Source: Eunapius fragilis
Taxonomy: Eukaryota; Porifera; Demospongiae; Spongillida; Spongillidae
Direction of reading: 5' to 3'
Assembly (NCBI GenBank): GCA_963681505.1
Contig: OY811972.1
Coordinates: 1 to 64,000 of the forward strand
DNA: 64,000 bases
Part shown: positions 1 to 64,000 of the stretch, piece by piece
Layout: every line of letters begins with the position of its first letter
Position numbering within the stretch: position 1 is the stretch's first letter
The notes under the pieces: model-generated
Told to the model about the DNA's origin: nothing
The model's input: the letters and a program-made list of their open reading frames with translations, nothing else
Databases searched by the model: none
Made by a program: the position numbers and the translations under genes

Positions 1-78
1 ATTGCATGCCTCATCAACACCTCGATGCTAAAATAGTCAATATTTCCCATAGAGATGTATGGGTGGTTTCCCATAGGA
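1..78 (+). repeat. Partial unit at the left edge
   Basis: The window opens inside a unit, at ATTGCATGCCTCATCAACACC, and runs through a 208-class junction (CAATATTTCCC with the duplicated 24-bp segment) to the first full unit start at 79. It matches bases 4841-4918 except for one base in the CCCATAG motif. The array therefore continues beyond the left edge. Confidence 0.95.
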
Positions 79-3000
79 ATGTATGGGTGGGAACCTACTT
101 TTGAATTGCTTGGGTAACCCATACCGAAGCAGGTATGCTCGTGGTGGCATTTAAAACAGACAGAGGAATGGTTACTGCTATCTTCCATGTGTGCAGTGGT
201 TTGCTCATACTGCATGTCTCATCAACACCTCGATTCTAAGATAGTCAATATTTCCCATAGAGATGTATGGATGGTTTCCCATAGGAATGTATGGGTGGGA
301 ACCTACTTTTGAATCGCTTGGTAAACCCATACCAAAGCAGGTATCCTGTGGGTGGCAATTAAAACAGATAGAGGAATGGTTACTGCTATCTTCCATGTGC
401 GCAGTGGTTTGCTCATATTGCATGCCTCATCAACACCTCGATGCTAAAATAGTCAATATTTCCCATAGAGATGTATGGGTGGTTTCCCATAGGAATGTAT
501 GGGTGGGAACCTACATTTGAATCGCTTGGTTAACCCATACCGAAGCAGGTATGCTCGGGGTGGCATTTAAAACAGATAAAGGAATGGTTACTGCTATCTT
601 CCATGTGCGCAAAAGTTTCCCATAGAAATGTATGGGTGGGAACCTACTTTTGAATCGCTTGGTTAACCCATACCAAAGCTGGTATGCTCGGGGTGGCATT
701 TAAACCAGATAAAGGAATGGTTACTGCTATCTTCCATGAGTGCAGTGGTTTGCTCTTATTGCATGTCTCGTCAACACCTCAATGCTAAGATAGTCATTAT
801 TTCCCATAGAGATGTATGGGTGGTTTCCCATAGGAATGTATGGGTGGGAACCTACTGTTGAATCGCTTGGTTAACCCATACCAAAGCAGGTATCCTCGGG
901 GTGGCATATAAAACAGATAAAGGAATGGTTACTGCTATCTTCCATGTGTGCAGTGGTTTGCTCCTATTGCATGTCTCATCAACACCTCGATGCTAAGATA
1001 GTCAAAAATTTCCCATAGAAATGTATGGGTGGGAACCTACTTTTGAATCGCTTGGTAAACCCATACCAAAGCAGGTATCCTCGGGGTGGCATTTAAAACA
1101 GATAGAGAAATGGTTACTGCTATCTTCCATGTGTGCAGTGGTTTGCTCATATTGCATGTCTCATCAACACCTCGATTCTAAGATAGTCAATATTTCCCAT
1201 AGAGATGTATGGGTGGTTTCCCATAGGAATGTATGGGTGGGAACCTACATTTGAATCGCTTGGTTAACCCATACCGAAGCAGGTATGCTCGGGGTGGCAT
1301 TTAAAACAGATAAAGGAATGGTTACTGCTATCTTCCATGTGTGCAAAAGTTTCCCATAGAAATGTATGGGTGGGAACCAACTTTTGAATCGCTTGGGTAA
1401 CCCATACCGAAGCAGGTATGCTCGTGGTGGCATTTAAAACAGATAGAGGAATGGTTACTGCTATCTTCCATGTGTGCAGTGGTTTGCTCATACTGCATGT
1501 CTCATCAACACCTCGATTCTAAGATAGTCAATATTTTCCCATAGAGATGTATGGATGGTTTCCCATAGGAATGTATGGGTGGGAACCAACTTTTGAATCG
1601 CTTGGTAAACCCATACCAAAGCAGGTATCCTGTGGGTGGCAATTAAAACAGATAGAGGAATGGTTACTGCTATCTTCCGTGTGCGCAGTGGTTTGCTCAT
1701 ATTGCATGCCTCATCAACACCTCGATGCTAAAATAGTCAATATTTCCCATAGAGATGTATGGGTGGTTTCCCATAGGAATGTATGGGTGGGAACCTACTT
1801 TTGAATCGCTTGGGTAACCCATACCGAAGCAGGTATGCTCGGCGTGGCATTTGAAACAGATAGAGGAATGGTTACTGCTATCTTCCATGTGTGCAGTGGT
1901 TTGCTCATATTGCATGTCTCATCAACACCTCGGATTCTAAGATAGTCAATATTTCCCATAGAGATGTATGGGTGGATTCCCATAGGATTGTATGGGTGGG
2001 AACCTACTTTTGAATCGCTTGGTAAACCTCATACCAAAGCAGGTATCCTCGGGGTGGCATTTAAACAGATTGAGGAATGGTTACTGCTATCATCCATGTG
2101 TGCAGTGGTTTGCTCATATTGCATGTCTCATCAACACCTCGATGCTAAGATAGTCAAAAATTTCCCATAGAAATGTATGGGTGGGAACCTACTTTTGAAT
2201 CGCTTGGGTAACCCATACCGAAGCAGGTAAGCTCGCGGTGGCATTTAAAACAGATAGAGGAATGGTTACTGCTATCTTCCATGTGCGCAGTGGTTTGCTC
2301 ATATTGCATGCCTCATCAACACCTCGATGCTAAAATAGTCAATATTTCCATAGAGATGTATGGGTGGTTTCCCATAGGAATGTATGGGTGGGAACCTACT
2401 TTTGATTCGCTTGGGTAACCCATACCGAAGCAGGTATGCTCGTGGTGGCATTTAAAACAGATAGAGGAATGGTTACTGCTATCTTCCATGTGTGCAGTGG
2501 TTTGCTCATACTGCATGTCTCATCAACACCTCGATTCTAAGATAGGTCAATATTTCCCATAGAGATGTATGGATGGTTTCCCATAGGAATGTATGGGTGG
2601 GAACCTACTTTTGAATCGCTTGGTAAACCCATACCAAAGCAGGTATCCTGTGGGTGGCAATTAAAACAGATAGAGGAATGGTTACTGCTATCTTCCATGT
2701 GCGCAGTGGTTTGCTCATATTGCATGCCTCATCAACACCTCGATGCTAAAATAGTCAATATTTCCCATAGAGATGTATGGGTGGTTTCCCATAGGAATGT
2801 ATGGGTGGGAACCTACTTTTGAATCGCTTGGGTAACCCATACCGAAGCAGGTATGCTCGGCGTGGCATTTAAAACAGACAGAGGAATGGTTACTGCTATC
2901 TTCCATGTGTGCAGTGGTTTGCTCATATTGCATGTCTCATCAACACCTCGATTCTAAGATAGTCAATATTTCCCATAGAGATGTATGGGTGGTTTCCCAT

Positions 3001-4918
3001 AGGATTGTATGGGGTGGGAACCTACTTTTGAATCGCTTGGTAAACCCATACCAAAGCAGGTATCCTCGGGGTGGCATTTAAAACAGATTGAGGAATGGTT
3101 ACTGCTATCGTCCATGTGTGCAGTGGTTTGCTCATATTGCATGTCTCATCAACACCTCGATGCTAAGATAGTCATTATTTCCCATAGAGATGTATGGGTG
3201 GTTTCCCATAGGAATGTATGGGTGGGAACCTACATTTGAATCGCTTGGTTAACCCATACCGAAGCAGGTATGCTCGGGGTGGCATTTAAAACAGATAAAG
3301 GAATGGTTACTGCTATCTTCCATGTGCGCAAAAGTTTCCCATAGAAATGTATGGGTGGGAACCTACTTTTGAATCGCTTGGTTAACCCATACCAAAGCTG
3401 GTATGCTCGGGGTGGCATTTAAACCAGATAAAGGAATGGTTACTGCTATCTTCCATGAGTGCAGTGGTTTGCTCTTATTGCATGTCTCGTCAACACCTCG
3501 ATGCTAAGATAGTCAAAAATTTCCCATAGAAATGCATGGGTGGGAACCTACTTTTGAATCGCTTGGTAAACCCATACCAAAGCTGGTATGCTCGGGGAGG
3601 CATTTAAAACAGATAGAGGAATGGTTACAGCTATCTTCCATGTGTGCAGTGGTTTACTCATATTGCATGTCTCATCAACACCTCAATGCTAAGATAGTCA
3701 ATATTTCCCATAGAGATGTATGGGTGGTTTCCCATAGGAATGTATGGGTGGGAACCTACTTTTGAGTCGCTTGGTTAACCCATACCAAAGCAGGTATCCT
3801 CGGGGTGGCATTTAAAACAGATAAAGGAATGGTTACTGCTATCTTCCATGTGTGCAGTGGTTTGCTCCTATTGCATGTCTCATCAACACCTCGATGCTAA
3901 GATAGTCAAAAATTTCCCATAGAAATGTATGGGTGGGAACCTACTTTTGAATCGCTTGGTAAGCCCATACCAAAGCAGGTATCCTCGGGGTGGCATTTAA
4001 AACAGATAGAGAAATGGTTACTGCTATCTTCCATGTGTGCAGTGGTTTGCTCATATTGCATGTCTCATCAACACCTCGATTCTAAGATAGTCAATATTTC
4101 CCATAGAGATGTATGGGTGGTTTCCCATAGGAATGTATGGGTGGGAACCTACTTTTGAGTCGCTTGGTTAACCCATACCAAAGCAGGTATCCTCGGGGTG
4201 GCATTTAAAACAGATAAAGGAATGGTTACTGCTATCTTCCATGTGTGCAGTGGTTTGCTCCTATTGCATGTCTCATCAACACCTCGATGCTAAGATAGTC
4301 AAAAATTTCCCATAGAAATGTATGGGTGGGAACCTACTTTTGAATCGCTTGGTAAGCCCATACCAAAGCAGGTATCCTCGGGGTGGCATTTAAAACAGAT
4401 AGAGAAATGGTTACTGCTACCTTCCATGTGTGCAGTGGTTTGCTCATATTGCATGTCTCATCAACACCTCGATTCTAAGATAGTCAATATTTCCCATAGA
4501 GATGTATGGGTGGTTTCCCATAGGATTGTATGGGTGGGAACCTACTTTTGAATCGCTTGGTAAACCCATACCAAAGCAGGTATCCTCGGGGTGGCATTTA
4601 AAACAGATTGAGGAATGGTTACTGCTATCATCCATGTGTGCAGTGGTTTGCTCATATTGCATGTCTCATCAACACCTCGATGCTAAGATAGTCAAAAATT
4701 TCCCATAGAAATGTATGGGTGGGAACCTTCTTTTGAATCGCTTGGGTAACCCATACCGAAGCAGGTAAGCTCGGGGTGGCATTTAAAACAGATAGAGGAA
4801 TGGTTACTGCTATCTTCCATGTGCGCAGTGGTTTGCTCATATTGCATGCCTCATCAACACCTCGATGCTAAAATAGTCAATATTTCACATAGAGATGTAT
4901 GGGTGGTTTCCCATAGGA
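79..4918. repeat. Domain 1 HOR block, copy 1 (25 units, 4840 bp)
   Basis: There are 25 units in the order 208, 208, 133, 208, 185, 208, 133, 208, 208, 208, 185, then five 208s, 133, 185, 208, 185, 208, 185, 208, 185, 208 (idealised lengths). The next block restarts at 4919 with the same unit order and variants. The copy at 8346-13182 has the same 25 units in 4837 bp. The length difference comes from seven single-base indels confined to about 1.53-3.02 kb of this copy. Confidence 0.9.
3532..4710. repeat. Three 393-bp dimers (208+185) in block 1
   Basis: Unit starts at 3532, 3740, 3925, 4133, 4318 and 4526 alternate 208 and 185 bp. The second and third dimers share GAGTCGCTTGGTTAACCC or GGTAAGCCCATACC variants. 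The same run is at 11796-12974 with three dimers and at 7352-8137 with only two, so copy number of the dimer differs between HOR blocks. Confidence 0.88.
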
Positions 4919-5334
4919 ATGTATGGGTGGGAACCTACTTTTGAATTGCTTGGGTAACCCATACCGAAGCAGGTATGCTCGTGGTGGCATTTAAAACAGA
5001 CAGAGGAATGGTTACTGCTATCTTCCATGTGTGCAGTGGTTTGCTCATACTGCATGTCTCATCAACACCTCGATTCTAAGATAGTCAATATTTCCCATTG
5101 AGATGTATGGATGGTTTCCCATAGGAATGTATGGGTGGGAACCTACTTTTGAATCGCTTGGTAAACCCATACCAAAGCAGGTATCCTGTGGGTGGCAATT
5201 AAAACAGATAGAGGAATGGTTACTGCTATCTTCCATGTGCGCAGTGGTTTGCTCATATTGCATGCCTCATCAACACCTCGATGCTAAAATAGTCAATATT
5301 TCCCATAGAGATGTATGGGTGGTTTCCCATAGGA

Positions 5335-5467
5335 ATGTATGGGTGGGAACCTACATTTGAATCGCTTGGTTAACCCATACCGAAGCAGGTATGCTCGGGG
5401 TGGCATTTAAAACAGATAAAGGAATGGTTACTGCTATCTTCCATGTGCGCAAAAGTTTCCCATAGAA
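5335..5467 (+). repeat. Representative 133-bp unit with a 52-bp internal deletion
   Basis: The unit runs normally to CCATGTGCGCA and then jumps to AAAGTTTCCCATAGAAATG (junction about 5450-5452). Relative to a 185-bp unit exactly 52 bp are missing, from the base after the CA of GTGCA to the CA of ATAGTCA. A two-base CA is therefore shared at both ends of the deletion. All copies also carry a G in what would otherwise be an A-tract (AAAAG). The other 133-bp units start at 495, 1229, 3214, 6069, 7034, 8762, 9496, 11478, 13599, 14541 and 15275. Confidence 0.92.
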
Positions 5468-6617
5468 ATGTATGGGTGGGAACCTACTTTTGAATCGCTT
5501 GGTTAACCCATACCAAAGCTGGTATGCTCGGGGTGGCATTTAAACCAGATAAAGGAATGGTTACTGCTATCTTCCATGAGTGCAGTGGTTTGCTCTTATT
5601 GCATGTCTCGTCAACACCTCAATGCTAAGATAGTCATTATTTCCCATAGAGATGTATGGGTGGTTTCCCATAGGAATGTATGGGTGGGAACCTACTGTTG
5701 AATCGCTTGGTTAACCCATACCAAAGCAGGTATCCTCGGGGTGGCATATAAAACAGATAAAGGAATGGTTACTGCTATCTTCCATGTGTGCAGTGGTTTG
5801 CTCCTATTGCATGTCTCATCAACACCTCGATGCTAAGATAGTCAAAAATTTCCCATAGAAATGTATGGGTGGGAACCTACTTTTGAATCGCTTGGTAAAC
5901 CCATACCAAAGCAGGTATCCTCGGGGTGGCATTTAAAACAGATAGAGAAATGGTTACTGCTATCTTCCATGTGTGCAGTGGTTTGCTCATATTGCATGTC
6001 TCATCAACACCTCGATTCTAAGATAGTCAATATTTCCCATAGAGATGTATGGGTGGTTTCCCATAGGAATGTATGGGTGGGAACCTACATTTGAATCGCT
6101 TGGTTAACCCATACCGAAGCAGGTATGCTCGGGGTGGCATTTAAAACAGATAAAGGAATGGTTACTGCTATCTTCCATGTGTGCAAAAGTTTCCCATAGA
6201 AATGTATGGGTGGGAACCAACTTTTGAATCGCTTGGGTAACCCATACCGAAGCAGGTATGCTCGTGGTGGCATTTAAAACAGATAGAGGAATGGTTACTG
6301 CTATCTTCCATGTGTGCAGTGGTTTGCTCATACTGCATGTCTCATCAACACCTCGATTCTAAGATAGTCAATATTTCCCATAGAGATGTATGGATGGTTT
6401 CCCATAGGAATGTATGGGTGGGAACCAACTTTTGAATCGCTTGGTAAACCCATACCAAAGCAGGTATCCTGTGGGTGGCAATTAAAACAGATAGAGGAAT
6501 GGTTACTGCTATCTTCCGTGTGCGCAGTGGTTTGCTCATATTGCATGCCTCATCAACACCTCGATGCTAAAATAGTCAATATTTCCCATAGAGATGTATG
6601 GGTGGTTTCCCATAGGA

Positions 6618-6825
6618 ATGTATGGGTGGGAACCTACTTTTGAATCGCTTGGGTAACCCATACCGAAGCAGGTATGCTCGGCGTGGCATTTAAAACAGAC
6701 AGAGGAATGGTTACTGCTATCTTCCATGTGTGCAGTGGTTTGCTCATATTGCATGTCTCATCAACACCTCGATTCTAAGATAGTCAATATTTCCCATAGA
6801 GATGTATGGGTGGTTTCCCATAGGA
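6618..6825 (+). repeat. Representative 208-bp unit
   Basis: This long unit equals a 185-bp unit plus 24 bp minus 1 bp. The 24-bp segment beginning TTTCCCATAGAG occurs at 6790-6813 and again, slightly changed, at 6814-6837, so the duplication straddles the unit junction. The tract before it reads CAATATTT instead of CAAAAATTT. In nearly every long unit the shorter tract and the duplication occur together, so the class probably had one origin. The two 24-bp copies each contain the CCCATA...TATGGG dyad, giving two potential hairpins in a row. Confidence 0.92.
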
Positions 6826-7351
6826 TTGTATGGGTGGGAACCTACTTTTGAATCGCTTGGTAAACCCATACCAAAGCAGGTATCCTCGGGGTGGCATTTA
6901 AAACAGATTGAGGAATGGTTACTGCTATCATCCATGTGTGCAGTGGTTTGCTCATATTGCATGTCTCATCAACACCTCGATGCTAAGATAGTCATTATTT
7001 CCCATAGAGATGTATGGGTGGTTTCCCATAGGAATGTATGGGTGGGAACCTACATTTGAATCGCTTGGTTAACCCATACCGAAGCAGGTATGCTCGGGGT
7101 GGCATTTAAAACAGATAAAGGAATGGTTACTGCTATCTTCCATGTGCGCAAAAGTTTCCCATAGAAATGTATGGGTGGGAACCTACTTTTGAATCGCTTG
7201 GTTAACCCATACCAAAGCTGGTATGCTCGGGGTGGCATTTAAACCAGATAAAGGAATGGTTACTGCTATCTTCCATGAGTGCAGTGGTTTGCTCTTATTG
7301 CATGTCTCGTCAACACCTCGATGCTAAGATAGTCAAAAATTTCCCATAGAA

Positions 7352-8137
7352 ATGCATGGGTGGGAACCTACTTTTGAATCGCTTGGTAAACCCATACCAA
7401 AGCTGGTATGCTCGGGGAGGCATTTAAAACAGATAGAGGAATGGTTACAGCTATCTTCCATGTGTGCAGTGGTTTACTCATATTGCATGTCTCATCAACA
7501 CCTCAATGCTAAGATAGTCATTATTTCCCATAGAGATGTATGGGTGGTTTCCCATAGGAATGTATGGGTGGGAACCTACTTTTGAGTCGCTTGGTTAACC
7601 CATACCAAAGCAGGTATCCTCGGGGTGGCATTTAAAACAGATAAAGGAATGGTTACTGCTATCTTCCATGTGTGCAGTGGTTTGCTCCTATTGCATGTCT
7701 CATCAACACCTCGATGCTAAGATAGTCAAAAATTTCCCATAGAAATGTATGGGTGGGAACCTACTTTTGAATCGCTTGGTAAGCCCATACCAAAGCAGGT
7801 ATCCTCGGGGTGGCATTTAAAACAGATAGAGAAATGGTTACTGCTATCTTCCATGTGTGCAGTGGTTTGCTCATATTGCATGTCTCATCAACACCTCGAT
7901 TCTAAGATAGTCAATATTTCCCATAGAGATGTATGGGTGGTTTCCCATAGGATTGTATGGGTGGGAACCTACTTTTGAATCGCTTGGTAAACCCATACCA
8001 AAGCAGGTATCCTCGGGGTGGCATTTAAAACAGATTGAGGAATGGTTACTGCTATCATCCATGTGTGCAGTGGTTTGCTCATATTGCATGTCTCATCAAC
8101 ACCTCGATGCTAAGATAGTCAAAAATTTCCCATAGAA
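7352..8137. repeat. Two 393-bp dimers in shortened block 2
   Basis: The unit starts 7352, 7560, 7745 and 7953 are the counterpart of 3532-4710 with one dimer fewer. The dimer loss accounts for 393 of the 1410 bp missing from this block. Confidence 0.86.
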
Positions 8138-8345
8138 ATGTATGGGTGGGAACCTTCTTTTGAATCGCTTGGGTAACCCATACCGAAGCAGATAAGCTCG
8201 GGGTGGCATTTAAAACAGATAGAGGAATGGTTACTGCTATCTTCCATGTGCGCAGTGGTTTGCTCATATTGCATGCCTCATCAACACCTCGATGCTAAAA
8301 TAGTCAATATTTCCCATAGAGATGTATGGGTGGTTTCCCATAGGA

Positions 8346-11300
8346 ATGTATGGGTGGGAACCTACTTTTGAATTGCTTGGGTAACCCATACCGAAGCAGG
8401 TATGCTCGTGGTGGCATTTAAAACAGACAGAGGAATGGTTACTGCTATCTTCCATGTGTGCAGTGGTTTGCTCATACTGCATGTCTCATCAACACCTCGA
8501 TTCTAAGATAGTCAATATTTCCCATAGAGATGTATGGATGGTTTCCCATAGGAATGTATGGGTGGGAACCTACTTTTGAATCGCTTGGTAAACCCATACC
8601 AAAGCAGGTATCCTGTGGGTGGCAATTAAAACAGATAGAGGAATGGTTACTGCTATCTTCCATGTGCGCAGTGGTTTGCTCATATTGCATGCCTCATCAA
8701 CACCTCGATGCTAAAATAGTCAATATTTCCCATAGAGATGTATGGGTGGTTTCCCATAGGAATGTATGGGTGGGAACCTACATTTGAATCGCTTGGTTAA
8801 CCCATACCGAAGCAGGTATGCTCGGGGTGGCATTTAAAACAGATAAAGGAATGGTTACTGCTATCTTCCATGTGCGCAAAAGTTTCCCATAGAAATGTAT
8901 GGGTGGGAACCTACTTTTGAATCGCTTGGTTAACCCATACCAAAGCTGGTATGCTCGGGGTGGCATTTAAACCAGATAAAGGAATGGTTACTGCTATCTT
9001 CCATGAGTGCAGTGGTTTGCTCTTATTGCATGTCTCGTCAACACCTCAATGCTAAGATAGTCATTATTTCCCATAGAGATGTATGGGTGGTTTCCCATAG
9101 GAATGTATGGGTGGGAACCTACTGTTGAATCGCTTGGTTAACCCATACCAAAGCAGGTATCCTCGGGGTGGCATATAAAACAGATAAAGGAATGGTTACT
9201 GCTATCTTCCATGTGTGCAGTGGTTTGCTCCTATTGCATGTCTCATCAACACCTCGATGCTAAGATAGTCAAAAATTTCCCATAGAAATGTATGGGTGGG
9301 AACCTACTTTTGAATCGCTTGGTAAACCCATACCAAAGCAGGTATCCTCGGGGTGGCATTTAAAACAGATAGAGAAATGGTTACTGCTATCTTCCATGTG
9401 TGCAGTGGTTTGCTCATATTGCATGTCTCATCAACACCTCGATTCTAAGATAGTCAATATTTCCCATAGAGATGTATGGGTGGTTTCCCATAGGAATGTA
9501 TGGGTGGGAACCTACATTTGAATCGCTTGGTTAACCCATACCGAAGCAGGTATGCTCGGGGTGGCATTTAAAACAGATAAAGGAATGGTTACTGCTATCT
9601 TCCATGTGTGCAAAAGTTTCCCATAGAAATGTATGGGTGGGAACCAACTTTTGAATCGCTTGGGTAACCCATACCGAAGCAGGTATGCTCGTGGTGGCAT
9701 TTAAAACAGATAGAGGAATGGTTACTGCTATCTTCCATGTGTGCAGTGGTTTGCTCATACTGCATGTCTCATCAACACCTCGATTCTAAGATAGTCAATA
9801 TTTCCCATAGAGATGTATGGATGGTTTCCCATAGGAATGTATGGGTGGGAACCAACTTTTGAATCGCTTGGTAAACCCATACCAAAGCAGGTATCCTGTG
9901 GGTGGCAATTAAAACAGATAGAGGAATGGTTACTGCTATCTTCCGTGTGCGCAGTGGTTTGCTCATATTGCATGCCTCATCAACACCTCGATGCTAAAAT
10001 AGTCAATATTTCCCATAGAGATGTATGGGTGGTTTCCCATAGGAATGTATGGGTGGGAACCTACTTTTGAATCGCTTGGGTAACCCATACCGAAGCAGGT
10101 ATGCTCGGCGTGGCATTTGAAACAGATAGAGGAATGGTTACTGCTATCTTCCATGTGTGCAGTGGTTTGCTCATATTGCATGTCTCATCAACACCTCGAT
10201 TCTAAGATAGTCAATATTTCCCATAGAGATGTATGGGTGGATTCCCATAGGATTGTATGGGTGGGAACCTACTTTTGAATCGCTTGGTAAACCCATACCA
10301 AAGCAGGTATCCTCGGGGTGGCATTTAAAACAGATTGAGGAATGGTTACTGCTATCATCCATGTGTGCAGTGGTTTGCTCATATTGCATGTCTCATCAAC
10401 ACCTCGATGCTAAGATAGTCAAAAATTTCCCATAGAAATGTATGGGTGGGAACCTACTTTTGAATCGCTTGGGTAACCCATACCGAAGCAGGTAAGCTCG
10501 CGGTGGCATTTAAAACAGATAGAGGAATGGTTACTGCTATCTTCCATGTGCGCAGTGGTTTGCTCATATTGCATGCCTCATCAACACCTCGATGCTAAAA
10601 TAGTCAATATTTCCCATAGAGATGTATGGGTGGTTTCCCATAGGAATGTATGGGTGGGAACCTACTTTTGATTCGCTTGGGTAACCCATACCGAAGCAGG
10701 TATGCTCGTGGTGGCATTTAAAACAGATAGAGGAATGGTTACTGCTATCTTCCATGTGTGCAGTGGTTTGCTCATACTGCATGTCTCATCAACACCTCGA
10801 TTCTAAGATAGTCAATATTTCCCATAGAGATGTATGGATGGTTTCCCATAGGAATGTATGGGTGGGAACCTACTTTTGAATCGCTTGGTAAACCCATACC
10901 AAAGCAGGTATCCTGTGGGTGGCAATTAAAACAGATAGAGGAATGGTTACTGCTATCTTCCATGTGCGCAGTGGTTTGCTCATATTGCATGCCTCATCAA
11001 CACCTCGATGCTAAAATAGTCAATATTTCCCATAGAGATGTATGGGTGGTTTCCCATAGGAATGTATGGGTGGGAACCTACTTTTGAATCGCTTGGGTAA
11101 CCCATACCGAAGCAGGTATGCTCGGCGTGGCATTTAAAACAGACAGAGGAATGGTTACTGCTATCTTCCATGTGTGCAGTGGTTTGCTCATATTGCATGT
11201 CTCATCAACACCTCGATTCTAAGATAGTCAATATTTCCCATAGAGATGTATGGGTGGTTTCCCATAGGATTGTATGGGTGGGAACCTACTTTTGAATCGC

Positions 11301-13182
11301 TTGGTAAACCCATACCAAAGCAGGTATCCTCGGGGTGGCATTTAAAACAGATTGAGGAATGGTTACTGCTATCGTCCATGTGTGCAGTGGTTTGCTCATA
11401 TTGCATGTCTCATCAACACCTCGATGCTAAGATAGTCATTATTTCCCATAGAGATGTATGGGTGGTTTCCCATAGGAATGTATGGGTGGGAACCTACATT
11501 TGAATCGCTTGGTTAACCCATACCGAAGCAGGTATGCTCGGGGTGGCATTTAAAACAGATAAAGGAATGGTTACTGCTATCTTCCATGTGCGCAAAAGTT
11601 TCCCATAGAAATGTATGGGTGGGAACCTACTTTTGAATCGCTTGGTTAACCCATACCAAAGCTGGTATGCTCGGGGTGGCATTTAAACCAGATAAAGGAA
11701 TGGTTACTGCTATCTTCCATGAGTGCAGTGGTTTGCTCTTATTGCATGTCTCGTCAACACCTCGATGCTAAGATAGTCAAAAATTTCCCATAGAAATGCA
11801 TGGGTGGGAACCTACTTTTGAATCGCTTGGTAAACCCATACCAAAGCTGGTATGCTCGGGGAGGCATTTAAAACAGATAGAGGAATGGTTACAGCTATCT
11901 TCCATGTGTGCAGTGGTTTACTCATATTGCATGTCTCATCAACACCTCAATGCTAAGATAGTCAATATTTCCCATAGAGATGTATGGGTGGTTTCCCATA
12001 GGAATGTATGGGTGGGAACCTACTTTTGAGTCGCTTGGTTAACCCATACCAAAGCAGGTATCCTCGGGGTGGCATTTAAAACAGATAAAGGAATGGTTAC
12101 TGCTATCTTCCATGTGTGCAGTGGTTTGCTCCTATTGCATGTCTCATCAACACCTCGATGCTAAGATAGTCAAAAATTTCCCATAGAAATGTATGGGTGG
12201 GAACCTACTTTTGAATCGCTTGGTAAGCCCATACCAAAGCAGGTATCCTCGGGGTGGCATTTAAAACAGATAGAGAAATGGTTACTGCTATCTTCCATGT
12301 GTGCAGTGGTTTGCTCATATTGCATGTCTCATCAACACCTCGATTCTAAGATAGTCAATATTTCCCATAGAGATGTATGGGTGGTTTCCCATAGGAATGT
12401 ATGGGTGGGAACCTACTTTTGAGTCGCTTGGTTAACCCATACCAAAGCAGGTATCCTCGGGGTGGCATTTAAAACAGATAAAGGAATGGTTACTGCTATC
12501 TTCCATGTGTGCAGTGGTTTGCTCCTATTGCATGTCTCATCAACACCTCGATGCTAAGATAGTCAAAAATTTCCCATAGAAATGTATGGGTGGGAACCTA
12601 CTTTTGAATCGCTTGGTAAGCCCATACCAAAGCAGGTATCCTCGGGGTGGCATTTAAAACAGATAGAGAAATGGTTACTGCTACCTTCCATGTGTGCAGT
12701 GGTTTGCTCATATTGCATGTCTCATCAACACCTCGATTCTAAGATAGTCAATATTTCCCATAGAGATGTATGGGTGGTTTCCCATAGGATTGTATGGGTG
12801 GGAACCTACTTTTGAATCGCTTGGTAAACCCATACCAAAGCAGGTATCCTCGGGGTGGCATTTAAAACAGATTGAGGAATGGTTACTGCTATCATCCATG
12901 TGTGCAGTGGTTTGCTCATATTGCATGTCTCATCAACACCTCGATGCTAAGATAGTCAAAAATTTCCCATAGAAATGTATGGGTGGGAACCTTCTTTTGA
13001 ATCGCTTGGGTAACCCATACCGAAGCAGGTAAGCTCGGGGTGGCATTTAAAACAGATAGAGGAATGGTTACTGCTATCTTCCATGTGCGCAGTGGTTTGC
13101 TCATATTGCATGCCTCATCAACACCTCGATGCTAAAATAGTCAATATTTCACATAGAGATGTATGGGTGGTTTCCCATAGGA
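8346..13182. repeat. Domain 1 HOR block, copy 3 (25 units, 4837 bp)
   Basis: Its unit order and private variants match block 1 at offsets of 8267 bp at the left, falling to 8264 bp after the indel cluster of block 1. The match continues past the block boundary: about 3.1-5.6 kb and 11.4-13.9 kb look virtually identical by eye, including rare bases such as AACCTTCTTTTG and TTTCACATAGAG. This implies a recent duplication of at least one block of about 8.26 kb. Confidence 0.88.
11796..12974. repeat. Three 393-bp dimers in block 3
   Basis: Unit starts at 11796, 12004, 12189, 12397, 12582 and 12790 correspond to 3532-4710 at an offset of 8264 bp, including the rare CTACCTTCC variant in the last dimer. 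Confidence 0.86.
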
Positions 13183-16100
13183 ATGTATGGGTGGGAACCT
13201 ACTTTTGAATTGCTTGGGTAACCCATACCGAAGCAGGTATGCTCGTGGTGGCATTTAAAACAGACAGAGGAATGGTTACTGCTATCTTCCATGTGTGCAG
13301 TGGTTTGCTCATACTGCATGTCTCATCAACACCTCGATTCTAAGATAGTCAATATTTCCCATTGAGATGTATGGATGGTTTCCCATAGGAATGTATGGGT
13401 GGGAACCTACTTTTGAATCGCTTGGTAAACCCATACCAAAGCAGGTATCCTGTGGGTGGCAATTAAAACAGATAGAGGAATGGTTACTGCTATCTTCCAT
13501 GTGCGCAGTGGTTTGCTCATATTGCATGCCTCATCAACACCTCGATGCTAAAATAGTCAATATTTCCCATAGAGATGTATGGGTGGTTTCCCATAGGAAT
13601 GTATGGGTGGGAACCTACATTTGAATCGCTTGGTTAACCCATACCGAAGCAGGTATGCTCGGGGTGGCATTTAAAACAGATAAAGGAATGGTTACTGCTA
13701 TCTTCCATGTGCGCAAAAGTTTCCCATAGAAATGTATGGGTGGGAACCTACTTTTGAATCGCTTGGTTAACCCATACCAAAGCTGGTATGCTCGGGGTGG
13801 CATTTAAACCAGATAAAGGAATGGTTACTGCTATCTTCCATGAGTGCAGTGGTTTGCTCTTATTGCATGTCTCGTCAACACCTCAATGCTAAGATAGTCA
13901 TTATTTCCCATTGAGATGTATGGGTGGTTTCCCATAGGAATGTATGGGTGGGAACCTACTGTTGAATCGCTTGGTTAACCCATACCAAAGCAGGTATCCT
14001 CGGGGTGGCATATAAAACAGATAAAGGAATGGTTACTGCTATCTTCCATGTGTGCAGTGGTTTGCTCCTATTGCATGTCTCATCAACACCTCGATGCTAA
14101 GATAGTCAAAAATATCCCATAGAAATGTATGGGTGGGAACCTACTTTTGAATCGCTTGGTAAACCCATACCAAAGCAGGTATCCTCGGGGTGGCATTTAA
14201 AACAGATAGAGAAATGGATACTGCTATCTTCCATGTGTGCAGTGGTTTGCTCATATTGCATGTCTCATCAACACCTCGATTCTAAGAAAGTCAATATTTC
14301 CCATAGAGATGTATGGATGGTTTCCCATAGGAATGTATGGGTGGGAACCTACTTTTGAATCGCTTGGTAAACCCATACCAAAGCAGGTATCCTGTGGGTG
14401 GCAATTAAAACAGATAGAGGAATGGTTACTGCTATCTTCCATGTGTGCAGTGGTTTGCTCATATTGCATGCCTCATCAACACCTCGATGCTAAAATAGTC
14501 AATATTTCCCATAGAGATGTATGGGTGGTTTCCCATAGGAATGTATGGGTGGGAACCTACATTTGAATCGCTTGGTTAACCCATACCGAAGCAGGTATGC
14601 TCGGGGTGGCATTTAAAACAGATAAAGGAATGGTTACTGCTATCTTCCATGTGCGCAAAAGTTTCCCATAGAAATGTATGGGTGGGAACCTACTTTTGAA
14701 TCGCTTGGTTAACCCATACCAAAGCTGGTATGCTCGGGGTGGCATTTAAACCAGATAAAGGAATGGTTACTGCTATCTTCCATGAGTGCAGTGGTTTGCT
14801 CTTATTGCATGTCTCGTCAACACCTCAATGCTAAGATAGTCATTATTTCCCATAGAGATGTATGGGTGGTTTCCCATAGGAATGTATGGGTGGGAACCTA
14901 CTGTTGAATCGCTTGGTTAACCCATACCAAAGCAGGTATCCTCGGGGTGGCATATAAAACAGATAAAGGAATGGTTACTGCTATCTTCCATGTGTGCAGT
15001 GGTTTGCTCCTATTGCATGTCTCATCAACACCTCGATGCTAAGATAGTCAAAAATATCCCATAGAAATGTATGGGTGGGAACCTACTTTTGAATCGCTTG
15101 GTAAACCCATACCAAAGCAGGTATCCTCGGGGTGGCATTTAAAACAGATAGAGAAATGGATACTGCTATCTTCCATGTGTGCAGTGGTTTGCTCATATTG
15201 CATGTCTCATCAACACCTCGATTCTAAGAAAGTCAATATTTCCCATAGAGATGTATGGGTGGTTTCCCATAGGAATGTATGGGTGGGAACCTACATTTGA
15301 ATCGCTTGGTTAACCCATACCAAAGCAGGTATCCTCGGGGTGGCATTTAAAACAGATAAAGGAATGGTTACTGCTATCTTCCATGTGTGCAAAAGTTTCC
15401 CATAGAAATGTATGGGTGGGAACCTACTTTTGAATCGCTTGGGTAACCCATACCGAAGCAGGTATGCTCGTGGTGGCATTTAAAACAGATAAAGGAATGG
15501 TTACTGCTATCTTCCATGTGTGCAGTGGTTTGCTCATACTGCATGTCTCATCAACACCTCGATTCTAAGATAGTCAATATTTCCCATAGAGATGTATGGA
15601 TGGTTTCCCATAGGAATGTATGGGTGGGAACCTACTTTTGAATCGCTTGGTAAATCCATACCAAAGCAGGTATCCTGTGGGTGGCAATTAAAACAGACAG
15701 AGGAATGGTTACTGCTATCTTCCATGTGCGCAGTGGTTTGCTCATATTGCATGCCTCATCAACACCTCGATGCTAAAATAGTCAATATTTCCCATAGAGA
15801 TGTATGGGTGGTTTCCCATAGGAATGTATGGGTGGGAACCTACTTTTGAATCGCTTGGGTAACCCATACCGAAGCAGGTATGCTCGGCGTGGCATTTGAA
15901 ACAGATAGAGGAATGGTTACTGCTATCTTCCATGTGTGCAGTGGTTTGCTCATATTGCATGTCTCATCAACACCTCGATTCTAAGATAGTCAATATTTCC
16001 CATAGAGATGTATGGGTGGTTTCCCATAGGATTGTATGGGTGGGAACCTACTTTTGAATCGCTTGGTAAACCCATACCAAAGCAGGTATCCTCGGGGTGG

Positions 16101-16216
16101 CATTTAAAACAGATTGAGGAATGGTTACTGCTATCATCCATGTGTGCAGTGGTTTGCTCATATTGCATGTCTCATCAACACCTCGATGCTAAGATAGTCA
16201 AAAATTTCCCATAGAA
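13183..16216. repeat. Domain 1 HOR block, copy 4 (16 units, 3034 bp, hybrid end)
   Basis: The block opens like the others (208, 208, 133, 208, 185) but then repeats a five-unit segment. It closes with units matching about 9.5-10.4 kb at an offset of 5779 bp. The last domain 1-type unit (16032-16216, with GATTGAGGAATGG) is followed directly by domain 2 units. It is the only block not followed by another domain 1 block. Confidence 0.85.
13391..15274. repeat. Two tandem copies of a 942-bp pentamer
   Basis: Bases 13391-14332 and 14333-15274 each consist of units 208, 133, 208, 185, 208 and share the variants AAAAATATCCCATAG, GAAATGGATACTGC and CTAAGAAAGTC, the last three in the final part of each copy. 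The equivalent pentamer is present once in earlier blocks, for example 287-1228. This is a local tandem duplication restricted to the fourth block. Confidence 0.88.
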
Positions 16217-17312
16217 ATGTATAGGTGGGAACCTACTTTTGAATCGCATGGTAAACCCATACCAAAGCAGGTATCCTCGGGGTGGCATTTAAAACAGATA
16301 GAGGAATGGTTACTGCTATCTTCCATGTGTGCAGTGGTTTGCTCATATTGCATGTCTCATCAACACCTCGATGCTAAGATAGTCAAAAATCTCCCATAGA
16401 AATGTATGGGTGGGAACCTACTTTTGAATCGCTTGGTAAACCCATACCAAAGCAGGTATCCTCGGGGTGGCATTTAAAACAGATAGAGGAATGGTTACTG
16501 CTATCTTCCATGTGTGCAGTGGTTTGCTCATATTGCATGTCTCATCAACACCTCGATGCTAAATAGTCAAAAATTTCCCATAGAAATGTATGGGTGGGAA
16601 CCTACTTTTGAATCGCTTGGTAAACCCATACCAAAGCAGGTATCCTCGGGGTGGCATTTAAAACAGATAGAGGAATGGTTACTGCTATCTTCCATGTGTG
16701 CAGTGGTTTGCTAATATTGCATGTCTCATCAACAGCTCGATGCTAAGATAGTCAAAAATTTCCCATAGAAATGTATGGGTGGGAACCTACTTTTGAATCG
16801 CTTGGTAAACCGATACCGAAGCAGGTATCCTCGGGGTGGCATTACAAAGAGATAGAGGAGTGGTTACTGCTATCTTCCATGTGTCCAGTGGTTTGCTCAT
16901 ATTGCATGCCTCATTAACACCTCGATGCTAAGATAGGCAATATTTCCTATTGAGATGTGTCGGTGGTTTCCCATAGGAATGTATGGGTGGGAACCTACTT
17001 TTGAATCGCTTGGGTAACCCATACAGAAGCAGGTATGCTCGGGGTGGCATTTAAAACAGATAGAGGAATGGTTACTGCTATCTTACATGTGTGCAGTGGT
17101 TTGCTCATATTGCATGTCTCATCAACACCTCGATGCTAAGATAGTCAATATTTCCCATACAGATGTATGGATGGTTTCCCATAAAAATGTATGGGTGGGA
17201 ACCTACTTTTGAATCGCTTGGTAAACCCATACCAAAGCAGGTTTCCTCGGGGTGGCATTTAAAACAGATAGAGGAATGGTTACTGCTATCTTCCATGTGT
17301 GCAGTGGTTTGC

Positions 17313-20300
17313 TCATATTGCATGCCTCATCAACACCTCGATGCTAAGATAGTCAATATTTCCCATTGAGATGTATGGGTGGTTTCCCATAGGAATGTAT
17401 GGGTGGGAACCTACTTTTGAATCGCTTGGGTAACCCATACCGAAGCAGGAATGCTCGGGGTGGCATTTAAAACAGATAGAGGAATGGTTACTGCTATTTT
17501 CCATGTGTGCAGTGGTTTGCTCATATTGCATGTCTCATCAACACCTCGATGCTAAGATAGTCAAAAATTTCCCATAGAAATGTATGGGTGGGAACCTACT
17601 TTTGAATCGCTTGGTAAACCCATACCAAAGCAGGCATCCTCGGGGTGGCATTTAAAACAGATAGAGGAATGGTTACTGCTATCTTCCATGTGTGCAGTGG
17701 TTTGCTCATATTGCATGTCTCATCAACACCTCGATGCTAAGAGAGTCAAAAATTTCCCATAGAAATGTATGGGTGGGAACCTACTTTTGAATCGCTTGGT
17801 AAACCAATACCAAAGAAGGTATCCTCGGGGTGGCATTTAAAACAGATAGAGGAATGGTTACTGCTATCTTCAATGTGTGCAGTGGTTTGCTCATATTGCA
17901 TGTCTCATCAACACCTCGATGCTAAGATAGTCAAAAATCTCCCATAGAAATGTATGGGTGGGAACATACTTTTGAATCGCTTGGTAAACCCATACCAAAG
18001 CAGGTATCCTCGGGGTGGCATTTAAAACAGATAGAGGAATGGTTACTGCTATCTTCCATGTGTGCAGTGGTTTGCTCATATTGCATGTCTCATCAACACC
18101 TCGATGCTAAATAGTCAAAAATTTCCCATAGAAATGTATGGGTGGGAACCTACTTTTGAATCGCTTGGTAAACCCATACCAAAGCAGGTATCCTCGGGGT
18201 GGCATTTAAAACAGATAGAGGAATGGTTACTGCTATCTTCCATGTGTGCAGTGGTTTGCTCATATTGCATGTCTCATCAACAGCTCGATGCTAAGATAGT
18301 CAAAAATTTCCCATAGAAATGTATGGGTGGGAACCTACTTTTGAATCGCTTGGTAAACCCATACCAAAGTAGGTATCCTCGGGGTGGCATTACAAAGAGA
18401 TAGAGGAGTGGTTACTGCTATCTTCCATGTGTCCAGTGGTTTGCTCATATTGCATGCCTCATCAACACCTCGATGCTAAGATAGTCAATATTTCCCATTG
18501 AGATGTATGGGTGGTTTCCCATAGGAATGTATGGGTGGGAACCTACTTTTGAATCGCTTGGGTAACCCATACCGAAGCAGGAATGCTCGGGGTGGCATTT
18601 AAAACAGATAGAGGAATGGTTACTGCTATCTTCCATGTGTGCAGTGGTTTGCTCATATTGCATGTCTCATCAACACCTCGATGCTAAGATAGTCAAAAAT
18701 TTCCCATAGAAATGTATGGGTGGGAACCTACTTTTGAATCGTTTGGTAAACCCATACCAAAGCAGGTATGTTCGGGGTGGCATTTAAAATAGATAGAGGA
18801 ATGGTTACTGCTATCTTCCATGTGTGCAGTGGTTTGCTCATATTGCATGTCTCATCAACACCTCGATGCTAAATAGTCAAAAATTTCCCATAGAAATGTA
18901 TGGGTGGAAACCTACTTTTGAATCGCTTGGCAAACCCATACCAAAGCAGGTATCCTCGGGGTGGCATTTAAAACAGATAGAGGAATGGTTACTGCTATCA
19001 TCCATGTGTGCAGTGGTTTGCTCATATTGTATGTCTCATCAACACCTCGATGCTAAGATAGTGAAAAATTTCCCATAGAAATGTATGGGTGGGAACCTAC
19101 TTTTGAATCGCTTGGTAAACCCATACCAAAGCAGGTATCCTCGGGGTGGCATTAAAAAGAGATAGAGGAGTGGTTACTGCTATCTTCCATGTGTCCAGTG
19201 GTTTGCTCATATTGCATGCCTGATCAACACCTCGATGCTAAGATAGTCAATATTTCCCATTGAGATGTATGGGTGGTTTCCCATAGGAATGTATGGGTGG
19301 GAACCTACTTTTGAATCGCTTGGGTAACCCATACCGAAGCAGGTATGCTCGGGGTGGCATATAAAACAGATAGAGGAATGGTTACTGCTATTTTCCATGA
19401 GTGCAGTGGTTTGCTCATATTGCATCTCTCTTCAACACCTCGATGCTAAGATAGTCAAAAATTTCCAATAGAAATGTATGGGTGGGAACCTACTTTTGAA
19501 TCGCTTGGTAAACCCATACCAAAGCAGGTATCCTCGGGGTGGCATTAAAAAGAGATAGAGGAGTGGTTACTGCTATCTTCCATGTGTCCAGTGGTTTGCT
19601 CATATTGCATGCCTGATCAACACCTCGATGCTAAGATAGTCAATATTTCCCATTGAGATGTATGGGTGGTTTCCCATAGGAATGTATGGGTGGGAACCTA
19701 CTTTTGAATCGCTTGGGTAACCCATACCGAAACAGGTATGCTCGGGGTGGCATTTAAAACAGATAGAGGAATGGTTACTGCTATCTTCCATGTGTGCAGT
19801 GGTTTGCTCATATTGCATGTCTCATCAACACCTCGATGCTAAGATAGTCAAAAATTTCCCATAGAAATGTATGGGTGGGAACCTACTTTTGAATCGCTTG
19901 GTAAACCCATACCGAAGCAGGTATGCTCGGGGTGGCATTTAAAACAGATAGAGGAATGGTTACTGCTATCTTCCATGTGTGCAGTGGTTTGCTCATATTG
20001 CATGTCTTATCAACACCTCGATGCTAAGATAGTCAAAAATTTCCCATAGAAATGTATGGGTGGGAACCTACTTTTGAATGGTTTGGTAAACCCATACCAA
20101 AGCAGGTATCCTCGGGGTGGCATTAAAAAGAGATAGAGGAGTGGTTACTGCTATCTTCCATGTGTGCAGTGGTTTGCTCATATTGCATGCCTCATCAACA
20201 CCTCGATGCTAAGATAGTCAAAAATCTCCCATAGAAATGTATGGGTGGGAACCTACTTTTGAATTGCTTGGTAAACCCATACCAAAGCAGGTATGCTCGG

Positions 20301-22085
20301 GGTGGCATTTAAAACAGATAGAGGAATGGTTACTGCTATCTTCCATGTGTGCAGTGGTTTGCTCATATTGCATGTCTTATCAACACCTCGATGCTAAAAT
20401 AGTCAAAAATTTCCCATAGAAATGTATGGGTGGGAACCTACTTTTGAATCGATTGGTAAACCCATACCAAAGCAGGTATCCTCGGGGTGGCATTAAAAAG
20501 AGATAGAGGAGTGGTTACTGCTATCTTCCATGTGTGCAGTGGTTTGCTCATATTGCATGCCTCATCAACACCTCGATGCTAAGATAGTCAAAAATCTCCC
20601 ATAGAAATGTATGGGTGGGAACCTACTTTTGAATTGCTTGGTAAACCCATACCAAAGCAGGTATCCTCGGGGTGGCATTCAAAACAGATAGAGGAGTGGT
20701 TTCTGCTATCTTCCATGTGTGCAGTGGTTTGCTCATATTGCATGCCTCATCAACACCTCGATGCTAAGATAGTCAATATTTCCCATTGAGATGTATGGGT
20801 GGTTTCCCATAGGAATGTATGGGTGGGAACCTACTTTTGAATCGCTTGGGTAACCCATACCGAAGCAGGAATGCTCGGGGTGGCATTTAAAACAGATAGA
20901 GGAATGGTTACTGCTATTTTCCATGTGTGCAGTGGTTTGCTCATATTGCATGTCTCATCAACACCTCGATGCTAAGATAGTCAAAAATTTCCCATAGAAA
21001 TGTATGGGTGGGAACCTACTTTTGAATCGCTTGGTAAACCCATACCAAAGCAGGCATCCTCGGGGTGGCATTTAAAACAGATAGAGGAATGGTTACTGCT
21101 ATCTTCCATGTGTGCTGTGGTTTGCTCATATTGCATGTCTCATCAACACCTCGATGCTAAGATAGTCAAAAATTTCCCATAGAAATGTATGGGTGGGAAC
21201 CTACTTTTGAATCGCTTGGTAAACCAATACCAAAGAAGGTATCCTCGGGGTGGCATTTAAAACAGATAGAGGAATGGTTACTGCTATCTTCAATGTGTGC
21301 AGTGGTTTGCTCATATTGCATGTCTCATCAAATCCTCGATGCTAAGATAGTCAAAAATCTCCCATAGAAATGTATGGGTGGGAACCTACTTTTGAATCGC
21401 TTGGTAAACCCATACCAAAGCAGGCATCCTCGGGGTGGCATTTAAAACAGATAGAGGAATGGTTACTGCTATCTTCCATGTGTGCAGTGGTTTGCTCATA
21501 TTGCATGTCTCATCAACACCTCGATGCTAAATAGTCAAAAATTTCCCATAGAAATGTATGGGTGGGAACCTACTTTTGAATCGCTTGGTAAACCCATACC
21601 AAAGCAGGTATCCTCGGGGTGGCATTTAAAACAGATAGAGGAATGGTTACTGCTATCTTCCATGTGTGCAGTGGTTTGCTCATATCGCATGTCTCATCAA
21701 CAGCTCGATGCTAAGATAGTCAAAAATTTCCCATAGAAATGTATGGGTGGGAACCTACTTTTGAATCGCTTGGTAAACCCATACCAAAGTAGGTATCCTC
21801 GGGGTGGCATTACAAAGAGATAGAGGAGTGGTTACTGCTATCTTCCATGTGTCCAGTGGTTTGCTCATATTGCATGCCTCATCAACACCTCGATGCTAAG
21901 ATAGTCAATATTTCCCATTGAGATGTATGGGTGGTTTCCCATAGGAATGTATGGGTGGGAACCTACTTTTGAATCGCTTGGGTAACCCATACCGAAGCAG
22001 GAATGCTCGGGGTGGCATTTAAAACAGATAGAGGAATGGTTACTGCTATCTTCCATGTGTGCAGTGGTTTGCTCATATTGCATGT
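17313..22085. repeat. Duplicated 1.36-kb segments at 3420-bp offset
   Basis: Bases of about 17313-18665 reappear at about 20733-22085. The shared run includes a unit with CAGGCATCCTCGG, the rare AAACCAATACCAAAGAAGG unit (17765 and 21185), a one-base-short unit with GATGCTAAATAGTC (18134 and 21554 junctions) and CATCAACAGCTCG. Between the copies lie 185-bp and 208-bp units with CATTAAAAAGAGATAG and CATGCCTGATCAAC variants. The edges are set by eye and could shift by a unit. Confidence 0.82.
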
Positions 22086-22894
22086 CTTATCAACACCTCG
22101 ATGCTAAGATAGTCAAAAATTTCCCATAGAAATGTATGGGTGGGAACCTACTTTTGAATCGCTTGGTAAACCCATACCGAAGCAGGTATGCTCGGGGTGG
22201 CATTTAAAACAGATAGAGGAATGGTTACTGCTATCTTCCATGTGTGCAGTGGTTTGCTCATATTGCATGTCTTATCAACACCTCGATGCTAAGATAGTCA
22301 AAAATTTCCCATAGAAATGTATGGGTGGGAACCTACTTTTGAATGGTTTGGTAAACCCATACCAAAGCAGGTATCCTCGGGGTGGCATTAAAAAGAGATA
22401 GAGGAGTGGTTACTGCTATCTTCCATGTGTGCAGTGGTTTGCTCATATTGCATGCCTCATCAACACCTCGATGCTAAGATAGTCAATATTTCCCATAGAG
22501 ATGTATGGGTGGTTTCCCATAGGAATGCATGGGTGGGAACCTACTTTTGAATCGCTTGGGTAACCCATACCGAAGCAGGTATGCTCGGGGTGGCATTTAA
22601 AACAGATAGAGGAATGGTTACTGCTATCTTCCATGTGTGCAGTGGTTTGCTCATATTGCATGTCTTATCAACACCTCGATGCTAAAATAGTCAAAAATTT
22701 CCCATAGAAATGTATGGGTGGGAACCTACTTTTGAATCGATTGGTAAACCCATACCAAAGCAGGTATCCTCGGGGTGGCATTAAAAAGAGATAGAGGAGT
22801 GGTTACTGCTATCTTCCATGTGTGCAGTGGTTTGCTCATATTGCATGCCTCATCAACACCTCGATGCTAAGATAGTCAAAAATCTCCCATAGAA

Positions 22895-24073
22895 ATGTAT
22901 GGGTGGGAACCTACTTTTGAATTGCTTGGTAAACCCATACCAAAGCAGGTATCCTCGGGGTGGCATTCAAAACAGATAGAGGAGTGGTTTCTGCTATCTT
23001 CCATGTGTGCAGTGGTTTGCTCATATTGCATGCCTCATCAACACCTCGATGCTAAGATAGTCAATATTTCCCATAGAGATGTATGGGTGGTTTCCCATAG
23101 GAATGTTTGGGTGGGAACCTACTTTTGAATCGCTTGGGTAACCCATACCGAAGCAGGTATGCTCGGGGTGGCATTTAAAACAGATAGAGGAATGGTTACT
23201 GCTATCTTCCATGTGTGCAGTGGTTTGCTGATATTGCATGTCTCATCAACACCTCGATGCTAAGATAGTCAAAAATCTCCCATAGAAATGTATGGGTGGA
23301 AACCTACTTTTGAATTGCTTGGTAAACCCATACCAAAGCAGGTATCCTCGGGGTGGCATTCAAAACAGATAGAGGAGTGGTTTCTGCTATCTTCCATGTG
23401 TGCAGTGGTTTGCTCATATTGCATGCCTCATCAACACCTCGATGCTAAGATAGTCAATATTTCCCATAGAGATGTATGGGTGGTTTCCCATAGGAATGTT
23501 TGGGTGGGAACCTACTTTTGAATCGCTTGGGTAACCCATACCGAAGCAGGTATGCTCGGGGTGGCATTTAAAACAGATAGAGGAATGGTTACTGCTATCT
23601 TCCATGTGTGCAGTGGTTTGCTGATATTGCATGTCTCATCAACACCTCGATGCTAAGATAGTCAAAAATCTCCCATAGAAATGTATGGGTGGAAACCTAC
23701 TTTTGAATTGCTTGGTAAACCCATACCAAAGCAGGTATCCTCGGGGTGGCATTTAAAACAGATAGAGGAATGGTTACGGCTATCTTCCATGTGTGTAGTG
23801 GTTTGCTCATATTGCATGCCTCATCAACACCTCGATGCTCAGATTGTCTATATTTCCCATAGAGATGTATGGGTGGTTTCCCATTGGAATGTATGGGTGG
23901 GAACCTACTTTTGAATCGCTTGGGTAACCCATACCGAAGCAGATATGCTCGGGGTGGCATTTAAAACAAATAGAGGAATGGTTACTGCTATCTTCCATGT
24001 GTGCAGTGGTTTGCTCATATTGCATGTCTCATCAACACCTCGATGCTAAGATAGTCAAAAATTTCCCATAGAA
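22895..24073. repeat. Three 393-bp dimers in domain 2
   Basis: Unit starts are 22895, 23103, 23288, 23496, 23681 and 23889. The first two dimers share CATTCAAAACAGATAGAGG, GGTTTCTGC and GAATGTTTGGG and are nearly the same sequence. The third has GGTTACGGCTATC and leads into a heptamer-like run. The later homologous region at 27679 has one dimer fewer. Confidence 0.86.
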
Positions 24074-24813
24074 ATGTATGGGTGGAAACCTACTTTTGAA
24101 TCGCTTGGTAAACCCATACCAAAGCTGGTATCCTCAGGGTGGCATTTAAAACAGATAGAGGAATGGTTACTGCCATCTTCCATGTGTGCAGTTGTTTGCT
24201 CATACTGCATGTCTCATCAACACCTCGATGCTAAGATAGTCAAAAATTTCCCATAGAAATGTATGGGTGGGAATCTACATTTGAATCGCTTGGGTAACCC
24301 ATACCGAAGCAGGTATGCTCGGGGTGGCATTTAAAACAGATAGAGGAATGGTTACTGCTATCTTCCATGTGTGCAGTGGTTTGCTCATATTGCATGTCTC
24401 ATAAACACCTCGATGCTAAGATAGTCAAAAATTTCCCATAGAAATGTATGGGTGGGAACCTACTTTTGAATCGCTTGGGTAACCCATACCGAAGCAGGTA
24501 TGCTCGGGGTGGCATTTAAAACAGATAGAGGAATGGTTACTGCTATCTTCCATGTGTCCAGTGGTTTGCTCATATTGCATGTCTCATCAACACCTCGATG
24601 CTAAGATAGTCAAAAAATTCAGATAGAAATGTATGGGCGGGAACCTACTTTTGAATCGCTTGGGTAACCCATATAGAAGCAGGTATGCTCGGGGTGGCAT
24701 TTAAAACAGATAGAGGAATGGTTACTGCTATCTTCAATGTGTGCAGTGGTTTGCTCATATTGCATGTCTCATCAACACCTCGATGCTAAGATAGTCAAAA
24801 AATTCAGATAGAA

Positions 24814-27100
24814 ATGTATGGGCGGGAACCTACTTTTGAATCGCTTGGTAAACCAATACCAAAGAAGGTATCCTCGGGGTGGCATTTAAAACAGATAGAG
24901 GAATGGTTACTGCTATCTTCAATGTGTGCAGTGGTTTGCTCATATTGCATGTCTCATCAAATCCTCGATGCTAAGATAGTCAAAAATCTCCCATAGAAAT
25001 GTATGGGTGGGAACCTACTTTTGAATCGCTTGGTAAACCCATACCAAAGCAGGCATCCTCGGGGTGGCATTTAAAACAGATAGAGGAATGGTTACTGCTA
25101 TCTTCCATGTGTGCAGTGGTTTGCTCATATTGCATGTCTCATCAACACCTCGATGCTAAATAGTCAAAAATTTCCCATAGAAATGTATGGGTGGGAACCT
25201 ACTTTTGAATCGCTTGTTAAACCCATACCAAAGCAGGTATCCTCGGGGTGGCATTTAAAACAGATAGAGGAATGGTTACTGCTATCTTCCATGTGTGCAG
25301 TGGTTTGCTCATATCGCATGTCTCATCAACAGCTCGATGCTAAGATAGTCAAAAATTTCCCATAGAAATGTATGGGTGGGAACCTACTTTTGAATCGCTT
25401 GGTAAACCCATACCAAAGTAGGTATCCTCGGGGTGGCATTACAAAGAGATAGAGGAGTGGTTACTGCTATCTTCCATGTGTCCAGTGGTTTGCTCATATT
25501 GCATGCCTCATCAACACCTCGATGCTAAGATAGTCAATATTTCCCATTGAGATGTATGGGTGGTTTCCCATAGGAATGTATGGGTGGGAACCTACTTTTG
25601 AATCGCTTGGGTAACCCATACCGAAGCAGGAATGCTCGGGGTGGCATTTAAAATAGATAGAGGAATGGTTACTGCTATCTTCCATGTGTGCAGTGGTTTG
25701 CTCATATTGCATGTCTCATCAACACCTCGATGCTAAGATAGTCAAAAATTTCCCATAGAAATGTATGGGTGGGAACCTACTTTTGAATCGCTTGGTAAAC
25801 CCATACCAAAGCATGTATCCTCGGGGTGGCATTTAAAATAGATAGAGGAATGGTTACTGCTATCTTCCATGTGTGCAGTGGTTTGCTCATATTGCATGTC
25901 TCATCAACACCTCGATGCTAAATAGTCAAAAATTTCCCATAGAAATGTATGGGTGGAAACCTACTTTTGAATCGCTTGGCAAACCCATACCAAAGCAGGT
26001 ATCCTCGGGGTGGTATTTAAAACAGATAGAGGAATGGTTACTGCTATCATCCATGTGTGCAGTGGTTTGCTCATATTGTATGTCTCATCAACACCTCGAT
26101 GCTAAGATAGTGAAAAATTTCCCATAGAAATGTATGGGTGGGAACCTACTTTTGAATCGCTTGGTAAACCCATACCAAAGCAGGTATCCTCGGGGTGGCA
26201 TTAAAAAGAGATAGAGGAGTGGTTACTGCTATCTTCCATGTGTCCAGTGGTTTGCTCATATTGCATGCCTGATCAACACCTCGATGCTAAGATAGTCAAT
26301 ATTTCCCATTGAGATGTATGGGTGGTTTCCCATAGGAATGTATGGGTGGGAACCTACTTTTGAATCGCTTGGGTAACCCATACCGAAGCAGGTATGCTCG
26401 GGGTGGCATTTAAAACAGATAGAGCAATGGTTACTGCTATTTTCCATGAGTGCAGTGGTTTGCTCATATTGCATGTCTCATCAACACCTCGATGCTAAGA
26501 TAGTCAAAAATTTCCAATTGAAATGTATGGGTGGGAACCTACTATTGAATCGCTTGGTAAACCCATACCAAAGCAGGTATCCTCGGGGTGGCATTAAAAA
26601 GAGATAGAGGAGTGGTTTCTGCTATCTTCCATATGTGCAGTGGTTTGCTCATATTGCATACCTCATCAACACCTCGATGCTAAGATAGTCAATATTTCCC
26701 ATAGAGATGTATGGGTGGTTTCCCATTGGAATGTTTGGGTGGGAACCTACTTTTGAATCGCTTGGGTAACCCATACCGAAGCAGGTATGCTCGGGGTGGC
26801 ATTTAAAACAGATAGAGGAATGGTTACTGCTATCTTCCATGTGTGCAGTGGTTTGCTCATATTGCATGTCTCATCAACACCTCGATGCTAAGATAGTCAA
26901 AAATTTCCCATAGAAATGTATGGGTGGGAACCTACTTTTGAATCGCTTGGTAAACCCATACCGAAGCAGGTATGCTCGGGGTGGCATTTAAAACAGATAG
27001 AGGATTGGTTACTGCTATCTTCCATGTGTGCAGTGGTTTGCTCATATTGCATGTCTTATCAACACCTCGATGCTAAGATAGTCAAAAATTTCCCATAGAA
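24814..27100. repeat. Third copy of the left domain 2 mosaic segment
   Basis: Bases 24814 to about 25712 match 21185-22083 at 3629 bp, including the AAACCAATACC unit and the AAATCCTCGATG variant. About 25761-27100 matches 18712-20051 at 7049 bp. The two offsets differ by exactly 3420 bp, the spacing of the first two copies, so this is a chimera of both earlier copies. Confidence 0.8.
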
Positions 27101-27678
27101 ATGTATGGGTGGGAACCTACTTTTGAATGGTTTGGTAAACCCATACCAAAGCAGGTATCCTCGGGGTGGCATTAAAAAGAGATAGAGGAGTGGTTACTGC
27201 TATCTTCCATGTGTGCAGTGGTTTGCTCATATTGCATGCCTCATCAACACCTCGATGCTAAGATAGTCAATATTTCCCATAGAGATGTATGGGTGGTTTC
27301 CCATAGGAATGCATGGGTGGGAACCTACTTTTGAATCGCTTGGGTAACCCATACCGAAGCAGGTATGCTCGGGGTGGCATTTAAAACAGATAGAGGAATG
27401 GTTACTGCTATCTTCCATGTGTGCAGTGGTTTGCTCATATTGCATGTCTTATCAACACCTCGATGCTAAAATAGTCAAAAATTTCCCATAGAAATGTATG
27501 GGTGGGAACCTACTTTTGAATCGATTGGTAAACCCATACCAAAGCAGGTATCCTCGGGGTGGCATTAAAAAGAGATAGAGGAGTGGTTACTGCTATCTTC
27601 CATGTGTGCAGTGGTTTGCTCATATTGCATGCCTCATCAACACCTCGATGCTAAGATAGTCAAAAATCTCCCATAGAA

Positions 27679-30360
27679 ATGTATGGGTGGGAACCTACTT
27701 TTGAATTGCTTGGTAAACCCATACCAAAGCAGGTATCCTCGGGGTGGCATTCAAAACAGATAGAGGAGTGGTTTCTGCTATCTTCCATGTGTGCAGTGGT
27801 TTGCTCATATTGCATGCCTCATCAACACCTCGATGCTAAGATAGTCAATATTTCCCATAGAGATGTATGGGTGGTTTCCCATAGGAATGTTTGGGTGGGA
27901 ACCTACTTTTGAATCGCTTGGGTAACCCATACCGAAGCAGGTATGCTCGGGGTGGCATTTAAAACAGATAGAGGAATGGTTACTGCTATCTTCCATGTGT
28001 GCAGTGGTTTGCTCATATTGCATGTCTCATCAACACCTCGATGCTAAGATAGTCAAAAATCTCCCATAGAAATGTATGGGTGGAAACCTACTTTTGAATT
28101 GCTTGGTAAACCCATACCAAAGCAGGTATCCTCGGGGTGGCATTTAAAACAGATAGAGGAATGGTTACGGCTATCTTCCATGTGTGCAGTGGTTTGCTCA
28201 TATTGCATGCCTCATCAACACCTCGATGCTCAGATAGTCTATATTTCCCATAGAGATGTATGGGTGGTTTCCCATTGGAATGTATGGGTGGGAACCTACT
28301 TTTGAATCGCTTGGGTAACCCATACCGAAGCAGATATGCTCGGGGTGGCATTTAAAACAAATAGAGGAATGGTTACTGCTATCTTCCATGTGTGCAGTGG
28401 TTTGCTCATATTGCATGTCTCATCAACACCTCGATGCTAAGATAGTCAAAAATTTCCCATAGAAATGTATGGGTGGGAACCTACTTTTGAATCGCTTGGT
28501 AAACCCATACCAAAGCTGGTATCCTCAGGGTGGCATTTAAAACAGATAGAGGAATGGTTACTGCCATCTTCCATGTGTGCAGTTGTTTGCTCATACTGCA
28601 TGTCTCATCAACACCTCGATGCTAAGATAGTCAAAAATTTCCCATAGAAATGTATGGGTGGGAATCTACTTTTGAATCGCTTGGGTAACCCATACCGAAG
28701 CAGGTATGCTCGGGGTGGCATTTAAAACAGATAGAGGAATGGTTACTGCTATCTTCCATGTGTGCAGTGGTTTGCTCATATTGCATGTCTTATCAACACC
28801 TCGATGCTAAAATAGTCAAAAATTTCCCATAGAAATGTATGGGTGGGAACCTACTTTTGAATCGATTGGTAATCCCATACCAAAGCAGGTATCCTCGGGG
28901 TGGCATTAAAAAGAGATAGAGGAGTGGTTACTGCTATCTTCCATGTGTGCAGTGGTTTGCTCATATTGCATGCCTCATCAACACCTCGATGCTAAGATAG
29001 TCAAAAATCTCCCATAGAAATGTATGGGTGGGAACCTACTTTTGAATTGCTTGGTAAACCCATACCAAAGCAGGTATCCTCGGGGTGGCATTCAAAACAG
29101 ATAGAGGAGTGGTTTCTGCTATCTTCCATGTGTGCAGTGGTTTGCTCATATTGCATGCCTCATCAACACCTCGATGCTAAGATAGTCAATATTTCCCATA
29201 GAGATGTATGGGTGGTTTCCCATAGGAATGTTTGGGTGGGAACCTACTTTTGAATCGCTTGGGTAACCCATACCGAAGCAGGTATGCTCGGGGTGGCATT
29301 TAAAACAGATAGAGGAATGGTTACTGCTATCTTCCATGTGTGCAGTGGTTTGCTCATATTGCATGTCTCATCAACACCTCGATGCTAAGATAGTCAAAAA
29401 TCTCCCATAGAAATGTATGGGTGGAAACCTACTTTTGAATTGCTTGGTAAACCCATACCAAAGCAGGTATCCTCGGGGTGGCATTTAAAACAGATAGAGG
29501 AATGGTTACGGCTATCTTCCATGTGTGCAGTGGTTTGCTCATATTGCATGCCTCATCAACACCTCGATGCTCAGATAGTCTATATTTCCCATAGAGATGT
29601 ATGGGTGGTTTCCCATTGGAATGTATGGGTGGGAACCTACTTTTGAATCGCTTGGGTAACCCATACCGAAGCAGATATGCTCGGGGTGGCATTTAAAACA
29701 AATAGAGGAATGGTTACTGCTATCTTCCATGTGTGCAGTAGTTTGCTCATATTGCATGTCTCATCAACACCTCGATGCTAAGATAGTCAAAAATTTCCCA
29801 TAGAAATGTATGGGTGGGAACCTACTTTTGAATCGCTTGGTAAACCCATACCAAAGCTGGTATCCTCAGGGTGGCATTTAAAACAGATAGAGGAATGGTT
29901 ACTGCCATCTTCCATGTGTGCAGTTGTTTGCTCATACTGCATGTCTCATCAACACCTCGATGCTAAGATAGTCAAAAATTTCCCATAGAAATGTATGGGT
30001 GGGAATCTACTTTTGAATCGCTTGGGTAACCCATACCGAAGCAGGTATGCTCGGGGTGGCATTTAAAACAGATAGAGGAATGGTTACTGCTATCTTCCAT
30101 GTGTGCAGTGGTTTGCTCATATTGCATGTCTCATAAACACCTCGATGCTAAGATAGTCAAAAATTTCCCATAGAAATGTATGGGTGGGAACCTACTTTTG
30201 AATCGCTTGGGTAACCCATACCGAAGCAGGTATGCTCGGGGTGGCATTTAAAACAGATAGAGGAATGGTTACTGCTATCTTCCATGTGTCCAGTGGTTTG
30301 CTCATATTGCATGTCTCATCAACACCTCGATGCTAAGATAGTCAAAAAATTCAGATAGAA
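27679..30360. repeat. Two 1341-bp heptamers (first location)
   Basis: Copies at 27679-29019 and 29020-30360 have units 208, 185, 208, 185, 185, 185, 185. Private markers are CATTCAAAACAG with GGTTTCTGC in unit 1, GATGCTCAGATAGTC in unit 3, GCAGATATGC in unit 4, CAAAGCTGGTATCCTCAGGG in unit 5 and GGGAATCTAC in unit 6. The copies diverge in the sixth unit, where CTTATCAACACC in the first is replaced by CTCATAAACACC in the second. Confidence 0.88.
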
Positions 30361-31123
30361 ATGTATGGGCGGGAACCTACTTTTGAATCGCTTGGGTAAC
30401 CCATACCGAAGCAGGTATGCTCGGGGTGGCATTTAAAACAGATAGAGGAATGGTTACTGCTATCTTCCATGTGTGCAGTGGTTTGCTCATATTGCATGCC
30501 TCATCAACACCTCGATGCTAAGATAGTCTATATTTCCCATAGAGATGTATGGGTGGTTTCCCATAGGAATGTATGGGTGGGAACCTACTTTTGAATCGCT
30601 TGGGTAACCCATACCGAAGCAGGTAAGCTTGGGGTGGCATTTAAAACAGATAGAGGAATGGTTACTGCTATCTTCCATGTGTGCAGTGGTTTGCTCATAT
30701 TGCATGTCTCATCAACACCTCGATGCTAAGATAGTCAAAAATTTCCCATAGAAATGTATGGGTGGGAACCTACTTTTGAATAGCTTGATAAACCCATACC
30801 AAAGCTGGTATCCTCGGGGTGGCATTTAAAACAGATAGAGGAATGGTTACTGCCATCTTCCATGTGTGCAGTTGTTTGCTGATATTGCATGTTTCATCAA
30901 CACCTCGATGCTAAGATAGTCAAAAATTTCCCATAGAAATGTATGGGTGGGAACCTACTTTTGAATCGCTTGGGTAACCAATACCGAAGCAGGTATGCTC
31001 GGGGTGGCATTTAAAACAGATAGAGGAATGGTTACTGCTATCTTCCATGTGTGCAGTGGTTTGCTCATATTGCATGTCTCATCAACACCTCGATGCTAAG
31101 ATAGTAAAAAATTTCCCATGGAA

Positions 31124-32302
31124 ATGTATGGGTGGGAACCTACTTTTGAATCGCTTGGGTAACCCATACCGAAGCAGGTATGCTCGGGGTGGCATTTAAA
31201 ACAGATAGAGGAATGGTTACTGCTATCTTCCATGTGTGCAGTGGTTTGCTCATATTGCATGTCTCATCAACACCTCGATTCTAAGATAGTCAATATTACC
31301 CAAAGAGATGTATGGGTGGTTTCCCATAGGAATGTATGGGTGGGAACCTACTTTTGAATCGCTTGGTAAACCCATACCAAAGCAGGTATCCTCCAGGTGG
31401 CATTTAACACAAATAGAGGAATGGTTACTGCTATCATCCATCTGTGCAGTGGTTTGCTCATATTGTTTGTCTCATCAACACCTCGATGCTAAAATAGTGA
31501 AAAATTTCCCATAGAAATGTATGGGTGGGAACCTACTTTTGAATCGCTTGGTAAACCCATACCAAAGCAGGTATCCTCGGGGTGGCATTAAAAAGAGATA
31601 GAGGAGTGGTTACAGCTATCTTCCATGTGTCCAGTGGTTTGCTCATATTGCATGCCTCATCAACACCTCGATGCTAAGATAGTCAATATTTCCCATTGAG
31701 ATGTATGGGTGGTTTCCCATAGGAATGTATGGGTGGGAACCTACTTTTGAATCGCTTGGGAAACCCATACCGAAGCAGGTATGCTCGGGGTGGCATTTAA
31801 AACAGATAGAGGAATGGTTACTGCTATCTTCCATGAGTGCAGTGGTTTGCTCATATTGCATGTCTCATCAACACCTCGATGCTAAGATAGTCAAAAATTT
31901 CCAATAGAAATGTATGGGTGGGAACCTACTTTTAAATCGCTTGGTAAACCCATACCAAAGCAGGTATCCTCGGGGTGGCATTAAAAAGAGATAGAGGAGT
32001 GGTTTCTGCTATCTTCCATATGTGCAGTGGTTTGCTCATATTGCATACCTCATCAACACCTCGATGCTAAGATAGTCAATATTTCCCATAGAGATGTATG
32101 GGTGGTTTCCCATAGGAATGTTTGGGTGGGAACCTACTTTTGAATCGCTTGGGTAACCCATACCGAAGCAGGTATGCTCGGGGTGGCATTTAAAACAGAT
32201 AGAGGAATGGTTACTGCTATCTTCCATGTGTGCAGTGGTTTGCTCATATTGCATGTCTCATCAACACCTCGATGCTAAGATAGTCAAAAATTTCCCATAG
32301 AA
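31124..32302. repeat. Three 393-bp dimers within the 6-kb segment
   Basis: Unit starts are 31124, 31332, 31517, 31725, 31910 and 32118. The three dimers differ from each other by many variants (TTACCCAAAGAG, CCCATTGAG, TTTCCAATAG), so this is an older dimer run than the one at 22895. Its duplicate is at 37667-38845. Confidence 0.84.
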
Positions 32303-32487
32303 ATGTATGGGTGGGAACCTACTTTTGAATCGCTTGGTAAACCCATACCGAAGCAGGTATGCTCGGGGTGGCATTTAAAACAGATAGAGGAATGGTTACT
32401 GCTATCTTCCATGTGTGCAGTGGTTTGCTCATATTGCATGTCTTATCAACACCTCGATGCTAAGATAGTCAAAAATTTCCCATAGAA
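32303..32487 (+). repeat. Representative 185-bp unit
   Basis: This is a near-consensus short unit, given as a reference for the 185-bp class. It contains GTATGGGT at unit positions 3-10 and its inverse ACCCATAC at 39-46. It also has a DraI-type TTTAAA near position 73 and a TCGA near position 152, and ends CAAAAATTTCCCATAGAA. The junction with the next unit forms a dyad, CCCATA, six bases, then TATGGG. The forward frame starting at its ATG stays open for 60 codons and ends at the TAG inside CCCATAG. Because 185 is not a multiple of three, that frame does not continue into the next unit. Confidence 0.93.
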
Positions 32488-32496
32488 ATGTATGGG
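32479..32496. other. Dyad symmetry at the unit junction (representative)
   Basis: CCCATA (32479-32484), six bases, then TATGGG (32491-32496) form an inverted repeat that can fold as a short hairpin. It is present at nearly every unit junction and twice at each 208-class junction. A second, wider pair is GTATGGGT (32305-32312) with ACCCATAC (32341-32348). The stretch between also contains a third dyad in many units: TTGGTA-6 bases-TACCAA, GGGTAACCC or GGTTAACC depending on subtype. Whether any of these forms in cells is inference. Confidence 0.75.
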
Positions 32497-34221
32497 TGGG
32501 AACCTACTTTTGAATGGTTTGGTAAACCCATACCAAAGCAGGTATCCTCGGGGTGGCATTAAAAAGAGATAGAGGAGTAGTTACTGCTATCTTCCATGTG
32601 TGCAGTGGTTTACTCATATTGCATGCCTCATCAACACCTCGATGCCAATATAGTCAATATTTCCCATAGAGATGTATGGGTGGTTTCCCATAGGAATGCA
32701 TGGGTGGGAACCTACTTTTGAATCGCTTGGGTAACCCATACCGAAGCAGGTATGCTCGGCGTGGCATTTAAAACAGATAGAGAAATGGTTACTGCTATCA
32801 TCCATGTGTGCAGTGGTTTGCTCATATTGCATGTCTTATCAACACCTCGATGCTAAAATAGTCAAAAATTTCCCATAGAAATGTATGGGTGGGAACCTAC
32901 TTTTGAATCGATTGGTAAACCCATACCAAAGCAGGTATCCTCGGGGTGGCATTAAAAAGAGATGGAGGAGTGGTTACTGCTATCTTCCATGTGTGCAGTG
33001 GTTTGCTCGTATTGCATGCCTCATCAACACCTCGATGCTAAGATAGTCAAAAATCTCCCATAGAAATGTATGGGTGGGAACCTACTTTTGAATTGCTTGG
33101 TAAACCCATACCAAAGCAGGTATCCTCGGGGTGGCAATTAAAACAGATAGAGGAGTGGTTTCTGCTATCTTCCATGTGTGCAGTGGTTTCCTCATATTGC
33201 ATGCCTCATCAACACCTCGATGCTAAGATAGTCAATATTTCCCATAGAGATGTATGGGTGGTTTCCCATAGGAATGCATGGGTGGGAACCTACTTTTGAA
33301 TCGCTTGGGTAACCCATACCGAAGCAGGTATGCTCGGGGTGGCATTTAAAACAGATAGAGGAATGGTTACTGCTATCTTCCATGTGTGCAGTGGTTTGCT
33401 CATATTGCATGTCTTATCAACACCTCGATGCTAAAATAGTCAAAAATTTCCCATAGAAATGTATGGGTGGGAACCTACTTTTGAATCGATTGGTAAACCC
33501 ATACCAAAGCAGGTATCCTCGGGGTGGCATTAAAAAGAGATAGAGGAGTGGTTACTGCTATCTTCCATGTGTGCAGTGGTTTGCTCATATTGCATGCCTC
33601 ATCAACACCTCGATGCTAAGATAGTCAAAAATCTCCCATAGAAATGTATGGGTGGGAACCTACTTTTGAATTGCTTGGTAAACCCATACCAAAGCAGGTA
33701 TCCTCGGGGTGGCATTCAAAACAGATAGAGGAGTGGTTTCTGCTATCTTCCATGTGTGCAGTGGTTTGCTCATATTGCATGCCTCATCAACACCTCGATG
33801 CTAAGATAGTCAATATTTCCCATAGAGATGTATGGGTGGTTTCCCATAGGAATGCATGGGTGGGAACCTACTTTTGAATCGCTTGGGTAACCCATACCGA
33901 AGCAGGTATGCTCGGGGTGGCATTTAAAACAGATAGAGGAATGGTTACTGCTATCTTCCATGTGTGCAGTGGTTTGCTCATATTGCATGTCTTATCAACA
34001 CCTCGATGCTAAAATAGTCAAAAATTTCCCATAGAAATGTATGGGTGGGAACCTACTTTTGAATCGATTGGTAAACCCATACCAAAGCAGGTATCCTCGG
34101 GGTGGCATTAAAAAGAGATAGAGGAGTGGTTACTGCTATCTTCCATGTGTGCAGTGGTTTGCTCATATTGCATGCCTCATCAACACCTCGATGCTAAGAT
34201 AGTCAAAAATCTCCCATAGAA
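32488..34221. repeat. Three 578-bp trimers (208+185+185)
   Basis: Trimers start at 32488, 33066 and 33644. The last two share GAATTGCTTGG, GGTTTCTGC, GAATGCATGGG and GAATCGATTGG in the same unit positions. One extra trimer here explains why the 6-kb duplication has an offset of 6543 bp while its shared length is only about 6.04 kb. Confidence 0.85.
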
Positions 34222-37200
34222 ATGTATGGGTGGGAACCTACTTTTGAATTGCTTGGTAAACCCATACCAAAGCAGGTATCCTCGGGGTGGCATTCAAAAC
34301 AGATAGAGGAGTGGTTTCTGCTATCTTCCATGTGTGCAGTGGTTTGCTCATATTGCATGCCTCATCAACACCTCGATGCTAAGATAGTCAATATTTCCCA
34401 TAGAGATGTATGGGTGGTTTCCCATAGGAATGTTTGGGTGGGAACCTACTTTTGAATCGCTTGGGTAACCCATACCGAAGCAGGTATGCTCGGGGTGGCA
34501 TTTAAAACAGATAGAGGAATGGTTACTGCTATCTTCCATGTGTGCAGTGGTTTGCTCATATTGCATGTCTCATCAACACCTCGATGCTAAGATAGTCAAA
34601 AATCTCCCATAGAAATGTATGGGTGGAAACCTACTTTTGAATTGCTTGGTAAACCCATACCAAAGCAGGTATCCTCGGGGTGGCATTTAAAACAGATAGA
34701 GGAATGGTTACGGCTATCTTCCATGTGTGCAGTGGTTTGCTCATATTGCATGCCTCATCAACACCTCGATGCTCAGATAGTCTATATTTCCCATAGAGAT
34801 GTATGGGTGGTTTCCCATTGGAATGTATGGGTGGGAACCTACTTTTGAATCGCTTGGGTAACCCATACCGAAGCAGATATGCTCGGGGTGGCATTTAAAA
34901 CAAATAGAGGAATGGTTACTGCTATCTTCCATGTGTGCAGTGGTTTGCTCATATTGCATGTCTCATCAACACCTCGATGCTAAGATAGTCAAAAATTTCC
35001 CATAGAAATGTATGGGTGGGAACCTACTTTTGAATCGCTTGGTAAACCCATACCAAAGCTGGTATCCTCAGGGTGGCATTTAAAACAGATAGAGGAATGG
35101 TTACTGCCATCTTCCATGTGTGCAGTTGTTTGCTCATACTGCATGTCTCATCAACACCTCGATGCTAAGATAGTCAAAAATTTCCCATAGAAATGTATGG
35201 GTGGGAATCTACTTTTGAATCGCTTGGGTAACCCATACCGAAGCAGGTATGCTCGGGGTGGCATTTAAAACAGATAGAGGAATGGTTACTGCTATCTTCC
35301 ATGTGTGCAGTGGTTTGCTCATATTGCATGTCTTATCAACACCTCGATGCTAAAATAGTCAAAAATTTCCCATAGAAATGTATGGGTGGGAACCTACTTT
35401 TGAATCGATTGGTAAACCCATACCAAAGCAGGTATCCTCGGGGTGGCATTAAAAAGAGATAGAGGAGTGGTTACTGCTATCTTCCATGTGTGCAGTGGTT
35501 TGCTCATATTGCATGCCTCATCAACACCTCGATGCTAAGATAGTCAAAAATCTCCCATAGAAATGTATGGGTGGGAACCTACTTTTGAATTGCTTGGTAA
35601 ACCCATACCAAAGCAGGTATCCTCGGGGTGGCATTCAAAACAGATAGAGGAGTGGTTTCTGCTATCTTCCATGTGTGCAGTGGTTTGCTCATATTGCATG
35701 CCTCATCAACACCTCGATGCTAAGATAGTCAATATTTCCCATAGAGATGTATGGGTGGTTTCCCATAGGAATGTTTGGGTGGGAACCTACTTTTGAATCG
35801 CTTGGGTAACCCATACCGAAGCAGGTATGCTCGGGGTGGCATTTAAAACAGATAGAGGAATGGTTACTGCTATCTTCCATGTGTGCAGTGGTTTGCTCAT
35901 ATTGCATGTCTCATCAACACCTCGATGCTAAGATAGTCAAAAATCTCCCATAGAAATGTATGGGTGGAAACCTACTTTTGAATTGCTTGGTAAACCCATA
36001 CCAAAGCAGGTATCCTCGGGGTGGCATTTAAAACAGATAGAGGAATGGTTACGGCTATCTTCCATGTGTGCAGTGGTTTGCTCATATTGCATGCCTCATC
36101 AACACCTCGATGCTCAGATAGTCTATATTTCCCATAGAGATGTATGGGTGGTTTCCCATTGGAATGTATGGGTGGGAACCTACTTTTGAATCGCTTGGGT
36201 AACCCATACCGAAGCAGATATGCTCGGGGTGGCATTTAAAACAAATAGAGGAATGGTTACTGCTATCTTCCATGTGTGCAGTGGTTTGCTCATATTGCAT
36301 GTCTCATCAACACCTCGATGCTAAGATAGTCAAAAATTTCCCATAGAAATGTATGGGTGGGAACCTACTTTTGAATCGCTTGGTAAACCCATACCAAAGC
36401 TGGTATCCTCAGGGTGGCATTTAAAACAGATAGAGGAATGGTTACTGCCATCTTCCATGTGTGCAGTTGTTTGCTCATACTGCATGTCTCAACAACACCT
36501 CGATGCTAAGATAGTCAAAAATTTCCCATAGAAATGTATGGGTGGGAATCTACTTTTGAATCGCTTGGGTAACCCATACCGAAGCAGGTATGCTCGGGGT
36601 GGCATTTAAAACAGATAGAGGAATGGTTACTGCTATCTTCCATGTGTGCAGTGGTTTGCTCATATTGCATGTCTCATAAACACCTCGATGCTAAGATAGT
36701 CAAAAATTTCCCATAGAAATGTATGGGTGGGAACCTACTTTTGAATCGCTTGGGTAACCCATACCGAAGCAGGTATGCTCGGGGTGGCATTTAAAACAGA
36801 TAGAGGAATGGTTACTGCTATCTTCCATGTGTCCAGTGGTTTGCTCATATTGCATGTCTCATCAACACCTCGATGCTAAGATAGTCAAAAAATTCAGATA
36901 GAAATGTATGGGCGGGAACCTACTTTTGAATCGCTTGGGTAACCCATACCGAAGCAGGTATGCTCGGGGTGGCATTTAAAACAGATAGAGGAATGGTTAC
37001 TGCTATCTTCCATGTGTGCAGTGGTTTGCTCATATTGCATGCCTCATCAACACCTCGATGCTAAGATAGTCTATATTTCCCATAGAGATGTATGGGTGGT
37101 TTCCCATAGGAATGTATGGGTGGGAACCTACTTTTGAATCGCTTGGGTAACCCATACCGAAGCAGGTAAGCTTGGGGTGGCATTTAAAACAGATAGAGGA

Positions 37201-39818
37201 ATGGTTACTGCTATCTTCCATGTGTGCAGTGGTTTGCTCATATTGCATGTCTCATCAACACCTCGATGCTAAGATAGTTGAAAATTTCCCATAGAAATGT
37301 ATGGGTGGGAACCTACTTTTGAATAGCTTGATAAACCCATACCAAAGCTGGTATCCTCGGGGTGGCATTTAAAACAGATAGAGGAATGGTTACTGCCATC
37401 TTCCATGTGTGCAGTTGTTTGCTGATATTGCATGTTTCATCAACACCTCGATGCTAAGATAGTCAAAAATTTCCCATAGAAATGTATGGGTGGGAACCTA
37501 CTTTTGAATCGCTTGGGTAACCAATACCGAAGCAGGTATGCTCGGGGTGGCATTTAAAACAGATAGAGGAATGGTTACTGCTATCTTCCATGTGTGCAGT
37601 GGTTTGCTCATATTGCATGTCTCATCAACACCTCGATGCTAAGATAGTAAAAAATTTCCCATGGAAATGTATGGGTGGGAACCTACTTTTGAATCGCTTG
37701 GGTAACCCATACCGAAGCAGGTATGCTCGGGGTGGCATTTAAAACAGATAGAGGAATGGTTACTGCTATCTTCCATGTGTGCAGTGGTTTGCTCATATTG
37801 CATGTCTCATCAACACCTCGATTCTAAGATAGTCAATATTACCCAAAGAGATGTATGGGTGGTTTCCCATAGGAATGTATGGGTGGGAACCTACTTTTGA
37901 ATCGCTTGGTAAACCCATACCAAAGCAGGTATCCTCCAGGTGGCATTTAACACAAATAGAGGAATGGTTACTGCTATCATCCATCTGTGCAGTGGTTTGC
38001 TCATATTGTTTGTCTCATCAACACCTCGATGCTAAAATAGTGAAAAATTTCCCATAGAAATGTATGGGTGGGAACCTACTTTTGAATCGCTTGGTAAACC
38101 CATACCAAAGCAGGTATCCTCGGGGTGGCATTAAAAAGAGATAGAGGAGTGGTTACAGCTATCTTCCATGTGTCCAGTGGTTTGCTCATATTGCATGCCT
38201 CATCAACACCTCGATGCTAAGATAGTCAATATTTCCCATTGAGATGTATGGGTGGTTTCCCATAGGAATGTATGGGTGGGAACCTACTTTTGAATCGCTT
38301 GGGAAACCCATACCGAAGCAGGTATGCTCGGGGTGGCATTTAAAACAGATAGAGGAATGGTTACTGCTATCTTCCATGAGTGCAGTGGTTTGCTCATATT
38401 GCATGTCTCATCAACACCTCGATGCTAAGATAGTCAAAAATTTCCAATAGAAATGTATGGGTGGGAACCTACTTTTAAATCGCTTGGTAAACCCATACCA
38501 AAGCAGGTATCCTCGGGGTGGCATTAAAAAGAGATAGAGGAGTGGTTTCTGCTATCTTCCATATGTGCAGTGGTTTGCTCATATTGCATACCTCATCAAC
38601 ACCTCGATGCTAAGATAGTCAATATTTCCCATAGAGATGTATGGGTGGTTTCCCATAGGAATGTTTGGGTGGGAACCTACTTTTGAATCGCTTGGGTAAC
38701 CCATACCGAAGCAGGTATGCTCGGGGTGGCATTTAAAACAGATAGAGGAATGGTTACTGCTATCTTCCATGTGTGCAGTGGTTTGCTCATATTGCATGTC
38801 TCATCAACACCTCGATGCTAAGATAGTCAAAAATTTCCCATAGAAATGTATGGGTGGGAACCTACTTTTGAATCGCTTGGTAAACCCATACCGAAGCAGG
38901 TATGCTCGGGTTGGCATTTAAAACAGATAGAGGAATGGTTACTGCTATCTTCCATGTGTGCAGTGGTTTGCTCATATTGCATGTCTTATCAACACCTCGA
39001 TGCTAAGATAGTCAAAAATTTCCCATAGAATTGTATGGGTGGGAACCTACTTTTGAATGGTTTGGTAAACCCATACCAAAGCAGGTATCCTCGGGGTGGC
39101 ATTAAAAAGAGATAGAGGAGTAGTTACTGCTATCTTCCATGTGTGCAGTGGTTTACTCATATTGCATGCCTCATCAACACCTCGATGCCAATATAGTCAA
39201 TATTTCCCATAGAGATGTATGGGTGGTTTCCCATAGGAATGCATGGGTGGGAACCTACTTTTGAATCGCTTGGGTAACCCATACCGAAGCAGGTATGCTC
39301 GGCGTGGCATTTAAAACAGATAGAGAAATGGTTACTGCTATCATCCATGTGTGCAGTGGTTTGCTCATATTGCATGTCTTATCAACACCTCGATGCTAAA
39401 ATAGTCAAAAATTTCCCATAGAAATGTATGGGTGGGAACCTACTTTTGAATCGATTGGTAAACCCATACCAAAGCAGGTATCCTCGGGGTGGCATTAAAA
39501 AGAGATGGAGGAGTGGTTACTGCTATCTTCCATGTGTGCAGTGGTTTGCTCGTATTGCATGCCTCATCAACACCTCGATGCTAAGATAGTCAAAAATCTC
39601 CCATAGAAATGTATGGGTGGGAACCTACTTTTGAATTGCTTGGTAAACCCATACCAAAGCAGGTATCCTCGGGGTGGCAATTAAAACAGATAGAGGAGTG
39701 GTTTCTGCTATCTTCCATGTGTGCAGTGGTTTCCTCATATTGCATGCCTCATCAACACCTCGATGCTAAGATAGTCAATATTTCCCATAGAGATGTATGG
39801 GTGGTTTCCCATAGGAAT
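33773..39818. repeat. 6-kb segment, right copy of the 6543-bp-offset duplication
   Basis: This is the partner of 27230-33275. Differences I noticed include GATAGTTGAAAATTT near 37276 for GATAGTCAAAAATTT, GGGTTGGC near 38909 for GGGGTGGC, and GAATTGTATGG near 39030 for GAAATGTATGG. Such low divergence over 6 kb marks it as one of the youngest large duplications in the window. Confidence 0.88.
34222..36903. repeat. Two 1341-bp heptamers (second location)
   Basis: Copies at 34222-35562 and 35563-36903 correspond unit for unit to 27679-30360 at an offset of 6543 bp. They arrived as part of the larger duplication. A difference from the first location is CTCAACAACACC near 36490 in place of CTCATCAACACC. 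Confidence 0.88.
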
Positions 39819-40579
39819 GTTTGGGTGGGAACCTACTTTTGAATCGCTTGGGTAACCCATACCGAAGCAGGTATGCTCGGGGTGGCATTTAAAACAGATA
39901 GAGGAATGGTTACTGCTATCTTCCATGTGTGCAGTGGTTTGCTCATATTGCATGTCTCATCAACACCTCGATGCTAAGATAGTCAAAAATTTCCCATAGA
40001 AATGTATGGGTGGGAACCTACTTTTGAATCGCTTGGTAAACCCATATCGAAGCAGGTATGCTCGGGGTGGCATTTAAAACAGATAGAGGAATGGTTACTG
40101 CTATCTTCCATTTGTGCAGTGGTTTGCTCATATTGCATGTCTTATCAACACCTAGATGCTAAGATAGTCAAAAATTTCCCATAGAAATGTATGGGTGGGA
40201 ACCAACTTTTGAATCGCTTGGTAAACCCATATCGAAGCAGGTATGCTCGGGGTGGCATTTAAAACAGATAGAAGAATGGTTACTGCTATCTTCCATGTGT
40301 GCAGTGGTTTGATCATATTGCATGCCTCATCAACACCTCGATGCTAAGATAGTCAATATTGCCCATAGAGATGTATGGGTGGTTTCCCATAGGAATGCAT
40401 GGGTGGGAACCTACTTTTGAATCGCTTAGGTAACCCCTACCGAAGCAGGTATGCTCGGGGTGGCATTTAAAACAGATAGAGGAATGGTTACTGCTATCTT
40501 CCATGTGTGCAGTGGTTTGCTCATATTGCATGTCTTATCAACACCTCGATGCTAAAATAGTCAAAAATTTCCCATAGAA

Positions 40580-42868
40580 ATGTATGGGTGGGAACCTACT
40601 TTTGAATCGATTGGTAAACCCATACCAAAGCAGGTATCCTTGGGGTGGCATTACAAAGAGATAGAGGAGTGGGTACTGCTATCTTCCATGTGTGCAGTGG
40701 TTTGCTCATATTGCATGCCTCATCAACACCTCGATGCTAAAATAGTCAATCTTTCCCATAGAGATGTATGGGTGGTTTCCCATAGGAATGTATGGGTGGG
40801 AACCTACTTATGATTCGCTTGGGTAACCCATACCGAAGCAGGTATGCTCGGGGTGGCATTTAAAACAGATAGAGAAATGGTTACTGCTATCTTCCATGTG
40901 TGCAGTGGTTTGCTCATATTGCATGTCTCCTCAACACCTCGAAGCTAAGACAGTCAAAAATTTCCCATAGAAATGTATGGGTGGGAATCTACTTTTGAAT
41001 TGCTTGGTAAACCCATACCAAAGCAGGTATCCTCGGGGTGGCATTTAAAACAGATAGAGGAATGGTTACTGCTATCTTCCATGTGTGCAGTGGTTTGCTC
41101 ATATTGCATGCCTCATCAACACCTCGATGCTAAGATAGTCTATATTTCCCATAGAGATGTATGGGTGGTTTCCCATAGGAATGTATGGGTGGGAACCTAC
41201 TTTTGAATCGCTTGGGTAACCCATACCGAAGCAGGTATGCTCGGGGTGGCATTTAAAACAGATAGAGGAATGGTTACTGCTATCTTCCATGTGTGCAGTG
41301 GTTTGCTCATATTGCATGTCTCATCAACACCTCGATGCTAAGATAGTCAAAAATCTCCCATAGAAATGTATGGGTGGGAACCTACTTTTGAATCGCTTGG
41401 TAAACCCATACCAAAGATGGTATCCTCGGGGTGGCATTTAAAACAGATAGAGGAATGGTTACTGCCATCTTCCATGTGTGCAGTTGTTTGCTCATAATGC
41501 ATGTCTCATCAACACCTCGATGCTAAGGTAGTCAAAAATTTCCCATAGAAATGTATGGGTGGGAACCTACTTTTGAATCGCTTGGGTAACCCATACCGAA
41601 GCAGGTATGCTCGGGGTGGCATTTAAAACAGATAGAGGAATGGTTACTGCTATCTTCCATGTGTGCAGTGGTTTGCTCATATTGCATGTCTCATCAACAC
41701 CTCGATGCTAAGATAGTCAAAAATTTCCTATTGAATTGTATGGGTGGGAACCTACTTTTGAATCGCTTGGGTAACCCATACCGAAGCAGGTATGCTCGGG
41801 GTGGCATTTAAAACAGATAGAGGAATGGTTACTGCTATCTTCCATGTGTGCAGTGGTTTGCTCATATTGCATGTCTCATCAACACCTCGATTCTAAGATA
41901 GTCAATTTTTCCCACGGAGATGTATGGGTGGTTTCCCATAGGAATGTATGGGTGGGAACCTACTTTTGAATCGCTTGGGTAACCCATACCGAAGCAGGTA
42001 TCCTCGGGGTGGCATTTAAAACAGATAGAGGAATGGTTACTGCTATCTTCCATGTGTGCAGTGGTTTGCTCATATTGCATGTCTCATCAACACCTCGATC
42101 CTAAGATAGTCAAAAATTTCCCATAGAAATGTATGGGTGGGAACCTACTTTTGAATCGCTTGGTAAACCCATACCAAAGCTGGTATCCTCGGGGTGGCAT
42201 TTAAAACAGATAGAGGAATGGTTACTGCCATCTTCCATGTGTGCAGTTGTTTGCTCATATTGCATGTCTCATCAACACCTCGATGCTAAGATAGTCAAAA
42301 ATTTCCCATAGAAATGTATGGGTGGTAACCTACTTTTAAATCGCTTAGTAAACCCATACCAAAGCAGGCTTCCTCGGGGTGGCATTTAAAACAGATAGAG
42401 GACTGGTTACTGCTATCTTCCATGTGTGCAGTGGTTTGCTTATATTGCATTTCTCATCAAAACCTCGATGCTAAGATAGTCAAAAATTTCCCATAGAAAT
42501 GTATGGGTGGGAACCTACTTTTGAATCGCTTGGGTAACCCATACCGAAGCAGGTATGCTCGGGGTGGCATTTAAAACAGATAGAGGAATGGTTACTGCTA
42601 TCTTCCATGTGTACAATGGTTTGCTCATATTGCATGTCTCATCAACACCTCGATGCTAAGATAGTCAAAAATTTCCCATAGGAATGTATGGGTGGGAACC
42701 TACTTTTGAATCGCTTGGGTAACCCATACCGAAGCAGGTATGCTCGGGGTGGCATTTAAAACAGATAGAGGAATGGTTACTGCTATCTTCCATGTGTGCA
42801 GTGGTTTGCTCATATTGCATGTCTTATCAACACCTCGATGCTAAAATAGTCAAAAATTTCCCATAGAA
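40580..42868. repeat. 2289-bp 12-unit HOR, copy 1
   Basis: The units are 208, 185, 208, 185, 185, 185, 208, 185, 185, 185, 185, 185 (three long, nine short; sum 2289). Private variants are GAGTGGGTACTGC, CAATCTTTCCC, CTACTTATGATTCG, CGAAGCTAAGACAGTC, CCTATTGAATTGTATGG, TCCCACGGAG and GTACAATGGTTTGC. Confidence 0.88.
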
Positions 42869-45157
42869 ATGTATGGGTGGGAACCTACTTTTGAATCGAT
42901 TGGTAAACCCATACCAAAGCAGGTATCCTTGGGGTGGCATTACAAAGAGATAGAGGAGTGGGTACTGCTATCTTCCATGTGTGCAGTGGTTTGCTCATAT
43001 TGCATGCCTCATCAACACCTCGATGCTAAAATAGTCAATCTTTCCCATAGAGATGTATGGGTGGTTTCCCATAGGAATGTATGGGTGGGAACCTACTTAT
43101 GATTCGCTTGGGTAACCCATACCAAAGCAGGTATGCTCGGGGTGGCATTTAAAACAGATAGAGAAATGGTTACTGCTATCTTCCATGTGTGCAGTGGTTT
43201 GCTCATATTGCATGTCTCATCAACACCTCGAAGCTAAGACAGTCAAAAATTTCCCATAGAAATGTATGGGTGGGAATCTACTTTTGAATTGCTTGGTAAA
43301 CCCATACCAAAGCAGGTATCCTCGGGGTGGCATTTAAAACAGATAGAGGAATGGTTACTGCTATCTTCCATGTGTGCAGTGGTTTGCTCATATTGCATGC
43401 CTCATCAACACCTCGATGCTAAGATAGTCTATATTTCCCATAGAGATGTATGGGTGGTTTCCCATAGGAATGTATGGGTGGGAACCTACTTTTGAATCGC
43501 TTGGGTAACCCATACCGAAGCAGGTATGCTCGGGGTGGCATTTAAAACAGATAGAGGAATGGTTACTGCTATCTTCCATGTGTGCAGTGGTTTGCTCATA
43601 TTGCATGTCTCATCAACACCTCGATGCTAAGATAGTCAAAAATCTCCCATAGAAATGTATGGGTGGGAACCTACTTTTGAATCGCTTGGTAAACCCATAC
43701 CAAAGATGGTATCCTCGGGGTGGCATTTAAAACAGATAGAGGAATGGTTACTGCCATCTTCCATGTGTGCAGTTGTTTGCTCATAATGCATGTCTCATCA
43801 ACACCTCGATGCTAAGGTAGTCAAAAATTTCCCATAGAAATGTATGGGTGGGAACCTACTTTTGAATCGCTTGGGTAACCCATACCGAAGCAGGTATGCT
43901 CGGGGTGGCATTTAAAACAGATAGAGGAATGGTTACTGCTATCTTCCATGTGTGCAGTGGTTTGCTCATATTGCATGTCTCATCAACACCTCGATGCTAA
44001 GATAGTCAAAAATTTCCTATTGAATTGTATGGGTGGGAACCTACTTTTGAATCGCTTGGGTAACCCATACCGAAGCAGGTATGCTCGGGGTGGCATTTAA
44101 AACAGATAGAGGAATGGTTACTGCTATCTTCCATGTGTGCAGTGGTTTGCTCATATTGCATGTCTCATCAACACCTCGATTCTAAGATAGTCAATTTTTC
44201 CCACGGAGATGTATGGGTGGTTTCCCATAGGAATGTATGGGTGGGAACCTACTTTTGAATCGCTTGGGTAACCCATACCGAAGCAGGTATCCTCGGGGTG
44301 GCATTTAAAACAGATAGAGGAATGGTTACTGCTATCTTCCATGTGTGCAGTGGTTTGCTCATATTGCATGTCTCATCAACACCTCGATCCTAAGATAGTC
44401 AAAAATTTCCCATAGAAATGTATGGGTGGGAACCTACTTTTGAATCGCTTGGTAAACCCATACCAAAGCTGGTATCCTCGGGGTGGCATTTAAAACAGAT
44501 AGAGGAATGGTTACTGCCATCTTCCATGTGTGCAGTTGTTTGCTGATATTGCATGTCTCATCAACACCTCGATGCTAAGATAGTCAAAAATTTCCCATAG
44601 AAATGTATGGGTGGTAACCTACTTTTAAATCGCTTAGTAAACCCATACCAAAGCAGGCTTCCTCGGGGTGGCATTTAAAACAGATAGAGGACTGGTTACT
44701 GCTATCTTCCATGTGTGCAGTGGTTTGCTTATATTGCATGTCTCATCAAAACCTCGATGCTAAGATAGTCAAAAATTTCCCATAGAAATGTATGGGTGGG
44801 AACCTACTTTTGAATCGCTTGGGTAACCCATACCGAAGCAGGTATGCTCGGGGTGGCATTTAAAACAGATAGAGGAATGGTTACTGCTATCTTCCATGTG
44901 TACAATGGTTTGCTCATATTGCATGTCTCATCAACACCTCGATGCTAAGATAGTCAAAAATTTCCCATAGGAATGTATGGGTGGGAACCTACTTTTGAAT
45001 CGCTTGGGTAACCCATACCGAAGCAGGTATGCTCGGGGTGGCATTTAAAACAGATAGAGGAATGGTTACTGCTATCTTCCATGTGTGCAGTGGTTTGCTC
45101 ATATTGCATGTCTCATCAACACCTCGATGCTAAGATAGTCAAAAATCTCCAATAGAA
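42869..45157. repeat. 2289-bp 12-unit HOR, copy 2
   Basis: Each unit of 40580-42868 recurs 2289 bp further on with the same private variants. Differences are few, for example CCATACCAAAGCAGGTATGC near 43120 for a copy-1 CCGAAGC, and GCTGATATTGC near 44542 for GCTCATATTGC. Confidence 0.88.
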
Positions 45158-48100
45158 ATGTATGGGTGGGAACCTACTTTTGAATTGCTTGGTAAACCCA
45201 TACCAAAGCAGGTATCCTCGGGGTGGCATTTAAAACAGATAGAGGAATGGTTACGGCTATCTTCCATGTGTGCAGTGGTTTGCTCATATTGCATGCCTCA
45301 TCAACACCTCGATGCTCAGATAGTCTATATTTCCCATAGAGATGTGTATGGGTGGTTTCCCATTGGAATGTATGGGTGGGAACCTACTTTTGAATCGCTT
45401 GGGTAACCCATACCGAAGCAGGTATGCTCGGGGTGGCATTTAAAACAGATAGAGGAATGGTTACTGCTATCTTCCATGTGTGCAGTGGTTTGCTCATATT
45501 GCATGTCTCATCAACACCTCGATTCTAAGATAGTCAATTTTTCCCACAGAGATGTATGGGTGGTTTCCCATAGGAATGTATGGGTGGGAACCTACTTTTG
45601 AATCGATTGGGTAACCCATACCGAAGCAGGTATCCTCGGGGTGGCATTTAAAACAGATAGAGGAATGGTTACTGCTATCTTCCATGTGTGCAGTGGTTTG
45701 CTCATATTGCATGTCTCATCAACACCTCGATCCTAAGATAGTCAAAAATTTCCCATAGAAATGTATGGGTGGGAACCTACTTTTGAATCGCTTGGTAAAC
45801 CCATACCAAAGCTGGTATCCTCGGGGTGGCATTTAAAACAGATAGAGGAATGGTTACTGCCATCTTCCATGTGTGCAGTTGTTTGCTCATATTGCATGTC
45901 TCATCAACACCTCGATGCTAAGATAGTCAAAAATTTCCCATAGAAATGTATGGGTGGTAACCTACTTTTAAATCGCTTAGTAAACCCATACCAAAGCAGG
46001 CTTCCTCGGGGTGGCATTTAAAACAGATAGAGGACTGGTTACTGCTATCTTCCATGTGTGCAGTGGTTTGCTTATATTGCATGTCTCATCAAAACCTCGA
46101 TGCTAAGATAGTCAAAAATTTCCCATAGAAATGTATGGGTGGGAACCTACTTTTGAATCGCTTGGGTAACCCATACCGAAGCAGGTATGCTCGGGGTGGC
46201 ATTTAAAACAGATAGAGGAATGGTTACTGCTATCTTCCATGTGTACAATGGTTTGCTCATATTGCATGTCTCATCAACACCTCGATGCTAAGATAGTCAA
46301 AAATTTCCCAAAGGAATGTATGGGTGGGAACCTACTTTTGAATCGCTTGGGTAACCCATACCGAAGCAGGTATGCTCGGGGTGGCATTTAAAACAGATAG
46401 AGGAATGGTTACTGCTATCTTCCATGTGTGCAGTGGTTTGCTCATATTGCATGTCTCATCAACACCTCGATGCTAAGATAGTCAAAAATCTCCCATAGAA
46501 ATGTATGGGTGGGAACCTACTTTTGAATTGCTTGGTAAACCCATACCAAAGCAGGTATCCTCGGGGTGGCATTTAAAACAGATAGAGGAATGGTTACGGC
46601 TATCTTCCATGTGTGCAGTGGTTTGCTCATATTGCATGCCTCATCAACACCTCGATGCTCAGATAGTCTATATTTCCCATAGAGATGTATGGGTGGTTTC
46701 CCATTGGAATGTATGGGTGGGAACCTACTTTTGAATCGCTTGGGTAACCCATAAAGAAGCAGGTATGCTCGGGGTGGCATTTAAAACAAATAGAGGAATG
46801 GTTTCTGCTATCTTCCATGTGTGCAGTGGTTTGCTCATATTGCATGTCTCATCAACACCTCGATGCTAAGATAGTCAAAAATTTCCCATAGAAATGTATG
46901 GGTGGGAACCTACTTTTGAATCGCTTGGTAAACCCATACCAAAGCTGGTATCCTCGGGGTGGCATTTAAAACAGATAGAGGAATGGTTACTGCCATCTTC
47001 CATGTGTGCAGTTGTTTGCTCATATTGCATGTCTCATCAACACCTCGATGCTAAGATAGTCAAAAATTTCCCATTGAAATGTATGGGTGGGAATCTACTA
47101 TTGAATCGCTTGGGTAACCCATACCGAAGCAGGTATGCTCGGGGTGGCATTTAAAACAGATAGAGGAATGGTTACTGCTATCTTCCATGTGTGCAGTGGT
47201 TTGCTCATATTGCATGTCTCATCAACACCTCGATGCTAAGATAGTCAAAAATTTCCCATAGAATGTATGGGTGGGAACCTACTTTTGAATCGCTTGGGTA
47301 ACCCATACCGAAGCAGGTATGCTCGGGGTGGCATTTAAAACAGATAGAGGAATGGTTACTGCTATCTTCCATGTGTCCAGTGGTTTGCTCATATTGCATG
47401 TCTCATCAACACCTCGATGCTAAGATAGTCAAAAAATTCAGATAGAAATGTATGGGCGGGAACCTACTTTTGAATCGCTTGGGTAACCCATACCGAAGCA
47501 GGTATGCTCGGGGTGGCATTTAAAACAGATAGAGGAATGGTTACTGCTATCTTCCATGTGTGCAGTGGTTTGCTCATATTGCATGTCTCATCAACACCTC
47601 GATTCTAAGATAGTCAATTTTTCCCATAGAGATGTATGGGTGGTTTCCCATAGGAATGTATGGGTGGGAACCTACTTTTGAATCGCTTGGTAAACCCATA
47701 CCAAAGCAGGTATCCTCGGGGTGGCATTTAAAACAGATAGAGGAATGGTTACTGCTATCTTCCATGTGTGCAGTGGTTTGCTCATATTGCATGTCTCATC
47801 AACACCTCGATGCTAAGATAGTCAAAAATCTCCCATAGAAATGTATGGGTGGGAACCTACTTTTGAATTGCTTGGTAAACCCATACCAAAGCAGGTATCC
47901 TCGGGGTGGCATTTAAAACAGATAGAGGAATGGTTACGGCTATCTTCCATGTGTGCAGTGGTTTGCTCATATTGCATGCCTCATCAACACCTCGATGCTC
48001 AGATAGTCTATATTTCCCATAGAGATGTATGGGTGGTTTCCCATTGGAATGTATGGGTGGGAACCTACTTTTGAATCGCTTGGGTAACCCATACAGAAGC

Positions 48101-49180
48101 AGGTATGCTCGGGGTGGCATTTAAAACAAATAGAGGAATGGTTTCTGCTATCTTCCATGTGTGCAGTGGTTTGCTCATATTGCATGTCTCATCAACACCT
48201 CGATGCTAAGATAGTCAAAAATTTCCCATAGAAATGTATGGGTGGGAACCTACTTTTGAATCGCTTGGTAAACCCATACCAAAGCTGGTATCCTCGGGGT
48301 GGCATTTAAAACAGATAGAGGAATGGTTACTGCCATCTTCCATGTGTGCAGTTGTTTGCTCATATTGCATGTCTCATCAACACCTCGATGCTAAGATAGT
48401 CAAAAATTTCCCATTGAAATGTATGGGTGGGAATCTACTATTGAATCGCTTGGGTAACCCATACCGAAGCAGGTATGCTCGGGGTGGCATTTAAAACAGA
48501 TAGACGAATGGTTACTGCTATCTTCCATGTGTGCAGTGGTTTGCTCATATTGCATGTCTCATCAACACCTCGATGCTAAGATAGTCAAAAATTTCCCATA
48601 GAATGTATGGGTGGGAACCTACTTTTGAATCGCTTGGGTAACCCATACCGAAGCAGGTATGCTCGGGGTGGCATTTAAAACAGATAGAGGAATGGTTACT
48701 GCTATCTTCCATGTGTCCAGTGGTTTGCTCATATTGCATGTCTCATCAACACCTCGATGCTAAGATAGTCAAAAAATTCAGATAGAAATGTATGGGCGGG
48801 AACCTACTTTTGAATCGCTTGGGTAACCCATACCGAAGCAGGTATGCTCGGGGTGGCATTTAAAACAGATAGAGGAATGGTTACTGCTATCTTCCATGTG
48901 TGCAGTGGTTTGCTCATATTGCATGTCTCATCAACACCTCGATTCTAAGATAGTCAATTTTTCCCATAGAGATGTATGGGTGGTTTCCCATAGGAATGTA
49001 TGGGTGGGAACCTACTTTTGAATCGCTTGGTAAACCCATACCAAAGCAGGTATCCTCGGGGTGGCATTTAAAACAGATAGAGGAATGGTTACTGCTATCA
49101 TCCATGTGTGCAGTGGTTTGCTCGTATTGCATGTCTCATCAACACCTCGATGCTAAGATAGTCAAAAATTTCCCATAGAA
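45158..49180. repeat. Three heptamers of 1343, 1340 and 1340 bp (third location)
   Basis: Heptamers start at 45158, 46501 and 47841. The first has units 210, 208, 185, 185, 185, 185, 185. Its two extra bases make GATGTGTATGGG in the unit junction near 45344. The second and third have 208, 185, 185, 184, 185, 208, 185, with the shared one-base-short ATAGAATGTATGG junction at 47263 and 48603. They share GGTTACGGCTATC, GATGCTCAGATAGTC and the CAAAGCTGG marker with the heptamers at 27.7 and 34.2 kb but differ in unit order, so they are related and not identical HORs. Confidence 0.86.
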
Positions 49181-50521
49181 ATGTATGGGTGGGAACCTAC
49201 TTTTGAATTGCTTGGTAAACCCATACCAAAGCAGGTATCCTCGGGGTGGCATTTAAAACAGATAGAGGAATGGTTACGGCTATCTTCCATGTGTGCAGTG
49301 GTTTGCTCATATTGCATGCCTCATCAACACCTCGATGCTAAGATAGTCAATTTTTCCCATAGAGATGTATGGGTGGTTTCCCATAGGAATGTATGGGTGG
49401 GAACCTACTTTTGAATCGCTTGGGTAACCCATACCGAAGCAGGTAAGCTTGGGGTGGCATTTAAAACAGATAGAGGAATGGTTACTGCTATCTTCCATGT
49501 GTGCAGTGGTTTGCTCATATTGCATGTCTCATCAACACCTCGATGCTAAGATAGTCAAAAATTTCCCATAGAAATGTATGGGTGGGAACCTACTTTTGAA
49601 TAGCTTGATAAACCCATACCAAAGCTGGTATCCTCGGGGTGGCATTTAAAACAGATAGAGGAATGGTTACTGCCATCTTCCATGTGTGCAGTTGTTTGCT
49701 GATATTGCATGTCTCATCAACACCTCGATGCTAAGATAGTCAATAATTTCCCTAAGAAATGTATGGGTGGGAACCTACTTTTGAATCGCTTGGGTAACCC
49801 ATACCGAAGCAGGTATGCTCGGGGTGGCATTTAAAACAGATAGAGGAATGGTTACTGCTATCTTCCATGTGTGCAGTGGTTTGCTCATATTGCATGTCTC
49901 ATCAACACCTCGATGCTAAGATAGTAAAAAATTTCCCATAGAAATGTATGGGTGGGAACCTACTTATGAATCGCTTGGGTAACCCATACCGAAGCAGGTA
50001 TGCTCGGGGTGGCATTTAAAACAGATAGAGGAATGGTTACTGCTATCTTCCATGTGTGCAGTGGTTTGCTCATATTGCATGTCTCATCAACACCTCGATT
50101 CTAAGATAGTCAATATTACCCAAAGAGATGTATGGGTGGTTTGCCATAGGAATGTATGGGTGGGAACCTACTTTTGAATCGCTTGGTAAACCCATACCAA
50201 AGCAGGTATCCTCCGGGTGGCATTTAAAACAAATAGAGGAAATGTTACTGCTATCATCCATGTGTTCAGTGGTTTGCTCATATTGCATGTCACTTCAACA
50301 CCTCGATGCTAAGATAGTCAAAAATTTCCCATAGAAATGTATGGGTGGGAACCTACTTTTGAATTGCTTGGTAAACCCATACCAAAGCAGGTATGCTCGG
50401 GGTGGCATTTAAAACAGATAGAGGAATGGTTACTGCTATCTTCCATGTGTCCAGTGGTTTGCTCATATTGCATGTCTCATCAACACCTCGATGCTAAGAT
50501 AGTCAAAAAATTCAGATAGAA

Positions 50522-51677
50522 ATGTATGGGTGGGAGCCTACTTTTGAATTGCTTGGTAAACCCATACCAAAGTAGGTATCCTCGGGGTGGCATTTAAAAC
50601 AGATAGACGAACGGTTACGGCTATCTTCCTAGTGTGCAGTGGTTTGCTCATATAGCATGCCTCATCAACACCTCGTTGCTAAGATAGTCTATATTTCCCA
50701 TAGAGATGTATGGGTGGTTTCCCATAGGAATGTATGGGTGGGAACCTACTTTTGAATCGCTTGGGTAACCCATACCGAAGCAGGTAAGCTCGGGGTGGCA
50801 TTTAAAACACATAGAGGAATGGTTACTGCTATCTTCCATGTGTGCAGTGGTTTGCTCATATTGCATGTCTCATCAACACCTCGATGCTAAGATAGTCAAA
50901 AATTTCCCATAGAAATGTATGGGTGGGAACCTACTTTTGAATCGCTTGGGTAATCCATACCGAAGCAGGTATGCTCGGGGTTGCATTTAAAACAGATAGA
51001 GGAATGGTTACTGCTATCTTCCATGTGTGCAGTGGTTTGCTCATATTGCATGTCTCATCAACACCTCGATGCTAAGATAGTAAAAAATTTCCCATAGAAA
51101 TGTATGGGTGGGAACCTACTTTTGAATCGCTTGGGTAACCCATACCGAAGCAGGTATGCTCGGGGTGGCATTTAAAACAGATAGAGGAATGGTTACTGCT
51201 ATCTTCCATGTGTGCAGTGGTTTGCTCATATTGCATGTCTCATCAACACCTCGATTCTAAGATAGTCAATATTTCCCATAGAGATGTATGGGTGGTTTCC
51301 CATAGGAATGTATGGGTGGGAACCTACTTTTGAATCGCTTGGGTAACCCATACCGAAGCAGGTAAGCTTGGGGTGGCATTTAAAACAGATAGAGGAATGG
51401 TTACTGCTATCTTCCAGGTGTGCAGTGGTTTGCTCATATTGCATGTCTCATCAACACCTCGATGCTAAGATAGTCAAAAATTTCCCATAGAAATGTATGG
51501 GTGGGAACCTACTTTTGAATAGCTTGATAAACCCATACCAAAGCTGGTATCCTCGGGGTGGCATTTAAAACAGATAAAGGAATGGTTACTGCCATCTTCC
51601 ATGTGTGCAGTTTTTTGCTGATATTGCATGTCTCATCAACACCTCGATGCTAAGATAGTCAAAAATTTCCCATAGAA
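50522..51677. repeat. Two 578-bp trimers near the domain 2/3 junction
   Basis: Unit starts are 50522, 50730, 50915 (first trimer) and 51100, 51308, 51493 (second). The two trimers share the length pattern 208, 185, 185 but differ in sequence: the first has GTAAGCTCGGGG and AATCCATACC, the second GTAAGCTTGGGG and GAATAGCTTGATAAACCC. They are therefore period-related but not recent copies. Confidence 0.75.
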
Positions 51678-52070
51678 ATGTATGGGTGGGAACCTACTTT
51701 TGAATCGCTTGGGTAACCCATACCGAAGCAGGTATGCTCGGGGTGGCATTTAAAACAGAAAGAGGAATGGTTACTGCTATCTTCCATGTGTGCAGTGGTT
51801 TGCTCATATTGCATGTCTCATCAACACCTCGATGCTAATATAGTCAAAAATTTCCCATAGAAATGTATGGGTGGGACCCTACTTTTGAATCGCTTAGTAA
51901 ACCCATACCAAAGCGCGTATGCTCGGGGTGGCATTTTAAACAGATAGAGGAGTGGTTACTGCTATCTTTCATGTGTGCAGTGGTTTGCTCATGTTGCATG
52001 TCTCATCAACACCTCGATGCTAAGATAGTCAATATTTCCCATAGAGATGTATGGGTGGTTTCCCATAGGA

Positions 52071-54982
52071 ATGTATCGGTGGGAACCTACTTTTGAATCG
52101 CTTGGTTAACACATACCGTAGCTGGAATGCTCGGGGTGGCATTTAAAACAGATAGAGGAGTGGTTACTGCTATCTTCCATGTGTGCAGTGGTTTGCTCAT
52201 ATTGCATGTCTCATCAACACCTCGATGCAAAGATAGTCAAAAATTTCCCATAGAAATGTATGGGTGGGAACCTACTTTTGAATCGCTTGGTAAACCCATA
52301 CCAAAGCAGAAATGCTCGGGGTGGCATTCAAAGGAGATAGAGGAGTGGTTGCTGCTATCTTCCATGTGTGCAGTGGTTTACTCATATTGCATGTCTCATC
52401 AACACCTCGATGCTAAGATAGTCAATATTTCCCTTAGAGATGTATGGGTGGTTTCCCATAGGAATGTATCGGTGGGAACCTACTTTTGAATCGCTTGGTT
52501 AACCCATACCGAACCAGGTATGCTCGAATGGCATTTAAAACAGATAGAGGAGTGGTTACTGCTATCTTCCATGTGTGCAGTGGTTTGCTCATATTGCATG
52601 TCTCATCAACACCTCGATGCTAAGATAGTCAAAAATTTCCCATAGAAATGTATGGGTGGGAACCTACTTTTGAATCGCTTGGTAAACCCATACCAAAGCA
52701 CGTATGCTCGGGGTGGCATTTAAAACAGATAGAGGAGTGGTTACTGCTATCTTTCATGTGTGCAGTGGTTTGCTCACATTGCATGTCTCATCAACACCTC
52801 GATGCTAAGATAGTCAATATTACCCATAGAGATGTATGGGTGGTTTCCCATAGGAATGTATCGGTGGGAACCTACTTTTGAATCGCTTGGTTAACCCATA
52901 CCGAAGCAGGTATGCTCGGGGTAGCATTTAAAACAGATAGAGGAGTGGTTACTGCTATCTTCCATGTGTGCAGTGGTTTGCTCATATTGCATGTCTCATC
53001 AACACCTCGATGCTAAGATAGTCAAAAATTTCCCATAGAAATGTATGGGTGGGAACCTACTTTTGAATAGCTTGATAAACCCATACCAAAGCTGGTATCC
53101 TCGGGGTGGCATTTAAAACAGATAAAGGAATGGTTACTGCCATCTTCCATGTGTGCAGTTGTTTGCTGATATTGCATGTCTCATCAACACCTCGATGCTA
53201 AGATAGTCAAAAATTTCCCATAGAAATGTATGGGTGGGAACCTACTTTTGAATCGCTTGGGTAACCCATACCGAAGCAGGTATGCTCGGGGTGGCATTTA
53301 AAACAGATAGAGGAATGGTTACTGCTATCTTCCATGTGTGCAGTGGTTTGCTCATATTGCATGTCTCATCAACACCTCGATGCTAATATAGTCAAAAATT
53401 TCCCATAGAAATGTATGGGTGGGAACCTACTTTTGAATCGCTTAGTAAACCCATACCAAAGCTCGTATGCTCGGGGTGGCATTTTAAACAGATAGAGGAG
53501 TGGTTACTGCTATCTTTCATGTGTGCAGTGGTTTGCTCACATTGCATGTCTCATCAACACCTCGATGCTAAGATAGTCAATATTTCCCATAGAGATGTAT
53601 GGGTGGTTTCCCATAGGAATGTATCGGTGGGAACCTACTTTTGAATCGCTTGGTTAACCCATACCGAAGCAGGTATGCTCGGGGTGGCATTTAAAACAGA
53701 TAGAGGAGTGGTTACTGCTATCTTCCATGTGTGCAGTGGTTTGCTCAAATTGCATGTCTCATCACCACCTCGATGCTAAGATAGTCAAAAATTTTCCCAT
53801 AGAAATGTATGGGTGGGAACCTACTTTTGAATCGCTTGGTAAACCCATACCAAAGCAGGTATGCTCGGGGTGGCATTAAAAGGAGATAGAGGAGTGGTTA
53901 CTGCTATCTTTCATGTGTGCAGTGGTTTGCTCATGTTGCATGTCTCATCAACACCTCGATGCTAAGATAGTCAATATTTCCCATAGAGATGTATGGGTGG
54001 TTTCCCATAGGAATGTATCGGTGGGAACCTACTTTTGAATCGCTTGGTTAACACATACCGTAGCTGGAATGCTCGGGGTGGCATTTAAAACAGATAGAGG
54101 AGTGGTTACTGCTATCTTCCATGTGTGCAGTGGTTTGCTCATATTGCATGTCTCATCAACACCTCGATGCAAAGATAGTCAAAAATTTCCCATAGAAATG
54201 TATGGGTGGGAACCTACTTTTGAATCGCTTGGTAAACCCATACCAAAGCAGAAATGCTCGGGGTGGCATTCAAAGGAGATAGAGGAGTGGTTGCTGCTAT
54301 CTTCCATGTGTGCAGTGGTTTACTCATATTGCATGTCTCATCAACACCTCGATGCTAAGATAGTCAATAATTCCCTTAGAGATGTATGGGTGGTTTCCCA
54401 TAGGAATGTATCGGTGGGAACCTACTTTTGAATCGCTTGGTTAACCCATACCGAACCAGGTATGCTCGAATGGCATTTAAAACAGATAGAGGAGTGGTTA
54501 CTGCTATCTCCCATGTGTGCAGTGGTTTGCTCATATTGCATGTCTCATCAACACCTCGATGCTAAGATAGTCAAAAATTTCGCATAGAAATGTATGGGTG
54601 GGAACCTACTTTTGAATCGCTTGGTAAACCCATACCAAAGCACGTATGCTCGGGGTGGCATTTAAAACAGATAGAGGAGTGGTTACTGCTATCTTTCATG
54701 TGTGCAGTGGTTTGCTCACATTGCATGTCTCATCAACACCTCGATGCTAAGATAGTCAATATTACCCATAGAGATGTATGGGTGGTTTCCCATAGGAATG
54801 TATCGGTGGGAACCTACTTTTGAATCGCTTGGTTAACCCATACCGAAGCAGGTATGCTCGGGGTAGCATTTAAAACAGATAGAGGAGTGGTTACTGCTAT
54901 CTTTCATGTGTGCAGTGGTTTGCTCATATTGCATGTCTCATCAACACCTCGATGCTAAGATAGTCAAAAATTTCCCATAGAA
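52071..54982. repeat. Domain 3 duplication at 1942-bp offset
   Basis: About 51955-52960 recurs at about 53897-54900. Shared rare features are TGCTCATGTTGC, ACACATACCGTAGCTGGAATGC, GATGCAAAGATAG, GCAGAAATGC, TCCCTTAGAG, a one-base-short unit with GCTCGAATGGC and AAAGCACGTATGC. The GATGCAAAGATAG change removes a stop in one frame and creates a 120-codon open frame, which is incidental. Confidence 0.83.
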
Positions 54983-57300
54983 ATGTAAGGGTGGGAACCT
55001 ACTTTTGAATCGCTTGGTAAACCCATACCAAAGCAGAAATGCTCGGGGTGGCATTAAAAGGAGATAGAGGAGTGGTTACTGCTATCTTCCATGTGTGCAG
55101 TGGTTTGCTCATATTGCATGTCTCATCAACACCTCGATGCTAAGATAGTCAATATTTCCCATAGAGATGTATGGGTGGTTTCCCATAGGAATGAATCGGT
55201 GGGAACCTACTTTTGAATCGCTTGGTTAACCCATACCGAACCAGGTATGCTCGGGGTGGCATTTAAAACAGATAGAGGAGTGGTTACTGCTATCTTCCAT
55301 GTGTGCAGTGGTTTGCTCATATTGCATGTCTCATCAACACCTCGATGCTAAGATAGTCAATATTTCCCATTGAGATGTATGGGTGGTTTCCCATAGGAAT
55401 GTATGGGTGGGAACCTACTTTTGAATCGCTTGGTTAACCCATACCGAAGCAGGTATGCTCGGGGTGGCATTTAAAATAGATAGAGGAGTGGTTACTGCTA
55501 TCTTCCATGTGTGCAGTGGTTTGCTCATATTGCATGTCTCATCAACACCTCGATGCTAAGATAGTCAAAAATTTTCCCATAGAAATGTATGGGTGGAAGA
55601 TAGTCAATATTTCCCATAGAGATGTATGGGTGGTTTCCCATAGGAATGTATGGGTGGGAACCTACTTTTGAATCGCTTGGTTAACCCATACCGTAGCTGG
55701 TATGCTCGGGGTGGCATTTAAAACAGATAGAGGAGTGGTTACTGCTATCTTCCATGTGTGCAGTGGTTTGCTCATATTGCATGTCTCATCAACACCTCGA
55801 TGCTAAGATAGTCAAAAATTTCCCATTATAAAATGTATGGGTGGGAACCTACTTTTGAATCGCATGGTAAACCCATACCAAAGCAGGTATGCTCGGGGTG
55901 GCATTAAAACGAGATAGAGGAGTGGTTACTGCTATCTTCCATGTGTGCAGTGGTTTGCTCATATTGCATGTCTCATCAACACCTCGATGCTAAGATAGTC
56001 AATATTTCCCTTAGAGATGTATGGGTGGTTTCCCATAGGAATGTATCGGTGGGAACCTACTTTTGAATCGCTTGGTTAACCCATACCGCAGCAGGTATGC
56101 TCGGTGTGGCATTTAAAACAGATAGAGGAGCGGTTACTGCTATCTTCCATGTGTGCAGTGGTTTGCTCAAATTGCATGTCTCATCACCACCTCGATGCTA
56201 AGATAGTCAAAAATTTTCCCATAGAAATGTATGGGTGGGAACCTACTTTTGAATCGCTTGGTAAACCCATACCAAAGCAGGTATGCTCGGGGTGGCATTA
56301 AAAGGAGATAGAGGAGTGGTTACTGCTATCTTTCATGTGTGCAGTGGTTTGCTCATGTTGCATGTCTCATCAACACCTCGATGCTAAGATAGTCAATATT
56401 TCCCATAGAGATGTATGGGTGGTTTCCCATAGGAATGTATCGGTGGGAACCTACTTTTGAATCGCTTGGTTAACCCATACCGTAGCTGGAATGCTCGGGG
56501 TGGCATTTAAAACAGATAGAGGAGTGGTTACTGCTATCTTCCATGTGTGCAGTGGTTTGCTCATATTGCATGTCTCATCAACACCTCGATGCAAAGATAG
56601 TCAAAAATTTCCCATAGAAATGTATGGGTGGGAACCTACTTTTGAATCGCTTGGTAAACCCATACCAAAGCAGAAATACTCGGGGTGGCATTCAAAGGAG
56701 ATAGAGGAGTGGTTGCTGCTATCTTCCATGTGTGCAGTGGTTTACTCATATTGCATGTCTCATCAACACCTCGATGCTAAGATAGTCAATATTTCCCTTA
56801 GAGATGTATGGGTGGTTTCCCATAGGAATGTATCGGTGGGAACCTACTTTTGAATCGCTTGGTTAACCCATACCGAACCAGGTATGCTCGAATGGCATTT
56901 AAAACAGATAGAGGAGTGGTTACTGCTATCTTCCATGTGTGCAGTGGTTTGCTCATATTGCATGTCTCATCAACACCTCGATGCTAAGATAGTCAAAAAT
57001 TTCCCATAGAAATGTATGGGTGGGAACCTACTTTTGAATCGCTTGGTAAACCCATACCAAAGCACGTATGCTCGGGGTGGCATTTAAAACAGATAGAGGA
57101 GTGGTTACTGCTATCTTTCATGTGTGCAGTGGTTTGCTCACATTGCATGTCTCATCAACACCTCGATGCTAAGATAGTCAATATTACCCATAGAGATGTA
57201 TGGGTGGTTTCCCAAAGGAATGTATCGGTGGGAACCTACTTTTGAATCGCTTGGTTAACCCATACCGAAGCAGGTATGCTCGGGGTAGCATTTTAAACAG
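53619..57300. repeat. Domain 3 duplication at 2422-bp offset
   Basis: About 53620-54880 recurs at about 56041-57300. The run holds a 186-bp unit with ATTTTCCC, the GCTCAAATTGCATG and CATCACCACCTCG variants, and the GCAAAGATAG and GCTCGAATGGC units also seen at 52.1 kb. With the 1942-bp and 1656-bp copies it makes four copies of this subregion. Confidence 0.82.
55585..55645 (+). repeat. 61-bp remnant unit (copy 1)
   Basis: The unit begins ATGTATGGGTGG and then continues at AAGATAGTCAATATTTCC, the end of a 208-bp unit (junction at 55596/55597). It lacks 147 bp relative to a 208-bp unit. The unit before it is 186 bp and has an extra T before CCC. I see no clear microhomology at the breakpoint. 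Confidence 0.9.
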
Positions 57301-58090
57301 ATAGAGGAGTGGTTACTGCTATCTTCCATGTGTGCAGTGGTTTGCTCATATTGCATGTCTCATCAACACCTCGATGCTAAGATAGTCAATATTTCCCATA
57401 GAGATGTATGGGTGGTTTCCCATAGGAATGAATCGGTGGGAACCTCCTTTTGAATCGCTTGGTTAACCCATACCGAACCAGGTATGCTCGGGGTGGCATT
57501 TAAAACAGATAGAGGAGTGGTTACTGCTATCTTCCATGTGTGCAGTGGTTTGCTCATATTGCATGTCTCATCAACACCTCGATGCTAAGATAGTTAATAT
57601 TTCCCTTAGAGATGTATGGGTGGTTTCCCATAGGAATGTATGGGTGGGAACCTACTTTTGAATCGCTTGGTTAACCCATACCGAAGCAGGTATGCTCGGG
57701 GTGGCATTTAAAATAGATAGAGGAGTGGTTACTGCTATCTTCCATGTGTGCAGTGGTTTGCTCATATTGCATGTCTCATCAACACCTCGATGCTAAGATA
57801 GTCAATATTTCCCATTGAGATGTATGGGTGGTTTCCCATAGGAATGTATGGGTGGGAACCTACTTTTGAATCGCTTGGTTAACCCATACCGAAGCAGGTA
57901 TGCTCGGGGTGGCATTTAAAATAGATAGAGGAGTGGTTACTGCTATCTTCCATGTGTGCAGTGGTTTGCTCATATTGCATGTCTCATCAACACCTCGATG
58001 CTAAGATAGTCAAAAATTATCCCATAGAAATGTATGGGTGGAAGATAGTCAATATTTCCCATAGAGATGTATGGGTGGTTTCCCATAGGA
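56435..58090. repeat. 1656-bp nine-unit HOR, copy 1
   Basis: The units are 185, 208, 184, 208, 208, 208, 208, 186 and 61. Private markers are GCAGAAATACTCGG, TCCCAAAGGAATG, GGTAGCATTTTAAAC, GAATGAATCGG, GAACCTCCTTTTG, GATAGTTAATATTTCCC and the 61-bp remnant. Confidence 0.86.
58030..58090 (+). repeat. 61-bp remnant unit (copy 2)
   Basis: The breakpoint is the same as in the unit at 55585 (GGGTGG joined to AAGATAG). The preceding junction reads AAAAATTATCCC, a variant shared only with the third copy. It belongs to the 1656-bp duplication. Confidence 0.9.
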
Positions 58091-59746
58091 ATGTATGGGT
58101 GGGAACCTACTTTTGAATCGCTTGGTTAACCCATACCGTAGCTGGTATGCTCGGGGTGGCATTTAAAACAGATAGAGGAGTGGTTACTTCTATCTTCCAT
58201 GTGTGCAGTGGTTTGCTCATATTGCATGTCTCATCAACACCTCGATGCAAAGATAGTCAAAAATTTCCCATAGAAATGTATGGGTGGGAACCTACTTTTG
58301 AATCGCTTGGTAAACCCATACCAAAGCAGAAATACTCGGGGTGGCATTCAAAGGAGATAGAGGAGTGGTTGCTGCTATCTTCCATGTGTGCAGTGGTTTA
58401 CTCATATTGCATGTCTCATCAACACCTCGATGCTAAGATAGTCAATATTTCCCTTAGAGATGTATGGGTGGTTTCCCATAGGAATGTATCGGTGGGAACC
58501 TACTTTTGAATCGCTTGGTTAACCCATACCGAACCAGGTATGCTCGAATGGCATTTAAAACAGATAGAGGAGTGGTTACTGCTATCTTCCATGTGTGCAG
58601 TGGTTTGCTCATATTGCATGTCTCATCAACACCTCGATGCTAAGATAGTCAAAAATTTCCCATAGAAATGTATCGGTGGGAACCTACTTTTGAATCGCTT
58701 GGTAAACCCATACCAAAGCACGTATGCTCGGGGTGGCATTTAAAACAGATAGAGGAGTGGTTACTGCTATCTTTCATGTGTGCAGTGGTTTGCTCACATT
58801 GCATGTCTCATCAACACCTCGATGCTAAGATAGTCAATATTACCCATAGAGATGTATGGGTGGTTTCCCAAAGGAATGTATCGGTGGGAACCTACTTTTG
58901 AATCGCTTGGTTAACCCATACCGAAGCAGGTATGCTCGGGGTAGCATTTTAAACAGATAGAGGAGTGGTTACTGCTATCTTCCATGTGTGCAGTGGTTTG
59001 CTCATATTGCATGTCTCATCAACACCTCGATGCTAAGATAGTCAATATTTCCCATAGAGATGTATGGGTGGTTTCCCATAGGAATGAATCGGTGGGAACC
59101 TCCTTTTGAATCGCTTGGTTAACCCATACCGAACCAGGTATGCTCGGGGTGGCATTTAAAACAGATAGAGGAGTGGTTACTGCTATCTTCCATGTGTGCA
59201 GTGGTTTGCTCATATTGCATGTCTCATCAACACCTCGATGCTAAGATAGTTAATATTTCCCTTAGAGATGTATGGGTGGTTTCCCATAGGAATGTATGGG
59301 TGGGAACCTACTTTTGAATCGCTTGGTTAACCCATACCGAAGCAGGTATGCTCGGGGTGGCATTTAAAATAGATAGAGGAGTGGTTACTGCTATCTTCCA
59401 TGTGTGCAGTGGTTTGCTCATATTGCATGTCTCATCAACACCTCGATGCTAAGATAGTCAATATTTCCCATTGAGATGTATGGGTGGTTTCCCATAGGAA
59501 TGTATGGGTGGGAACCTACTTTTGAATCGCTTGGTTAACCCATACCGAAGCAGGTATGCTCGGGGTGGCATTTAAAATAGATAGAGGAGTGGTTACTGCT
59601 ATCTTCCATGTGTGCAGTGGTTTGCTCATATTGCATGTCTCATCAACACCTCGATGCTAAGATAGTCAAAAATTATCCCATAGAAATGTATGGGTGGAAG
59701 ATAGTCAATATTTCCCATAGAGATGTATGGGTGGTTTCCCATAGGA
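58091..59746. repeat. 1656-bp nine-unit HOR, copy 2
   Basis: This copy has the same nine lengths and markers as 56435-58090. The first unit differs (GTATGGGTGGG with TTACTTCTATC) and resembles the unit at 59747 that follows, so the true exchange point lies inside that unit and not at its start. Confidence 0.86.
59686..59746 (+). repeat. 61-bp remnant unit (copy 3)
   Basis: The breakpoint and the preceding TTATCCC variant match the copy at 58030, exactly 1656 bp upstream. It was therefore copied as part of the larger block and did not arise independently. Confidence 0.9.
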
Positions 59747-62665
59747 ATGTATGGGTGGGAACCTACTTTTGAATCGCTTGGTTAACCCATACCGTAGCTG
59801 GTATGCTCGGGGTGGCATTTAAAACAGATAGAGGAGTGGTTACTTCTATCTTCCATGTGTGCAGTGGTTTGCTCATATTGCATGTCTCATCAACACCTCG
59901 ATGCTAAGATAGTCAAAAATTTCCCATTATAAAATGTATGGGTGGGTACCTACTTTTGAATCGCATGGTAAACCCATACCAAAGCAGGTATGCTCGGGGT
60001 GGCATTAAAACGAGATAGAGGAGTGGTTACTGCTATCTTCCATGTGTGCAGTGGTTTGCTCATATTGCATGTCTCATCAACACCTCGATGCTAAGATAGT
60101 CAATATTTCCCTTAGAGATGTATGGGTGGTTTCCCATAGGAATGTATCGGTGGGAACCTACTTTTGAATCGCTTGGTTAACCCATACCGCAGCAGGTATG
60201 CTCGGTGTGGCATTTAAAACAGATAGAGGAGTGGTTACTGCTATCTTCCATGTGTGCAGTGGTTTGCTCATATTGCATGTCTCATCAACACCTCGATGCT
60301 AAGATAGTCAAAAATTTCCCATAGAAATGTAAGGGTGGGAACCTACTTTTGAATCGCTTGGTAAACCCATACCAAAGCTGGTATGCTAGGGGTGGCATTT
60401 AAAACAGATAGAGGAGTGGTTACTGCTATCTTCCATGTGTGCAGTGGTTTACTCATATTGCATGTCTCATCAACACCTCGATGCTAAGATAGTCAAAAAT
60501 TTCCCATAGAAATGTATGGGTGGGAACCTACTTTTGAATCGCTTAGTAAACCCATACCAAAGCACGTATGCTCGGGGTGGCATTTAAAACAGATAGAGGA
60601 GTGGTTACTGCTATCTTTCATGTGTGCAGTGGTTTGCTCACATTGCATGTCTCATCAACACCTCGATGCTAAGATAGTCAATATTGCCCATAGAGATGTA
60701 TGGGTGGTTTCCCATAGGAATGTATCGGTGGGAACCTACTTTTGAATCGCTTGGTTAACCCATACCGAAGCAGGTATGCTCGGGGTGGCATTTAAAACAG
60801 ATAGAGGATTGGTCACTGCTATCTTCCATGTGTGCAGTGGTTTGCTCATATTGCATGTCTCATCAACACCTCGATGCTAAGATAGTCAAAAATTTTCCCA
60901 TAGAAATCTATGGGTGGGAACCTACTTTTGAATCGCTTGGTAAACCCATACCAAAGCAGGTATGCTCGGGGTGGCATTAAAAGGAGATAGAGGAGTGGTT
61001 ACTGCTATCTTCCATGTGTGCAGTGGTTTGCTCATGTTGCATGTCTCATCAACACCTCGATGCTAAGATAGTCAATATTTCCCATAGAGATGTATGGATG
61101 GTTTCCCATAGGAATGTATCGGTGGGAACCTACTTTTGAATCGCTTGGTTAACCCATACCGTAGCTGGAATGCTCGGGGTGGCATTTAAAACAGATAGAG
61201 GAGTGGTTACTGCTATCTTCCATGTGTGCAGTGGTTTGCTCATATTGCATGTCTCATCAACACCTCGATGCTAAGATAGTCAAAAATTTTCCATTATAAA
61301 ATGTATTGGTGGGAACCTACTTTTGAATCGCTTGGTAAAACCATACCAAAGCACGTATGCTCGGGGTGGCATTTAAAACAGATAGAGGAGTGGTTCCTGC
61401 TATCTTTCATGTGTGCAGTGGTTTGCTCACATTGCATGTCTCATCAACACCTCGATGCTAAGATAGTCAATATTTCCCATAGAGATGTATGGGTGGTTTC
61501 CCATAGGAATGTATCGGTGGGAACCTACTTTTGAATCGCTTGGTTAACCCATACCGAAGCAGGTATGCTCGGGGTGGCATTTAAAACAGATACAGGAGTG
61601 GTTACTGCTATCTTCCAAGAGTGCAGTGGTTTGCTCATTTTGCATGTCTAATCAACACCTCGATGCTAAGGTAGTCAATACTACCCATAGAGATGTATGG
61701 GTGGTTTCTTATAGGAATGTATGGGTGGGAACCTACTTTTGAATCGCTTGGTTAACCCATACCGAAGCAGGTATGCTCGGGGTGGCAATTATAACAGTTG
61801 GAGGAGTGGTTTCTGCTATCTTCCAAGAGTTCAGTGGTTTGCTCATATTGCAAGTCTCATCAACACCTCGTTGCTAAGATAGTCAAAAATTTCCCATAGA
61901 AATGTATGGGTGGGAACCTACTTTTGAATCGCTTGGTAAACCCATACCAAAGCAGCAATGCTCGGGGTGGCATTTAAAGGAGATAGAGGAGTGGTTACTG
62001 CTATCTTCCATGTGTGCAGTGGTTTACTCATATTGCATGTCTCATCAACACCTCGATGCTAAGATAGTCAATATTTCCCTTAGAGATGTATGGGTGGTTT
62101 CACACAGGAATGTATGGGTGGGAACCTACTTTTGAATCGCTTGGTTAACCCATACCGAAGCAGGTATGCTCGGGGTGGCATTTAAAACAGATAGAGGAAT
62201 GGTTACTGCTATCTTCCAAATGTGCAGTGGTTTGCTCATATTGCATGTCTCATCAACACCTCGATGCTAAGATAGACAAAAATTTTCCCATAGAAATGTA
62301 TGGGTGGGAACCTACTTTTGAATCGCTTGGTAAACCCATACCAAAGCTTGTATGCTCGGGGTGGTATTAAAAACAGATAGAGGAGTGGTTACTGCTATCT
62401 TCCAAGTGTGCAGTTGTTTGCTCATATTGCATGTCTCATCAACACCTCGATGCTAAGATAGTCAAAAATTTCCCATAGAAATGTATGCGTGGGAACCTAC
62501 TTTTGAATCGCTTGGTAAACCCATACCAAAGCTGGTATGCTAGGGGTGGCATTTAAAACAGATAGAGGAGTGGTTACTGCTATCTTTTATGTGTGCAGTG
62601 GTTTACAAATATTGCATGTCTCATCAACACCTCGATGCTAAGATAGTCAAAAATTTCCCATAGAA

Positions 62666-63843
62666 ATGTATGGGTGGGAACCTACTTTTGAATCGCTTGG
62701 TAAACCCATACCAAAGCAGGTATGCTCGGGGTGGCATTATAAGGAGATAGAGGAGTGGTTACCGCTATCTTCCATGTGTGCAGTGGTTTGCTCATATTGC
62801 ATGTCTCATCAACACCTCGATGCTAAGATAGTCAATATTTCCCTTAGAGATGTATGGGTGGTTTCCCATAGGAATGTATGGGTGGGAACCTACTTTTGAA
62901 TCGCTTGATTAACCCGTACCGAAGCAGGTATGCTCGGGGTGGCATTTAAAACAGATAGAGGAGTGGTTACTGCTATCTTCCATGTGTGCAGTGGTTTGCT
63001 CATATTGCATGTCTCATCAACACCTCGATGCTAAGATAGTCAAAAATTTCCCATAGAAATGTATGGGTGGGAACCTACTTTTGAATCACTTGGTAAACCC
63101 ATACCAAAGCAGGTATGCTCGGGGTGGCATTAAAAGGAGATAGAGGAGTGGTTACTGCTATCTTTTATGTGTGCAGTGGTTTACTCATATTGCATGTCTG
63201 ATCAACACCTAGATGCTAAGATAGTCAAAAATTTCCCATAGAAATGTATGGGTGGGAACCTACTTTTGAATCGCTTGGTAAACCCATACCAAAGCAGGTA
63301 TGCTCGGGGTGGCATTAAAAGGAGATAGAGGAGTGGTTACCGCTATCTTCCATGTGTGCAGTGGTTTGCTCATATTGCATGTCTCATCAACACCTCGATG
63401 CTAAGATAGTCAATATTTCCCTTAGAGATGTATGGGTGGTTTCCCATAGGAATGTATGGGTGGGAACCTACTTTTGAATCGCTTGTTAACCCATACCGAA
63501 GCAGGTATGCTCGGGGTGGCATTTAAAACAGATAGAGGAGTGGTTACTGCTATCTTCCATGTGTGCAGTGGTTTGCTCATATTGCATGTCTCATCAACAC
63601 CTCGATGCTAAGATAGTCAAAAATTTCCCATAGAAATGTATGGGTGGGAACCTACTTTTGAATCGCTTGGTAAACCCATACCAAAGCAGGTATGCTCGGG
63701 GTGGCATTAAAAGGAGATAGAGGAGTGGTTACTGCTATCTTCCATGTGTGCAGTGGTTTGCTCATATTGCATGTCTCATCAACACCTCGATGCTAAGAGA
63801 GTCAATATTTCCCTTAGAGATGTTGGGTGGTTTCCCATAGGAA
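62666..63843. repeat. Weak trimer periodicity at the right end
   Basis: Units of 208, 185 and 185 from 62666 are followed by 208, 184 and 207 from 63244. Starts at 62666, 63244 and about 63822 are 578 bp apart. CATTATAAGGAG or CATTAAAAGGAG and TCCCTTAGAG recur in step. The similarity is modest, with unit-specific changes such as CTTGTTAACCC and GATGTTGGGTGG. Confidence 0.65.
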
Positions 63844-64000
63844 TGTATGGGTGGGAACCTACTTTTAAATCGCTTGGTTAACCCATACCGAAGCAGGTAT
63901 GCTCGGGGTGGCATTTAAAACAGATAGAGTAATGGTTACTGCTATCTTCCAAGTGTGCAGTGGTTTGCTCATATTGCATGTCTCATCAACACCTCGATGC
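63843..64000 (+). repeat. Partial unit at the right edge
   Basis: The last unit starts at 63843 and is cut at CACCTCGATGC by the end of the window. It is of normal type with CTTTTAAATCG and GATAGAGTAATGG changes. The satellite continues past the right edge. Confidence 0.95.

What the first reader, a model, noticed from the sequence alone, without database searches (positions are those of the whole stretch)
1..64000. Unrecognised satellite family of 333 full units with four length classes
The complete span resolves into consecutive head-to-tail units with no gap, inversion, transposon or gene. Units of 185, 208, 133 and 61 bp are linked by three definable events. I do not recognise the consensus as a named satellite, so this may be an undescribed family; its repeat length and purity fit a centromeric or heterochromatic array.
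Basis: partly seen in the sequence, partly recalled or inferred. Interest (0 to 1): 0.72.

Follow-up and report, generated by a model that had tools for sequence, protein, structure and literature searches.

The report
Sponge satellite DNA near chromosome ends
This stretch of a freshwater sponge chromosome is one long run of a repeated 185- or 208-letter DNA unit that, across the genome, sits mainly near chromosome ends rather than at centromeres, and that carries a short motif kept almost unchanged in a distant sister repeat.

Summary
The window is the left end of chromosome 2 (OY811972.1) of the freshwater sponge Eunapius fragilis; the array runs to base 133,076, then inverts and decays.

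The interpretation changes. The family is genome-wide (10,294 exact hits of one 25-mer, roughly 14,000 units, ~2.7 Mb) and subterminal. Of 26 array blocks located, 20 lie within 0.5 Mb of a scaffold end (10.5% of the genome). Five chromosomes carry it on both arms. At C8 the order is telomere, 706-bp end repeat, interstitial CCCTAA, satellite. Best reading: a subtelomeric satellite.

A sister family with the same 185-bp period (consensus 64-71% identical) shares a 27-bp motif, TCCCATAGAAATGTATGGGNGGGAACC, almost unchanged in 15 consensuses: a candidate protein-binding box. Constraint is not proven, since 90 of 387 185-bp units lack the exact 18-bp core and within arrays the box is only moderately conserved. 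My paper searches (open-licence library) turned up no description.

The parts
1..64000 (+). Uninterrupted array of the satellite (part of an array running to chromosome base 133,076)
3..210 (+). Example of a 208-bp unit (two boxes)
   Evidence: (used as starting reference)
824..1008 (+). Example of a 185-bp period (one box)
   Evidence: TRF row 824-1216, period 185
482..614 (+). Example of a 133-bp period (deletion class)
   Evidence: TRF row 482-738, period 133; 12 such intervals
43..90 (+). The 24-bp tandem duplication that distinguishes 208 from 185: two copies of the box
   Evidence: TRF 24 bp x 2.0; jump 50->75
1..1536 (+). Segment repeated 8,267 bp further on, 100% identical in three 500-bp tests (recent duplication inside the array)
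3011..5647 (+). Segment repeated 8,264 bp further on (98-100% identical in 500-bp tests)
27196..33276 (+). Region with exact 300-mers repeated at 6,543 bp

Best explanation
It is a subtelomeric satellite family of the freshwater sponge Eunapius fragilis. Shown: a 185-bp unit (208 when a 24-bp box is present twice) in arrays, at C2 at least 133 kb long, lying mostly within 0.5 Mb of scaffold ends; at C8 it lies inside a distal 706-bp telomere-associated repeat and abuts an interstitial CCCTAA tract; array segments of kb size are duplicated almost exactly. Inferred: arrays grow and are homogenised by unequal exchange or amplification, and are copied between non-homologous ends by end-to-end recombination, which would explain the near-identical consensus on four chromosomes and the bias of orientation. 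Inferred and weaker: a 27-bp box with a near-palindromic core, shared with a diverged sister satellite of the same period, binds a protein that packages or spaces subtelomeric chromatin, in the way the CENP-B box serves alpha satellite.
For: 20 of 26 blocks lie within 0.5 Mb of a scaffold end, against 10.5% of the genome (binomial p about 3e-15); they touch 21 of 46 ends and 16 of 23 chromosomes, 5 of them on both arms. Order at C8: CCCTAA, 706-bp repeat, other sequence, then five CCCTAA units running into the satellite at ~20,785. At C18 the satellite stops 27 kb from the scaffold end, which is TTAGGG. A tag of the 706-bp repeat hits 45 times: 43 lie within 10 kb of ten scaffold ends, all with outward-consistent strand, which supports these being real chromosome ends; 7 of those 10 ends also have a satellite block. 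Satellite consensuses from C2 and from 1 kb each of C14, C15 and C17 are almost the same. Of 81,516 distinct 300-mers in the 133-kb array, 27,396 recur exactly. Box: main versus 14 sister consensuses agree 0.958 over the 27 box columns against 0.647 over all; the box window and three starting 1-3 bases later are the top 4 of 185.
Against: Six of 26 blocks lie further in than 0.5 Mb: C2 15.87 Mb, C4 (0.51), both C9 blocks, C11 and C19. Orientation is a bias, not a rule: 19 of 26 blocks, p = 0.03 two-sided, blocks not independent. Only 7 of 46 scaffold ends show a telomere tract in the last kb, so distances are to assembly ends, and the assembly has 802 gaps. The block list is a lower bound from exact patterns whose listings were partly truncated; no block was found on C1, C5, C6, C12, C20, C21 or C23, and on C1 only 3 stray hits of the 25-mer exist. 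No expression, chromatin or cytogenetic data. Box: within arrays it ranks only 36 of 185 windows (main) and 43 of 185 (sister), between the 14 sister consensuses 19 of 185, and in a first count with 26-column windows 28 of 208, 85 of 208 and 48 of 185.
Confidence: 0.8

Rival explanations
1. Centromeric satellite of near-terminal (telocentric or acrocentric) centromeres, as in mouse, where satellite lies at one chromosome end.
For: The 185-208 bp unit is nucleosome-sized (general knowledge); the C2 array exceeds 100 kb and holds many kb-scale duplications; a conserved box exists. A review passage notes that mouse centromeric satellite lies at or near one end (PMC8122249).
Against: Both arms carry blocks on C2, C8, C10, C14 and C22; only 3 stray hits on the largest chromosome C1; no CENP-B box core in the window or the sister consensus.
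Confidence: 0.12
2. Transposon-derived repeat: units or dimers inserted as a mobile element and then amplified in tandem.
For: Two isolated islands on C1, one of 343 bp (almost two units) and one of 179 bp.
Against: The edges of the two islands and of two arrays fall at different unit positions (first columns 76, 129, 112 and 48), and no target-site duplication was seen by eye at the two islands; the longest open frame in the window is no longer than in shuffles.
Confidence: 0.04
3. Assembly artefact: the run of units is inflated or misplaced at scaffold ends because repeats that could not be anchored were put there.
For: 802 gaps and 212 misjoins or missing joins corrected in curation; four of 46 scaffold ends stop inside the satellite; some blocks are far from ends, and C9 holds an end-type 706-bp repeat at 2.03 Mb near a run of N.
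Against: On C8 (bases 1-25,000 read, no N in 1,001-25,000) and on C18 (6,236,001-6,254,000 not read) telomere tract, end repeats and satellite lie on one scaffold; no N in the 133-kb array; HiFi reads, QV 60.4.
Confidence: 0.06

Closest known systems
Subtelomeric / telomere-associated satellites (review PMC8122249, passages seen)
   Same: Tandem units without a long frame in the outer part of chromosomes on many ends; at C8 a boundary marked by telomere-type repeats, as the review says of human subtelomeres.
   Different: Unit sequence unlike any named satellite that I recall (no repeat library searched); no sponge case turned up in the paper searches named.
Alpha satellite with CENP-B box
   Same: Nucleosome-sized unit, multi-unit duplications within arrays, and one short motif kept while the rest of the unit diverges between families.
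   Different: No CENP-B box core (motif recalled); blocks are mostly subterminal and on both arms of 5 chromosomes; no single higher-order repeat, but duplications at many offsets.
Mouse centromeric satellites at telocentric ends
   Same: Long satellite near a chromosome end.
   Different: Here both ends of 5 chromosomes carry it.

Membership tests
Satellite DNA | Head-to-tail tandem units with high identity, no long frame | tested here: met
   64,000 of 64,000 bases, 96.4% to consensus; no frame beyond shuffles
Subtelomeric satellite | Arrays concentrated near chromosome ends | tested here: met
   20 of 26 blocks within 0.5 Mb of a scaffold end
Subtelomeric satellite | Near telomere or telomere-associated repeats | tested here: met
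   C8 and C18 read directly; 7 of the 10 ends with the 706-bp repeat also have a block (C8L, C10L, C13L, C14L, C16R, C19R, C22R)
Subtelomeric satellite | Present on most or all ends | tested here: inconclusive
   21 of 46 ends, a lower bound with truncated listings
Centromeric satellite | One major array per chromosome at the primary constriction | tested here: not met
   Blocks on both arms of 5 of 16 chromosomes with blocks; only 3 stray hits on C1; positions of the constrictions are unknown
Centromeric satellite | CENP-A / CENP-C occupancy | not testable with these tools
   no chromatin data
CENP-B box satellites | TTCGNNNNANNCGGG core | tested here: not met
   0 matches on either strand of the window and of the sister consensus (motif recalled)
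Transposable element | Fixed ends | tested here: not met
   different first columns at two islands and two array edges; target-site duplications looked for by eye only

The most novel reading that the evidence does not exclude
A dedicated satellite-binding protein of freshwater sponges recognises the box CCCATAGAAATGTATGGG-N-GGGAACC, with its near-palindromic core, in two diverged 185-bp satellite families and sets the chromatin of the outer parts of the chromosomes. The satellites turn over fast while the box and the 185-bp spacing are kept, a subtelomeric counterpart of the CENP-B box, in one of the earliest-branching animal phyla.
Probability: 0.3. Interest if true: 0.65.

Novelty: new member of a known kind. 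Interest (0 to 1): 0.42.

Why it matters
My searches turned up little on chromosome ends and centromeres of sponges. This gives a probe sequence, a map of subterminal arrays, an end-specific 706-bp repeat, and a testable binding-site candidate in an early-branching animal. If the box binds a protein, one could ask whether CENP-B-like control of satellites is old in animals or arose repeatedly.

Tried and rejected
Rfam on the first 10 kb at E up to 5: nothing. First 2,000 bases against the plasmid collection, distant blastn: no match. One 21-mer against viral and bacterial/archaeal genome contigs: 0 hits, not surprising for sponge DNA; the tool warns that near records may be left out. A single higher-order repeat: rejected, since exact 300-mers recur at many offsets (8,533, 5,518, 6,543, 2,729, 8,264 bp and others). 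Coding origin: rejected. CENP-B box: absent. Transposon with fixed ends: not supported. Spongilla lacustris as source: rejected, since its note gives 248.7 Mb and a 28.04-kb mitochondrial genome (abstract seen). A strict claim that every unit keeps an intact box: rejected, because 90 of 387 185-bp units lack the exact 18-bp core, and 87 of 387 185-bp and 42 of 269 208-bp units lack it even with A or G allowed at two sites. A claim that the box is the most constant part within arrays: rejected.

Full report
What the window is. The window is the first 64,000 bases of contig C2 (17,636,043 bp) of an assembly of 218,937,333 bp in 24 contigs. Contig C24 (28,504 bp) carries COX1 read with TGA as W. 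The total, the count of 23 chromosomes plus mitochondrial genome, and the mitochondrial length fit the freshwater sponge Eunapius fragilis, odEunFrag1.1 (PMC12616128; abstract, first of five parts of the text, and passages with Tables 2 and 3 seen). Of 23 chromosome lengths, 22 agree with Table 3 to 0.01 Mb and one (C5, 11.683 against 11.69) differs in the last digit. C2 is then chromosome 2, OY811972.1. The window starts at the scaffold end, with satellite and no telomere tract there.

Check of the observation. A cyclic alignment that allows jumps placed every base of the window in one consensus (0 background bases, 96.4% identity). Intervals between one always-used column: 178 of ~185 bp, 137 of ~208, 12 of 133, 3 of 247 (330 complete intervals). 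The 208-bp unit has two tandem copies of a 24-bp box, the 185-bp unit one (plus one A), the 133-bp unit skips 75 consensus columns but keeps a box, and the extra 61 goes with a short back-jump. No N, no reverse anchors. The array goes on to base 133,076 (95.9% identity over the whole), then a minus-strand piece follows to 134,640 at about 80% identity, with a period of 196 bp. The inner edge thus looks decayed, as expected where homogenisation stops (inference).

How it evolves. In the 133-kb array 27,396 of 81,516 distinct 300-mers recur exactly, at many offsets (8,533; 5,518; 6,543; 2,729; 8,264 bp and others). This is what repeated unequal exchange or amplification of multi-unit blocks would leave (inference), not one fixed higher-order repeat. 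Consensuses from C2 and from 1 kb each of C14, C15 and C17 differ at few sites, so sequence seems to move between chromosomes (inference).

Genome-wide place. A 25-letter pattern found in 502 of 687 units of the C2 array hits 10,294 times (4,839 forward, 5,455 reverse; reversed control 0), i.e. roughly 14,000 units or 2.7 Mb, 1.2% of the assembly, if the C2 rate holds elsewhere. On C1, the largest chromosome, there are 3 hits. Positions were collected (listing truncated; end scan; 141 hits, first 100 listed; 47 hits, all listed), (147 hits, first 100 listed). I merged them by hand into 26 blocks; the 3 stray C1 hits were left out, one + hit inside the C4 block was merged into it, and C9 was counted as two. 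20 of 26 lie within 0.5 Mb of a scaffold end (10.5% of the genome, p about 3e-15), 13 of 26 within 0.25 Mb, 22 of 26 within 0.8 Mb; 21 of 46 ends and 16 of 23 chromosomes have one, 5 chromosomes on both arms. Units read + near left ends and - near right ends in 19 of 26 blocks (p = 0.03, two-sided) and in 16 of 21 outermost blocks (p = 0.027): a bias of the kind that end-to-end exchange would give, with clear exceptions.

Architecture of an end. The first and last kb of all 46 scaffold ends were looked at (window start; results): 7 of 46 carry telomere tracts (C8L, C13L, C13R, C4R, C5R, C7R, C18R) and 4 of 46 lie inside the satellite (C2L, C17L, C14R, C15R). At C8L the order is CCCTAA (to about base 2,165, interrupted), a 706-bp tandem repeat, other sequence, then five CCCTAA units (to base 20,789) that run straight into the satellite (alignment from 20,781). 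At C18R the satellite stops at 6,235,804; further out, in the part that I read, lie a 229-bp and a 110-bp repeat and then TTAGGG to the end (6,236,001-6,254,000 not read). A tag of the 706-bp repeat hits 45 times: 43 within 10 kb of ten scaffold ends, all outward-consistent in strand, and 2 at C9 2.03 Mb. A review passage (PMC8122249) describes human subtelomeres as proximal and distal domains separated by degenerate TTAGGG; C8L looks alike.

A sister family and a kept box. Inward of the C2 array, past a stretch with retrotransposon frames, lies a second satellite of 185 bp period (141,826-149,641, with a break at 144,909-145,988). Its consensus aligns with the main unit in the same phase (125 of 193 columns identical, score 126 against 9.7 +/- 10.8 for 200 mononucleotide shuffles, maximum 43). 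Related arrays occur at C3, C7, C11, C13, C19, C20 and C22 within about 1.5 Mb of an end (best candidates only) and at C2 15.65 Mb, 2.0 Mb from an end. The outer 1.5 Mb make up about a third of this genome, so this alone is a weak enrichment. Consensuses from 13 further stretches (13 of 13 fetched gave one) plus the C2 sister were compared with the main unit: identity to the main unit 0.64-0.71; agreement 0.958 over the 27 columns TCCCATAGAAATGTATGGGNGGGAACC against 0.647 over all columns; the box window and the three that start 1-3 bases later are the top 4 of 185. Fourteen of 18 positions of the core are self-complementary, which would suit a dimeric binder (inference). Against over-reading: the 14 sister consensuses share descent, so this is close to one comparison. 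Within arrays the box window ranks 36 of 185 (main, 1.4% variable against 3.1% mean) and 43 of 185 (sister, 5.6% against 7.4%); between the 14 sister consensuses it ranks 19 of 185; its 18-bp core is exact in 77% of 185-bp units against a mean of 60% for 18-mers, rank 46 of 185. A first count with 26-column windows gave ranks 28 of 208, 85 of 208 and 48 of 185. The most constant windows in both families start within a few bases of one another and overlap the second half of the box. 90 of 387 185-bp units lack the exact core.

Interpretation. Best reading: subtelomeric satellite, amplified within arrays and exchanged between ends, with a candidate protein-binding box. Shown: unit structure, subterminal clustering of the blocks located, neighbourhood with telomere-type and end repeats at C8 and C18, recent duplications, a box shared by two families. 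Inferred: exchange between ends, heterochromatin, protein binding. Centromere at near-terminal sites is not excluded, since no chromatin data exist, but blocks on both arms of 5 chromosomes and only stray copies on C1 speak against it.

Literature. My searches turned up no description of satellite DNA of this or another freshwater sponge: 'satellite DNA/sponge/Porifera/centromere' (57 papers with 3 of the 4 terms, listing of 25 seen), 'Ephydatia muelleri/telomere/tandem repeat' (0 papers), 'Eunapius fragilis/satellite' (only the genome note, where the word stands in a reference title), 'Demospongiae/satellite DNA' (0 papers), 'sponge/subtelomeric/Spongillida' (listing of 10 of 230 seen). In the Ephydatia muelleri genome paper the only centromere passage says that one chromosome is probably split at the centromere (PMC7385117, passages seen). 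The library holds open-licence papers only.

Noticed in passing
C8 1-~8,000 (L072), and ends of C3, C6, C10, C13, C14, C16, C19 (both), C22: A 706-bp tandem repeat found almost only at scaffold ends (43 of 45 tag hits within 10 kb of an end), a useful end marker for this sponge.
   Followed up: partly
C9 2,032,503-2,034,713 (L096): End-type 706-bp repeat in right-end orientation, a short TTAGGG tract and a block that I recognised by eye from beside the C8 satellite, in a chromosome interior near a run of N: a misjoin or an old chromosome fusion.
   Followed up: partly
C2 134,628-137,053 (L016 628-3053): Minisatellite of ~32 bp built on the palindrome GACTCCTGCAGGAGTC just inside the array.
   Followed up: no
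C2 137,560-141,495 (L016, minus) and 154,807-158,128 (L018, plus): LTR-retrotransposon frames near the inner edge: reverse transcriptase and integrase C-terminal part in one, integrase zinc-binding and core domains and a zinc knuckle in the other (Pfam).
   Followed up: partly
C18 6,259,889-6,261,086 and 6,257,791-6,258,719 (L076): 110-bp repeat directly inside the telomere of C18, and a 229-bp repeat further in.
   Followed up: no
C9 9,625,139-9,675,257 (L020, L021): Two COX1-like regions with many stops in a nuclear contig, perhaps mitochondrial insertions.
   Followed up: no
C1 14,437,135-14,437,477 (L070) and C1 23,506,476-23,506,654 (L071): Isolated islands of 343 and 179 bp of the satellite far from ends, with different edges; the second stretch also holds 200 N.
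   Followed up: partly
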